Positions 1 to 64,000 of a DNA stretch of 64,000 nucleotides are shown piece after piece. The notes under the pieces are model-generated. The model made no database searches and was not told the origin of the DNA. It saw only the letters and a list, made by a program, of their open reading frames with translations. Numbering within the stretch: position 1 is the first letter of the stretch; each line of letters opens with the position of its first letter. The position numbers were made by a program, and so were the translations under genes. The DNA lies in contig QEYB01000821.1 in NCBI GenBank assembly GCA_017562135.1, forward strand, positions 1-64,000, given 5' to 3'. This DNA is from Dipylidium caninum (Eukaryota > Platyhelminthes > Cestoda > Cyclophyllidea > Dipylidiidae).

Positions 1-1296
1 GGAGAGAAGGATCACAGCTTATTTTGAGCAGAAGATTCAGAGCGCTATGTTGTCGTCTTTTATTGTTGTTTCTCATATCAGCTCGACAGATTATTAATCG
101 GGTGCCAAATTAAACCTGTCGTACTACCGTCTTCCCTTAGCTGAAGGGAGTGTTTTTCAGCTAAAAAGCAAACAGATATGCAGACACTCTGGATGTTAAA
201 TTGTGGTGGCAACTTCACCCACCTGTGACTAAAATGTTCGGCATTATTATGTGAGGAAGCCAGAAAATGTCACTGTGAAGTATAGCGGATGCTGCATAAG
301 GGGCAAGTGAAATTTGAATTATCTGCAGTTTCATGTGGCTTATACCCTACTTCCATCAATTTTAATCCTGCGGTGCGAAGCATTAATCTTTTCCTCCGTG
401 GTCTCACCACACTGGTCCTTTCTCAGTTTTCTTAACGCTTTCGATCTTTTAAAGACCGCCCAGTAATGCGGAATCCTCAGACTTGGTACATTTCTAGTCG
501 GTACCTCTGCTTCACGATTTGACAACTCATGTGCCATGGGTGCAGGGCAACTCATACGAATGACGGTTCGAAAAACATGTGTGGTAGTCCAAAGCGCGAA
601 GAAAATGTTTACTGGAGGATGCGTCGCCAGAAGACTAAACGTCTTGGTCTCTTCATCTTTATGCACTGGCGAGAAATGCGAAAGGCAGATAAATGGAGTG
701 GGCAGAATCTTTCAGCTAAAAAAGCAAAATTTCTACCTCTAGTGGGCGATTTGTTGCGTTATAATAACACATCACTGACTGTCACGGAACGGAATACCCC
801 CACGGTCGTCAAAGACGGGCACCACTGGCAAGTTCTTGAAGAGAAGCATGATTTCCCTCATGCGCTACTGCTTTTAATGGCCTTCTTTGCCTGCAGTACT
901 TGAGCCCGCAACGACAAAGCTGTTCCTAACCAAAAATGGGCAGTCCATTTTCTCACTATACCATATGGCTTCCGTAGGCCTAAGGTAGAAGGTGAGTAAA
1001 ACTAAAGCTTAGTGCTTCTCAGGACTACTCTCTCACTGCAGTGGACCCAAATAGTTCACGCGTGGGCTGAGCGGTTGTGAATTTACTGCGGCTGATTGTG
1101 ATAGGACATTATGCGCACCGGCTGAATGATGGCTGAACTCAGACGGATGGGATCTAAGTACCTTCACCCTATCCTCTAAGCAACCGACTTTTTCGAGGCA
1201 AAAAGGCCACTATTCCACTGAAGAGCATAGCTTATTGAGATACAAATGGCGCGAACGAATGCTGCGGCCACATAACTTGGGTAGGCAGCAGTCATT
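1..1296. other. Noncoding stretch, no gene recognised
   Basis: No convincing exon is visible. The open frames here, the longest being 529-903 on the + strand, lack a signal peptide, recognisable motif, splice-bounded ends or a second copy elsewhere in the window. The last 100 bases (about 1190-1296) resemble sequence found just downstream of other family A loci (35040-35140, 62400-62530 and 13380-13457), so they are probably the 3' flank of the pseudogene that follows. Confidence 0.5.
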
Positions 1297-2066
1297 CTAA
1301 GTGAGTCGACAAGTGGCACTTAAGTGGATGAATTAAACCACCTCACAACTTTCCTCCGAATACTCTCTCCTTGTGATATGCCAACGACTCATCTAAGACT
1401 GCATCCAGCAAACCGTATTTTCGAGCCTTGTGTACGGAGACCGCTTGCGATGACTTATTCACTCGAAGAATGCTTTGAATTCAAAAGCCCTTATGACGTA
1501 GGCACCACGGACCACTCTGTGGAGGTAAGAATGTAGTAAGGGTGAAAAATGAGTTTACTTTAGGCGACAATTACCTGTGAATTTTTTTGAGTTATAAGAA
1601 ACGAGGGCAAAAGGAAAGATTTCATATTTTGACACCTTAAATTTTCATACTCCCGATCAGCCGCAACTACTTTACTCAGAGTAGTCTTCTACCATGCACT
1701 CCCCAAATCTGCTAACAAATACGTTTTCCGTTTGCTTCTCCGATCAGCATTGTCCTGAAAAATTTTTTTTTTTTCGTACACGTCAGTACCTCGCCACCTC
1801 ATTATATGCCGATTTTCACTGTCGATGCTTTGTGCTGACAAAATGCTGTGACGCGAAAAGATGCATATTTATGAAGATTGTGTGCATTCAACGGCTGAAG
1901 CACTTGTGCAAAATAAAGAAACACTGAAAATTACTGCCATATATTTGTTGCTGCTCCGGAAACATAGAGTTCAGCTTTAGTCTCATGCAACGTCGGCGGA
2001 ACATGCGAAGAAGGTGAGGTGAGACGAGATAAAGCAGAGAAGATGCGTTACGCGTAAGATGAACAT
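1297..2066 (-). pseudogene. Family A secreted-protein pseudogene (locus 1)
   Basis: Exon 1 starts with an ATG at 2066 and reads as a hydrophobic signal peptide ending in the family pattern Phe-Phe-Ala-Cys. The frame then runs into TGA after about 27 codons; the rest of the exon, recognisable as the Leu-Tyr-Val-Ser segment, is in another frame, so a small indel has occurred. Exon 3 lies at 1516-1297 behind a CAG acceptor. It keeps Arg-Gly-Ala-Tyr-Val-Ile but has a stop shortly after and further frame changes. Its length is 220 nt against 223 nt in the intact gene. Exon 2 is not recognisable between them. The weak TATA-like string upstream has no clear consensus. This is a decayed copy in reverse orientation. 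Confidence 0.65.
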
Positions 2067-3084
2067 TTTTTGCTGAACTCTGCCTTCACGGAGGCCTCTT
2101 TCACTCACTCTCACACACTAATAAAGAGCTTTGCAGAAAAGTGTATGCTTCAGCAAGGTGAATGTGCTGGTGTTTGCTTACGCTGTGTTGAACACAGAGA
2201 CAATGGAAACTAGTTTTTACCAGAAATTTAGAGTGCTGACCAACTTTGATGGTCAAATTAAACTAACCACCATTTCACCTGACATATATTTCTCCACCAA
2301 ATAAAACAAAAACGCGGACCTATTTAGTGCAGGGTAAACTCTGTACAATGATCAGTCGCCAAAACAAAATCTCTATATCAACGTGAGATGATTCTTTCAG
2401 ATTGATAGTAATTCACATCTTCCCTCAAAATACTGTATATTCTCGTTCCAATAAAGGAACACGTAGCAGCAATTTTCATAAACATCATGACACTTACACC
2501 ATCCTTTTTTATTTTTGAAAAGCAGAGGATGTAAAACACTCAAATTGACCCTTTTGTTGATGGGGCATAACGGTTTTGTAGGCCCACGAAGGCACTAGTG
2601 AGATGGGATTAATGAAAGATCGAAATTGCAGTACTTATCATGAAGAGAATATTCGTCTGCGTAGGTGGTGTATTCGAAATCTTCTCAAAAGCCCAGCGAA
2701 TGACATTCGAGCTCGTTCGCTCTATTAAACTTCAATTGTGGACAAGGGAGAAATTGGGCAAAACGAGTTAGGAAAGGTGTTTTAGTTAGCCTTATGCATT
2801 GAAGGGGCCAAAGAGGATCAACGGTTTTCGTTACAGAGGAGAATTTGGAACAGGCAAGAGAAAGCGACACAGGAGACGAATGAAGCATGTTAAAGTGGCC
2901 ATTAGGAAGGCTATCGGTGGCGAAGCCTGGAAATTTGCCAGTCTGCGCCATTTCTGCCCACTTATACTTGTCTACATTGTTTGCCCGTTAATGCGTTTTT
3001 CCGGGACATGGTAGGCACTTGCAAGAGTAGTACATTAACCCTTGCTTTCCCGTTTTTTTTTTCTGCTGGCCAGGTAAATTCCTT
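2067..3084. other. Family A 5'-flank remnant and unannotated DNA
   Basis: About 2140-2300 matches the upstream region shared by other family A loci, for example 35880-36040 and 42780-42900, with a conserved stretch about a gene-distal GTGCTGGTGTTTGC string. The rest to 3084 shows no supported exon. The open frames at 2685-2951 and 2799-3014 look like chance reading frames. Confidence 0.4.
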
Positions 3085-3620
3085 TTCAGCAGAGCACCTG
3101 GCCTACAAGGCTTTGAGGAGCATGTTGATCGACGATATGCCAGAACACGGTACTTACCCGCCGTTTTAGGGTAATCCGAGTGTAGGACCATTCGACTGGG
3201 GTTGATGAAGATAGTCAGTTGTTTCAAATTTCAGCACCAGTTGCGGGACTTTCCTTTGACCTTGTTCACAGCACTCGGGAGTCTCAAGGCAGTGTCGCCC
3301 AAATTAACTACAATTTCATCCTGCATTGCATCACATCTTCAACCGGCTAGTCGCCTCGCCTACCTGATTAAAGCATTTTGAATCCCAGGAATATTTCGAG
3401 TTGACAGGTCGTTGCACAGGTGTCTGTTCTTGAGCTAAGGAACTATCAAGTGCTGGATAGAGTCACTGATGTGTCGTTGGCAATTCTCAATGTGAGCATT
3501 AGAGTGAAAGTGCCGGTGGGTTTAACTTTATCCAATTTCAAATTTCCGCTTTGTCGACTCACTGGTATGATTAATGCCCTACCTTACTTCGCATTGTCCG
3601 TAGCATCCGTACTTCAATAA
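3085..3620 (+). pseudogene. Family A exon 2 and exon 3 remnant (locus 2)
   Basis: A CAG acceptor at about 3088 is followed by an exon 2 segment reading His-Leu-Ala-Tyr-Lys-Ala-Leu-Arg-Ser-Met-Leu-Ile, the core helix seen in the copies at 24983 and 52148. It is soon broken by a stop. An exon 3 remnant lies at about 3345-3566. Its first part has an in-frame TGA after the Ala-Tyr-Leu-Ile motif, then it changes frame into a readable stretch (from about 3420) with Val-Ser-Val-Leu-Glu and Tyr-Gln-Val-Leu-Asp-Arg-Val. It closes near the usual Cys-Arg-Leu-Thr end, but the family stop codon is lost. A possible AATAAA lies at 3616. No exon 1 or TATA box is visible upstream. Confidence 0.65.
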
Positions 3621-4122
3621 AGTAGCCTCTCCACACTCCGTGACGGCCACGTTTTCAATGAAAACCCATGTTTTTACGAAGTAACGGCGCAAAACCGTCA
3701 GACGCGATCTGGCTTGAAATCACCAATCGGCCATATGTTAAATGTACATTTCAGTTTGCTTGCAGTGGCCCCATTTCCACGGAAACTGCCATGTATGCGA
3801 CAATCGAGGTTCACCACTGTAAAAAAATAGCTAACTGTGTATCAGTAAGGTCGTGTCCTCCTCCATAGTGTCTTCAAGAAGTGTTGGCGAAATTGGCCTA
3901 ATGGGCAAGACGTCGTCGTTGGGTGATCGTTCCAAGCCTATACGATCCCTTACAAAAAAGTTGGAGAGGGAAAATATGTACAGACAAACGAAAAAGCAGA
4001 CAGATATTTTGTATCCACCAGCTTTTTGTTATATGCACTATGTTTTCCCCTCTGTACAATAGAAGCATGACATTAGTGGATGTTAAGCTAGTTCGATGTA
4101 GGAAGGGGTAGCAATGGAAACA

Positions 4123-4151
4123 CAGGCAGACAGACAGACAGACAGACAGAC
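4123..4151. repeat. (CAGA)n microsatellite
   Basis: Seven tandem copies of a CAGA tetranucleotide. It lies outside any recognised exon. Confidence 0.9.
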
Positions 4152-5212
4152 AAAAAAGCAGACTGGAAAAAGGACAGATATTTTCTCCATCACAGTGTGA
4201 AGATTTTGTTTTGTTTTCCATCTCCATGCAACTGGAGGAACACATGGGTTGATGGATGTTATGTCAGTTTACTGTTGAGAATGCGATATGAGGTAGATTT
4301 CCATCCATCTGGAAGTGGGCACTTTCATCGCTAACCTGTGGTTTTGATTCTTTCCTCAATGTCGTTTGCCACGCATGCACCATCAAAAGAACGATTTTTA
4401 AACGACGTGTTGTACAAAAATTTCTATTTGCGGTCCTCAGGTAAAAACTATTGGTACCTAATCTGCGGGTCGCTGCCTCCTCTTCCTCACGAAAACAGAC
4501 GAAGCATTGGCGGAATGCCTTAGTTCTAAGTGTGAAGTGATAGAGATGGGGGATAAGGCTCCGAGAAAGGCAGCGAAAGATTTCTGCCAAGTCTCTATTA
4601 ATTTGCCCTTATATTCATTCCGACACCAAAGGGAGATCGCCGAACGAGTTAGAAAATAAGAATTGCTCGACTGGGTGGAGTCAAGCAACGATGTTTACAG
4701 AGTTGTTGGAAGGCAACCACTGTGTCGAGAAGAGAGACTTTAGTGCCAATGTCGATTAAGGTGAGGGTCGCCCTCAAAAGTCTACCATCCAATTGTCTCG
4801 GTTAGGGTGTACGTAATTTCTGTCGTACAGCAAATTTGTAAGCCACAGAAATTTCGCAATGAGATCATTGCAACACTTCACCAAAGCAGGACGTGGCCGT
4901 TTGCTGTAGTAGGAGCACAGTGCTATGACCTCTTCCACATCGACAAACACGAAAGAGCTTGAGTCAGCTGATGTGGGGAATTTACCGACCTTGGTAGTGG
5001 CAGCTTCGGTCTACACTTGACGGAGTCTGGAAATTTTGCCCATACACGAGCAGAGTCATTGAAAGTGTGCTCTGTAGTCAGTTCTTGTATTGTCGTCAGG
5101 CATTTTCCAGAAATCACGTTGTGAAAAATATTCAAATTAGACAAGGAACTTTCTCGTGACCAATCTTGTTTCGAGTCGCGATGATTGAGCCGGCATAAGC
5201 ACCCTGTTCGTC

Positions 5213-5276
5213 TTCTTCTTCTTCTCCTTCTTCACAAATCTGAATATCCTTCACTTGTGCTTGTGCTTGTGCTTAT
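5213..5276. repeat. CTT and CTTGTG short tandem repeats
   Basis: Two adjacent simple repeats: a CTT-rich run followed after about 25 bases by a hexanucleotide CTTGTG run of about three and a half units. Confidence 0.8.
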
Positions 5277-5689
5277 AGTGCAATAAGGTGAACATGACGC
5301 TCATACTGTCCGGATGGCCACCTTTGCTGCTTCATTTGCACCCTCAGTAACAAAACAGTGGCTTCATCTCTGGGGGTAATCGTTCCTCAGATTTACACAC
5401 GTCTACCAGAGGAAGATTATCTGGATATGTTGGACAAAGTGGTCATCAAACCATTGGTGACATTGAATGCGATTGGCTTGAAAAACGTAACCAATAGTGT
5501 TACGTAGTTTAGTTTCCTCTCAACAATGGGGGAATTGAAAACACTTCTCGCGATAGTGACTGGCTCTATGGTGTGAGCCGCTGAGAAACACCGCCAATCG
5601 TCGAGACCGTTTAGCACTTAGGTGTGGTAAATTTTTCTTGAAACGACTACTCTGGGTGTGATTAAATTATTGCGAGCAGGTTATCCAGA

Positions 5690-6190
5690 CAAATATGTGC
5701 GCACAACAATGGAATATGTCCGAAACGCACCCTTATTCTTCCATTTTAAAGTTGGCCAAAACTTAAAAAATGGAAATAAGCGTGTTCAGGTACTGTGAAC
5801 GCAGACGTCATGCCAACGAAAATGAACGTCAAGGTTTCAGTCCTGGGGTGGCAGGACTCTGCAAAATTTAAACATTGAAATCGCTCTCCATAGCCGACAA
5901 CCTGGCAGCGGCGTTTTCAAGCGAGGTGGACTTACTGACAATTGACCTGGAACATTTTGCATGTTTAATTTGTTTTCGCTCCTTCAAACACGTCAGACAA
6001 ACAGCCCCTATTATTTTGGGGGCGAGGCGAGAAAAACGGTGAAGAGACCGTGGAAAGCTCCTAACTTGGTGTCAACTAATTCTCCTCGCACGCAGCGCTT
6101 GATGGTTTTTCTAATACGCGAATGTGAGAGAGAGTTTTTTAGTGTGTACAGCTCCTCCCCATTCACGCAATTGCTTCAACCGGAGTGATG
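5690..6190 (+). repeat. Dispersed repeat R1, copy a
   Basis: This segment has a diverged direct copy at 37020-37500. The two share long stretches, including a block around GCCGACA...GGCAGCGGCGTTT and one around GAAACGGTGAAGAGACCGTG. Neither copy has a consistent open frame, and substitutions and small indels are spread throughout, as expected of noncoding sequence. It could be an old transposable element or a piece of a larger segmental duplication. Confidence 0.75.
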
Positions 6191-6257
6191 TGACCAGGCG
6201 GTCATTTGAGCTCTGCAAGCCCGAATTCCTCCACCGCCCGTCACTTGAGCATCGGCT

Positions 6258-6265
6258 ATAAAAGT
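6258..6265 (+). promoter_or_regulatory. Consensus TATA box of unknown transcription unit
   Basis: A TATAAAAG string stands just downstream of repeat R1a, in sequence not shared with the other R1 copy. An AATAAA signal follows about 385 bases later (near 6643) inside GATAAATAAACG. Only a tiny open frame (from the ATG at 6336) lies between. This could mark a short noncoding transcript or a miniature retroelement, but nothing else supports that. Confidence 0.3.
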
Positions 6266-6669
6266 GCCGCCTAAAGCTACACCAGCGGAGGGAAGAGGAG
6301 AGTTCATCATTCAAGCGCCACCCGGCTGGGGCTCAAATGGACTTCCAAATCCTCATCCAATCTGCACACTTGGGACTTGACCCCGATTTCTAGACGCTGT
6401 CCGTCAAGGACACCTTGTGTATTACCGCATGTGTTGTGCATGCACTAGCTGTGCCAGTGCCACTTAAAAACAGGCTAGTGGAATTTACTATTTGTTTTCA
6501 TGTGCTACTTTCTCCTACTTCTGCATCATCGCTTAGTTCTCCATCACAGTAGGGCAAATCTTACATGACGAATGTGGCCAAGGTCGGGCTTTTTACGTCA
6601 CACGTCATTTGAGATTCATCGTCCTGATATGACCGTTGGATAAATAAACGCAATTTTTCGTCCTCGGGT

Positions 6670-9535
6670 AAGATTACTACATCCGCGGTTTGAGTGCACT
6701 TTATCCCCTGAAGTTTGCCTCTATAATGCTAGGACATGTGTCTATTAAATATGGGAAAATACTCCCTTACTCAAACTCACACTCAAATTATCGGATTAAC
6801 TTGCTGGGAAGGTGCAGTGGGAAATTTCTTGAAAATGGGGGTAGAAAAAATGGGGGTTTTAAGTGCCCCATTAATTCATCTGAAAACTGGATTTATGGAG
6901 AATTTCAGCTCACCTCCGCCTGCACGTCAGTAAGTCTACGACAGCTGCTGCATCTGCATCCAATGGACCGCACAATTCGCTTGCATTGTGCTTGTTCACC
7001 CAAAAAACAAACAGTTGATGACATGGCCATTCGTAGCACCAAAGAAGCAAAACGTAGAGAAATCAGGAAGGAGAAAATTGGTGTGTCAGGGAATGACTTT
7101 CATTGAGGTGTGGTGGATAATGTCGGCTCGAGAATAATAACAAACTTTCCCTTATTTGCGCTGTGGCTCTTCCCGCGTCAGTTGCATTGTTTCTTCACTC
7201 AATGCATGCCATTGGGAAAAGGTGCTGTTTCAAAGAACTCCTAATTGACAAATATGCACTACATAATTAATCTTTTGGCTGGCAAATTTCAATAAATAAT
7301 ACTCCATCTCCATGGATTGTCAATTTTGAGTGCGCAAATGGTGGCTCACTTTAGTTACACACGAAATAAAGGGTAAGAGGATTGGTGAATCATTCGCCTT
7401 ATCATCACTTTTAATTGTCCGTTTTGTCTGATTCTATTCTATCCGTGAATGTCTGCGGATGGGAGCGTATAAATTCTGCCTCGGCTCCCACTAAAACGCC
7501 AGATGACGAAGATTTTGCCACCGAACTATTGCCCAAGAAATTCACCTTGGACAGTGAAAGTGTTTAGGTCACCAAAGAAGAAGAAGGGCAGAACTCCACA
7601 GTCCCTGCATGTGGACGGCCATTGAAATTGCGTTTATTTTCTGTAAATCCATTTCACTCTCTAGCACCATCGGCGTGACTGCCACTGTCTTCCTAATGTA
7701 TTGTCATTTTGATCCCAGGGGGGCATCCAAGACCTTTGTGACCTCTGGAAACTGCAGTCAACACTAATTATTACACTAATCCTCTTCCACACTTGCTATG
7801 GAACCGACCAAGACTGTTTTTTCCACCGCTCTCTGCTGTGCTCTTGGCTTGCGACTGTAGCATCCAGATTACACGTTAGCCCATTGTCTGACTTTATATT
7901 GCTAACTTTAAGTCTATAGCCGCAAATGGAGCACGTCTTTAGTGGTTATGCTCCAGCAGTGAAAAAAAAAAAAACTTTTGGAAGTCAAAAATACACAATG
8001 CACATTCAACTTTGTGCACCATAACGTGTAGTATTAAATCGGTGGTAGAAAAGTTTTAGTTGCGGCACCAAATCCCTGAGAGAACAAAATGGGTCAAAGG
8101 TCATGCTGTTCATTGCGCGAGAAAGTAGAAGCGGTGGATATGAGCCGGGACAGCTGAGGGGAAGAGTGGAGATAGTGCGGCGCTCTTCCAGTGCGTATTT
8201 TCACAATGATGCAGAAAACATAAAACATTGGGAATAAAGGGGAGACGAATGTTCTTTTAGGGGAAGGATTTGGATACATACAGCAGGAGGTTATGAAAGC
8301 AGGCAGAAGTGAGCACGCACTCACAAAAAAGCAGGTGACCTCTGCTATCTCTGTATCAGTATCAATGAAAAACGGCTGCGGTATTGAGCAAGAAACCATG
8401 AAACAAGCGATTTTTTCACGTTCCTCGATTCCTATATTTGCAGATTTTAAAGGCACTCATTCTTAAGAGTTCATCCTGTGCAGCACAATCACCGAGAAAC
8501 ATTACTAAGGCATTTGGCTATGAATAACATTGACCAAAAATGTTGTCCATCCGTTGGTTCAAAAGAATTTAGTTTTCGACAACGAACCTTGAAGAAGACC
8601 ACTGACCCATATTGATAACGAACGAAGAATTAGGAAAGACTGTGGAATCCGATTCGCAACGCAACTACTCGTGCACTTAGATCTAAAACTAAAGGGGAAC
8701 TATCATCCGTATGGTGTGTTAAAACATCTGCTTAAAATAAATCCTGAATTATACTCTGGAGTCGTTTGCGTCTGCCGCACGAACTAATGCTACTGCAAAT
8801 GCTCGACTAATGCCAATAGGTATCTTTGAGCACCACATCATCACTTCTAATGAGTAGTGGGGTGCAGAGAGCTGAAAAACGGGAAAGAGAGTGCATATCC
8901 AAGAATTTAAAAAATTGTACCACCTTATGTGGTTATAAGCGGACACCAAATTTGATTTCCGTAAAAGAGGGCATAATTCCAAAAGAAAAGGTGTATTCCA
9001 CGTCACACACCCGTTGCAATGAAAATACACAATAGTTCGCTTGGGAATGTGATGAAAAAAGCGCAAAAACTATAGAAATCACAGATTGTGCAAACAAGTA
9101 AGTGTAATTGACAGAACTCAAATGGGAGGCCAGACGGCCAAGACACTAGACATGTCATAGGCCATCTTCAGCGTACACGTCTTATTCCATACTCATCCGC
9201 GAAGCAAACACTCCATCTCCACATCTTTCCCTCTCGACGTCTACTCTGCTTTTTCATTAACCAACGCGACTTTCGACATTACGTCCTGCAGCAGTTGTGA
9301 GCGCAGACCCTCCAAACCCCTCAGATTCAATTCTCATCATAGAATGCAACCACTTTGAGGATGCCTATAGGATCACCTTTGTTCTTCATCTCCCCTCTCC
9401 GTGTTCACCCAACTACCATTGCCCAAAATGGTAGCTCCGTCATATCAGCCTCAGCCACAGCAGGCGCATAGATTCCTCATAAGCGCGCAACATGGATGCA
9501 GTTAGACAAGTGCCACAGTTGTGCGCTGTGTTCAA
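6670..9535. other. No gene recognised
   Basis: This is nearly 3 kb without a supported exon. The frames at 6690-7106 (+), 8094-8456 (-) and 8749-9066 (-) are the longest. None shows a signal peptide, motif, flanking splice sites or a paralogous copy in the window. A 12-base A run lies near 7962-7973. Confidence 0.45.
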
Positions 9536-10082
9536 CTCTTATCTGACAGTTAATCACTGCCCTGTCTAATCGTCGCTCACCATGAGGAACATTGTTCCAT
9601 AAGAAGTTTCGCCACACAATTAGCCCTCATATCTCCACCCCTGGCAGTACACAGCGCACTAAGGAGGAGCAGCTTTTTTTGGAACTGACCCACTGCGGAC
9701 TGACACAGACCACGCTGTCGGCATACCAACATAAATTCTAATTACTCTGCTGAAAAACATACCATGAAATGCCTTGATCTTGGACAGCCATGAAACAGAC
9801 TCCATGATGCAACAGCGCATTCTGACTATGTTTGTCAGAGAGAGAGAGAGAGAGAGGGCATACTGAGGTTAATGAAATAGCTTAATGGAGACAAAATAAG
9901 GGAAATGTTTGTGCGTCACTGAACACAGCCTAAATGAGCGGAGCGTTGGCTGATACCACAGGGCCTTCTTGCGACCTCTGTGAAATGAGCTTGAGTGAAA
10001 GGTCGCCGTTAAAGCGATTGTGGTGAAGAATGTGGGGGTGAATGAAAGAGTATGGCAAGAAGAACAATCATGTGCTTGTTAG

Positions 10083-11560
10083 TGCTCTGCAAGTGGAAGG
10101 TGGTTAAGGATGATCTGTCAAACCATGTGAAATGCCGAATGTATGAAGGGTCCGTACCAGGGGATTTATTACAAACTGTGCAGGCTCTCGTTAGGTCTGT
10201 TGGTGGACCTCAAATTGGTCAAACAAAGTGGGACCTCGATTGCTCTTACTAGAAGATAATTAAAAAAGTGCCACTCGAAGTCCCACCATCGGCTCACATT
10301 GGTACGATAATCTAATGAAATGGTATGCAAAGCACTACCACGCTCACTCTCCTGGTTTAATATGCGTTCCCCTACAGTGCAAAAAGCGATCAGGGAGCAT
10401 AAGGAAAGTATTCATTATTCGAGTCAAAATACAGGTAGCAATTGCTGTCGCGTAGAGATTTCCTGAATACCCACTTCAACATTATTCCATACTCGCCAAC
10501 GTGAGTCCCTGTGAGAACTCTTTGCTCATAAGCTTCAATTGACTATTAAGGGGAAAAAATCATCGGTTGGCCTTGCCTATTAGGCGAGAGCGAGGTCAGT
10601 TTTCGATGAGAAGTATTACATATGAGCAGTGGTAAGTAGACGGGGAGGAACTTCTCATTTTGCTAACGACGAGAGAGTTTATTCGCAAAATAGGAGCACA
10701 GATGTGTTCATGTCAAGTTGAGGGATAGCAAGGCTCCTCACAGACACTGATCTCTTTCGGCAATTTCAACATTCAAACATCGGTGAATTCCAATTCGTTG
10801 AATTCAAGTACAACAATCCGTAAACTGCTGCTGCGTTAAAAGTGGGAATTATAGGAATTCTGCTCCGCGTCTTTAACATAAAAATGCGATTTCACAGAGA
10901 ATTCAGTTGCGCAGATGAAGTTGAGGTTTGCAGCATGTGTTTCTACGTCAGACTGAGGGTTGGCAGGGCTGTTTCAGAGATCCTGACTTCTCGGCATTTC
11001 ATTGTTGAAAGATCGTTTAAGACCAGTACGTTGTCCTCAAACACAACAATCCTTAACTCCCACTTTAAAAGTTGGGATTGCATGACTTTTCCCCAGTCAT
11101 TCACAGGCAAACATGTTGCCACAAAAGTTAATTTGCGAGATGAAGTTGAGGTTGTAGTATGGGTTCTGCGCGCTTACAGGAAGGTGTTTGTGATTCTGTC
11201 CCCTCCACCACTCTGGCACATTTGAAAAAGGTGAAATGAATAAGCCGTTAACACGATCATCCGAGTCACATGCGATTCAACCGCGGTTTCGGCATGAGGT
11301 GTGGTCAAAGAGCGTTTGCCACCGTCTCTCCTTTACTGGGGTGGGGAAAAAATTCCGACAGATCAGCGAGAACCACCAGTCGAAATTAATCGTCAAGCCT
11401 CAGCATACGCTGGTCTCCACTTTCGTGGAAGGTGAGCACTTAATCTTTTCTTCATCCAGGCTTATTTCACTGTAACAAGAGCTGAAGTCGAAGGTCTAGA
11501 AGAGGTAGCCGACAGAGCAACCGCCTTTGCACCATCCACTGATTAAGAAGTACTATTGTC
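10083..11560 (+). pseudogene. Family B multi-exon pseudogene
   Basis: The first exon-like frame (10083-10252) follows a TTGTTAG acceptor. It encodes a stretch with Val-Lys-Cys-Arg, Leu-Gln-Thr-Val-x-Ala-Leu-Val-Arg and Gly-Pro-Gln-x-Gly-Gln, which is also open in the 45760-45590 copy and ends at the same stop position. The next exon, open in the other copy (45516-45235), is here (about 10340-10640) broken by frameshifts and stops, although its GTAAGT donor is retained near 10632. Further exon-like blocks occur at about 11098-11215 and 11280-11427, each before a GT donor. The function is unknown. Broken frames make this a pseudogene. Confidence 0.55.
10705..11165 (+). repeat. Internal tandem duplication in family B copy 1
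   Basis: About 10705-10935 and 10955-11165 are diverged tandem copies. Both run from a GGCTsyTCACAGA-like start through an ACAACAATCC string to a GATGAAGTTGAGGTT string. The copy at 44.3-46.4 kb has only one such block, so the duplication is specific to this copy. Confidence 0.65.
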
Positions 11561-12299
11561 GACTTTTGTGGTTTGGTGAGGTACCCTGCGGAGACAATAA
11601 GCAAACGTGTTGCCATCAAAACAACGCTAAAGCGAAGAAACAAATCTAATTCTGCTGGGCCAACTCCAGACGGGCCTCATTTGCTGCATTACAACCTGGT
11701 CCAATATTTTCCCATCTATAAATGTTGCCGATATCGATTTGGTAATAGCAAGGATTTAGTCAAGAAAACGAGCTGACAGAAGTTCCTAATTTCAGGCAAA
11801 CTTGGAGCGTTGCCTGGAGGTGGCTCGTGTGTAATCCAGCCAACACATCTTCTTCGCTCGAAGATCGCTTAATTCGGTAGTCATTGCATCCACCGCACAC
11901 GAGCGTAGCTTCGGTGCCACGCCTAAAATTGCCATTTCTTGCCAATCAACCAATAAAACTGCAGATTGGCAGCGCGGCAGGCGGTCTGAGGAGACATGAG
12001 AAAAGGTTCTACACTCTGGATATGAGGGCTCCCAGAAGAGTCAATTTGGAAAATGCATCGAACAAGGGGCTCCAAAAGGGCTATTATTGTGGGCTACACA
12101 ACGGGTTCATAGGCTGCTTGGCATCCTTTAGCTAAGACAGGTAATTGACCATGCTCGACGGCGAAAATTGAGGATTTGACTATGTTCACGTTGGGCAGAG
12201 GGTTAGTGCTGAGTTCCTTTCATAGGCAAAACCATCTCACCAGTCACATAATGAGGAGCCAGAGCAGATCAGCCGCGCAGATTGTGCGTGCACAGAAAG

Positions 12300-12560
12300 A
12301 CGATGTAATATATTGCCCTAGAGCCTGCTAATTGGCAACTTGAAAATGGTGTGGGCTCCGTTGTCATTCTGCAAGAAATTAAAAACGATCGAAGAGAATG
12401 TGATCATTTGTCAGTAAATATGCCGAAATATAATTACCGCACCAGCCACATAATACTTCGTGTAGGTGTGCCGAATTTAATTAAAACGGTATTTCCAGAA
12501 ATACCAAATAGGCTGATATTTTGAGGGGAGCAGGGAGGGGGGGGGGTGGGGGGGGGGGGG
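12300..12560 (-). pseudogene. Family A subtype E remnant (exon 3 with GAH motif)
   Basis: Read on the minus strand, a Phe-rich leader-like segment at about 12530-12430 is followed by a TTTCTTGCAG acceptor and the words Asn-Asp-Asn-Gly-Ala-His-Thr-Ile. These match the start of exon 3 in the intact gene at 48824 (Asn-Gly-Ala-Tyr-Thr-Ile). The frame is lost soon after. The partner arm at 17060-17420 carries the same remnant on the + strand, and related copies lie at 21444-21910 (+) and 26241-25860 (-). Confidence 0.5.
12537..12560 (+). repeat. Poly-G tract
   Basis: Two long G runs are interrupted by a single T. No match to this tract is seen in the otherwise similar right arm, so it appears to be a local expansion or a sequencing-prone homopolymer. 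Confidence 0.85.
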
Positions 12561-12780
12561 GAGAGAAGAGGCCGGTTTCTCTTGTGGAAATCAACGCATG
12601 AGGTCGCCTTGGGAGACTGTTTGCATGCAAATTGATCTCCTTGGGTTGTTCCAAAGTCTAAAGTGCTGTACAAAGCCACAAACGCCTGGAGCCATTCCCC
12701 TTGCTCGACTAACGTCAAAGTTCAGTTGAATGACGGGCCAGTTGAGCAAGCACGTAAGTGTGTCCCGATGTCGCCATGAT

Positions 12781-13062
12781 CTAAATGGATAGGAGCCACA
12801 GAGCAGCTACTCGTTTGTCAACATGGGAATAAAGGCGATCCGATTGCCTATTTGACAGGGAGGCCAATGGAGGTGGTGAACTCAACAGAGTCGATTGTTC
12901 CGTTTTCTCGCGCAAAACTTTCTGGGCGACCGTGAACTTGGTGAAGTCCTCATCTTTCCGCAGATCGACAATGCCGAAGGTGGGATGCATGAGTGAGAAG
13001 GGTCTTCCAAATAGCTGACATTGTGGTCTGCGGTCGAAATATATTGCCTGTTTAACTACCAA
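12781..13062 (-). other. Candidate exon of module M, unknown function
   Basis: The minus-strand frame includes Asp-Leu-Arg-Lys-Asp-Glu-Asp-Phe-Thr-Lys-Phe. The inverted partner (16285-16521, +) keeps most of this reading with one frame change, and more diverged copies lie at 20790-21060 and 37560-37760. Conservation between the two arms is as high in noncoding parts, so it does not by itself prove coding. The Asp/Glu-rich helix vaguely resembles the C-terminal half of family A exon 3. Confidence 0.3.
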
Positions 13063-13430
13063 ACTCGCGCGTTTTTCGTGAATTTTGGGGATTTATGGTA
13101 GTGGTTGTGGCTGGTTATCAAACAATAATTTGTCCTTGTAGGTGGTAAGGACACCGCCGACGGTTAGGTGAAAAACAGTCTTCCGGCAACGCATAGGAAC
13201 AAAATGTTCCTGATCCAAATGCAGGCATTCAAGTATTTTTGTACATGGTTTTCAAGGGAAGTAAGAAATCGCCGTTTGGTTTGGAATGCTTTGACTATAT
13301 GTCCTTCAAGACCTGATTAAAATTCATCAGAAAAGTATTAAAAAGGGTTGTTTCAAGAGAACTAGGGTTTGACTCGAAGTGAAGAGGCTGCTGCTTATTG
13401 ATATGCGGATGCAGCATACAGTAAGGGATA
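13060..13430 (+). repeat. Dispersed repeat R2, copy a (family A 3' flank)
   Basis: Diverged direct copy of 42240-42710. Both contain TTTATGGYAG...TTGTGGCTG, a GATTAAAATTCATC block and a GAAGAG...CTG...TTATTGA block. Both lie on the 3' side of a minus-strand family A locus, so the repeat probably travels with the gene unit. Confidence 0.7.
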
Positions 13431-13456
13431 ACTGCTCGCGTTAGGCAGCAGCCATT

Positions 13457-14188
13457 CTAAACCAGTCGACATGCTGCACTTGAAATGGAGGAATTAACGG
13501 CCAACACACAATTCCTTCGAATGCTCTCCTTGAGATTTGCCTAAGACACATCTTCAACTCTATTAACCACTTGATATTTCTTAGCTTAGAGCACAGTGAT
13601 TTTTTCACACCAATGACTTATCAACTCGAATAGTCCTGTAACTCAAATGCCTCGATGATGTGTAGCACCGTGGTGTATTGTGCTGGAAAAGAGCAGAATG
13701 AAGGGCGCAAAATAGGTCAGGAACATTACCTTTGGCCTCTTTTGGCAGGCAGGACGAGGTCCAAGATGATTCGTTTTCCATACCATTGAAATTTTCAAAA
13801 CTCAACCGACACTTCACGACAACATCGGGCAAGAATTATCCACTAATTGGAGTTTCCTCAAATTGTAGTCAATGTCGGTTCTGGGTATGTCTCCAATCAG
13901 CATACTCCTGAAGTCTTCGTAGGCTAAGTGCTGCAATTTTTCAATACGTCTTGAGCCCCACTGGCGATGCTTCAATTGGCTGACAAGGTAACTGTGTGAC
14001 GAGAGAGGTGCGCATCGTTTAAGGGTTGAATACAATGCAGTAGATGAAGCGTCAGGCGATGCAATGGAAAGATAAGAAATTACCTGCGCCCTCTGGAAGT
14101 GGTGACATAAATTGTCGCGCGCGTGTCACTCACGAATGTAGGTAGGAGGTGAGGAGGCGAGTAGATAGGCTGTCACGAAAATCAACAT
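13457..14188 (-). pseudogene. Family A secreted-protein pseudogene (locus 3), three exons
   Basis: All three exons keep recognisable splice sites: exon 1 at 14188-14084 with a GTAATTT donor, exon 2 at about 13991-13730 with a GTAATG donor, and exon 3 at 13682-13457 after a TTCCAG acceptor. Exon 1 begins Met-Leu-Ile-Phe-Val-Thr-Ala-Tyr-Leu-Leu. One G is missing compared with the copies at 24723 and 22859, so the signal peptide runs into TGA. Exon 2 keeps the helix with Phe-Arg-Ser-Met-Leu-Ile-Gly but then degenerates, and exon 3 is frameshifted at the Gly-Ala-Tyr motif. It is inactive, but intact enough to show gene structure. Confidence 0.75.
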
Positions 14189-14231
14189 TATGCAAAATCT
14201 GTCTTCACGAAGACCTCCTCCATCCTCCTCA

Positions 14232-14239
14232 TTTATATA
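14232..14239 (-). promoter_or_regulatory. TATA box of locus 3
   Basis: On the minus strand this reads TATATAAA and starts 51 nt before the ATG at 14188. The spacing agrees with the boxes at 22905-22912, 24670-24676, 32004-32011, 42767-42774 and 48265-48272. Confidence 0.65.
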
Positions 14240-14279
14240 GGCCTTAACGGCAAGTGCATCTGTTCAGTTGGGTCAACAG

Positions 14280-14640
14280 GATGTGGTGTGCATGGTGTTT
14301 GCTTATTCGTGCTCCACCTTAGGGACAATGGAAACTAGTTTGTCGGACAAACAATACTGCTCCTAAAATAGCTTTGTTGACCTCCTAACATGCCCCGATT
14401 TTTGGGCCATGCTTCAGAGAGTGTGGTCGTTGCTTTGCCATGGATGTGAGCGCGAGTCCAATCGAGTTTGCTGGTAGCGTCACCTCAAGTTGACGCAATT
14501 AGAGAGTGAGAGCAGCGTGTTTGTCGCTCAGAAATATCTTTCGCCAAATTTGTCTAAGGAATTCCACTTATATATGAATTGGAGCATTTCCCCAGATGAC
14601 CTAAACTTGCTTTGCTGAACACTACGTGTCGACATTTCGC
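14280..14640 (-). promoter_or_regulatory. Conserved family A upstream block
   Basis: This stretch upstream of locus 3 is a diverged copy of the blocks upstream of the other loci (22930-23310 on -, 24270-24650 on +, 31690-31990 on +, 51230-51520 on +). Shared strings include one around TTTTGGGCC and CTTTGCCA, and one around CTCAGAAATATCTT. It is duplicated with the gene, so it may hold the promoter-proximal region, but no specific factor site is assignable. Confidence 0.55.
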
Positions 14641-15837
14641 ACTCACTCCTGTTAATTGCCATCATCGTGGATTGCATTTAAAATTTTCTGCCGCCGGTGT
14701 TATCATTCACGCCACTGTGGAATCAATGCCAAAGACACGCAGATCTGTGCAACCGACATTCAGGAAAGTGGGTGCATTTTTTACGACTCCTCCAAAAACA
14801 TCCGAAGGATTCCCTCTCCGTGCCAACTGTGAACCCAATGTCGACAGGGGAAGAAGTTTTCCTCGAATGACTTTTAATCGCAAAGCCATAAGCATGGCGG
14901 TTGATAAAAAGGATTTTGCGTCTAATCTGGATTAACTCGTTCTATTCCACCATCTCTCCTTGCATCTCCTCAGACCATTCCACTTTCCCTTCTAGGGATT
15001 TTGAATCACACAACCGTCGATGCCTCTGCTAGTCACCTCTCTCTTGACCATCTTTTCTAGGCGCATGTTTGATTAACATCACTGGCAACTGCAACTGCAA
15101 AATTTGGCAAAACGAACAATGTTGGGCGACAAAGATTCATGCACTGCCCTGTCAAATTCAATCTCAGTTCAATTATACACCCTCTTGGTATGATATTGTC
15201 TCGAGCTCGAAGCGCGAGTCTCATGCATTCTCAAGGGTTTTGAATTTACCTTTTCTCTAGTGCCGAGGACATTGGCACGAGTCATATTGTGTGTGGTGGA
15301 AAAAGGGAATTCTACTTTGCTTCGCCGCAAGGAACCGACCACACCGGAAATGGGGTCCTGGTTGCACGCGTTATTTTTTGTGATCATTGGTTTTAAACTC
15401 AAGACGAGAGCTTACGACAGCCGCGTTAACTCGCGCGACTGAAGGGAAAAAAAAGGGGCACAGGCCTGGTAATCGGCATATTTCATCGTAAGTCTGGTGT
15501 AAGAGGAGACGCCTCAGAAATACCCGAGTTTGGTCTTGAGAATTCATTTTTTGTATTTGAGAAGAATGTGGCGAAGATAGACTACCGTCTGCCACAGTCA
15601 ACCACCATGAGGTGACTGAGAAGGAGCACTAATGTATCGAATAAATGGGGAAACTTCGAACGCTGTCACCGAAGTTGTCGTTCTTGTTATTAATTTCCTG
15701 GGAGAAGGTGAAAACAACTTATACTACACACTACACGTTGCTTCAGGGGAAGGCTGCCGGCTCTCGAAATCAAATGAATGAATTAGGCTCATTTTCTTAC
15801 TACTAGAAATGTAAAGAAATACTTCGCAGTAGTGTGT
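14641..15837. other. No gene supported
   Basis: An open frame at 14612-14935 (+, 107 aa) has no recognisable domain and begins inside the conserved upstream block. About 15540-15610 resembles 54430-54500, the edge of a repeated segment in the 54 kb region. Nothing else can be supported. Confidence 0.4.
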
Positions 15838-16320
15838 CAGTCGCGCAAGTGAACAGAAGCCGCAACGAGGAAAAAACTACATGGTATCTTGGCGGTAGTT
15901 TCTACTAGCGAGACTTGAAAAGCACCATCTATTTAATTAGAAAAGCTTTCACCCTCAGCCCACGATACCTATAATAAGACTGGAATGCTGGCTAGTTGGA
16001 AGACTCTTTCTCATTGCATGCTTTGCGAGATAGCAGAAACTACATTTTGGCCTCCATTTGGAAGAGAATAACAGCACACCAGGTTGCGATTTACGGCCTA
16101 GAACTGAGAGACTCCCGACAATCCCTTCATATAAGATCTTCACTTGGAAAATGAACTGAAGCCGCAACGGGGAAGTCTACATGGGTGTCCTGACGGTGGT
16201 TGCTACTTTCGAGACTTGAAAAGCACCATCAAACTCTCCATTTCGATGGTCAAATCTGTCCCGTAAGACTGCAAAGTCAGCTATTTGGAAGACCGCCTTC
16301 TCACTCCGATGCATTCCCAC
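15838..16320 (+). repeat. Tandem duplication, module M 5' part
   Basis: About 15838-16030 and 16143-16320 are tandem copies. Each contains GAACWGAAGCCGCAACG, a CGAGACTTGAAAAGCACCATC string and a GGAAGAC...TCTCA block. Another diverged copy lies at 37500-37640, and a weaker one at 20760-20830. Confidence 0.7.
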
Positions 16321-16679
16321 CTTCGGCATTTATCGACTCTGCGGAAAGATGAGGACTTCACCAAGTTCACGTGTCGCCCAGAAAGTTTTGCGCGAGAAAA
16401 CGGAACATCGACTCTGTTAGTTCACCACCTCCATTGGCCTCTCCTGTCAATAGGCAATCGGATCGCCTTTATTCCCATGTTTGACAAACGGAGTAGCTGC
16501 TCTGTGGCTCCTATCCATTAGATCATGCGACCATCGGACACACTTACGTGCTTGCCTCAACTGGCCCGTCATTCACTTTGACGTTAAGTACAGGAGCGAA
16601 GGAGGAATGGTCTCTCCGTCCACTCCCCACTCCATCGTCCAACTTTTGCGTCAAGCGTCTCTCTGAGGGATTAGTTGTC

Positions 16680-16870
16680 GGTAGCTAAGGGGGATGGCTT
16701 AACAAAGCCAAGGAGATGTTTATTACACTGCTCTCCCAATACGGTGTGTTTTTTGGGAATCACCAAAATGGTTGAATTTGTTACATGCAACTTTATTTCT
16801 GACAACAACTTTGAACATGATCTTGCATTTCAAGGAAGATTGGTCAGTTTTTTGCATGCGAAACAAATGA
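16680..16870 (+). repeat. Dispersed repeat with copy at 63650-63910
   Basis: Shares AGCCAAGGAGATGTT, the CCCAATAC string and a TTTCTGACAACAACTT string with 63650-63910, and in part with the inverted sequence at 12590-12660. No coding frame is conserved between copies. Confidence 0.6.
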
Positions 16871-17059
16871 CGTCTCCCAAGCCATGACGCGACCTGAGTG
16901 GCAGTGGAACCTTCATGCGTTTGATCTTCCACAAGAGATGTCCTCAGTGCTGTCTTCGTGCCGGCCAGGCATACAACTTGCTAAACCGCCCTCTAGCTAT
17001 TTTAGCGCAGGCCATGTTGATGATGCAAGGACACTCGGGCATGGGAACTTCTACGAAGG

Positions 17060-17420
17060 CATGACGGTTTTTGGTTATTTCTGGAAATACTTTGCCCGTA
17101 TTCTTTTAATTAACATTCAAATGTATATTTAGGCACACCTACATATTACCGCGTGGTGGCCTTTTGAAAGTTTCTGGGTACGCTTTTAGTGGCTGCCGAT
17201 GCGGTAATATTTCGGCGTAAGTACTGACAAAATGCTCACATTCTCGACTCGTATTTAATTTCTTGCAGAATGACAACGGAGCCCACACCATTCTTCAAGT
17301 TTACCATTAGCAGGCTCTAGCAATATATACATCGTCTTTCTGTGCACGGCACAATCTGCGCGGCTGATCTGCCCTGGCTCCTCGATTATGTGACTGGTGA
17401 GATGGTTTGCCTATGAAAGG
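17060..17420 (+). pseudogene. Family A subtype E remnant, partner of 12300-12560
   Basis: A leader-like stretch precedes a GTAAGTACTGAC donor (about 17218), and a TTTCTTGCAG acceptor is followed by the words Asn-Asp-Asn-Gly-Ala-His-Thr-Ile. The frame ends a few codons later. No exon 2 is present between them, as also in the copies at 21444 and 26241. Confidence 0.5.
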
Positions 17421-17938
17421 AACTCAGCACTAACCCTCTGCCCAACGTGAACATAGTCAAATCCTCAATTTTCGCCGTCGAGCATGGTCAATTACCTGTC
17501 TTAGCTAAAGGATGCCAAGCAGCCTATGAACCCGTTGTGGTAGCCCACAATAATGCCCTTTGGAGCCCCTTGTTCGATGCATTTTCCAAATTGACTCTTC
17601 TGGGAGCCCTCATATCCAGGGTGTAGAACCTTTTCTCATGTCTCCTCAGACCGCCTGCCGCGCTGCCAATCTGCAGTTTTATTGGTTTGATTGGCAAGAA
17701 ATGGCAATTTAGGCGTGGCACCGAAGCTACGCTCGTGTGCGGGTGGATGCAATGACTACCGTTCCCCTACTTTATACGCTGATATGCACATGCTGCAATC
17801 GAGTAGACCACCTCTACGGTATGGACACCACGCGCATCATGAGGAGATGTGTATGGCTACTCCAAAACGAAATGATCTATCGCATTAGAGGAGTAGTAAA
17901 CTATGCTGAGTCGGATGTTGGCCATTTCAGTTGATGAG

Positions 17939-18130
17939 GTCCTTGCGTCACACGAAATGAGGCGCGAGCAGTCGTCGATCTCGGTGCCTCTTTTGATAGT
18001 GCCTAAGGTCATTGGTGACTGTGTCTAGCACAGTGAAGTTCAAAAATTCCGGTGCGTGAAACCTCTCCCGCTTATGTGTTATATTAAAATAGACTTCTGA
18101 AGCTCGGTGACAGGACAGTGCAGATTTCAT
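17939..18130 (-). pseudogene. Family A exon-3-like fragment (subtype D)
   Basis: A 60-codon minus-strand frame contains Phe-Leu-Asn-Phe-Thr-Val-Leu-Asp-Thr-Val, which aligns with Trp-Asn-His-Thr-Val-Gln-Asp-Thr-Val of the intact gene and Lys-Asn-Tyr-Ser-Val-Leu-Asp-Arg-Val of the copy at 25249. The Gly-Ala-Tyr motif and the terminal Cys are not seen. It lies in the 790-base segment that interrupts the right arm of inverted duplication I. The identification rests on one short motif. Confidence 0.35.
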
Positions 18131-19287
18131 CGCACGTTCAGTACAGAAGGGGAAAGGAGGCGATATGTACGATCTTTCTCTCAGTTACGTGTCACACACT
18201 ATGACAGCACGAGTCATAAAATAAACTCTACCCGAATATTCCGTCTGTTTCGGAAATAAAGCGGAATGAAATTTCTTCCTTTCGTGAATCCCATTTCTGC
18301 AGAATATTTCATTTATAGATGGGAAATATTGGACCAGTGTTTGACTAACGTGAATTAAACTCAGTTTGGTTAATTTGCCGCCTCTGCATGCAGATAAGGT
18401 AGAGAGCCGAAAAAGCGCTAAATAAACACATGCTACATTGAAGATATAATGTCAAGGTGACGGACAGGACATTTCGGCAGGTGTAATAATGCTTTCGCGT
18501 CAGTTTGTGAGAGATAGACAAAAAAATGGCGTCACAGGGAACTAGGAAGAGAATTAAGCGATCTTCGAGCGAAGAAGCTGGTTACACACGAGCCACCTCC
18601 AGGCAACGCCTCCAAGTTGCCTGAAATTAGGAACTTCTGTCAGCTCGTTTTTCTTGACTAAATCCTTGCTATACCAAAATCGCATATCGGCAACACCGGT
18701 ATAATGCAGCAATGAGGCCCGTCTGGAGGTTGGCCCAGCACAGTCAAGTTCAAAGTTTCGCTGCGAGAAATGTCTCTCGCCAGTGGCAGAACAGTGCAGA
18801 TTTCATCGCACGTTCAGTACAGAAGGGGAAAGGAGGCGATATGTACGATCTTTCTCTCAGTAAAGCGTCACGACTACGACAGCACGAGTCATGCATAAAC
18901 TCTGCCCGAGAATTACGTCTGTTTCGGGAATGAAATAGAATAAAATTTCGTCTCTTCGTGAATCCCATTTCTGCAGAATATTTCATTTATGGATGGGAAA
19001 TCTTGGACCAGTGATTGACTAAAGTGAATCAATCTTGTTTTGGTTAATTTGCCGCCTCTGCATGCAGATGAAGTAGAGAGCCGAAAATGCGCCAGATAAA
19101 CACATGCTCTATTGAAGAATATAATGTCGTGGTAACGGACAGGACATTCCGACAGGTGTGATGATACTTTTCGCGTCAGTATGAGAGAGATAGACAAAAA
19201 AGTGGCGTCACAAGGAAATATAAAAAGAATTAAGAGATCTTTGAGCGAAGAAGCTGGTTACACACGAGCCTCCTCCAAGTAACGCCA
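18116..19287 (+). repeat. Tandem direct duplication, offset about 676 bp
   Basis: About 18116-18610 and 18792-19287 are direct copies. They share a start of CAGTGCAGATTTCATCGCAC, a long block about CCCATTTCTGCAGAATATTTC and an end of GAAGAAGCTGGTTACACACG. The intervening 18611-18791 matches family B sequence. The end of the unit is also family B-derived, so the duplication postdates insertion next to family B. Confidence 0.85.
18554..18740 (-). repeat. Inverted duplication I, displaced outer part; family B fragment
   Basis: Inverted copy of 11640-11880. Together with 16280-17762 it completes the right arm. The same sequence is related to 19860-19990 and 44350-44510, both family B copies. Confidence 0.75.
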
Positions 19288-19854
19288 TCTGCGTGTGTCC
19301 TCGGTGTAGATGTAACTACAGAAAAAAGTGAGTCGGCTGTCGCCTCTCCACCCTTTGATCGCGTCAGCTCTCCAGTTCAGACTGCTTGTTGGACTTTCTT
19401 CATCAATTTCTGACTGCCTCCCTAACCAATTGGAGCCAAAAGCACACGAGAGCTGCACTTGGGAGGTTGATGCCGAACTTTGTTCATCTTAGTGCAGATT
19501 CAGACTAGTGTTGGTGTTCCTGGGACAAGGCGAAATGCAACGGTGACGTCTTCTACGTCCGAGTGGCGAGATATCTTAGTTCCATCAAAATGCTTCGTAG
19601 TTGAATGTTGACAATCACGTCCTGATTACGTTCGTGGCCGCGACGTGTGCGATCGCATCACCAAGCTACGGCGTTGTTTAAGCATACACGCCTCTCGTTA
19701 GTTGAGGAGTAGATTGTTGACCACATCTTCGTTGTGTTTTTCTAACACGCTGGAAGATGGCGTTATTAATTCCCCACTCGAGTATCTCTTCGATGGCTTC
19801 TCCTGTCTTAGAATTATGAGGCGACATGCTAATTGGTACCTTAATGCTCCCCTT
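19288..19854. other. Unannotated stretch
   Basis: No supported exon or second copy. Open frames are short and unremarkable. Confidence 0.4.
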
Positions 19855-20640
19855 TTCTCGTCTCCAAGTTGCCTGAAATTAGGAGCTGCTGTCAGCGCGT
19901 TTTCTTGACTAAGTCCTTGCCCTACCGAAATCGCATATCAGCAACAGTGCTAAGATGCAGCAAGGGGTGGTATTCTTGCCAGATGTCGAAGGAGGGCCGC
20001 CTGGACGCTGCCCAGCAGATTAGATTGTTTCTCCCACCAAACCACAAAAGTCGACAATGGTACCTCTTAATCAGTGGAATGGTGTAAAGACGGCTGCTCT
20101 GCCCCTACCTCTTCTAGACCTTCGATTTCAGCTCTTATTACAGTGAAAATTAGCCTGGATGAAGAAAAAAGATTAAGTGCTCACCTTCCGCGAGAGTGGA
20201 GATTAGCACAAGCTGAGGTTTGACGACTAATGTCGACTGGTGGTTCTCGCGGTTCCGTCTGCAATTGCTCCTCACCACGCTAAGGGAGAGACTGTGACAA
20301 ACCTCTCCTTCGATCACACGTCATCCCGAAGCCCAAGTTGAATCACAATTGACACAGATGGCCATGTTAACGGGTTATTCATTTTTACCCTTTCAAACGA
20401 TGCCACATTGGTGGAGGACAGAATCACAAACCCCTCCTGTCAGCGAGTAGAACCCATGCTACAACCTCAAATTCATATCCACAAATCAATTTCTCTCTAC
20501 ATCACGTTTGTCTGTGAAATGGTTGGAACAGAAGTCCTGTAATCCCCTCTTTTATTGGGGGAGCTTTGATTGTGCTTGAGGACAACGAAATGGTCTTAAC
20601 TCATCTCATAACGATGAACAGCCCTACTACCTACTAGGAT
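19855..20640 (-). repeat. Family B unit, copy 3 (partial, degenerate)
   Basis: Direct copy of 44340-45120, so the coding sense is minus. The exon-like block that is open in the 44.9 kb copy (there 44984-44873) is present here (about 20517-20386), with the same TTTCACAG acceptor, but meets an in-frame TGA three codons in. A GTGAGC donor near 20184 is retained. This is a non-functional fragment. Confidence 0.7.
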
Positions 20641-21049
20641 CTTCATTGTCTTCATTTCCAGCAACACCTGCTTATCTCGTGTGATCACCTCCCTCTCGCA
20701 CCCAATAATGCACAATCTCCTCCTCAACTTTTCTCGTTAGCACATTGTGCCCAGCCAGACTGGTTCTAGTTGCACGCACAAAACGGCGCCAGTAGACTGA
20801 AAAGTTTGCTAATTGAAAGACTCTCTCCAGCCTTTCGGCATTTAATTGCTGAACCAGAAAATACGGGGAAAGAGGTCAATTTGTGCGTTTTCATCAAGTG
20901 TATGGTCACTCAGACAGTTTGTACGAGAAAACGGAACATTCGACTCTGTTGGTGCATCACCTCCATCAGCTTCACTGTCGAAGAAGCCATCGGATCGCCC
21001 TTATTCCCATGTTGAAAAGCTGAGTAGCTGCTCTGTGACTCATATCCAT

Positions 21050-21443
21050 TAAATCATACGACCTAGTTGCTTGCCCAACCGACCCCTCATCGAAATGAAT
21101 TTTTGATGTTAATCGAGGACGAGAGAGAATTGCTTCAGGGGTTTTTGGGTTTGGACCGCATTTTGCACTATGAACGACCGAGGGCAGCCAAATTGAAGGC
21201 AATAGTCTCCCAAGGGCGGACCTCATGTTTTTGTTTGTCACAGCTGGTTGGTGAGGCGGTCAGCAAGGACTGACACTAGTCCTACAAACAATCTAAATTG
21301 GGGAAGTGACGCGGTGAAAGAGTGAAACGATATCAGCAAACATGCGCTGTCGTGTAATTACATCTGCCTGCAGGACATATATGAGCGGCATTACCTGGAG
21401 GAAACGCAAAAAGAAACCAGCCTCTCCCGAAAATTCGGTTTGG
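21050..21443 (+). promoter_or_regulatory. Upstream region shared with the intact gene at 48.3 kb
   Basis: The stretch from about 21150 to 21430 aligns with 48030-48300, directly upstream of the intact family A gene. Shared strings include GGGCGGTCAGCAAAGACTGAC-like sequence, AACARTCTAAA and GAAACCAGCCTCT. It contains a TATATGAG string at 21377 where the 48 kb gene has TATATAAA. Confidence 0.6.
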
Positions 21444-21910
21444 ATGGTGGCCTATTTGGTATCTTTTTGGGTTTCTGGAAATGCCACACCTACACGAACA
21501 TCTTTTATGGCTGATGCGGTGATAATTTGCGAATTTCACGACTATGGAGGTGTAAGTACTGACAAAAGGATAGCATATATTGTCTGGTTAATGATCACTC
21601 ACAGAATGATAATGGAGCCTACACCATCCACGTTACCATTTCGGAGGATCTAGCAATACAATACATCATCTGGCCAAGAATCTGGAATGGGAACAAGGAA
21701 TTACACGGTGCAGGACACCATCTCCATGCGCTTTTTAACTTGTCGGAAGGAGACGCTGCAAACGGTTATTTTGAGGACTTGTAAGAATTTCGTATATGCG
21801 ACTCCTGCAGAGTGAGCCAAGGACCCCACCAACTGATCGGAAAGCCACCTGCCCCCGAATTGTTCATCGTTTCTCCACATTAAACGAGCATTGTGTTGCA
21901 AATTGTCGAT
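21444..21910 (+). pseudogene. Family A pseudogene, subtype E (exons 1 and 3 only)
   Basis: An ATG at 21444 opens a short leader ending at a GTAAGT donor (about 21552). A CACTCACAG acceptor leads to Asn-Asp-Asn-Gly-Ala-Tyr-Thr-Ile at 21605. Spliced in phase 0 this would read 95 aa to a TAA at 21782. The conserved Asn-Tyr-Thr-Val-Gln-Asp-Thr segment and the downstream Arg-Lys-Glu-Thr helix are in a different frame and end at TGA about 30 codons later, so the ancestral exon 3 is frameshifted. Exon 2 is missing. A short product is possible but unlikely to be functional. Confidence 0.55.
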
Positions 21911-22114
21911 GAGCGGCTTGGCGTGGCCTTGTCGAGAACTGGTGTGGGCTGTCTTGACGCTGTTAGCAAGGCGGTTCGCAGATTTTGGTGTTACCCAAAT
22001 AACGCGGAGTTCCGGACAAATACAGTCAATATTCCACATGTAATTACTGCTTTATTGCTACAGAGGTACCATAGAAAAGCGGTGCCGTGAGACGCGTGTC
22101 AGGGAAGAGACATT

Positions 22115-22859
22115 CTAAACCAGTCGACATGAGGCATTTGAAATGGAGAAATTAAAGGTCAGCACAACATTCCTTCGAATGCTCTCCTTGAGAGTTGTCA
22201 AAGACTTATCTTCAACACTATCCAACACCTGGTAGTTCGTAGCTTCGAGCACAGTGACCTCACCCAATGACTTATCAACTTCAAATAGTCCACAAAAAAT
22301 GCCTCGATGTTATAGGCGCCGCGGAATAGGATGCTAGAGAAGGGAAGGATTGAAAAGCGCAAAATATGCCACTGTTAGAGAACATTACCTGCGACACATT
22401 TCAGCAGACTGGATGAGATCAAAGCTGAGCCGTTCTCCTACCACTGAAATTATGAACTCCCGACCCTCCACATCAACGTCGTGCAGAACGGTCCTCCAGC
22501 TGGATTTCCCCAAATCGGCAATCAAATGTCGTGTTCTGGGTATTTCGCCTATCAACATGCTCCTGAAAGTCTCGTAGACCAAGTGCTTCGCAATTCTCAT
22601 TATGTCTTGGACTCAGTAGCGATGGTCGGTGGCTGACATGGTGCTGTTTGGTGAGAGAGATGAATCGTGTGAGAATCGTATACAATGAAGTGAGCGAGGC
22701 ATCAGGTGAGGGGATGAAATTTACGCAAGTACCCGTGAGCACTCTGGAGGTGGAAACATAGACTGTCGAGCGCGTGTCACTCTTCCGGTTGGAGCATGCG
22801 AAGACGGTGAAGTGGGAGGTGAGGAGGCCGAGTAGATGGGCTGTCAGGAAGATCAACAT
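22115..22859 (-). pseudogene. Family A secreted-protein pseudogene (locus 4), palindrome partner
   Basis: Exons: 22859-22733 (127 nt), 22643-22389 (255 nt) and 22333-22115 (219 nt). All splice sites are present, with introns of 89 and 55 bp. Exon 1 is a complete signal peptide beginning Met-Leu-Ile-Phe-Leu-Thr-Ala-His and ending Phe-Ala-Cys. Exon 2 lacks one C in the Thr-Glu-Ser codon run, a base present in the partner at 24939, so a TAA follows almost at once. The rest of exon 2 is open and in correct phase for exon 3. Exon 3 lacks four bases after the Gly-Ala-Tyr motif, a second frameshift, then reads through to a Cys-Arg-Leu-Val stop. It cannot make the full protein. Confidence 0.85.
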
Positions 22860-23413
22860 TGTGCAGACGTCTGCATTCACAAAGGCCTCCTCCAATCCGC
22901 CTCACTTATATAGGCCATAAGAGAAAGTGTATTGATTCAGCTGGGTCAGCAGTGTGGGTGTGTGCTGGTGTGTGTTCACGCCATAACCCAACTTAGCGAC
23001 AGTGGAAACTACTTGATGGAACACAAATACTGGTACCAACTACCTTTGATGACCTCCTAAACATGTCCCCAATTTTGGGCCTTGTTTTAGAGTGTGGTCG
23101 GTGCTTTGCCACGGAGGTGAACGCGAGTCCAAGCGAGTCCATTTGGTGGCGTCACTTCTGTTGCCGCAATTAGGAGAACGAGCAGCCTGGTTTATTGCTC
23201 AGAAATATCTTCCTCTAAATTTACTTAAGAAATCCCTACGATGTTTAGTGCAGGATTTCCCCAGATCCACCTAGATTGCTTCACTCAACACTCCGTGTCG
23301 ACATTTCGCATCCACTTCTTGCTGCCATCGTCATTCAAATTGGCTCAGTTTCCATAACTAACTTTGCTTCTCCTACTTTTCTCCTCCCTTATTACAGCAC
23401 CGAATGTTCTACC
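22430..23413 (-). repeat. Near-perfect palindrome, left arm
   Basis: Inverted copy of 24172-25155. Blocks of 60 bases compared by eye are identical or differ by one base or one single-base indel across promoter, exon 1, intron 1 and most of exon 2. Outside this interval, toward exon 3, similarity drops to the ordinary level between family members. The boundary at about 22430 falls inside exon 2. Confidence 0.9.
22905..22912 (-). promoter_or_regulatory. TATA box of locus 4
   Basis: Reads TATATAAG on the minus strand, beginning 53 nt before the ATG at 22859. It lies in the near-identical part of the palindrome, so the partner has the same box. Confidence 0.7.
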
Positions 23414-23544
23414 CGTTACGCCTCTGCACTCGCTGGGAATGTATCGAATGTCGCGGACTGTATCACATTACTCGAGGGCTTCCACTCACATGGTCGCCTC
23501 CTCAGTTTAATATCCTGCTTGGACGCACAGTAATTTGGAGTAAA

Positions 23545-23720
23545 ACAATTTAAGTAGATCTGAGGAAATGCTCCAGTACATATAGTGGAATTCCTTAAAC
23601 AAATTTAGGGCAACTATTTCCGAGAGCACAACAGGCTGCTCATTCTCCTAATTGAGCTGACAGTAGGGTCATATAGACTCTCGCTCACCTCCATGGCATC
23701 TGCCATCATACTTGTGTGTC
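23545..23720 (+). promoter_or_regulatory. Diverged family A upstream block in palindrome spacer
   Basis: Resembles, in + orientation, the upstream block seen at 24300-24460 and 31690-31830, with shared strings around GCTGCTCATTCTCCTAATTG and CTCACCTCCATGGCA. It lies before the exon-3-like frame at 23765, but no TATA box or exon 1 follows it. Confidence 0.45.
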
Positions 23721-23764
23721 TACCTCAGGTAACCACTTTTACTGATCCCTTTCTTCCCCTTTAG

Positions 23765-24082
23765 TTGTGTCAAATTCGCAATCACAAAGTCGTCTCACTG
23801 AAATACAGGGATCGCATTAGATATAATGGGGACGAAGGAGTATTCACGATGGTGAAAACCCGGGACCAGGAAATTGCAGAAGTTTTTGTTGGATACCAGC
23901 AGTCAGTTGAGGAGACAAGCATCCGCGAAAACCGCGTAGCTTCCTTCACTTCGGCTTTGCGCAATGCCACTTGTCAAGTGCGTCAAACATTTCGTCTGAC
24001 TCGTCGGCTGGTGCTGGCTTTACCTACTAGTGAATTTGCTCAGAACTCTGGGGAAAAGAAGCTGTTTAATCTTTCTGAGTGA
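23765..24082 (+). CDS. Family A exon 3, subtype C (isolated exon)
   Basis: A pyrimidine-rich TTAG acceptor is followed by a 105-codon open frame. It aligns over its first 70 residues with exon 3 of the intact gene: an aromatic strand, then Arg-Tyr-Asn-Gly-Asp-Glu-Gly-Val-Phe, then a Glu-Glu-Thr helix, and a Cys near residue 73 (Ala-Thr-Cys-Gln-Val). In this copy the frame continues another 30 residues to TGA. A second copy at 59395-59597 keeps most of the reading frame. No exon 1 or 2 of this subtype is found nearby, and the exon sits alone in the palindrome spacer. It may be a remnant that kept its frame by chance, or an exon used by an unseen distant start. Confidence 0.45.
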   Translation: MCQIRNHKVVSLKYRDRIRYNGDEGVFTMVKTRDQEIAEVFVGYQQSVEETSIRENRVASFTSALRNATCQVRQTFRLTRRLVLALPTSEFAQNSGEKKLFNLSE

Positions 24083-24171
24083 AGTTGAATAGCCTTGTAG
24101 AGCACGATGCGATAGAGTGCAGGTAGACATCAAATGGGCTGGGAGGAAGTCAACTTCCACCATGTTGTAGT

Positions 24172-25155
24172 AGAACATTCGGTGCTGTAATAAGGGAGGA
24201 GAAAAGTATGAGAAGCAAAGTTAGTTATGGAAACTGAGTCAATTTGAATGACGATGGCAGCAAGAAGTGGATGCGAAATGTCGACACGGAGTGTTGACTG
24301 AAGCAATCTAGGTGGATCTGGGGAAATCCTGCACTAAACATCGTAGGGAATTTCTTAAGTAAATTTAGAGGAAGATATTTCTGAGCAATAAACCAGGCTG
24401 CTCGTTCTCCTAATTGCGGCAACAGAAGTGACGCCACCAATGGACTCGCTTGGACTCGCGTTCACCTCCGTGGCAAAGCACCGACCACACTCTAAAACAA
24501 GGCCCAAAATTGGGGACATGTTTAGGAGGTCATCAAAGGTAGTTGGTACCAGTATTTGTGTTCCATCAAGTAGTTTCCACTGTCGCTAAGTTGGGTTATG
24601 GCGTGAACACACACCAGCACACACCCACACTGCTGACCCAGCTGAATCAATACACTTTCTCTTATGGCCTATATAAGTGAGGCGGATTGGAGGAGGCCTT
24701 TGTGAATGCAGACGTCTGCACAATGTTGATCTTCCTGACAGCCCATCTACTCGGCCTCCTCACCTCCCACTTCACCGTCTTCGCATGCTCCAACCGGAAG
24801 AGTGACACGCGCTCGACAGTCTATGCTTCCACCTCCAGAGTGCTCACGGGTACTTGCGTAAATTTCATCCCCTCACCTGATGCCTCGCTCACTTCATTGT
24901 ATACGATTCTCACACGATTCATCTCTCTCACCAAACAGCACCATGTCAGCCACCGACCATCGCTACTGAGTCCCAAGACATAATGAGAATTGCGAAGCAC
25001 TTGGTCTACGAGACTTTCAGGAGCATGTTGATAGGCGAAATACCCAGAACACGACATTTGATTGCCGATTTGGGGAAATCCAGCTGGAGGACCGTTCTGC
25101 ACGACGTTGATGTGGAGGGTCGGGAGTTCATAATTTCAGTGGTAGGAGAACGGCT
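24172..25155 (+). repeat. Near-perfect palindrome, right arm
   Basis: Inverted partner of 22430-23413, separated from it by 758 bases of unrelated arrangement. It holds the promoter, exon 1, intron 1 and most of exon 2 of locus 5. The very low divergence, against strong divergence of every other copy in the window, implies recent duplication or gene conversion. Confidence 0.9.
24670..24676 (+). promoter_or_regulatory. TATA box of locus 5
   Basis: TATATAA begins 53 nt upstream of the ATG at 24723. With typical initiation about 30 nt downstream of a TATA box, the 5' UTR would be only about 20-25 nt. Confidence 0.75.
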
Positions 25156-25471
25156 TATTTTGACCTTATCCTGTCTGCTCAAAAGAGTCAAAGGTAATAT
25201 TCTCTAACGGAGGCATATTTTGTGCCTTTCAATCCTTCTCTTCTCCAGCATCATATTCCGTGGCGCCTACATCATCGAGGCATTTGAGTTGACAGGATTA
25301 TTTCGAGTTGATAAGTCATTGGGTGAGGTCTCCGTGCTCGAGGCAAAGAACTACAGTGTCTTGGACAGAGTTGAAGATAAGTCTTTGGCAAATCTGAAGG
25401 AGAACATTCGAAGGAATGTTGTGCTCACCTTTAATTCGTCCCTTTCAAGTGCCGCTTGTCCACTCGCTTAG
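24723..25471 (+). pseudogene. Family A secreted-protein gene (locus 5), one base short
   Basis: Exons: 24723-24849 (127 nt, phase 1), 24939-25193 (255 nt) and 25249-25471 (223 nt, stop TAG). Introns are 89 and 55 bp with GT-AG ends. Exon 1 is a signal peptide with likely cleavage before the Cys of Val-Phe-Ala-Cys. Exon 2 starts Ala-Pro-Cys-Gln-Pro-Pro and contains the helix with Arg-Ser-Met-Leu-Ile-Gly. Exon 3 is fully open, with Arg-Gly-Ala-Tyr-Ile-Ile, Tyr-Ser-Val-Leu-Asp and a terminal Cys. Exon 2 is one base shorter than in the intact gene, and the missing base is near 25155, where the partner at 22430 has an extra base. As spliced, the frame shifts on entering exon 3 and stops at 25290-25292, giving about 141 aa. 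It could be a recent pseudogene, a truncated secreted protein or an assembly error. Confidence 0.8.
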
Positions 25472-25529
25472 AATGTCTCCTCCTTAACTCGCGTTTCAAG
25501 GCTCCGCATTTCTGTTGCATCTCTATCGC

Positions 25530-25535
25530 AATAAA
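25530..25535 (+). terminator. Polyadenylation signal of locus 5
   Basis: AATAAA 59 nt after the TAG at 25471. Comparable signals lie 60 nt after the stop of locus 9 (32545-32550) and 62 nt after that of the intact gene (AGTAAA, 49108). Confidence 0.6.
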
Positions 25536-25859
25536 GCAACACTTCCATGTGAAATATCGGCTTTCATTCTGTGGAACTCAGCATTCTTTGGGGGAAACGG
25601 TGGAATCTACCAGACACGAACCGCCTTCCGCGGAGCTGCAGTCTACTGCAACGTTAAGCTAACGCCGTCAAGGCAACTCACACCAATTCTCGCCAAGTTG
25701 ACCTTCTGCCACGTTCTGGAATTGGTCACGCAGAGCCGTCGTCAGAGAGTGAGGTGTTAGTAATATGGCACTTCTCAACACAGTGCTCCTTTGATTTGGA
25801 GAAAGGGTGAACAACGTGGTGTCTGTAGGCTTTCAGTTCATTTGATTGGATCCTTGAGT

Positions 25860-26241
25860 CACACTGCCGGAGGCAGGTAAGTGAAAGTCTTACAAGTCCT
25901 CAAAATAGCCGTTGGCAGCGTCTCTTTCGGACAGGGCAAATCGTTCTGGAGATCGTGCCCTTCACCGCGCGATTCCTTGCTCGCATTTCGGGAACCCACT
26001 CACATGAGGTATTATATTGCTAGAGCCTGCCAAGTAGTAACTGGAAGATGATGTAGGCTCCATTGCAATTCTGCGAGAGATTAGATGCGGTACGAGAACT
26101 GCCATCCTTTGTCCGTACTTCACCTACACAATTGTGAAAGTAGCAAAATATGACCGCATCAGCCTTAAAACACCTTCGTGTTGGTGTAGTATTTGCAGAA
26201 ACCTTCAAAGGTACCAGATAGGCCAAGAAACAAGCCGACAT
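25860..26241 (-). pseudogene. Family A pseudogene, subtype E
   Basis: The minus-strand ATG at 26241 follows the same GAGAAACCA-TCCTCT leader as the intact gene (48.3 kb). It opens Met-Ser-Ala-Cys-Phe-Leu-Ala-Tyr-Leu, comparable to Met-Ser-Ala-His-Leu-Val-Ala-Cys-Leu there. A TCTCTCGCAG acceptor precedes Asn-Cys-Asn-Gly-Ala-Tyr-Ile-Ile, then a stop (TAG, about 26020). The conserved later part of exon 3 is still recognisable out of frame to about 25860. Exon 2 is absent. The long minus-strand frame across this locus includes the intron and is not evidence of a larger protein. Confidence 0.55.
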
Positions 26242-26279
26242 TATGAGGAGAGGATGGTTTCTCGTGGGTCTCCCCAGAT

Positions 26280-26600
26280 AAGGCTGTTCAAGTTGAATAG
26301 TCTTGTAGAGCACGATGTGGTAGAGTGTGGGCAGACAGCAATTGGGCTGGTAGCAAGACAACTTCCACCGTTTTTTCGTAGAACCTTTGGTGTTGTAATA
26401 AAATTGGAGAAAAATACGAGACGCCCAGTTAGTTCTAGAAACTGAGTTAATACGAATGATGCAACCGCCGAGGTATCCCGTATGTACGAATTGAAAGCTA
26501 ATGTGCAGATAACGAGCAGACATTATGGAAGGAGTGAATAGATGGTGAGCGAATGGGAAGTAAAGTGTGCAAAAGGCTTGGATTAAGTTTACTTGCACGA
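26280..26600 (-). repeat. Dispersed repeat R4, copy a
   Basis: Shared with 59695-60310 and, in part, with 24083-24250 and the left palindrome arm around 23330-23413. Common strings include GTAGAGCACGATG and a TTCTAC...CACCGAATGTT block. On the minus strand it contains a TATTACAG-type acceptor before the CACCGAATGTT word, which suggests a former exon. The frame is not consistent between copies. Confidence 0.6.
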
Positions 26601-26802
26601 AGCCGACCTAGTCAGTCAGCGAATCCGCAGCAGAACGCGACATTGCCAATGCGCGTATACTCCCATGCAAGTGTCCACGGTTAGCCGCCAACTTCGCCTT
26701 TTGCCACCGCAACCGCTTCCTCTTTTGCTCTTCTCTCCTCATATAATTTAAGCTTTCCGCCTAGAACTATGTCAACCTGCTAATATCACTCATTTGGCCC
26801 AG

Positions 26803-27034
26803 GATATTATGAGTCTTGTTGACCACTTGGTGCTGTCAACTCTCCCCCTACTTGACAGTTGAAGATCCTGGCCTTAACAGATACTGGCGGTTAAATGCCG
26901 ACAAAATTGAATGGCAAACTACGCTGCTGGACGACAAAACCGCAAGCGAGCGGAGTGGCATTTCTGTGAGAGGCAAACACATCCCTGTCAGTAGCACTCA
27001 AATTTTGGACCTTAGCGATGTTGCGAGACATTAG
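26803..27034 (+). pseudogene. Family A exon 2, diverged (subtype F)
   Basis: A GGCCCAG acceptor is followed by Asp-Ile-Met-Ser-Leu-Val-Asp-His-Leu-Val, matching Asp-Ile-Met-Arg-Ile-Ala-Lys-His-Leu-Val of locus 5. After a frame change, a long open stretch contains Trp-Gln-Thr-Thr-Leu-Leu and Gly-Ile-Ser-Val-Arg-Gly. This aligns with Trp-Arg-Thr-Val-Leu-His and Ile-Ile-Ser-Val-Val-Gly of locus 5, and it runs to a TAG at 27032. One frameshift separates the two halves. No exon 1 or 3 is recognised nearby. Confidence 0.5.
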
Positions 27035-27210
27035 GATTTCACCACAAACTTTTTCTGTACCACCGAAGAGAATATTCGTGTGAAACACGTGAAAACCACT
27101 AAAGGCGTTTATGGGCACCCCAATTTCGTCATATTATGGCTGTGTTTGCAACAGTAGAGAGCAGGTTGAAGGAAAGAAAGGAAGAAGAGGGGAAGGAGAG
27201 GTGGCAGTCA
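27000..27210 (+). repeat. Dispersed repeat R5, copy a
   Basis: Shared with 61300-61500. Both contain GAAAACCACTAAAGGCGTTTA and an AGAGAGCAGGTTG...GGAAGGAGAG string. It lies just downstream of the exon-2-like sequence at 26803 and may be its 3' flank. Confidence 0.65.
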
Positions 27211-27299
27211 CAAAATGGACGTTCATGACTGGTCAGAGGCCTTCATTCGCACTTTAAAATTGAGAAACAAAATTTGAGCTGATGAGTAGACCATGAAGA

Positions 27300-28950
27300 C
27301 CAGCCTACGACGCTGTTGTGTGTTCGTTTCGCCTTTCTTCGCCTCTCTTCCCTTCCTCCCGTCCCCATGTACGCGACCTTTGCCTGTGGGACTCAAGCCC
27401 GATGTTTTGGCACCATGCGCGCCTATTTAAGCCAAATGAAGGAATTAAGCAGCATAGATCAGTCGAAGCTGACAGGGCTGCAAAAACAGGAAAGTGTGTA
27501 AAAGCCTCGCCTGCATTGAAGGGACATATTTTCTTCGTAGTCGCACTTACGGCCTACAGGCTGAGGCAACCGTACGTGTGTGCATGTGAGAAGAAGCCAA
27601 AAGAGCCCAAATTAAGTCTGAGTCAATCGAAATTCTGTCGTGTGAATCAAAGGCGATTAGGTGGACGAGGTACAGAGCGAAGCTGTCGTTTATGCCGAGG
27701 CATCTCTACTTCCGCTCCACTCGTCCTCTCCACCTCTCCGATGTCATCGGCTCTCGACACGGGCAACGAACACAGACGCACCCGACCCAGACGTGGCAGA
27801 GGAGGAGGAGGAGGAGGAGGAGAGCGGAGAGCGGAGAACACTCGCAACTTCACCAGAGCAGTTGAACACGTAGAGGATGGGCTCAGCTAAGGCAGGCGCG
27901 CGGTGTGAACGAGTGGAGGGCGAGTGACATGAAGTCTAGACGGCCGTTCGGGTCACGACACGATGAATTAACTAAGTCTGTGGTCCCACAGGGTAGACAG
28001 GAAGCGCACTTGATGTGGACGACGAACCCTCTCATGATGTCATCAGTGGCCAAATCTTTCGTGTCCTCCATTAACGGGGTGTCAGTAACGTCTGCGACCT
28101 CCACGCGCCACGCGTCCTCTAAGGAGATGCGACCCCTTCTCCTGTTCAATGAAGTTGATGGTCACGATTCCAATGGCCACACGAAGACAATACTTTTCTT
28201 CGACCTTCATTCGTAGCATCTTTCTATTGAGTGTTCACGCATTCACCCTTTCACTTTGTCCAAAGGCCACAGAGGTGCTGTGCACCATTCCTGCTTGCAA
28301 ATAGTGTGTTTTTCTCCACCCTTATTGCAGCACCGAATGTTCCATAACGAAAGGGCTGAAGTTGATCGAACCCCAGACCATTTGAGGTCTACCAACGCTC
28401 TGTGAAATCGTGTGTTTCAAGGCAATTTACATCCACATTCCGCTTATCGCTTGCCTTTGTCCTTACCAAATACTTCGAATCACAGAAAACTGGGAACTGA
28501 AGTAGTTGTCAAACAAGCGCTGGTTCAAATTTTCGCACCAAAAGAAGCAACCTTTTCCGAAATTGGTCATGAAAGGCAAGGAGTCCTTAATAACAACGGC
28601 AACCATGTTATTTACCGACGTGTCTTAATGGGATGAAAGTAGTTTATTTTGTTTTTCCTTTCCATGAACAGAAAGGACACTTAAACGGCACTGGGCGGTA
28701 GTGTAATCCAATGTAGTTCAACGGTGTGAAAAATACTTGGAAAAGTTAAGTTTGCCCTCACCAAAGTGGTCTCTTGACAATAACATCTTCCTCTGCCTTT
28801 GGCGGTGCCAAAAGTCCAGCTAACAACATGTCGTCACATACACCCTCCTTGAAGCCCAGGTTGTCAGAAAAATACCGCTCAAAGTCATCTCAATTTTTCG
28901 GTGGAGGAAGCAACGAAATATGTGTGCAACACGTTTTGAGGTAGTCACGT
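27300..28950. other. GC-richer stretch, no supported gene
   Basis: The region 27640-27960 has a higher C+G content and a GGA trinucleotide run (27797-27821). The long frames there (27318-27890 + and others) are low-complexity Arg/Gly reading frames and overlap on several strands. No splice-bounded or duplicated exon is visible. A fragment of the CACCGAATGTT repeat occurs near 28330. Confidence 0.4.
27797..27821 (+). repeat. (GGA)n microsatellite
   Basis: About eight tandem GGA units in a purine-rich stretch. Confidence 0.85.
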
Positions 28951-29055
28951 CCTGTACTGAAACATCAACTGACACAATGAAAGCCAAGAGATTCACACGT
29001 AATGTGCGCTACAATCAGCGAATTGTCCATTTTCATTCTATCCAATTATTAACAG

Positions 29056-29275
29056 AGTGTCTCGTGGCGCCTAAATTATCGAGGCATTTGAATTCACTGG
29101 AGCCTTTCACTTTGATAACTCGTTGTGTAAGGTGTCTGTGCTCAGAGTTTGGAACCACAGTGTGTTGGACGGAGTGGCACATGTGTCGCTGACATAGGAT
29201 AGGGAGAGCATTCGGAAGACTGTTGTGAAGGGTATCAATGCAGCCATCTCCAATGCCGATTGTCAACTCACCTAG
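29056..29275 (+). pseudogene. Family A exon 3 pseudo-exon (locus 7)
   Basis: A TTAACAG acceptor is followed by 220 nt ending in Cys-Gln-Leu-Thr-TAG. Nearly all residues align with locus 5. The codon for Tyr in the Gly-Ala-Tyr motif is TAA (29072-29074), and a second stop interrupts the later helix. The same Tyr-to-stop change is present at 56726-56728. No exon 1 or 2 was found upstream, so this is an orphan remnant. Confidence 0.7.
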
Positions 29276-30335
29276 AATGACTGCTGCTGAATGCCGGTTA
29301 TTTGGCCCGAACCCTCCTTTGCATCTGTGCCACAACAAAGTTTTATCTTCACCTTGAGTAGAGGATTTCTTCCGCGGAAATATCACTCAGCCTGGAGAAA
29401 CCTTGTGAATGTGAATCGGGTCTTCAAAGTTCCTTTTGGATGTGTCCCAAGTAAGCCGCTTATTTCTTATTGCACACGGAAAAACCGTTTCCAAGCTGCA
29501 ATTATGTAAGATTTGAAGTGCCCCAAGGAGATATTTTCGTCCTGTCTACTGACTGAACGAACGAGAAAGGAAAGTAAAGGGGATTTCTACGAGGTTTACC
29601 TTCGACCACCACCGTTTCTGCAGTCATACGCACGGTGGTGAATGGCTGCATTTCAACCGGAGTCACATTGTGATCGTCTTGTTGAAAGGCTGGTTTCCTC
29701 CACGCCGCCGGTGGGGTGTTCTCACTGTAGAAAAGTGAGGGTAATTTTCGCACTCAATTGTCCATGAAAGCTTCATTAGGTTTGTAAAGCTCACGAAAAT
29801 GGAGGCACACACTGATGCGCGTGTAAACTCCGAGAATAACTGACGTCAGCGGAGGCACTTCCACGGCGTCAGATGATAGCTACTGTTTGGTCGCCCTTCA
29901 AAATACCCAGATGAGTGTTTCATGTTCATCATGGCAAAGAGATAACCAGTCAAGCAATGCTAGTTTTGCATCCTCTGACCAGCCCCCCTAATTGTTAACA
30001 GGCGAATTGAACAGTTGGCCTAACACCCCAGATGTCGTCGGTAGATGATCAATCAGCCTTTGCTTTGTGTTCTGGTAGACCTGTGTCGCTCTGCAGAAAG
30101 AGCTACTCCCATCAGCTGTGAGCAGCATTCGAGTCATATTGGTAAGTAAATAAACTGCTCACCAAATGGAATGTGGGAGGTTGTAGCGATGCAAGGAAAT
30201 ACCGATTGAGTGAAGTTCAAGTGTCAACGCATGCTTAAGAAACAACGATGAGCTTTTCTTGCTTTCATGGAGTCCAGGGTAACCATGACGCTCATACTGT
30301 CCGGATGGCCATCTCCGTCGCAGGATTTGTATTTT

Positions 30336-30400
30336 TATAAGAAAAAAAATAGGAGGCCGATGAGGAGGCCGAGATGATAGCCTGTCATAAAGATCAGCAT
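30336..30400 (-). pseudogene. Family A exon 1 remnant (locus 8)
   Basis: The minus-strand ATG at 30400 opens Met-Leu-Ile-Phe-Met-Thr-Gly-Tyr-His-Leu-Gly-Leu-Leu, close to the signal peptides of loci 4 and 5. It then becomes a poly-Phe stretch encoded by a T run and stops after 21 codons. The leader before the ATG (GAAGGAAAACTTCGTAAAGGC on the minus strand) matches the other loci. No TATA at the usual spacing and no exon 2 or 3 were seen. Confidence 0.55.
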
Positions 30401-30559
30401 TATGCAGAAATCTGCCTTTACGAAGTTTTCCTTCAATCCTTTTCGCCAACACACGCTTCGTGGAAAAGTGTAATGGTTGAGCTGGTTGGATGTGCTAGAG
30501 ACGGTGAAAATCAGTCGCTGATCCAAACAACCTTTCTTGACTACGTAAACATGCTCCCA

Positions 30560-31680
30560 TTTCGCTCACCCACTTTACACCAAATGAACAAATTTTTATT
30601 GTTGATAAAATGTAATGAACGGGAGAATGCAGTGCGTTAGCTGGCGATCACTGATGTTGCACGTAGTTTGGTTTGTGTGAAAGGAGAACGTTTGAAGGAT
30701 TGTGAACTGGAGCTGCATAAGGATAAGCATAGGTCATTAGCCGATCTCTCCGTCAACAGCCCTACTATTTCACTTCTTCACCCAACTATCTCGTTTTCAG
30801 CAAAAGCAGAGTTGTCCTCCTCACTACCTTACCAGGGGGAACATGGGACACTTCTCCACGAATTCGACACCATCCAAGTCTAATGGGCAAAGCCAGCTGG
30901 TTTTCCTTGTGCCAACGGTTTTAACTCCCACCACCGAAACAAACTTGTGGCGCGCCTTCTAAAGTTCTGCTGGGCGAGTCTTAAGCCATAGGAGAAAGCG
31001 GATGCCACTCCAGTGACGAGTCTCTGTTGCACTTTGACAGACGAAGCTGTTGGGGTAGGCGGTGCCCTTGACTCCAAAACGTGTATTATTCTTTTGAGGG
31101 CTTTCGCACACGAGATGCTTTGACGACAGGCATTACACACTTTGCCATAAGAGCGGGAGCCTTCAGTGCTTCTACCCAACTGGCTACGACAGCACATGAA
31201 CCTCACCAGCAGACGTCACCCAAAGCGGCATTGGGTCTTTTCGTCTGCTCTCGTCACGGCCAGTGCTTTCTTACCACAGAAAAATTAATTGCAGTCGTAA
31301 GTAATGTAACATTCGCAAATGTGGACTCACGTCATCTCGGTTATCTCGCCAATTTGTGTTGCCGCTTTTCAAAACACCCCATCCACTTTGGCACCGAATC
31401 ATCAGCGATTGATGCCAAAGGGAAATTGTGGCGTGTTTCCTCTCATCTTATTCAAAGCTACGTGTTTCGAGATGTGTACAATGAAAATCGGCCACTTATC
31501 CCACGACTGCTCCCATTCCCTCTTTTCCTGAACGTCGGCGCATAGATCTGTTTGGCAATGGCCCTGGTTACGCAGTTGCCGGAAAGAGACAACACCGGCG
31601 GTGAAGAAAGTTCTACGTCAATGTAGAAATGTAGCGTTAAATATAAGAGCTTATATGGGTCTGGTGAATGGCAGCGATAC
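30560..31680. other. No gene supported
   Basis: A 154-codon frame at 31081-31545 (+) has no signal peptide, copy or clear splice boundaries. I cannot call it a gene. Confidence 0.35.
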
Positions 31681-32003
31681 ATATCATGAGATCACCTAAG
31701 TGAATTCAGAGTGGATATTTCAGGGCAATAGGGCAGCCCCACCATTCTCGTAATAGCGTCAATTGGAGTGATGCCACCGGTGGACTCACATTAACTCGCG
31801 CTCACCTCTATGGCAAAACACCGTCCCCTCACTGAAGCAAAGCACAAAAGTAGGACATGTTCTTGAGGTCAACAAAGGCAGTCAAGACCAGTATTTCTGG
31901 TCCAACAAGCGGTTCCCACTGCCCCTGGTGCGACGCGTCGTGAGCAAACACCGGCACATCAACCGCGAGCCAGCTGAACCAATGCACCTCTACGCAATGC
32001 GTG

Positions 32004-32011
32004 TATAAATA
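32004..32011 (+). promoter_or_regulatory. TATA box of locus 9
   Basis: TATAAATA beginning 51 nt before the ATG at 32055. Confidence 0.7.
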
Positions 32012-32054
32012 AGGAGCATTGAAGGAGGCCTCAGTGAAAACAGAGCTTAGTAGA

Positions 32055-32402
32055 ATGGCGATCTTCGCGACCGTCTATTCACTCGGCCTCCTGACCTCCC
32101 ACTTCACCGTCTTCGCGTGTTCAACGGCTGCGAATGAGACAGAAGTGGCACTCTACGTTTCCACCTCCAGAGTACTCACAGGTAATTGTCTATCATCCAT
32201 CGGGTAAACAAGTTCCTCGCTCACTGAATGGTACACGACCCTCATACGATGCATCTCTCTCGTCACCACAGCACCTTGTCAGCCACCAGTCATCGTCAGT
32301 GAGCCGCAGGACAACTCCGAGTTTGCATGTTTCTGGGTGAGGTCTCCGTACTGGAGGCTGGGGAATATCGCGTGCTGGATTCAGTCGCAGATGTGTCTTT
32401 GA
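32055..32402 (+). CDS. Family A recombined short secreted protein (locus 9)
   Basis: Exon 1 at 32055-32181 (127 nt) encodes a clean signal peptide ending Val-Phe-Ala-Cys, with a GTAATTG donor. After a 90-bp intron, exon 2 starts at 32272 with Ala-Pro-Cys-Gln-Pro-Pro. After about 17 codons most of exon 2, intron 2 and the start of exon 3 are deleted, and the reading continues into the remaining exon 3 sequence out of its family frame. It ends at TGA 32400-32402. The predicted product is 85 aa, whose last 25 or so residues are new and include three extra Cys. The remaining family-frame exon 3 tail runs to TAG 32483-32485. Promoter, splice sites and polyA signal are intact, so expression is plausible. 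Whether the protein is functional is unknown. Confidence 0.5.
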
Positions 32403-32544
32403 CAAGTCTCAGGGAGACTATTCGAAGGAAGGTTGTGGTGGGCTTTAATTCATCCTTTTCAAGTGCTGCTTGTCGACTCACCTAGAATAGCTGCTATCTA
32501 AGCAGATTTGCTTGACGCCCCATTGCCCATTGTATCTGCACCGG

Positions 32545-32550
32545 AATAAA
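32545..32550 (+). terminator. Polyadenylation signal of locus 9
   Basis: AATAAA in the context GGAATAAATCAGTCTC. The duplicate at 52566-52578 reads ACAATAAGTCAGTCTC, with the signal mutated. Confidence 0.6.
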
Positions 32551-33429
32551 TCAGTCTCCTTACACGGAATAGTGGCCTTCTTTGTGGGAAAACTCCCGTT
32601 GCTGTGAGTATGCGGTTAAAGCTGCCTGACACGAATGGCCCTGAGGGTCATCAGCGGCTAAAGTGGCACTTCGCATTTCATTTTTTGCGGGAGTATCATC
32701 ACTCCATCCTTGCGGTCTGCTCACTGGGGTGATTAAACGCCCAAGTGTCCCACTGTAAGAAGGTTACGTCGTCTGACCGTGCTGCGTTAACATCAGCAGG
32801 TAGTGATGAGCGGTTGACCTAACCTACCTGGCGTCGTAGTCAGAGGTTAGATCTTGAGAGGGGTGTGTATCCAAGGAAAACAATACAAACCTCAGGTGAA
32901 TGGAATGTGTCTTTTGCAGAGATGCTGATGTTCCAGCAGCGAAGACCACATTGGAAGTATGCACGCTATGGCCATCAAGGGCATTTCAACTAAACGCGTC
33001 CGAGATTGGTTATGCCCATGAAAATCAGTTAAATGCCGAGTACTTCAAACTCTCGGATGGTAGGCACCCTACGCCGTGAGGGTGCTTCACGATTCACTAC
33101 GTGTTCGCTTCGGCACGAAACATGGAATTGGACATTGCCCGGGCACGACGGATACGGGCCTTCGTCACAATGAGCAGCTGCATTTCAATTAACGCCGTCA
33201 AGTCACACTACTCTGACTGTCGGATTTGGAATCCTCGACAAGTTGGCCTACTTGTTACAGACGGAATTGCCATTTCAAAGCCGTCGTCAGAGAGTGGAAA
33301 GATGTACTTCGCTACTTAATAAGAGCAGGCTCTGCCGATATAGAGAAGCAACAAATGGAAGAAGTGTAGGTGCGGTCAAAGTAGTATATGGGAGATCGGG
33401 TTTTATAGAGAGCATGAACATCAAAATCT

Positions 33430-33534
33430 CTATGAGCATTTTGAAAAAGGAGTCTCCCTAAAGACACGTTGTTAGGACCCCGAACAGATAGGCCACCACG
33501 AAGAAGCACATGTCGTGGAGCATTCTCTTCATGA
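33430..33534 (-). pseudogene. Family A exon 1-like remnant (locus 10)
   Basis: On the minus strand the frame reads Met-Cys-Phe-Phe-Val-Val-Ala-Tyr-Leu-Phe-Gly-Val-Leu-Thr from the ATG at 33511, with in-frame upstream Met codons. This is comparable to Met-Leu-Ile-Phe-Val-Thr-Ala-Tyr-Leu-Leu at locus 3. It stops soon after. An AT-rich TTTAAAAATACA string lies about 65 nt upstream. No further exons were recognised. Confidence 0.4.
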
Positions 33535-34349
33535 AGGTCTTCTTCGATCCTCTCGACTTGGATATGCCTGAGTGTATTTTTAAAGGGGTTGGGTGTTGCA
33601 CACAGGGAGAGCGGAATCTACTTGTTGGACTTTTGAAGAGCAACTCAGGTCCAGACTACTTTCGTAGAAAGAGTAGACCATCTCACAATTCGCTTCCACG
33701 CTGCTTCACTGAGCAAACAACCGCGAAGCTAACTGCAATTGCTACCCACCACAGCTACAATTTTTGCATCGCCTGCAAAGTGTGCATATTTGGTGGTTCT
33801 CTTCCCCACGACCCAACAATTCATTACCCCCCATTCGGCCATTAACTTCAGCAAGTGGGATAAAACGCCATAAGTCCATATTTGTACGAAAACGTGTACC
33901 CACCGCTATCGTGTTTAAAGAGGACAAATGGTTTCTGAGAGCGTCACAAGTTTAATTACTTCTTCATGCAGGAATTTTTGGCGCTGCTTTACGTGTTCCG
34001 AAATCTGCTGTAGGAAGCGAGGTGGCATGAGGAACGGAAAATCAGCAATTTCTAGAATGATGACATTTACTCGACTTCGACATGTCTTCGTAATCTATTC
34101 CAAGCCTGAATGCCTGAAGGGAAAAGGCAGTGAAGAGACATGCGGACGAAATGATATGAAATTAGCCTCATGCAGTGGTGAAGGGAATGCAGGAAGCATC
34201 GGTAACATTTCGAACGACTGTCTGGAGCAGGCGTGAACAGAGGCGCAGGAGACGAGGCGAGCCAGTGTGACAGTCATCGAGCAGACATTCTTGAGAAAAC
34301 TAAGATTTCATAAAAGCGTGCACCATTCATGTTCATTCATACATGCCTC

Positions 34350-34660
34350 GGAGGCGGTGATTTATTACAGACTTTCGGTTGGCTCGTATATCCCCTCTCT
34401 GGGATGGGGTAGGCTACCTGTCAGACATGCTGCATGAGTCCTCACTTACCTGTCTCTTTGCTGGTCAAGTGAATGTTTCTCACTGAATGTGGTGTTTGCG
34501 CCAATCTCTCCACAGTGTTTTTTGTGCAGGGTGGAAACTAACCTTGTTGCAACAAATCTTCCACGTTTTCTGCCGGTATTCCTCAGTTTTCCTCCTCATC
34601 GGGCAACGCTGCTCTCCAGTCAGCCAATACCTTCGTCGATTTGTTCCACAGCCTTCATGA
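34350..34660 (+). repeat. Dispersed repeat R3, copy a
   Basis: Diverged direct copy of 56840-57080. Shared elements include CTCTGGGAYRGGGTAGGC, CAGACATGCTGMATGAG and GCCAATCTCYYCACAGTG. Coding frames are not conserved between the two. Confidence 0.65.
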
Positions 34661-34699
34661 GTGATTACTAAATACTTTACGATAGGTTGCATGGAGGTT

Positions 34700-35100
34700 G
34701 CATGCTACTTGTATCTTTCGTTCACTGACCTTTATTCTTCCCAAATTGGTGCACCCAATAATGAACGGCGACATTTGAACCACGTCTGGTACAATGACGA
34801 TGTCACTGTCAAAGGCAGGGACAGATATCCTAAAGCACAGTGGGTGTCGCGTTGGGGAGAATTATGATTGTCGTGTCCACGCTATCTTTGTGAATTGATT
34901 GGATCTTCTCAGAGGGATGGAGGTTTAGTAGACGCGGGCATGAGTGGTTGTGAGTGTGGAAGAGGTGCCTCCAGCTCAGAGCGAAATGTGAATTCCCACA
35001 TTAGCCACTAGCCGCCCTCAAGGTTTGCCAGAATGGAAAAAGCTTGCTGCGAGACTCGAAGAGATTGCTGTATTGAGATTCAGAGGCAGTGGCCAATTTG
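34700..35100. other. No gene recognised
   Basis: No supported feature beyond the family A 3'-flank-like sequence starting at about 35040. Confidence 0.4.
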
Positions 35101-35129
35101 GAGTCACGCAATTCAGGTTTGGCAGTATC

Positions 35130-35834
35130 CATTCTAGGAAGTGGACGAGTTGCACTTGAAATGAATGAATTAAAGCCAACTACACCCTTCTTTCCAGTAC
35201 TTTTATTAAGATCCGACTAAAACACCACCGTCACTCTATCCAGTACATGGTAGTTGCAAACCATGAGTACAGAGACCTCACGCACTGACTTATCACCTCG
35301 GAATACTGCTTGTATTCAAGTTTATAGGTGATTTTGGGGCTACGGATCACCATGTTAGAAATGAAATTTTGTAAGTGTGAAAAGAGTTTAGTTTAGAAGA
35401 GGTTGCGTTTAAGCCACTTTGGTGGAGATTTCGGGTTCAAAAGGCAGGCCTCGGGCTATCACTGATATTTCACACCATTGCCCATTCACCACAAATGCAA
35501 CAAGGGGCATGTTCAGTCGAATTCTTCGGTCACCATATCGCTCAGGGAGTTGTAGGCCATAGGCTGTGTACCTCTCCCCCCCCCCCCTATCGTCGAGCTT
35601 ACTGATGGCCGGTAAGGGGCTGTATGACAACAGAGATGCATAATAGAAGGGCCGCGGGCATGTTGTGAGCGCGGCCCGTGTTTAGCGGATGGAGGAAGGG
35701 AAATTGCGCATAAGCACTCTGGAAGTGAAGGCATAGAGTGTTGCTCCACTCACACGCTGCCAACTGTAGCGCGTGAAAGCGTTTACATGGGAGGTTCAGA
35801 GGTCAAGCAGACAGGCTATCGGGAAGATGAACAT
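35130..35834 (-). pseudogene. Family A pseudogene (locus 11)
   Basis: Exon 1 from the ATG at 35834 reads Met-Phe-Ile-Phe-Pro-Ile-Ala-Cys-Leu-Leu and then a stop (TGA). The exon 2 remnant (35630-35409) is open with Val-Val-Asn-Gly-Gln-Trp-Cys-Glu-Ile-Ser-Val-Ile, matching Asp-Val-Glu-Gly-Arg-Glu-Phe-Ile-Ile-Ser-Val-Val of locus 5. Exon 3 (about 35340-35135) has the Gly-Ala-Tyr start lost, frameshifts and a nonsense codon, but retains the Tyr-x-Val-Leu-Asp-Arg-Val segment. A TATAAT-like string lies about 51 nt before the ATG. A C run (35578-35588) lies in the exon 2 region. Confidence 0.65.
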
Positions 35835-36039
35835 CTTACTGAACTCTGCCTTCACGGAGTCCTCCTTCAATCCTCCCCAATTATAAACGCTTTAAAGAAA
35901 ATGGTGTTGGTTTGGCAGGGTGGATGCGCTGGTGTTTGTTCACGTCGTGCTGCATCACAGAAACAGTGGAAAGCATTTGCTGAGCCTGATAAGCCGGTCC
36001 AGATCACTCCTGTCGACCAAGTAAACATGTTCCCTTTAG

Positions 36040-37019
36040 GCCTACCAAATTTCCCGCCAAACAAACAACTAAGACAACTAGTGGGATATCAGGGAGGAGG
36101 AATGCATTGTGTGGATTGCGTGAAATACACATTGGCGATGTCACGCGCAGGCGATTTCGTGCAAAATTGGGGAGGATTGAGAGGGGATTAAGGACTAGGA
36201 CTCTAAAAGAGTAATGATGGTTTGTAAGACCACCTCTCAACAATGACTTTGTTGCGTGTCGGTGCCTCTATTATTGGCATGACCGCCCCGCCTTTGACAA
36301 AAATAGAATTGTCTTCTTCTTTACTCACCACGAGTCACATAAGATACGTACATACGACATATACATGCACCTGCATCATGCGCAAACCTCACTGATGATT
36401 AGTCTTCTGGTAGTTTTCATCTCCAACCTTCCTAAATCCCTGCTTCGTGTTTTCATCTACTGCAGGCGGCGTCAGAAGCCATTGCAGGAGCCAGACTCGG
36501 TTTCAGCCCAGGGCGTACTTCCAGCACGCGTACGGAATTCGACAACAGAGTTTGTATTAGGTTGGCAACTGAGTGACTTCCGATTTTAACTTCATTCACC
36601 TGGGTACTGTTCGCTTTGCCGATTGCCTTTTACCATCGTTCACACGGTGCCATTTCAGAAGTGAATAGGTTTCTTTGCTTTTCAGATGCGAACCACAAAT
36701 TTTAATGCCTTACATCGAATAAATCCCCTAAAACTCCTCCGGGACTGACAGAGGCAAGCTTTATCCATCTTTTTTTTTTCATTGCACACATGCGATTCTC
36801 ATTTTAGCTTTTCCGCAGCAACGCGCGTTGTGCTCCGACCATCTGATTGATGTGGATTTCGTCGACTGCGACTGGACGGATGTCCAAATGATAGAGCACT
36901 TTTGACTGAAAACGCCTAAGATGGGAATATGGCAAACTAATGTTGATAATGCCTTTCCTCAGAGTCCTCATTCTCTCCTACGGCAATTAACTTCTTTTTG
37001 GCTTGCGATGCCTTCTTGC
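36040..37019. other. No gene recognised
   Basis: Apart from the family A upstream-like block at 35880-36040, nothing is supported here. Confidence 0.4.
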
Positions 37020-37500
37020 CTTTTCGGAAATAAACCAATGCAATATGTCTGCAACGCACGTCTTTTTCCTCCATCTTTAAATTGGGCTAAAAACAAAACA
37101 GGGAGTAAACGTGTTCGGGTACTTGGAACACAGACGTCTTGCCAACAGGGTGACGTCTAGGTTTCGGTCCGATGGTGGCAGGGCCCGGTAGAATTGAAAC
37201 ATCGAAATCGCTCTCCTGAGCCGACAGGTCGGCAGCGGCGTTTCAACTGAGGTGTAATTACTGATACTTAGCATGGGTCATTTCCATATTTGATTTATTT
37301 TCGCTTCCTCGAGCACGCCTGGCAAACAGTCTACTTTGGGGGCGATGCGACAAAACGGTGAAGAGACCGTGACAAGTTCATAACCTGGTGTCAGCTAATT
37401 CTACTCACACGCAGCGCAGGTGAGAGAGACAGTTCAAGTGTGTACAGGCTACTCACTCGCGCAATTGCTTCCAGCGCGCTCATTTCAGCTCTGACAAGCA
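37020..37500 (+). repeat. Dispersed repeat R1, copy b
   Basis: Partner of 5690-6190. After about 37500 it continues into a module M copy (37500-37760), whereas the 6.2 kb copy continues into unrelated sequence with a TATA box. One of them therefore has a recombination junction at the repeat edge. Confidence 0.75.
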
Positions 37501-37769
37501 TCCACGTCGAAAGTACCATCTACTGACTGAGAAAGCCTTTGTACTCAACCCCACGATGCCTCCAGTTGGTGGCACAAATCAGCTCAAGTAGACAGAAATG
37601 TTTGCTAGCTAGAAGGCTTTCCCATCCCATATAGCCCATCTTCGGCATTTATCGACAACGCCACAAGATGGTGTTTCAGAGCGCGTTTCCTGGGGCTCCA
37701 CTCAGAGATCGGAACCCTCGACTCTGTTTATGCATCTGCTCCATTACTCTAACTACTGGAGAGGCCACC

Positions 37770-40285
37770 GGAACGGAGGGAATGTGTATTCTGCTGCATC
37801 ATCCAGAAAGTTCATTCAATCAGCCGAGTTAACCAATACCCTGATATCTTTTGCAGCCTGTCCCTAGGCATGCATGTAGAGAAGTCATAGACAGAGCTTA
37901 GGAACCACGTCGCAGTCAACTCTTCGTCACACTCTTCAACGTCCCCTTCTCAAGGAGACTTGCCAAAACGTCGTTTGATAGTCACAACTCGCCTTCTCTC
38001 ACGTCAATGCAGCGAGTTATGGAGAGAGTACACGGGAAGATGTGCTGGCGCGCAATAACTCATGTCGGTGCATGCACTCACGGTTGCCTCGCGTTCACAA
38101 CAGACCGGCCGCACTATCAACGCCAGACGGAACACTACCCTGTCCCCGCGCTTATGTGAGTGACGAAGTAATGCGCCAATGAATCGAAATCCCAACTGAA
38201 CCCATTGAATTTGCCTTCATTAAAATATGAGAGACCCCAATTAAAGTGAAGTCGAGAGGGAAAGAAAAATTTTCGATTTCAATTATTGCCTATGGATTTT
38301 AACGCATCTAGCGTGACGCAATATATGAATTTCCGTCAGAAAATTGTTCAGAACATCCTCGTCGGAGTGCATATTAGTGTTATGAAGAGGTATGAAGACA
38401 ATTCCACTTTTGTTGAAAACGCTTTCGTTGCTAAGAGATCGGCTAATAACCTGCATTTTGTCATAATGCATTCTAATTCCTCTCGTGTATAGTTAGAGGA
38501 AGGTGAGGTGACTCGTGGAGGATCGCTTTGCGGACGTGCATATGTCTGAAAGAATGGCTTCGCAAGCGTCAAGGAAGAGAGAAGCCAAACGGGTTCTAAT
38601 TTTGCTATTACGTACACTGATAAGACTTCACTTTTAACGCCTCTCACTCTTCTCAAGAGGACTCGTCTCCCCACAGGTTTTTTGTTTAGATGTCAAGAGT
38701 AAGTTCCCCAAATCGGCGAGAAGAGAGGCGCCTTCGAAGTCACGGAAATAAACATACGCAAATGAGTGCACCTAGCAGTCTACTCGAAAGCTGTAGGGAG
38801 AGTGCAATAATGTTGGTGAGTTCGAAGTCCATTTCAGTCTCACTCCACCTCGACGCTAATCAAGCTAATAGCATAGAGCTTGACATTCCAAATTGGTTAT
38901 TAGCAGCCACAATCACCACGTTTGATCGTACGTTTGAACTTTTTGAGTACGTTCACTTGTCGGCTTTCTGCCGCGATAACGGACACAAGTTGGTACGCTA
39001 TCGTCAGCGGTTTCACCACTTAAGCAGTTTTTGGTATGTTTCCTAACGATGTATCTCTATTTCCCCTCTTCCTTTGGAGTACATGCCCTTACGAGGTTTC
39101 CCTATTTCTTCGCCCCCGCCTATATGATAAATAGCCGCGCGTCACCTCCAAACTGACGATGAAGCACAAACAACTTGCAGAGTTTGTGTTAGCTTCATAT
39201 TTTTAGTCAAACTTTCAAATAGTACCAAGTTGGCGCAAGGCAGAATCGGGAAATCAAGAGATTCTTCTCGTGAATCATGTTTGACATGCTCCAGTTCTTC
39301 CATACAACTGTCTTCTTGGCTATAGCATGTTTTTTGTCATGTGGTTGCAGCTCACCGTTCACCCCACTCGGCGCACTTTGTATATTAGCGGTTTTCAATT
39401 CTTCTGGAAATGAAAACTATTCAGTTTTGGCACAACTGCAAATGATTATTTTTTTTTTTATTTTCATTTCCACCACCTCCGGGGGGGGAGGAGGTGACCA
39501 GAATTCTTATGCTCTGCGGTCAAGATGAGAAGCTGTAAGAAAAGATGAACACAAGCTTGTCGTCGTTCCTACCTATATGCACACCCGATGAAGGAACGGT
39601 AAGATTAATACTAGATGCATTCTTTCGATTGTGTTATTTAGAGTGAGGCCATCAGTGCACTCACGTGAACTTTCGCCCACATTTAAGTCAAAACACCGTC
39701 GACTCATTGAGACAGTGCGCGATGAGAATTAGATGACACATAAATGTAAAACTGCCGGTGTCTCTTCCCCTGTGACCGTCTCACCCACCTCACTTTGGAC
39801 TGCTATTAAGACATACTTGATAGGAAGAAATAAATGCAGAATGGAATTAACATATTCGGAGTATTTGATTCAAACCTTGCCGGAACGCAGTGCAAATTTC
39901 ATAAAAAAAAGTAACAGTTGATCTATGATGAAATGCCCAAGCAACGATCATTCATAGTAATTTTTTCCATCCAGGCGGACACGTAACATCGGCGGAGTCC
40001 TGCTGACATGCAATTACTATCATGAATGAGAAACTTAGGAGGAATAACAGCCAACATTAGCCAAAAGGCACCTCACAATAGCACTGTATGACAAGACACG
40101 ACAAGCAGATGAAGTTTTGCGTACTGCCGGCAAATTAAATACCTTACAGAAACTGTTAAATACCGCCGCATGCTACACGTTCATCTGATATTTCACCTAC
40201 AGACTACTACCTTTTCCGTAATTACTAGTTATTTTTAGAAAAATTAAAATGCGGTGAACAATAAAATGTAAAAAAGGCAGTGCAT
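37770..40285. other. No gene supported; A/T and G runs
   Basis: A 118-codon frame at 38690-39046 (+) looks less low-complexity than most but has no copy, signal peptide or clear intron boundaries. A short family A upstream fragment (CACTCACGTGAACTTTCGCCCAC, near 39657) occurs in + orientation. A T run at 39450-39460 and a G run at 39481-39488 are present. Confidence 0.35.
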
Positions 40286-41140
40286 AGTTTACAAGCTCTA
40301 TTCGTTGGGGAAAAGTCGCAGAAGCCAATGAGTGGGGGGTGCTTCAAGTATTAGACTAAAAGGAGGAAATTTTGGTGAAACGTGTCTTGCGCGCCGAATG
40401 GCAATCGAACTTTGAAAACATTTCTGTTGTGGGAGGAATAAAGGCGCAAACACGAGTAAGAGAATGTGAGAGATGGTGAGCCAATTCACTTGATTCATTG
40501 CTGAGACATCCACCGATGGCACCACCTATGTCCTCACGCATCCAAATTCTTAACTCCCTCTTTCCTCCCAACTTCGTTGTCCACGAAATGTACACGCTGA
40601 ATTGTCCCTCCTATAACAACTTGCCGATAGTCGCGGTTGTTTGTTTTGTGGAAATGCTAGATAATATCATTTCCAACTGCATCCTCCACATTCGCCCATG
40701 AAAGACCCTGAATAGTTTACAAGCTCTCTTCGTTGGGGGAAAGTCGCAGAAGCCAAGGAGTGGGGGTTGCAAGGGTGTGTAAACCTTCATGAGAAAATCA
40801 TCATTTGTCCTTCGAGAATTAGCATAAAAGAGAGAAATTTCGGTGAAACGTGCCTTGCGCGCCATATGGTAGTTGAACGTTGAAAACAATTCTGTTGTGG
40901 GAGCAATAAAGGCATATACATGAATGCGAGCATGTGAGTAACAGCGAACCAATTTACAGACTTCGTCAATTCAACTAATTCATTGTCGAGACATCCACCG
41001 ATGGCACTACCTATGGCCTCAAGCATCCTACTTCTTAACTGCCTCAATCCTTGACACTTTGTTGTTCCCGAAATGTACATCTGCATTGCTCCTCGCAAAA
41101 GAATTTATCGATAGTCGTGGTTGTTTGTTGTGGGGGAAAG
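40286..41140 (+). repeat. Tandem direct duplication, about 420-bp unit
   Basis: 40286-40665 and 40706-41140 are diverged tandem copies, sharing AGTTTACAAGCTCT, GGTGAAACGTG and GAGACATCCACCGATGGCAC. Both strands have short open frames with no conserved reading. The unit matches nothing else in the window and its nature is unknown. Confidence 0.8.
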
Positions 41141-42239
41141 CGAGTGAGTAAAAGGAGAGCACACCTAATGTGTTAACAAAAAAAATTATGGTGCTCAAAT
41201 TATGGCTCAACAACCAGATTCCACTGTCCCTGGGTGCACTATAGAGCGAGAAAACATCAGCACGCAAACACTACTAGAGTAAAACACTTTCGCGTATGCC
41301 CTAAAGAAGTGCGAAGGATTGAAGGAGACTTCCGTGAAATCCAAGTTCAGCGACATGCTGATATACGTGGTAACCAATTTATCTCCTCACCTCGCACCCC
41401 CATACATCGTAACTTTTCAAGGAAGCTATAGAACTGGCTGGTGGACGGCAACTCAACCAGAAAGACTAGAATATTGCCACTGTCGGCCGCTATGATAACG
41501 TCATCTGAGCACCTCACCCGACTTTTGCTCTCCCTGGGGGTTTTTCAACTTTTTTCGACTTGCTACAGATGGACTCGACACACAAAACCATCGTCCAAGT
41601 TTGAGAAGAATGTTTGTGATTATCGATAAAGAAATACTATGCGGAATATTCTACTAAAGCAAAAAACAAGTGACCGAAGCGGAGACAAGTGTAAGTCAGT
41701 TGAGTTTGTGTACCTGTATAATTCGTCAAGCATCGCTTACAAGCATGCCGGAACGGCAAATACCCGGCAGAGATGGAGCTTAAGGTGGCAGGCTATTTGC
41801 TGATGTCCAATAACCTACATTGGTTGCCACGCCCACATCCGCCACGCGTTCACAGCAGGCTAGACATGCTACCGACGCTACGCAGAACTTGAAGCTGTCG
41901 CTACGACCGATAAGGCACAGCAAAAATGGCCCACTCTATGCTGTACTGTGAGTTGCGGATTCTGATTCTCATCTAACGACGAATAAGAAGTTCATTCTAC
42001 TAGTTGCACACAGGAACCTAATTCACAGCAGATGAAGATAAGTATATTCAGAGACAACTTTATAGCTTGCCCTCTGTAAGTGTGCTGGTATCTCTTTGTC
42101 CTTTTATGAGTCCTAAAGTGCGCTTCGAAAGGCACAATCAAAACCTGAACTGAACGTGTTATGAAAGTGCTTTTGCTGAAATACTATCCGGATTGCATGC
42201 ACATATGAGTTCGCAATATACTTCCTCTTTGGCTATCAA
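41141..42239. other. No gene recognised
   Basis: A weak family A upstream-like stretch (41210-41290) is the only recognisable element. Confidence 0.35.
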
Positions 42240-42710
42240 CACGCACGGACTGTGAGTTTTAGGATTTATGGCAGCGTTTGTGGCTGCTTAGTCAAGACAA
42301 CATTTGGCTTTCGTAAGAGGTAGGGACATCCACTGATAGCTTGGTGGGAACCAGTCTTTCAGCAAACGTAGAATAAAATGCTTCTGGTCCGAATGTAGCC
42401 ACACAGTGCAGTGGACATGAATGCGGAAACTGCGTGATCGAATTCGAACCTTGCAGAAATAACCTTTCACTTCCGTAAAGACAGTTTTGCCGTTGGACCC
42501 GAAGCAAGTGACTTCGTCGAATCATTTTTCACGTAGTCTTTCAATTTTAAGTCAGAAACCATCGTTTAACTGCAAAACTCAGATTACACGACGTCAAAAC
42601 TTTGATTAAAATTCATCGGGAATATATGAAAAAGGGGTTCTTCCAGAGAACGAAGGTCACTACTCTAAGTGAAGAGTCTGCTTTATTGAGATGCAGATGC
42701 GGCATACATG
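42240..42710 (+). repeat. Dispersed repeat R2, copy b
   Basis: Partner of 13060-13430. It abuts directly the exon 1 remnant at 42721, meaning the gene body between exon 1 and the 3' flank has been deleted here. Confidence 0.65.
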
Positions 42711-42721
42711 AAGATCGACAT
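42683..42721 (-). pseudogene. Family A exon 1 stub (locus 12) with intact TATA
   Basis: The minus-strand ATG at 42721 reads Met-Ser-Ile-Phe-Met-Tyr-Ala and then falls straight into 3'-flank sequence, stopping after 12 codons. The gene body is deleted. The TATATAAG at 42774-42767 and the leader sequence match loci 3, 4 and 5, with the TATA 53 nt upstream of the ATG. Confidence 0.6.
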
Positions 42722-43229
42722 GTCACCAGCTTCCGTCTTCACGCAGGCCACCTCCAATTCTCCTAACTTATATACGCCTTGACAAGAGGTGTACTGATTC
42801 AACGGTGCAAATGTGCTGGTGTTTGCACACCTCGTAATGCTCTGAGGAACAGTGGAGGCTACGTGCTGGATTAGCAAGTTAACGCCTGACCAACAACATT
42901 GACCAGGCGAAATAACCCTATTCACCATACCCACTTTATAATACGTACAACGGCTAACCAGCGTAGGCAAGGAAAAAGGCTGTCCATCTTTCTTCCAGAA
43001 TCTACATCACCTGTATCTTCTGCAACACGTGCTTGCCTTGTGTTCACCTGCATATGACACCCAACACCAACGCGCTACTCTCGCAAAGTGTGAGTTCTTT
43101 CAACAACATACAGTATATTCCTACTTCATATCATCATACTTTACCGCTTTCGTCTTCCTTCTATCAGACTGGCTGGAATTTCCAGTGGTATAATGGAACT
43201 CCTATGGTGGTACTGGTAGTTTGCTCGTC

Positions 43230-43403
43230 TCGCTAGTAGGCCTTCGCGAAGCCCACACTCAGTGTGTGCCACATCTTTGCCAGAACCCATGTGGTGGTGA
43301 AATGTTCAAAAATGGACATGATTGGTTGGAGTTTCGTACGATTGTAAATGTGCTAGGCATAGTTGGAAAGGAATACTTTGTTGCATTTGATTTTGTTGTG
43401 TAA
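43230..43403 (+). pseudogene. Possible family A exon 2 fragment (subtype H)
   Basis: The frame ending at TAA 43401-43403 contains Trp-Leu-Glu-Phe-Arg-Thr-Ile-Val-Asn-Val-Leu-Gly and then a hydrophobic strand. This loosely matches the Trp-Arg-Thr-Val-Leu-His-Asp-Val part of exon 2. The evidence is weak similarity only. Confidence 0.2.
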
Positions 43404-44872
43404 TGCTTTGTGTCATGGTCCTGCACTGTTCTTCACTATTCATTTACCTTGCTCTTCTCGACTTTGCATATGTATGCTTATCCGCATACGAAGTCAGACT
43501 AACCGTTCGTCTTTAGAATGAAGCCGAAAACACCCTCAATCGGATTCAATAATGCACAACCTCCTCCTCAACCCTTCCCGTCAGCACATTGCAATTTCGC
43601 GTCCATGGCTTCAAGGACGCTTGTGGTGCCACTGGATTTGATGCCTTACTCTGAGCATCTAAACGAGCTACGGCTGTAAAATGTGCCTTTTTGAGTGAGG
43701 TTCCATCGAGGTCGTTGTGTGTTCGGTGTCAATTTGCCGATTCAGCTTGCCAAATTTTGCCCTTTTTCGCCATCGCAAGACATTGAAATCGAAAATAAAA
43801 ACACAATATGGTCAACATTTCAAGTCGCAAGTATGGGTTGTGAGTTTCCATAGTCAGTTAAGGCGCTGCCCACGCCAAACCGGAAGTATTCTGCAATCGC
43901 AGATGCGCATGAAATCTTAGAGAGGAATTGGCATAAACCCAATTGCTACTGCGTCCACAGGCGATTAGCGGTGTTTTCTCAGCGGCCTGCGCCAGAAAGC
44001 TAAACGCTATCGCGCGAGGAATATCCAGAAGAAGTATTCCTAGTTTCAGTATGGTCAAGAGACAACCAACTACCCGACACTAAGCTTATGTTTTCCAGCA
44101 GCCAGCCTTCTATTTCCCCAGTGGCTGCTGACCACTTTGTCCAACAGAGGCGATTTCGTTGGCAAATGACCACCGCCTAGCATAGGTGATGTAGATGGTG
44201 CAAAGGCCACTATTATCCTATCTGGGTCAGCGACAGTGAGGCCACCTCGCTTGCCTTCATGACAAAAGCACCAGGAGTCGTGCCCTGCATCATGTAATTG
44301 CAGTTGTCATCGAGTAACTCTTTGATGCCGATTAGCACCTTTAGGCGCTCCTTTTCTCGCCTCCAAGTTGTCTGATATTAGGGGCTGCTGTCAGCGCGTC
44401 ACTTTGGCACAATTCTTGCCATCCCAAAATCGCGTGTCAGCAAAACTGCTAAGATGCAGCATGAGGTGAAATTCTTGCCAGCTGTCGAAGAAGAGTTGTC
44501 TGGACGTAGGTCAGTAAATTAAACTGCACACTCATCGCTCCCAGGCACCTCACCAACCACAAAAGTCGGTAATGATACCTTCTAATGTGTGCCATTATGC
44601 AAAGATGGTTGCTCTGCTCCAACTTATGCTTGACTTCCGATTTCAGTTTTCGCTACAGTGAAATTAGTCTGGATGAAGGGAAGGACTGACTACTCGCCTT
44701 CTGCGAGAGTGGAGACTAGCGCAAGCTGAGGTTTGATGACTACTTTCGACTGGTGGTTCCCTCGGTTCTGTTAGCATTTCTTCCTCATCCCAAAACCCCG
44801 GTTGAATCACATGTGACTCAGATGATCATGTTAACGGATTATTCACCTCACCCTTTCAAATGGTGCCAGAGT

Positions 44873-45760
44873 GGTGGAGGGCAGAATCACAAACTCCTGT
44901 GAATCGGAGCGTAGAACATGTGCTACAACCTCTACTTCATCTCCGCAAATGAATTCTTCGAGACAACACGTTTGTCTGTGAAATGATTGGAGCAGAATTC
45001 CTGTTATCCCTACTTTTAACTTAGCAGTTAAGGATTGTTGTGTTTGAGGACAACAGACAGGGCCTTACCGATCTTTGAATGATGAAATTGCCGAAGAGAT
45101 CAGGTCTGTGAACAGCCCTGCTATCCTTCACGTTGACATGAACACATCTGTGCATCTATTTTCCCCACAATTCTCTCCCCTTCGGGATATCAGAATTGAC
45201 ATCCCCGCCTACTTACCACTGGGCACATAAAATACTTCCCATCGAAGTTGACCTCAGTCCCGTCTACTAGGCGAGGCCAACTGATGATTTTTCTCTTAAC
45301 AAACAACTGGATTCTTATGAGCAAAGAGTCCTCAAATGACTCGGGTGGCGAGTCAAGAATAACGTTGAAGTGGTCTTCAGGAATCTCTACGTTAAAGCAA
45401 AGACTACCTGAATTTTTGCCTGAAAAATGAATATTTCCCATCTTCTTCATATCGCTTTTACGCTCTGGAGGTGGACGCATATTAACCAGGAGCGTGAGCG
45501 TGGTATTGCTTGGCACACAATTTCATCGGATCATCGGACCAATGTAAGCTGATGGTGGGACTTCGAGTGGCACGTTTCTAACTATCTTCTTAGCAAGAGC
45601 AATCGAGGCCCCACTTTTTCTGACCCATTTGAGGTCCAGCAACAAGTCTAACCAGAGCCCACACAGTTTGTAACGAATACCCTGGTACGGGCTCCTCATG
45701 CACTCGGCATTTCACTTCTTTTGTTTGATCATCCAAAACCGCCCTCCAATTTGCGGGGCA
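44873..45760 (-). CDS. Family B gene fragment: three coding-like exons
   Basis: Exon a (45760-45590) follows a GCTAGTTAG acceptor and encodes about 55 residues with Val-Lys-Cys-Arg-Val-His-Glu-Glu and Gly-Pro-Gln-Met-Gly-Gln-Lys-Lys-Trp. Exon b (45516 to about 45235) is a 95-residue open frame. It has Asn-Ile-His-Phe-Ser-Gly, Phe-Asn-Val-Glu-Ile-Pro and Asp-Gly-Thr-Glu-Val-Asn-Phe-Asp-Gly-Lys-Tyr-Phe, and ends at a good GTAAGT donor. Exon c (about 44984-44873) follows a TCATTTCACAG acceptor, reads Cys-Gly-Asp-Glu-Val-Glu-Val-Val and Glu-Phe-Val-Ile-Leu-Pro, and ends at GTGAGG. Strand-like alternation suggests a beta-rich extracellular or lectin-like domain, but I recognise no family. Phases between a and b do not join simply, and a stop ends exon a, so this copy may also be broken. 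Confidence 0.4.
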
Positions 45761-46089
45761 CTAACTAGCAAACGATTGTTCTTCTTGCCATACTCTTTCA
45801 TTCACCCCCACATTCTTCACCACAATCGCTTTGACTGAGGGCTTTCAACCTAGTTCATTCACAGAGGGTCATAAGAAGGCCCTGACGTATCAGTCAACGC
45901 CTATGCTCATTAGGCTGTGTTCGGTGACGCACATCTCCCTTATTTTTGTCTCCAGAAGCTAGTTCATTAGCCTCAGTTGGCCCTCTCTCTCTCTCCCTCT
46001 CTCTCTGATAAACAGTCAGAATACGCTTTTGCATTATGTCCAAGGTCAAGACAGTTCATGGTTTGTTTTTCAGCAGTGATGGGAATTTA

Positions 46090-46395
46090 TGTTGACCTGC
46101 GCCAAAGCGTGGTCTCTGTCAGTCTGCAGCGGGTCAATTTCACCAAATCTACTTTCCGTTATCCGCTAATTTCCACTTGTGCACCGTCAAGTGGGGCGAT
46201 ATGAGGGCTCATTGCGCGGTGAAACTCCTCGTTGGCCCTCTCTCTATCACACAGCGTGGTCTCTGCCAGTCCGCAGTGGGTTAATTACACAAGGTCTTCT
46301 CCTCGTTAGCCGCTAATTTCCCCTTGTGTACTGTCAATGGGGGCGATATGAGGGCTAGTCGCGCGGTGAAACTCCTTGTGGAACAGTGTCCTAAT
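46090..46395 (+). repeat. Tandem duplication, about 145-bp unit
   Basis: Two copies with GCGTGGTCTCTG, CAGTCYGCAG, CGCTAATTTCC, GGGGCGATATGAGGGCT and GCGCGGTGAAACTCCT. The inverted family B copy at 9540-9720 has only one unit, so the duplication is specific to this copy. Confidence 0.8.
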
Positions 46396-46429
46396 GACGA
46401 GTGACGATTAGATGAAGGATTAGTCGTCT

Positions 46430-46600
46430 TTGTCGCCTCTTTGTCGCATTCAACTCTGTCGAATGCCCACTCTTCTGAGGATGCTATTGTCCCCAGCTCG
46501 CAGTGCGAGCCTCATGCCTTCTCACCTTACTCGCCGCACTATGAGTCTCCACCTTCGTTCGCTTGCTCAATATATACACACCATTCTACCAGCTGTGGAT
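46430..46600 (+). repeat. Repeat shared with 55895-56045
   Basis: Both contain GAATGYCC, CTCTGAGTATG/CTCTGAGGATG, GCGCGAGCCTCATG/GTGCGAGCCTCATG and CTCCACCTTC. It occurs downstream of family B here and shortly before the family A remnant at 56.2 kb. Confidence 0.65.
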
Positions 46601-46769
46601 GGCTTTCGTCAGTCCTTCTACTCCTACCGCCACACCGGCACACATTCCGCACAAGTGACACCTACCGTTCCAACATTAACTGAAGCTTCCGCCACTTTCC
46701 AGACTTTCGATTGTAGCCTCACAGATCAGGCGGGTCTCCTTGCGTACCGCATTAGGGTGAGCACGAAAT

Positions 46770-47999
46770 GTGAGTTTTAAAACTGCTCCCTATACCACTT
46801 CACACTGTCTACTTTTGGTAGGACAAAAAGGATACTGGAAACCGCTTTTGCACGGTATACGTCCAAGTCCCGATCGCAGATACCTTGCCCGATTAACAAG
46901 TTCAGTCGCTGTCCGTGGTGTGATGAAAGAACACAGGACAGCAGCACGCATTGCCGAACCCAAATGTTGCCTCCAATGTGTGTTTCAGTGAGTATGAATG
47001 AGACGGACTTTTACGAATTAGAGCCACTTCGAAGTGGCAATCAACTGAATGGCCGCCTCACCTGGCCTCCTCCCTTCCTCTGTCACCGTTCCCGATTGCT
47101 TCACAGCGTCGCATGCAACTCAATCGACGCCTCTTCTTCCTCTTTCCGCCTCTTCTCTGCATAAAGTTAACTTCGCACCATTTTTTCCGCGTGATGCAGA
47201 ACACAATTGTTGCGTCGTCTGCTCTCTGTACTTACCGAAAAATTGCCGCTATAAATAAGGAAATGACGAGGTTTTTCGGGGCACTTGGCGCATGAATGAA
47301 ACCTCCAAATACACTCTCAGTGAGGTAGGCGTCCATGAAGATTATTTGTCAGTATCTGAAGCAATAGAGGTCAGTAATTGGAGGAGTCGTCTTAATGATA
47401 ACTCCTCGAACTTCCTCACCGGCATCCGACCATGAGGGTCGAAGTGTGTGTACATAGTTGGTATTGTGTCTGCAGAAAATCCTAAAACAAAAGGAGACCC
47501 TTTATTCCGAAGTGGTGGGCACTTGTTGAAGAATTATAAATAATTGTGGCATGAGTGAAGTAGAAAGGGAGGAAGCTCGGAGGGCGAGAGCGAATTTCGA
47601 ATCGTAGTGTGGTGGTGTGCGGTTGAAACGAACGTGTCATTGAATCAACAGCTCAACGTGAACTTAACGTTTCATTAGCGTAAATCGTCGAAATCGTCGA
47701 AATCGAGCCCATTTTCGGTGAGGATGAAGAAGGTGTGTCTCAACCATTGTTAAAACTTTACCAGCTCGTACCTGCCAATAGTGGATTCCTACAGCAACGC
47801 ATGCATTCCTGCCCCATTCGATGCCACTTGCTGGTCCACTTGTTGGAGGACAGCATGGCGTACTGCCTTGCCTCGGTGGCGTGTCCAGTCTACCAAGAGC
47901 GCTCAGTAGTCGTTTACGTGGGCACCCTCTTCGTTTATTTGCACCAGCTAATTCTCCACGCATAGGGGCTCTAGACCTCCCGTCACGAGATTGGCAAGG
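46770..47999. other. No gene supported
   Basis: Several open frames overlap on both strands (for example 47664-47963 - and 47821-48114 +). None has a recognisable motif or copy. The stretch after about 48000 is the duplicated 5' flank of the intact gene. Confidence 0.35.
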
Positions 48000-48264
48000 T
48001 AAATTCAGATTCCCACACCATTGGGCTTTGCCTTCTTTGTCAGCGCATTTCTTGAAGAGTGCTCAGATAATTCTGTCAACTAATTTCGACGGGTGTATCG
48101 AAGCTTGGCACTAAGGGGAAATAAGTACAAACAGCAGCTTTCCCAGGGTGGATCTCATGTATCGTTTGCTCCAACTGGCTACTGGGGCGGTCAGCAAAGA
48201 CTGACGTAAGTCCAATAAACAGTCTAAACTTACAGTTTCGTGAAATTGCGTCACCCCCAGAGCA

Positions 48265-48272
48265 TATATAAA
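48265..48272 (+). promoter_or_regulatory. TATA box of the intact family A gene
   Basis: TATATAAA beginning 54 nt before the ATG at 48319. The sequence around and upstream is shared with the subtype E pseudogenes at 21444 and 26241. Confidence 0.8.
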
Positions 48273-48318
48273 CAGCTTTACTTGGAGTAGAATTCCGAGA
48301 AACCAGCCTCTTCTTACG

Positions 48319-49046
48319 ATGTCGGCTCATTTGGTAGCCTGTCTGCTAGCTTTGCTGCCTTGTCTTGTCAGTGTTATTGCCTGCTGCACAAAGCCACTCG
48401 AGACAGAATTGATGCTGCCCGTGAACAACAGTCAAGTACCCACAGGTTACCTCCTTTGCCTCATTCTCCCCCACCACATCCGTTTAGTTTGCCAATGTGT
48501 CTCATGTCTTTCAGGACTGTGTAGACCGTCGAAGATTGTTGATTATCAACATGATGTCTCCAGCATCATCGAGTCTCTGATCTTCAGATTTCTCCGCCAC
48601 ATGCTGATAGAGGGCAATGTAAATGAACCCGTTTGGTGGACTAATTTGAAAAACGCCGCCTCGAAGATCGCATTGGTCAATGCCGTGCCGACAAACGAGA
48701 CGGTTGAGTTTACCACACTTCTCGAAAGGCTGTCTTTTAATTTCTTCATACCAAACGACATAAATCTCGAGTAAGTTCTGATAAACTGATCGTATTTGGC
48801 GTCTTCTCTCTTGTCTCTCCCAGGCGTTTTAATGGTGCTTATACCATTCTCCAATGGCGGTTCAGCGGGCTATTGCAATATAACGCCTCGTCAGGCGAGG
48901 TTTCTATTAGGAGTACTTGGAACCACACGGTGCAGGATACAGTCGCCATGAACTATTTCTTCGATCACGAGGAAACAATGCGAATGGCAATTTTGCGCAA
49001 GTTTAAGAAGTCCATTTCAGATGAATCCTGTCGTGTGATCCAGTGA
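48319..49046 (+). CDS. Intact family A gene: 201-aa predicted secreted glycoprotein (locus 14)
   Basis: Exons: 48319-48445 (127 nt), 48515-48770 (256 nt) and 48824-49046 (223 nt), with introns of 69 and 53 bp and phases 1 and 2. Splice sites are CAG/GTTACC with TTTCAG, and CGA/GTAAGT with CTCCCAG. Residues 1-21 form a signal peptide, with cleavage probably before Cys22-Cys23. Cys45 and Cys197 match the conserved Cys of other copies and could form a disulfide. Four N-glycosylation sequons occur at Asn36, 103, 148 and 161. Residues 54-76 look like an amphipathic helix. The stretch 105-165 alternates like beta strands and contains Asn-Gly-Ala-Tyr-Thr-Ile (131-136). A helix follows at 175-190. 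No membrane segment follows the signal peptide and no GPI signal is evident. I recognise no family. The frame is uninterrupted across intron 1 because its 69 bp are open, so intron retention would add 23 hydrophobic residues. Confidence 0.85.
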
Positions 49047-49107
49047 CCCGCCTGCTGTGCTGATTTCCATCTGTCCCCCTTCCCTTTTGTAACCGCTTCT
49101 CTCCTTC

Positions 49108-49113
49108 AGTAAA
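49108..49113 (+). terminator. Variant polyadenylation signal of locus 14
   Basis: AGTAAA, a common variant of AATAAA, 62 nt after the stop codon. The distance agrees with loci 5 and 9. Confidence 0.45.
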
Positions 49114-49119
49114 GCGTTC

Positions 49120-50430
49120 CTGTTTCAATGATAATGAACGACTCCTCACTGTCTGACGACGTTAGTTTGGCGTGGCAGTAGACTTGGGGTAGTACGCTTG
49201 TCTGCTATACCCAGGCACTGTCCTCTCCGCGTGATTTGGGGAAAATCATCACTGTGTGAGGTGCTCACCACGATCCACCCTCCCTTGACTGACTCACTAT
49301 TTATCGGCGCTAACTGGTGCTTGAGCTTTAGGGGTTCACCGGAGCACCCTCGAGATGTGTGCTGCTACCTCAACTTAGCGTAACTCCAACTGCTCAACCA
49401 ACGTCCAGTGAAGCTACCTCATCAAGATCTTCTTTTTCAGCCAAACCACTGCAGCCTCTGCCATTGGCGGCTCATTAGCGCGTATATTGGCATGACTCGC
49501 CCGAATTACTTCTGAATCTACCTAACTTTTGGAGTAATATGTCGGTGAAGTGGGCACCTGTCACTCTCGCTGCCTCGCAGGTGTGGGGATAAATATCTAC
49601 GGAACTGACTAAAACCTGACTACTTTCCGCGATTCGCAGATCATTGCAAGTTGTGAGTTTCTACATAAGGTCGCCAACATCATCAACTATTTAGCCGTTG
49701 AGATTTTAAAGTTTACGATTCAGTTGCTCACAAACTAGTTTGGGAATTGAGATAACAGTCGCTTATTGTCTGGATCACATCAACTGGAATAGTGGCCTTC
49801 GGGGCGGGAATAAGATTGGGAATGTGGATGGGCATCATGCAGCAGTCGACATGAAATGGCGAGATCGCTAGGGATAAGCGGGTGCGCTTAATCTGTTAGC
49901 ATTGGATAAGTAAACTGATGCTTGTGTCAAGATAAACAATTTTTGGCGCCACGACGAAGGAGTAAGAGGGAAAACACAGACGTTCACTGGAGTTCTCGCT
50001 TTAGGTATGCCAACTTCTTTTGACTCAGTGTGACCTGTCGTCGGACGGGGGCAACTGATCACAGGCGAATGGAAGGTGTGAAAAAGAGGGCACAAGGGTG
50101 AAAACCACCACATTGTTCACTAAGTCGGAAATAGGGGAAGACACTAAAAAAAATATTAGCATTTGTGTGTTTAAAATTCGTTGAGGAGCTACGTGGAGGA
50201 CGCACATGGCTGTTATAAAAGTCTTCAGCGAATGTTAAGGTCCCCTAGTTTGTGTCCATGAGTAGTTTCGTGCATTCCAAATGTGACAGGGGTGCCAAAT
50301 TTATATTAGTGAAATCACAAGGCGTGTTACAACATTTGAGCCACAGAGCCGTCACTGCCTTTGTTTACTCGGAAGTGAGAAGCGTAGACCTGGCCCGTGA
50401 CTTTTTGAGTTGGAGTAACGAGGTCCCATG
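49120..50430. other. No gene recognised
   Basis: Short open frames only. No copy of this stretch is apparent elsewhere in the window. Confidence 0.4.
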
Positions 50431-50431
50431 G

Positions 50432-50620
50432 ACACCACTCAATTACCACTGAAATTGAAAACTTCCGATCATTCAGAATCTTCAATCGAGACTGTCCGCC
50501 ATGCGGATTACTCCCAGTAGACCAGCACGTGTCGTGTTTTGGACCTTTCACAAATGAATATGTTACTACCTTTGGAGGTGTGTGTCTTTGTGAGGATAGC
50601 TCGCTTTACGCGCTGTGATG
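50432..50620 (-). pseudogene. Family A exon 2 remnant (locus 15)
   Basis: The minus-strand frame has Leu-Asn-Asp-Arg-Lys-Phe-Ser-Ile-Ser-Val-Val, aligning with Val-Glu-Gly-Arg-Glu-Phe-Ile-Ile-Ser-Val-Val of locus 5. A preceding Thr-Arg-His-Val-Leu-Val segment, in another frame, matches Thr-Arg-His-Leu-Ile-Ala. At least one frameshift separates them. Exons 1 and 3 were not found. Confidence 0.5.
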
Positions 50621-51591
50621 CATATTGCTGCAGCCGAGAAAGCCAAGTCGACACTACCGACATCATTGATATATCAACAAATCGCATCTGAGGTTGCTTA
50701 TCCTCATGAGCGCCATCGAAGTAAACGTGTACCCCCAACTGCTTGATGAAGGTCCCCTTCTGTCGGGAGGAGTAAGGGTTTGAGCTTGTTCAATTTTTGT
50801 GTACGTGCTCTGTCCTATGGTTTCCACGCGACTAATCTTCTACGAAGTATAGATTTCACTAATGCATATTTTATTTAGTCTCGGTGCCGTCAGGGCTTTG
50901 TGGTTCATCTCGAGTCGACATGTCTCGAGATGTATGCAACTACAGGGGCCATTCACCGCATAGCTGCATCAATGCCACCTTTTTAACAATATGTCAGACG
51001 AGAAACATTAATTTCCGTTTCCTTCGCTAACATGGTGGCACTTACCGCTGTTGGAATGGCTGTCGAGGCGTGGATGTAGGTGTTGAAGGACTGAAGAACA
51101 TCATCTGCAGCTAATGGAATGACCTCGAGACTACATCAGCGGTGGAGTTATGTCGAGCCCGATTATGACAGCAAGAAGGGGTTGTGGAGAGCTCAGTAAA
51201 TCAAATCAGGTGATTCAGGAGAAAGGTAGCAAAATATATATTGTGGGATTACTTAAGTAAATGTAGATGAAGAGATTTGTGAGCAATACAACAAACTGGT
51301 CATTCTCCTAATTGAGCCAACTCTAATAATGCCACCAGTGGACTCACTTGAACTCGTAAATCATCATCCTCTTACTGAAAGATGCCGCGAAATTGGGGCA
51401 TGTTGGAGAGTTCAACAATGATAGCCAGCATTAGTATTTTTGGTCTAATAACAATCTCAACTATCCCTGTGCTTGCGACACGACGTGAGCAAACACTGGC
51501 ACATCTACTCCGAACCAGCTGAACCAGTACACTTTACGGCAAAAGCATATTGGTGGAAAGGATTAAAGTGGACCGCTGAGAAAACAGATTT

Positions 51592-52530
51592 CGCCCAATC
51601 GTCGGCCACCGTGGCACCCTATCTGCTCAGCCGTCTGACCACGAACATCACCGTCGAAGTCATCTAGTGACTATGACTCTCTAAAGGTAGCCAAACGCCT
51701 CGTCATCTAATTGGTACGGACCTGGGCGCCTCCCCTTGGCGACCGCCGGGGTGGGTGGTTAGCCCTTCCAGCTAATACCTAGGTCACTCCCCGGGGATCA
51801 CAGTGCGGCTGTGAGGTTGAGGTCTCTGCCTCAGTATTCCTCTTTGGCTAGTCATTGTGTTCCGTTTAGTTGCGGCACCTAGTAGTCATTTGGACCGGTG
51901 TTTATTGAAGTAGCCTCGCTCACATCATCCCATCCGCCGTCGTCATCATCAATCATCTGACTCCTACTTTGATGCTGACTTCTTGGTCTCAACTGAGGAT
52001 ACAATTCTATCCCCACTGAAGCCTGTTCCCCATCGGTCTGTGTCGATGCTTTCGTTAAGGCTCTTGATGTCTCTATCTGCCTCAGGGTGAACGAGGGCTG
52101 GTTGGCGAAGGTCGACCGTCGCCACTGAGTCCCAAAACGTAAGGAGAGTGGCGAAGCACTTGGCCTACTTGACATGCCGGAGCATATTAGTCGAGGGACG
52201 TATAAGAAAGGGATATTTGTTTAATGCACCGGAGAAACTCAAGTGGGAGATTACTCTGCGCGAAATTGTTGTGGATGGAGGATTGTATAAAATTCCAGTG
52301 ATAGGAAATCGGCTTCTCTTTGAACCATCGAGTCTGTTCACCAGAGTCATGGGCAATGTTTCCTGACATGGGCCTTCTTTTCTCTAACTGAGTGCGCCGC
52401 GGCGTCCGATGTCACCAGATGTGTCTTTGGCAAGTCTCAAAAAGACCATTCGAAGGAAGCTTGTGGTGGGTTTTAATTCATTCATTTCAAGTGATGTTTG
52501 TCGACTCACCTGGACTGACTGCTGTCTAAC
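51592..52530 (+). pseudogene. Family A pseudogene interrupted by an insertion (locus 16)
   Basis: The exon 1 remnant (51592-51667) has lost its ATG but shows the family pattern Tyr-Leu-Leu-Ser-Arg-Leu-Thr before a stop. Exon 2 (about 52120-52362) is open, with Val-Ala-Lys-His-Leu-Ala-Tyr, Trp-Glu-Ile-Thr-Leu-Arg and Pro-Val-Ile-Gly-Asn-Arg-Leu, but lacks its acceptor, and its donor reads GGGCAATG (GC instead of GT). Exon 3 is only the second half (about 52405-52510), ending Asp-Val-Cys-Arg-Leu-Thr with the stop codon lost. The TATA box is also lost. This copy kept exactly the exon 2 that locus 9 lost. Confidence 0.7.
51705..52110 (-). mobile_element. Insertion carrying a coding-like 3' end
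   Basis: Absent from the corresponding intron 1 of loci 4, 5 and 9. On the minus strand the frame ending at TAG 51879-51881 is not low-complexity. It is Ser/Thr/Gln-rich, then has an acidic Ile-Asp-Asp-Asp-Asp-Gly-Gly-Trp-Asp-Asp segment and ends Asn-Thr-Gly-Pro-Asn-Asp-Tyr. It resembles the C-terminus of a structural or regulatory protein. The remaining 175 bases are GC-richer, with CCCCGGGGA and CCACCCCGGCGG strings unlike the neighbourhood. It may be a retrocopy fragment or the 3' part of a retroelement. I saw no target-site duplication, poly-A or terminal repeats, so the type is unproven. Confidence 0.35.
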
Positions 52531-53184
52531 CAAAATTATTTGACCTTGCATTGTCCACGCTATGTGCATTACAATAAGTCAGTCTCCTCACGTGGTTGTG
52601 AGGATGCCGTTAAAGCTGCCTGGTTCAAACTGCCTTGAGGCCAGCCAGCGGCTCATGTGAAAATTCAAACTTCGCACTTAGTAGGGGTAACCTCATCTCC
52701 ACCCTAACAACCCACTCATGAGATTATGCGAGCCAACTTTCAGGCACTAGGGCTACTTTGTCTGGCCGTCCACAGTTGTCACCAGGTAGTGTTGAACAGT
52801 TGGCTTAACATATTCCACATCGCAGTAGGACGTTAGGCTACGAGAAGAAAGCATTCCCAACCTCAGGTGGATGGAATGTTTTAATTGCTGAGATGCTTAT
52901 TTCCAGTGGATGAGGCCCCATTGACACTGTTTTCGTTATGGCCATACTGTTTGAGATTCGTTACTCTCATGAGCATCAGTGAAATGGATGGTACGTCGAA
53001 CTCGCAGGTAGAAGGTACCCTGCGCCGCGAGGATGTCTCTCGTCTCTCCGACACGAGACATGGAATGGGCGATTGTGTCAGCGCGACAAACATGACACAT
53101 GACCTGCAAAGGACTATGGCAAGCTTGGGCTTATTGTCATACAACGCTGCGAATTGTCTATCACCTGCACAATGAGCGTATCCG

Positions 53185-53436
53185 GTGTCCACATCCTTCA
53201 GAGACCCAGTAATTAATAACTTCCCCTTCAACCATCGGCCTAAACACGTGAAAATAAAAGACCACAAGTCCGCAGTTGCAGGAAGACATGTACCCAACGT
53301 CATCATATTTGCATTGACAATCGAGAAGTATGGGAAAGGACGAATGGAAGCTGAGAACCTCATGAGGTCGATCATTTCTGCCATGACGAAGTGTTTTAAA
53401 GATGCTTTAGGTGCTGTAAGAGATGGGGTAAAATAA
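53185..53436 (+). other. Candidate exon, unknown function
   Basis: A CATCCTTCAG acceptor at about 53202 is followed by an open frame with His-Val-Lys-Ile-Lys-Asp-His, Val-Ile-Ile-Phe-Ala-Leu-Thr-Ile-Glu-Lys-Tyr, and a helix ending at TAA directly in an AATAAAG context. The length (about 234 nt) is near that of family A exon 3, but the Gly-Ala-Tyr motif is absent. A 189-codon frame on the opposite strand overlaps it, so at least one is spurious. I cannot identify it. Confidence 0.25.
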
Positions 53437-53859
53437 AGAACGGAGAACAAGCTATTTTTAAAATGAGAACATGTAATCGTCTACGTCAAGTCTTGGCAAT
53501 GTGCCCGAATCCCGAATGACGCCAAAGTCGAGCTCCTCAACGAGTACTGAAACCTTAAACTATTAACCATGACATAAACACGAATCAGCATCGTTGGACG
53601 CCATGTCTGAAAATGTCTAACGCTCCAAGTGCCTCCGATCTTCAGCATATTTTCATGCTTTGTCACAACTTTCGAAGTCTGAAAATTGGCATGACGGAAA
53701 AAACCCGTTTGGTATGCTAGTCTGTACCGATCTCATCAATTAACCAATTTTGGTTGTGTCCCCCATTGTAGTTTTGGTACTACGAGCAAGGAATCTTCAT
53801 GAGGAGCTCTCACGTCTTTAGACTCTGAAAGGGTAATTGTAATTGCCCTTCATCCTTTT

Positions 53860-54490
53860 GAGCACAATTGCGGGGAGTGAATACCTCCGTGGTTCATGGA
53901 TGTAGGAAAACTCGCCAGCACGCATAATGCGCAATCTGTTGTAGAGAATTAAATAACCGCTAAAACAGGCCGCACGGCAAATCGACTGTAGCGAAAGATG
54001 ATCGGTAAAGTGATGGTTGACTGCCGCGCATCGGTCGGCGAAGAGGTGAGGACGTGAGGAATACCAGGCAAAGAATGAAGAACTACTGACGTGACACCCG
54101 TTTGACAATGTCAACGCTCACTTTGTGGGAAATACTGTGGAGAGATCATGTAAGACAAATGAGTGCATTGTAGATACTATGTGCAGGGAATCCCAATGGC
54201 AATCTCTCTCGCATGTGGATTAAGAAGGTGCACTTGTACCACTTGCAGTCGACAATTTTCGGCCATCATTTGGATTATAAAGTGTGGGAGTAAATATCCC
54301 AATGGTGGACTGACGTAAGAAACTTCGTCGGCCTGCATAATCCGTAAGTGGTTGGAGAGGATTCAAAAACCACATCGAAATGGCAGCCTTTAAACGTGTA
54401 ACTACGAATGGCGGTACGAACATCCGTCGTTTAGTTTTGTGTAAGAAGAATATGACGAAGATTTGAGGCGGGCTTCGCAATCAACCACCA
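53860..54490 (-). repeat. Diverged tandem pair, about 380-bp offset
   Basis: About 53870-54090 and 54250-54490 appear related: both have a CGTAAG/AGGAAAACT...CGYCGGCMTGCATAAT/GCCAGCACGCATAAT stretch followed by comparable spacing. The end of the second matches 15540-15610 (AGAAGAAT-TGRCGAAGAT and AATCAACCACCA). Each has an open minus-strand frame (54114-53818 and 54480-54220), but these align poorly, so coding is unproven. Confidence 0.35.
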
Positions 54491-54499
54491 CATGGCAAA

Positions 54500-55890
54500 T
54501 GACATTGAAAGCTAATATACAGTCTACTTACAAAAATGCAGGCATTTAGTGATTAGAGGTGTCGGTTTCCCCTTTGCCATGCGGGAATGTTGAAACGCGT
54601 CTCAAATTAACGAACTTCAAATTCATCGTTACCTGAGACGAAGAGGCTCTCAGTCTCGTAGGTCACCCCGCTGTCCCGAAAGGGTTGCAGGTTCTCCTAT
54701 TCACGTGGTTATATCGGTCTCACTTTCTAACAATTTGGAATGCGGCTCTCGATGTTCAATCAAAGGCAATCTCGTCGAGCAGTGTATCAACTACACTGGA
54801 GAATGCAGACGCTGGCAAGTAGGATGGAATGGCACTCAGTTGAAATCGGATCATACGCTCCAAATGGTCAATTGGAGGAGGCGGCACCTCCTTTCCCTTA
54901 AAGCGAACGTGCAAGTGAGCAGATGTCACAAGAATGGTGCTATGATTAGCCTTCGAGAGGCACTTTTTACTGGATAGATGCGAAGAGTATGTCCTCAGCC
55001 CAATGCGCGTTCGAGACAATATTTGACTCCGCCGACGCAAGTTGAAGTGTTGTGAACCCTCGGAGAGCTCATTTGTTAGCCCTCTGCTCCAGAGTGGTCC
55101 ATGAAACTCAACCGGTGTTCCTTGTTCGCGCTTCACCACGGCAATAAACATGCTTCACACTAATCCGTCCACATGCTACCTATTTACTGCGTCTTCCACG
55201 CCCTACACACACTCCATTTCTCTTCCTACGGCACTTTGTCAGCCGTGTCAGGGATGACACCCTCATTGGAGGCGTTACCTTTTCGCAACACGTTGAAAGG
55301 GGTTTATGTAAGCAGTCAATAAATTGAGGTTTGGATAAGGTTGGGAAGCTCGCCTATGGCTTGATCTAAGATGCGAAGAGAGTTCGAAGTTAAGATGTAG
55401 GGTAAAAAATGTACACATTCTAAAAATAAAGCAATTTTCGCCCTGCATTTAATCTCGAATCCGACCGAGTCCTGCGTGGTCTCTGCAGAATCGTGATACC
55501 CTCAAACCCTGAGATCCATTTCACCACTCACCAACCTCTAGTTCTCCAATGACATTATGATGGCGTCAATTGCACATCTTCGAAAATTCTCTGTCACAAG
55601 GTCCAGCGAATGCGGGGACAGTAACTTAAAGGAAAAAGCTAGGCGACCATCCATTCAGCCCGCGCATTAACAGTTCAGGATCCACTGCAGTAGGAGAACA
55701 TTCAACTGGGGAGGCTTGCATTTGCGTCCTACTCAGATTGTCGTTTGGTCTTCGGAGGGGTGTGACACAATGAGGAACGGATTGCCACCTCAAATAGGTT
55801 CATGATCATGTCCTCTTAACCAATTTTCCTGGACGCATACTGGGCCAACTTCACTGCAACAGCAACTATAGCCAATGAACCAGTGTTGGA
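54500..55890. other. No gene supported
   Basis: The frames at 54705-54977 (+) and 55151-54756 (-) overlap each other and have no copies or motifs. Confidence 0.35.
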
Positions 55891-56205
55891 TGACAAAAAT
55901 TATAATCGCATTCAATCCCTGTTGAATGTCCGCTCCTCTGAGTATGCCCTTGTTCCCAGCTCCAAGCGCGAGCCTCATGACTTCTTTCCTTACTCGCTCC
56001 GCCACAAGTCTCCACCTTCTTTTGCTTCCTCGATATACACACAGGCATGCGGTTGCTCATTTGGGAGCGAAAGGAGGAGGCTGAATGGGGGCGCGTTGAC
56101 TTGGTGCGACACGAAGTGAGTAAATACCAACATATCCATCCCGCTGAAATCAACATACTTGTGCTCAAGGCGTACGTCAGTGAGGCGGATTGAAGGAAGT
56201 CTCCG

Positions 56206-56770
56206 TGATGGCCTATTTGTCTGGCCTCCCAATCTCCCACCTCACCGCCCTCGCGTTCTTCAGCGTGCAATATGGAACAGAAATAACACTCTATGGTTTA
56301 ACCTCCAGTGTACTTAGCGATAATTTCATTTCTTCTGTCATTTACCCGAGTGCCCTGCCCACTGTATGCACGCAGCCCTAATGCGATGTATCTCAGTCTT
56401 TAGACAGCCCGTTGTCAGTCATGCAACGTATTCAATGGCCTCCTCAGCATAGTAATGGTGACGAATCACAAGGATTTCGTTAACATCGTGATGATAGGAA
56501 GTACCAGAACATTATATTTGGTGGTAGATTTGGAGAACTTCAATGAAGGAGCATTGGGAGTGGTTTTTCGGATTCTTCTCGAAATTGAAGTATAAAAGGT
56601 AGTCACGGGCAGCTCTCTGACCTTGTTCATTCGAATCACAAGATTCCCACATACTGCTTCCTAAAAGACAAGAATTTCCTTCCTTCGGCCCATGTAACAT
56701 CTCGAACAACACATTCCGTGGTGCCTAAATTGTCGAGGCATTCGGTTTTGCAGCAGTGTTTTAGAAATCG
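56206..56770 (+). pseudogene. Family A pseudogene (locus 17)
   Basis: The exon 1 remnant has an internal ATG (56209) and then Ala-Tyr-Leu-Ser-Gly-Leu-Pro-Ile-Ser-His-Leu-Thr, the middle of the family signal peptide. The donor GT is mutated to AT (56330 region). An exon 2 start word is recognisable near 56405, and a degenerate exon 2 core at 56480-56580 reads Asn-Ile-Val-Met-Ile-Gly-Ser-Thr-Arg. Exon 3 starts near 56712 with Phe-Arg-Gly-Ala and then TAA in place of Tyr, and is lost after about 15 codons. It is clearly inactive. Confidence 0.6.
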
Positions 56771-56839
56771 CCTCTGGCGAGCCTGTCAACATCGAATCCT
56801 CAATCTGTTGAGGTGGTGTCTCGACTCATGACTTTTGTT

Positions 56840-57080
56840 TGTGCCGACCTTAGTTCGCTCGTGAATCAAACCTCTGGGACAGGGTAGGCCAGATGGCAGA
56901 CATGCTGAATGAGCCTTCCCTTTCCTGTTTTCCTGCTGGTCAGATAAAACCCTTTTTCACTTGTGATTGTCGTTCTCGCCAATCTCCTCACAGTGTCCCC
57001 ACAGTTTGAGTGCCGACCTTGTCTAAGGGGTGTTTCACCCAGGGTTCCACCTTTTACCTCAGCTATCTTTCAGTCACGGG
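56840..57080 (+). repeat. Dispersed repeat R3, copy b
   Basis: Partner of 34350-34660. In this copy an open frame (56963-57223) runs through, but it is closed in the partner. Confidence 0.6.
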
Positions 57081-57239
57081 CCTCCAATGGTACTGGTGAC
57101 ACCAACTGTGGCACGCTTTTATCCATCCCCGGAGTAGAGCCACAGGCAAACTCCTCAACCTTATTGAAATCTCAATCTATTGACTACTCACGCAAATGCT
57201 CTTCAACGTGTTTCGGAAAGTAAAAGTAAAAGTTCGTAT

Positions 57240-59370
57240 GCCAATTACCTCGTGATCTGCAATACCTCTTGATCCGCAATGACAGATTTGACAATGACTT
57301 GTAGGTAAAAGTTGATCATATCATACGAGCACGCTCAATACGATAGAAAATGCAGTTGCAAAGTGGGTATCCTGGGTTTCAATAGCCGGTTTATTGTGCC
57401 TAGAGCCGTGATGAAAGAGTAAATAGATACCAGGACAACGACATGCTTGAGTGGGGGGGGAGGGAAGTTTACACAAATTGGTGAAATCCGAGTCTTACTG
57501 TCCCGTCTGTCCTCCTCGCCTCCTGGCCTCATAACGGCTACGCTCAAAGGGCCACATCTACTGCTGGCCCTCGTTGAGATCTTTTGCTTGTCTTCATATA
57601 GGTGTTGCACGCCAGTTTTGGGATGTTGTGTGGGAGAAAGAGGTGTCTATCGCTACCGTTTACGTCCTTTGCTGCTGCACACTGCCGCATGATATACTAA
57701 CGTTGGTACTCGATCTCACATCTCTAATGCCAAAGGCTGACTGCTCACATTTTAACCACCTTTCTCATAATTGCTCCGTCAACCGCGCTCTAGATGCGCA
57801 GCATTCTGCCGCCTTCCACATCACCTTGTCAAGTGCCGAACGCTGTCACCACACCTTGGGATATACTGGGAATCCATGGTGGTTGGAGGTGGCGTCTACG
57901 AAGCAAATTAATTGGTTTTTGTAACACAGAGTGGCAATGACCGGAAGGACCGTCATGCAATTTCTTCATTAGCATCCCAAGAAGAAATACGTATCGCAAT
58001 TTTACTGAAAATTGTAAAACGGTGAGGGTACCGTGTTCAAAGAAATGGTCTAAATAAGTTGGGTGGGGGTGAAAGTGTCCATTTTATGTCTCTTCAAATG
58101 ATCGTGACACACGATCATCCGAGGCCCGACAGCGCATCCAGCGAGGCCAAACGCTCACTCCCCTTAAGACCATCCAGGTAGTAAAAGGTCATTCCAAAAG
58201 ACCGGGCTGGGGGATGAATACTTTGCTCTGTCTGCAAATAGGCATGACTGCTGTGAAACAACTCATCTCTCTCAGAAATGACCATGTTTCCCGATGTGGG
58301 TTTGAGGGCATTGATCGTGCATCATGCCTGTTCCGGTTAGCCATAACGCGTTGATTAGGCTCACCGAACCCTAGAAATCGAAGGTGTCTACTCAACAGTA
58401 GCTTGCGCGGAGTAGCCACTTCACTTGCTCCGCAAGCAGTTATCCGAAGACAAGCCCTTAGTGTGGAGCTCTCGTTATTTTCCAGCAAAGTTGCCGTCGA
58501 TTACATCAATACGGCCCTTCTTTAGATTAAAATTTCATTCACTTCCAGATTTTGTTCCACCCATGGCTGTTGTCACAGCTGGATAGGACAGATGCTCAAC
58601 AATGGTTTAACGGCGAGATCGCTGCAGAGCAAACATAGTAACTGGTAGCTGTTTCCTGAGAGAAAGCTCAGTATTATCATCACTGCCAGAGGAAAGTGTG
58701 GATCATGAGTCCCACACGGCAGTTTTTGGCGCTGATCGCGGTTTGATGAACGGGCAAACAGCATCAGCACGCTCAAAAAGGATCAGTCAAACCTCAAGCA
58801 CTTGGGGTGTAACTTGTGAGGTTCCACGGGTTAAGTGTGAACTACCGGGTCGGACATGGGCCGCGCCAAATAAAAACTGGCCTCAGTCCTCGGCTCAACC
58901 ACCTGTGGTTAGACTGCCCTCCTCGTCTGGCATTGCCATACTCGCTTGCGTATCAGGCAGCGGTACTGCAATCGGATGCCGTAAACGTTATTTTACATAG
59001 GTTACATTTATTATCACCTACACTTGAACTATGCCCTTACAAACGGTTAAACAAACGCCTATTGTTTAAGGGGATCCAAGACTCTTTTAACGAAACCTCG
59101 TCAGTTCTCGCACCCCTCACTCATGAAGATCGTCTGTTGTTCCCTACAAGTGGTGCGGCGAGAGGGCGAGAATTCCGCAAGCTTGAAAAAGCGCATTTAC
59201 ACAAACAGCTGAAACCGCAACAAAAATGTGTTTCGGTGGTAGGAGTCAAAACCGTTAGCACCAAAATCATCAGTTGGATGCCATAAACGTTTTTAACTAT
59301 TTGGAATATAAAGTGCCAACGTACTTGTGCTTTTCCGACAAATAGCCACTTTTCTTGCTCTCTTTCTTCC
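57240..59370. other. No gene supported
   Basis: The longest frames are 57574-57924 (+, 116 codons) and 58816-59286 (+, 156 codons). The latter is neither low-complexity nor repeated in the window and would deserve a database search, but it has no signal peptide, splice boundary or motif I recognise. Confidence 0.3.
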
Positions 59371-59379
59371 CCTTCGGTT

Positions 59380-59597
59380 GCGTACGCTTTCGCAGTCACG
59401 AAGTCGTCTCATTTAAATACAGGGGTCGCATCCGCTATAATAGGGACGAAGGAGTATTCTCGATGGTAAAGACCTGGGGCCGTGAAATGGCATATCAGCA
59501 GTCAGTTGAAGAGACAAGTATCCGAAAGGACATCGTAGCTGCCTTCACTTCGGCTATGCGCATTGCCACTTGTCGAGTGTGTCAAACAAGAAATTAG
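59380..59597 (+). pseudogene. Family A exon 3, subtype C, second copy
   Basis: Close copy of 23765-23990. The frame is kept from Ser-His-Glu-Val-Val-Ser through Gly-Val-Phe-Ser-Met-Val-Lys-Thr and the Glu-Glu-Thr helix to Ala-Thr-Cys-Arg-Val. It lacks about six codons in the middle and ends earlier at TAG. The AG acceptor of the 23.7 kb copy reads CG here (TTCGGTTG vs TTTAGTTG), so it could not be spliced in the same way. Confidence 0.5.
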
Positions 59598-59689
59598 TCA
59601 AACATTTCGTCTGCCGCTTTGGCTGGTTCTGGCTTTACCTACTAATGAAGTAGTTCAGGCCTCTAAGGAAATGAAGCTGTTTAATCTTT

Positions 59690-60310
59690 CTGAGTGGATT
59701 TGAATAGCCTTGTAGAGCACGATGCGATAGACTGCAGGTAGACATCAAATGGGCTGGGAGGAATTCCACTTCCACCGTTTTGTCGTAGAACATTCGGTGC
59801 TGTAGTAAGAAAGGAGAATATACGAGGCGTTCACTTAGTGTCTTCCACCGTTGTACACCTCATCTTCTTAGACGCTGGGTTTCGCGCAATATCATGGATG
59901 TCTGCGGTCATGCTTGAAATTTTCAGTAGCTGACAGTTTTCATGCATTCCCCACTGCATTACCACAACGCTATTCAATTTCAAATTACGCACTTCATCCG
60001 ATGAACGACAATATCCCACCTAAGATGGGTATGAGTGTGATTTCGAAGCTAACTGACGGAAAGTGTCTTCAAGGTGAACCCGATTCCCTTTCCTTGCCAT
60101 AGGAATTGTGTGAGAGTGCAATCAGAGTTGCATTTAAACCGCTCATGACTGTCATGCCAGCTACTTTGAAGGATGTAACCCCGGAAATATCCTGTACCTA
60201 CGAACTGAAAGCCAATGTGCAGAAAACATGCAGACGTAATGGAAGGCGTCAGTAAATGGAAAACAAACGGAAAGTAAAGTCTGTACAAGACTTGGATTAA
60301 GTTTACTAGC
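59690..60310 (-). repeat. Dispersed repeat R4, copy b
   Basis: Matches 26280-26600 and 24083-24200, including the TATTACAG/CTACAG acceptor-like site next to CACCGAATGTTCTAC on the minus strand. The order exon 3 subtype C followed by R4 is the same here and at 23.8-24.2 kb, so these two blocks are duplicates of each other. Confidence 0.65.
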
Positions 60311-61290
60311 GCAAAGCGCATCTGAAAACGGCATTGAACAGAGCGTGTAGAGCCGTAAATAGAAATGAGATGAGTAGGGGTGAACTCGTAGCCCAATTTG
60401 ACCTACAGAGTTTCGTACAAATTTTGGACATCCTGTACCCCCCTTTCTACAATACGTGTCACTTTTCCCATTGTCCTTGTCACCTTAACCATGTGGTCAG
60501 GGAAAAAGTGGGAAATCGGGAAAGGCTCACATGGAGGTAGTTATCAATGGACTGCCCGCTGATCCACGGGTCGGTCAAGTTCATGCTTTGCGATTCACAG
60601 GGGCAGAAGCGTGCCGTTACTACGGCATGCCATAAGTTGCGGGAGGGGAAGACGGAAGACGGAGATGCGAGGTAAAAGGCTTTGTTGTGAGGAGGTGGAA
60701 GAGTGGAGAGATGTGCTGCATTTCTGCGGTCGGTGGATGGGTCGAAAGGGGATAAGCATGGTTCGCATATTAAGCCGGTGGAGAAAAACACAAGTCGACG
60801 AGCAGTTGGAAGCACAACATTGAGAGGCAGGAGAAGCATGGAGTCATCAACAGACCTTACTGAGTTCGAGCGGAGATCATCACTCCCGATGTGGCCTACT
60901 TCAGCATTTGACATCAAACAATCTCCTCCAATGCTCCCAGACATCAGATAGACTTTTCCATATTCGGATACCAAAATGTAAGGGTGTATTACTTTGAGAA
61001 GGCGGTAAATATGGAAAATTTGTGCTCATAAACAGATTGGTGAGAAGAAGGGGGTTTTCTGAGCTACCACCTACTTCCACTCTGTTAAGCCGTAAGCTTC
61101 GAGAGAGCGAGGATTCAGCGTTTGCGTGTGTTTGCATGACGCCTAGTAGGGGTAGGTTTTAGTTTCGCTTCCACCTTGACCTCACGGAGTGAGTTGATAC
61201 CTCACCGGGGATTGCGAGTCCCCTAATAAATGCTTTGTGTTACGGTCACCACGAGACGAGGACGCATATATTTGATCGCGCTGAGGGTCC
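60310..61290. other. No gene supported
   Basis: Overlapping short frames on both strands (60480-60974 - is the longest). No copies or motifs were recognised. Confidence 0.35.
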
Positions 61291-61299
61291 TCAGATTCA

Positions 61300-61500
61300 T
61301 CAGTCGACTGCGCAACTTGCAGCGATGCGTTGGCATTGCATCGGAGACTCTATTTCTGCCATGCCTTGTAGAAAATATTCATGGGAAACAAATGAAAACC
61401 ACTAAAGGCGTTTAGAAGTATGCCAACATCATCTTAATATTGCTGTATTTGCCACATTAGAGAGCAGGTTGGGGAAGGAGAGAGAAAGACTGGACACAGA
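61300..61500 (+). repeat. Dispersed repeat R5, copy b
   Basis: Partner of 27000-27210. Confidence 0.6.
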
Positions 61501-61946
61501 ATGAATGCTCCTGACTGGATCAGGTAGGTGCCAACCATTCTTCGTGGCCTCCACGCCCTCAAAAGCGCGGTCAATCCCTTGCAGCCACGTAGATGCTCCT
61601 CGTCACACACTGCCAAACTCGATTATCGCCATGCCCATTGTCTTGCTGCTCAAGGTGCCTATGATCAGTCTGGAGGAGGAGACATAGAGTCCTGATTCCG
61701 TCTCGTCCAGCGCCGCTGATTATGAGAACACGGTGAGGAGGCCTACTCGACGATTCTCATCCTCCCCTCTGAGGCAATTCCATTCAGAGTTCCCACTGTC
61801 TCCTTCTTTTCACAACCAGCACATTTTCCGGTAACCCTTACCACCAGGAAATCACCTACAGGTCGACCACTCCTGCTCTATGCTTCATTTGTTCACCCTG
61901 TGCTTTAACAGCCTGATTCGATGACACGCAAAGTTGTGCAATTCAG

Positions 61947-62538
61947 AATCCTGTCAACCGCGGAATTCTGCCTACCCAACTAGTGACATGAGAATTGCAT
62001 GTTACCTAACGCGGGAGGCTATAGTGAATATGGCAATGAGAAATCTCGGAGGCAGTAGATACTTGTGGACCAATGTCAGAAGCGCCGAATGGGGCACATG
62101 ATTACGCCAAATTCAGTCCGGCAACTATGAATATGAGATAATCATACGCGAAAATCGCCTCCATTATAGTTATCTTCATTTCGAAGATCAGCAAATTATA
62201 TATCAAGATCGACGCTCAAACTTCGGAAACACTGTGAAGAGATTGGCGAGAACGACAGATAGATGGCTTTCTTCTCATTTTATAGAACTCTAAACATAAA
62301 TGAACGTCCTTCTTCAGTGAGAAAGAGATTACCCCAGTCGGAATGTAATTTCGAAGTGCGCATCAACTGTCGGTCATTCTCGGTGTATTTCGAGTCTGGC
62401 ATTTTTCACCGTTTCTCCAAAAATATTCTTTTCTGGAAAAAAGCACACTACACGACGGTTAGAGACAGAATTCTTGAGATACAAAAGCTGCCGATAATGC
62501 GAGGCCGGATATCTCGGGTTAGGCAGCATCCAATCTAG
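61947..62538 (+). pseudogene. Family A exon 2 (subtype G) and possible exon 3, one stop
   Basis: An AATTCAG acceptor (AG at 61945-61946) is followed by Ser-Cys-Gln-Pro-Arg and then Asp-Met-Arg-Ile-Ala-Cys-Tyr-Leu, matching Pro-Cys-Gln-Pro-Pro and Ile-Met-Arg-Ile-Ala-Lys-His-Leu of locus 5 with the same spacing. The frame stays open for about 85 residues with a single TGA, probably from an Arg codon CGA, in the Trp-x-Thr-Arg-Leu segment. The usual GT donor is not present at the expected end. A TTTTATAG acceptor near 62283 precedes an open frame with Cys-Asn-Phe-Glu-Val-Arg-Ile-Asn, whose relation to exon 3 is uncertain. This is the most divergent copy that keeps nearly all of exon 2. Confidence 0.5.
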
Positions 62539-63190
62539 GTGAGTCGTCAAGTGATATTTGAGACGGATGAATTGAAACCTACCAAAATTCCCACTCTCTT
62601 GGATATTTGCCAACGACACATCCAGCACATGGTAATTCAAAGTCTTGATTGGGGCGACTTCATGAAAAGGCTTATCCGCTCGACATACTCCTTTGAATGC
62701 GAATGCCTCGAGGGTTTAAAGCCGCGGGTTACGTGGTTAGATATTAGAGGGGAAGAAGGACTGAACGAGTTCGCGCGGAATCTCTTCACTTGTCACTGAC
62801 ATTTCAAACTCGCGACCACCTGCAACTGTACTCAGAAGGGTCCACGATTTGGACTAGCCTAAATCGGCCAGCAAGTGCCATGATCTGGACAGGTCTCCAA
62901 TCAACATGCTACTGAAAGTCTTGTACGCAAAGTGCTCCTCCACGCCCATCATGACGTAGTGCTCGTGGACTATGTACGGTGGCTGACCAAGTGCAGTGTG
63001 TGCCGAGTGAGCTGCATCGTTTCAGGCTGGTAAACAATGCAGTGGGTGAGACTCTTGATGAGGGGCTGGAAGACGGCCAATGTTCCGCAAGCACTCAGGA
63101 GGTGAAAACACAGAGTTCAGTCTCACGAGGCCCCGTTGAACATGCGGAGGGGAGGGAGGTGACGATGCTGAACGAATTGACTATCATGAA
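62520..63190 (-). pseudogene. Family A pseudogene (locus 19), three exons
   Basis: The exon 1 remnant reads Met-Ile-Val-Asn-Ser-Phe-Ser-Ile-Val-Thr-Ser from the ATG near 63187, then Ser-Ala-Cys-Ser-Thr and Glu-Leu-Cys-Val-Phe-Thr-Ser followed by TGA. Exon 2 (about 62945-62790) keeps His-Phe-Ala-Tyr-Lys-Thr-Phe-Ser-Ser-Met-Leu-Ile-Gly-Asp and Gly-Arg-Glu-Phe-Glu-Met-Ser-Val, with one TAG. The exon 3 remnant (62640-62535) has Asn-Tyr-His-Val-Leu-Asp-Val-Ser-Leu-Ala-Asn and then a frameshift. The order and orientation of all three exons are retained. Confidence 0.6.
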
Positions 63191-63649
63191 GGTACACGTT
63201 TCACCAGACGCTGTCTTTTCCGAAGACTCCTTCTCTCCCCCCTCCTCCCCCCCTCCACTTTTTGAGTCCTGCCGCAACTTCTATCGGCTAAGCACCGTTG
63301 TGGTGCAGACGTGTGCCTACTCCCGTCTCGCCAGTCACAGACGTAAACAGTTGTTGGACCATAAATTCAGGTCGTTATTGCCATTATCGACCAAATAAAT
63401 AAACATCTCCTCTCGTCTTTACCAATCAAACAATCGAAATGCACTTAGACTATGGAAAGTCTGCACTTGCTGTCTACCGCAGCTACAACTGCTCTATCTT
63501 CCGTAATGTGCGTATTTCTTCGTTCACCTGTCTAAGACGTCCGGTAATTCGCAATTCCATGATTATTTTCTTCGACTGAAGTGCACTCAAAGTGGCCTAG
63601 CTCTTTTCCACCCTTCTCAAGGAGACGCATTCCATTGCTGAATGTCGTT

Positions 63650-63910
63650 ACTTGCTAAAACGACTTTCAAAAGCCAAGGAGATGTTCATCACTGCTTCCC
63701 CAATACTGGCGTGTGGAGGAAAATACCGGTGAGTCGTTGGGGAACTCACAAAACTGGCTGAATGGTAAGATCGTTACAAACTAGGCATGCCATCTTGTGT
63801 CCCAATTTCTGACAACAACTTAACGAAACAACAATCTCAACGTGACTTGCATTTCAGGTAGAAGTCGTGGAATGTGGGTAACATTGGTCAGTTTACGGTC
63901 TGTCGTGTTG
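63650..63910 (+). repeat. Dispersed repeat, partner of 16680-16870
   Basis: Shares AGCCAAGGAGATGTT, CCCAATAC and TTTCTGACAACAACTT. It suggests that another subtype E unit starts or ended near the window edge. Confidence 0.55.
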
Positions 63911-64000
63911 TAACAAAAGGGCAAACAGACAGCAAACGTTCACACAGTGTGGACAATAACCGTGCCAAGGGTTAGAATGGAGCGAATTGTTGTGAAATCC

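Follow-up and report, generated by a model that had tools for sequence, protein, structure and literature searches.

Three-exon genes and their relics

The window, i.e. the whole stretch of 64,000 nucleotides analysed (positions 1 to 64,000 of contig QEYB01000821.1 of Dipylidium caninum), carries an array of genes and gene pieces that belong to one family. Exon 1 is hydrophobic and followed by a phase-1 intron, exon 2 starts with C-x-P and is followed by a phase-2 intron, and exon 3 starts near GAYxI and has a Cys near its end. This signal-like, C-x-P and GAYxI...Cys anatomy is the one that an earlier sequence-only reading had described. One profile per exon was built from 23 gene models, leaving out the gene of the window, and run against the six-frame translation of the window with stops as X. 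At E≤0.01, 33 stretches match the family (6 exon-1, 9 exon-2 and 18 exon-3), and five dinucleotide-preserving shuffles of the window give no match. By position and strand, these stretches form about 18 loci located on both strands between 1.3 and 63.0 kb, to which tblastn adds a few weaker pieces. Hence, the array is real, in agreement with the proposal of a birth-and-death array of one small secreted-looking protein family. The same proposal let the array end at 63.2 kb; it does fill 1.3-63.0 kb but continues beyond, with exon-3 matches at 65.3, 65.8 and 74.6 kb of a contig of 77,205 bases. A search for the telomere motif, aimed at a possible subtelomeric location of the family, gave 5545 matches; about the first 100 places listed could not be linked to contigs of the family.

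The strict gene finder retains a single intact gene in the window, at 48319-49046 (+), encoding 201 aa. It includes a TATA box (48265..48271, 54 bases upstream of the ATG), a hydrophobic leader exon of 127 bases ending at the phase-1 intron (48319..48445, E 2.8e-13), a 256-base exon 2 starting with G-L-C-R-P and ending at the phase-2 intron (48515..48770, E 1e-22) and an exon 3 running from RFNGAYTIL to SCRVIQ and a stop (48824..49046, E 5e-25). A poly(A)-like signal lies 61 bases past the stop.

Elsewhere in the window, copies are incomplete or interrupted. Damaged copies that retain more than one exon are found at 1323..2066 (-; by profiles, exon 3 pieces 1323-1515, exon 2 piece 1644-1739, exon 1 1998-2066), 13463..14188 (-; exon 3 13463-13606, weak exon-1 pieces 14092-14188), 35148..35834 (-; exon 3 35148-35309, exon 1 35709-35834), 52115..52510 (+; exon 2 52115-52324, partial exon 3 52415-52510) and 62608..62985 (-; exon 2 62758-62985, part of exon 3 62608-62715). 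Another, at 32055..32482 (+), has exon 1 (32055-32180) and exon 3 (32309-32482) separated by a gap too short for exon 2. Exon-3 relics lie at 3352..3551 (+, found by profiles and tblastn), 27997..28149 (-, E 1.5e-4), 46764..46892 (-, E 8e-5), 29057..29272 (+, profiles, two stops) and 21636..21785 (+), the latter with a stop that recurs in a near-identical copy on contig C410. Two more, at 23780..23986 (+) and 59388..59582 (+, open within the match), belong to the subfamily of locus L045. Exon-2 relics occupy 26770..27004 (+, two pieces, profiles) and 61952..62191 (+, E 9e-22).

The family is far larger than its share of the window, with about 144 exon-3 places, partly redundant, on 28 contigs of this tapeworm genome. 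Many paralogues are clustered together with pseudogenes, a feature of birth-and-death arrays. Among 80 loci taken from the genome, 27 open genes were modelled (22 non-redundant). They encode proteins of 188-215 aa. Typically, a TATA box precedes the leader exon, exon 2 measures 256 bases and exon 3 about 210-250 bases. The strict finder required a hydrophobic leader, C-x-[PL] and introns of phases 1 and 2, with a preference for 256 bases, so that finding these traits among its models does not count as independent evidence; a less biased modelling left intron phase free, although family proteins still served for scoring. The TATA motif played no part in selecting the gene models. It is found upstream of 24 of the 27 open genes (19 of the 22 non-redundant) versus 3.3% of control stretches, which indicates genes and not a mobile repeat.

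In 43 of 231 pairs examined, whole-gene pairwise dN/dS ranges from 0.30 to 0.99 and is mostly near 0.5, as expected from the fast evolution previously proposed. Median pairwise values are 0.42 for exon 2, 0.43 for exon 3 and 0.75 for the leader exon, which taken alone exceeds 1 in 10 of the 43 pairs. Furthermore, an IQ-TREE codon run on an 11-gene clade of the 22 non-redundant genes gave a GY omega of 0.63. Judged from these estimates, the family evolves fast, mainly under purifying selection, and no sign of positive selection emerges from the whole-gene values.

Predicted fold and possible function

Modelled alone, exon 2 is predicted to form a helix followed by strands, and exon 3 two long strands, a helix and a short strand. 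The best structural neighbours of exon 3 are mostly TULIP (tubular lipid-binding) proteins, a superfamily taken here as BPI/LBP/CETP, PLUNC, Takeout/JHBP, SMP domains and YceB/DUF1439; Z-scores are weak, 3.7 or less, for what is a model of half a protein. The structure search with exon 2 gave mixed matches with no TULIP among the best 23 listed, which, by the tool's own note, is not evidence against the fold. The new element is the TULIP-like fold predicted for exon 3. This exon aligns nearly full length with LBP, JHBP, Takeout, YceB, CETP, BPI and BPIFA1. Moreover, the structural elements are predicted to follow each other as helix, strands, two long strands, closing helix and short strand, in agreement with TULIPs as described in an excerpt of PMC5507252. 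Unlike these proteins, the family has a shorter core, and in place of the BPI disulfide its mature domain carries a single Cys towards either end. It also lacks detectable sequence similarity to TULIPs, as no TULIP was matched in Pfam (13 of the 27 models run through hmmscan, E≤1) or in PDB (profile search, E≤10). According to part of PMC6791001, accepted TULIPs are often equally far apart in sequence.

We give about an even chance to a birth-and-death family of small, putatively secreted TULIP-like lipid carriers with a presumed role towards the host. In the mature protein, one Cys close to the start and one close to the end would enclose about 155 residues and might form a disulfide. The protein would be a minimal single-domain TULIP module made of a first helix, a beta-meander and a last helix, with the helix and first strands encoded by exon 2 and the remainder, two long strands and a closing helix, by exon 3. 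Such a protein may be secreted at the parasite surface, where it would carry or capture hydrophobic ligands, i.e. host lipids or immune-active lipids.

A plausible competitor, which we hold a little short of probable, is a tapeworm-specific family of secreted antigens or effectors with an unrelated alpha/beta fold. These would bind host proteins or act as variable surface decoys, and the likeness of exon 3 to TULIPs would reflect a common hairpin-plus-helix. However, a single superfamily dominates the top of the exon-3 neighbour list, and the elements are predicted to be arranged as in that superfamily.

If the TULIP-like fold holds, these genes would encode a large overlooked class of lipid-binding proteins that tapeworms secrete at the interface with the host. 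They would bear directly on how worms acquire lipids and on which secreted proteins host immunity meets. The phylum is said, in an excerpt of PMC3439653, to lack the ability to synthesise its own lipids. A bolder and rather doubtful version is that the tapeworm built a family of dozens of genes for minimal, secreted TULIP lipid carriers that are unrelated in sequence to known TULIPs, and diversified them by duplication and exchange between inverted copies. They would then add to antigen B a second arsenal for scavenging lipids or for lipid signalling. Even without this fold, there is a large duplicated set of secreted-looking genes for which no assigned function was found.

Inverted duplication and assembly quality

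That whole units were copied with their flanks is borne out by an inverted duplication (21994..25592), whose arms, 21994-23412 and 24170-25592, contain the copies near 22 kb and 25 kb. The former (22121..22859, -) has three exons (exon 3 22121-22297, exon 2 22400-22615, exon 1 22734-22859), the frame being broken within exon 3. The latter (24723..25471, +) retains all three exons in recognisable form (exon 1 24723-24848, exon 2 24941-25168, exon 3 25253-25465), but by our reading its frame slips near the end of exon 2. The first arm and the inverse of the second (25592-24170) share 93.5% identity over 1425 columns. Their differences lie mostly at the exon-3 end, and nearly 1000 bases are practically identical. 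In contrast, aligning the same arms in contig C768 over 1250 columns gives 126 mismatches and 148 gap letters.

This discrepancy is among the observations that would favour reading the complexity and decay of the array as largely an assembly artefact, due to uncollapsed haplotypes and unpolished long reads. Near-identical contigs also show more gaps than mismatches: for instance, the copies L021 and L022 differ by 11 mismatches and 71 gap letters over 3177 columns. Since gaps far outnumber substitutions between such copies, a frame broken by a single base is a poor sign of decay, and many of these breaks may be assembly errors. Hence, the description of most copies as broken, each in its own way, was overstated. 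Furthermore, contig C899 joins an inverted 61.2-61.6 kb sequence straight to 24.0 kb, and C410 departs from the window order at 23.5 kb. However, C768 keeps this order from 22.3 to 27.0 kb, and stops due to substitutions, missing exons and identities of 65-85% between units do not result from read errors, so that an artefact on this scale is unlikely. Unpolished assemblies of such arrays will lead to miscounting of the family.

Known tapeworm families and mobile repeats

The EG95 and 45W oncosphere antigens are three-exon secreted proteins forming families with pseudogenes, as is the case here; they differ in having a fibronectin type III domain. Antigen B, one of the hydrophobic ligand binding proteins (Taeniidae_ag, PF05596), resembles the family in being small, secreted, multigenic and from tapeworms, but it is helical, with about 85 aa and two exons. 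Pfam searches at E≤1 found no EG95-type Fn3, Taeniidae_ag or Kunitz domain in the 13 members scanned, whereas PF05596 matches five other places in the genome. Sequence searches of PDB gave no match either, so that the inability of the sequence-only reading to name a known family persists. Excerpts of the literature call EG95 Fibronectin type III-like (PMC4836691) and consider that antigen B carries lipids (PMC4358968).

It is distinctly unlikely that the family is a known expanded tapeworm antigen family, gp50 above all (or EG95, antigen B or Kunitz), or a distant branch of one. The taeniid diagnostic antigen gp50 is, like this family, tapeworm-specific, secreted or at the surface and strongly duplicated in the parts of PMC5036155 and PMC4836691 consulted, the latter counting 34 isoforms in the genome of E. 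multilocularis, many of them stage-specific. In this comparison by description alone, gp50 proteins are termed GPI-anchored (excerpt of PMC5036155), whereas a hydrophobic C-terminal tail is seen in none of the 27 models (12-residue hydropathy of 1.6 or less over the last 30 residues in all 27). Since the same part of PMC4836691 reports an anchor in just one of six isoforms highly expressed in E. multilocularis, the anchor does not define gp50 and the missing tail does not exclude it. The gp50 match figures in that excerpt (33-41% identity, E 1e-43 to 1e-68) suggest longer proteins. A protein database gave no match with the window gene or a 13-member alignment; this silence is uninformative, as the genome's own Taeniidae-antigen exon (55 aa) was also missed, a control of one short query that does not prove the database devoid of tapeworms. 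In titles and abstract openings on tapeworm antigens, multigene families and lipid binding, no description of the family was found, which is not proof of its absence.

The Rfam search of the window gave no match. Lastly, the shared segments are extremely unlikely to belong to a mobile repeat that is independent of reading frames, the case that would have undone the sequence-only reading: copies do occur on 28 contigs and in either orientation, with many truncated, but ten other long frames of the window have no Pfam match at E≤0.1, the length of exon 2 and the intron phases recur, frames are open, dN/dS is below 1 and TATA boxes are similarly spaced.

Extent of the family in the window and in the genome

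One profile was built per exon from 23 gene models, the window gene being left out. At a threshold of E<=0.01, these profiles detected six stretches of exon 1, nine of exon 2 and 18 of exon 3 in the window, and none in five shuffled windows. The stretches cluster into about 18 loci located on both strands, which bears out the real gene family that the sequence-only reading had proposed. The only credible model of the strict gene finder in the window is an intact gene at 48319-49046 on the forward strand (exons 48319-48445, 48515-48770 and 48824-49046), encoding a product of 201 amino acids and interrupted by GT-AG introns in phase 1 then phase 2. A second model, near 41 kb, is spurious (score of 0.2 versus 12.2).

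The family extends beyond the window and is larger than it. Exon 3 of the window used as query retrieved 114 matches in the genome at E<=10, and two other members retrieved at least 183 (a figure for the matches listed, 150 of 271 candidates being scored) and 138. Merging the 114 rows of the first search with 34 exon-3 rows picked by eye from the other two gives, among the matches listed, 144 separate places with an exon 3, spread over 28 contigs, a count that takes in the weakest rows of the first search (E of 0.1 to 5). The match is devoid of stop in 105 of these 144 places, 93 of which reach at least 180 bases. Redundancy among contigs makes the true number of genes lower than 144; on the other hand, it could exceed what the listed exon-3 matches suggest. 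Three loci from three contigs (L017, L018 and L019) are 99.7% alike across 3.2 kb, and 27 gene models reduce to 22 non-redundant ones at 97% identity.

Gene anatomy, promoter motif and selection

Eighty loci (L015-L034 and L038-L097) were fetched. The strict finder, which requires the intron phases, a leader and C-x-[PL] and favours an exon 2 of 256 bases, delivered 30 models from them, plus two for the window entry. Three loci with odd models (L020, L039 and L049) were left out, and the window gene (L015), L025 and L027 were given the exon ends of earlier modelling. The final set comprises 27 open models, including the window gene. All 27 have an exon 2 of 256 bases, the length favoured by the finder itself. 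An earlier finder, with free phase, an exon 2 of 200-320 bases and three family proteins as scoring reference, settled on a 256-base exon 2 with phases 1 and 2 for 19 of the 37 loci with any model and made another choice in the other 18, window gene included. The first Cys of exon 2 is invariant among 29 distinct sequences, partly as a result of how these were selected, and the last Cys of exon 3 is retained in at least 90% of 41 distinct sequences. Exon 3 identity is about 32% between the two main subfamilies.

A TATA-like motif that was not used to select models occurs upstream of the ATG, at a distance of at most 120 bases, in 24 of the 27 models (19 of the 22 non-redundant ones), at 51-58 bases in 17 of the 24 carriers. 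Of 5000 stretches of 120 bases drawn at random from the window, 3.3% contain the same motif.

The 22 non-redundant genes form 231 pairs, of which the 43 with dS<0.8, not independent of each other, were used. Pairwise dN/dS ranges from 0.30 to 0.99, the latter value, near 1, being that of the window gene and L017. Split by exon, the leader has a median ratio of 0.75, with 10 of the 43 pairs exceeding 1; exons 2 and 3 have medians of 0.42 and 0.43, each with a single pair exceeding 1. A codon model of 11 genes gives an omega of 0.63. Values from these 43 pairs and 11 genes show neither neutrality nor positive selection: purifying selection on the family is relaxed, and the leader evolves fast. 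The initial proposal of a fast-evolving birth-and-death family is supported, and selection is mostly purifying.

Broken copies and possible rearrangement of the array

Most copies had been read as broken, a view that holds only in part. A window stretch and its counterpart on contig C410 (L021 and L022) differ by 71 gap letters but 11 mismatches over 3177 columns, a pattern resembling that of uncorrected long reads. Unless polished reads confirm them, single-base frame breaks in the window should not be taken for decay. However, uncorrected reads fail to explain missing exons, shared substitution stops and the 65-85% identity among units.

The copies at 22 and 25 kb lie in the two arms of an inverted duplication (21994-23412 / 25592-24170). 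There is almost no difference between the arms over nearly 1000 aligned bases, which span exon 1 and most of exon 2, and the exon-3 end shows 11-26 differences per 100 columns. Over 1250 columns, the corresponding arms on C768, a related contig, are separated by 126 mismatches and 148 gap letters. The near-identity of the window arms could result from inverted copies having recently exchanged sequence by gene conversion, or from assembly collapse. Moreover, C410 parallels the window up to 23.5 kb, with no more window match at >=88% in the 4.2 kb fetched. On contig C899 (L104 155-569 and 568-4001), window 61213-61627, inverted, is fused directly to window 24041, the junction being a structural variant or a misassembly. 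Since C410 departs at 23.5 kb and C899 carries this junction, the array order varies among contigs, by real variation or misassembly.

Two other inverted pairs, in which the profiles found no exon of the family, occur in the window: 9602-10947 / 46229-44910 (1.37 kb, 77% alike), overlapping a 147-base tandem pair at 46106-46376, and 11875-12441 / 17761-17200 (94.6% alike in an alignment of 574 columns that includes 134 consecutive identical bases).

Tapeworm markers and known antigen families

This real gene family, mostly under constraint, belongs to a tapeworm. The assembly comprises 920 contigs and 106 Mb (77,205 bases for C151, the contig whose bases 1-64000 make up the window). Reading TGA as Trp leaves the frame of COX1 open throughout on contig C637, and this COX1 looks tapeworm-like. 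The best PDB match of a triosephosphate isomerase exon is 6oog (180.6 bits; runner-up 142.4), a Taenia solium protein. PF05596, a tapeworm antigen domain, is above cut-off at five places in the genome and has no match in 14 control genomes, bacterial or archaeal by appearance. These places are on C678, C822 and C448; scores on the last two are identical, and they may be duplicates of one locus.

Expanded secreted helminth families are already known as a kind. As in the sequence-only reading, we could not match this family to any described one, gp50 being judged by description, antigen B and EG95 by domain. Neither the antigen B nor the EG95 domain was found in the 13 members scanned. Gp50, compared through its published descriptions, is presented there as highly duplicated and GPI-anchored (PMC5036155) and, in E. 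multilocularis, as stage-specific in expression; of the six isoforms highly expressed in that species, just one had a GPI anchor (PMC4836691). None of the 27 models has a hydrophobic C-terminal tail; since a single one of those six isoforms is anchored (PMC4836691), this does not settle the relation to gp50. A TULIP-like lipid-carrier fold, predicted for exon 3, is suggestive but unproven for the family.

Mitochondrial COX1 matches on three contigs of 18-37 kb: C637 (11341-12672 and 24888-25928), C471 (20657-21989 and 34733-35335) and C261 (15584-16549). The second match on C637, about 13.5 kb beyond the first, is full of stops. These multiple matches may reflect either a concatemer of the mitochondrial genome that contains read errors or copies in the nucleus. 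Finally, a four-unit TTAGGG motif has 5545 matches genome-wide, with broken runs on C239 and C273, for instance, among the matches listed; degenerate telomere-like arrays are therefore common in this assembly.
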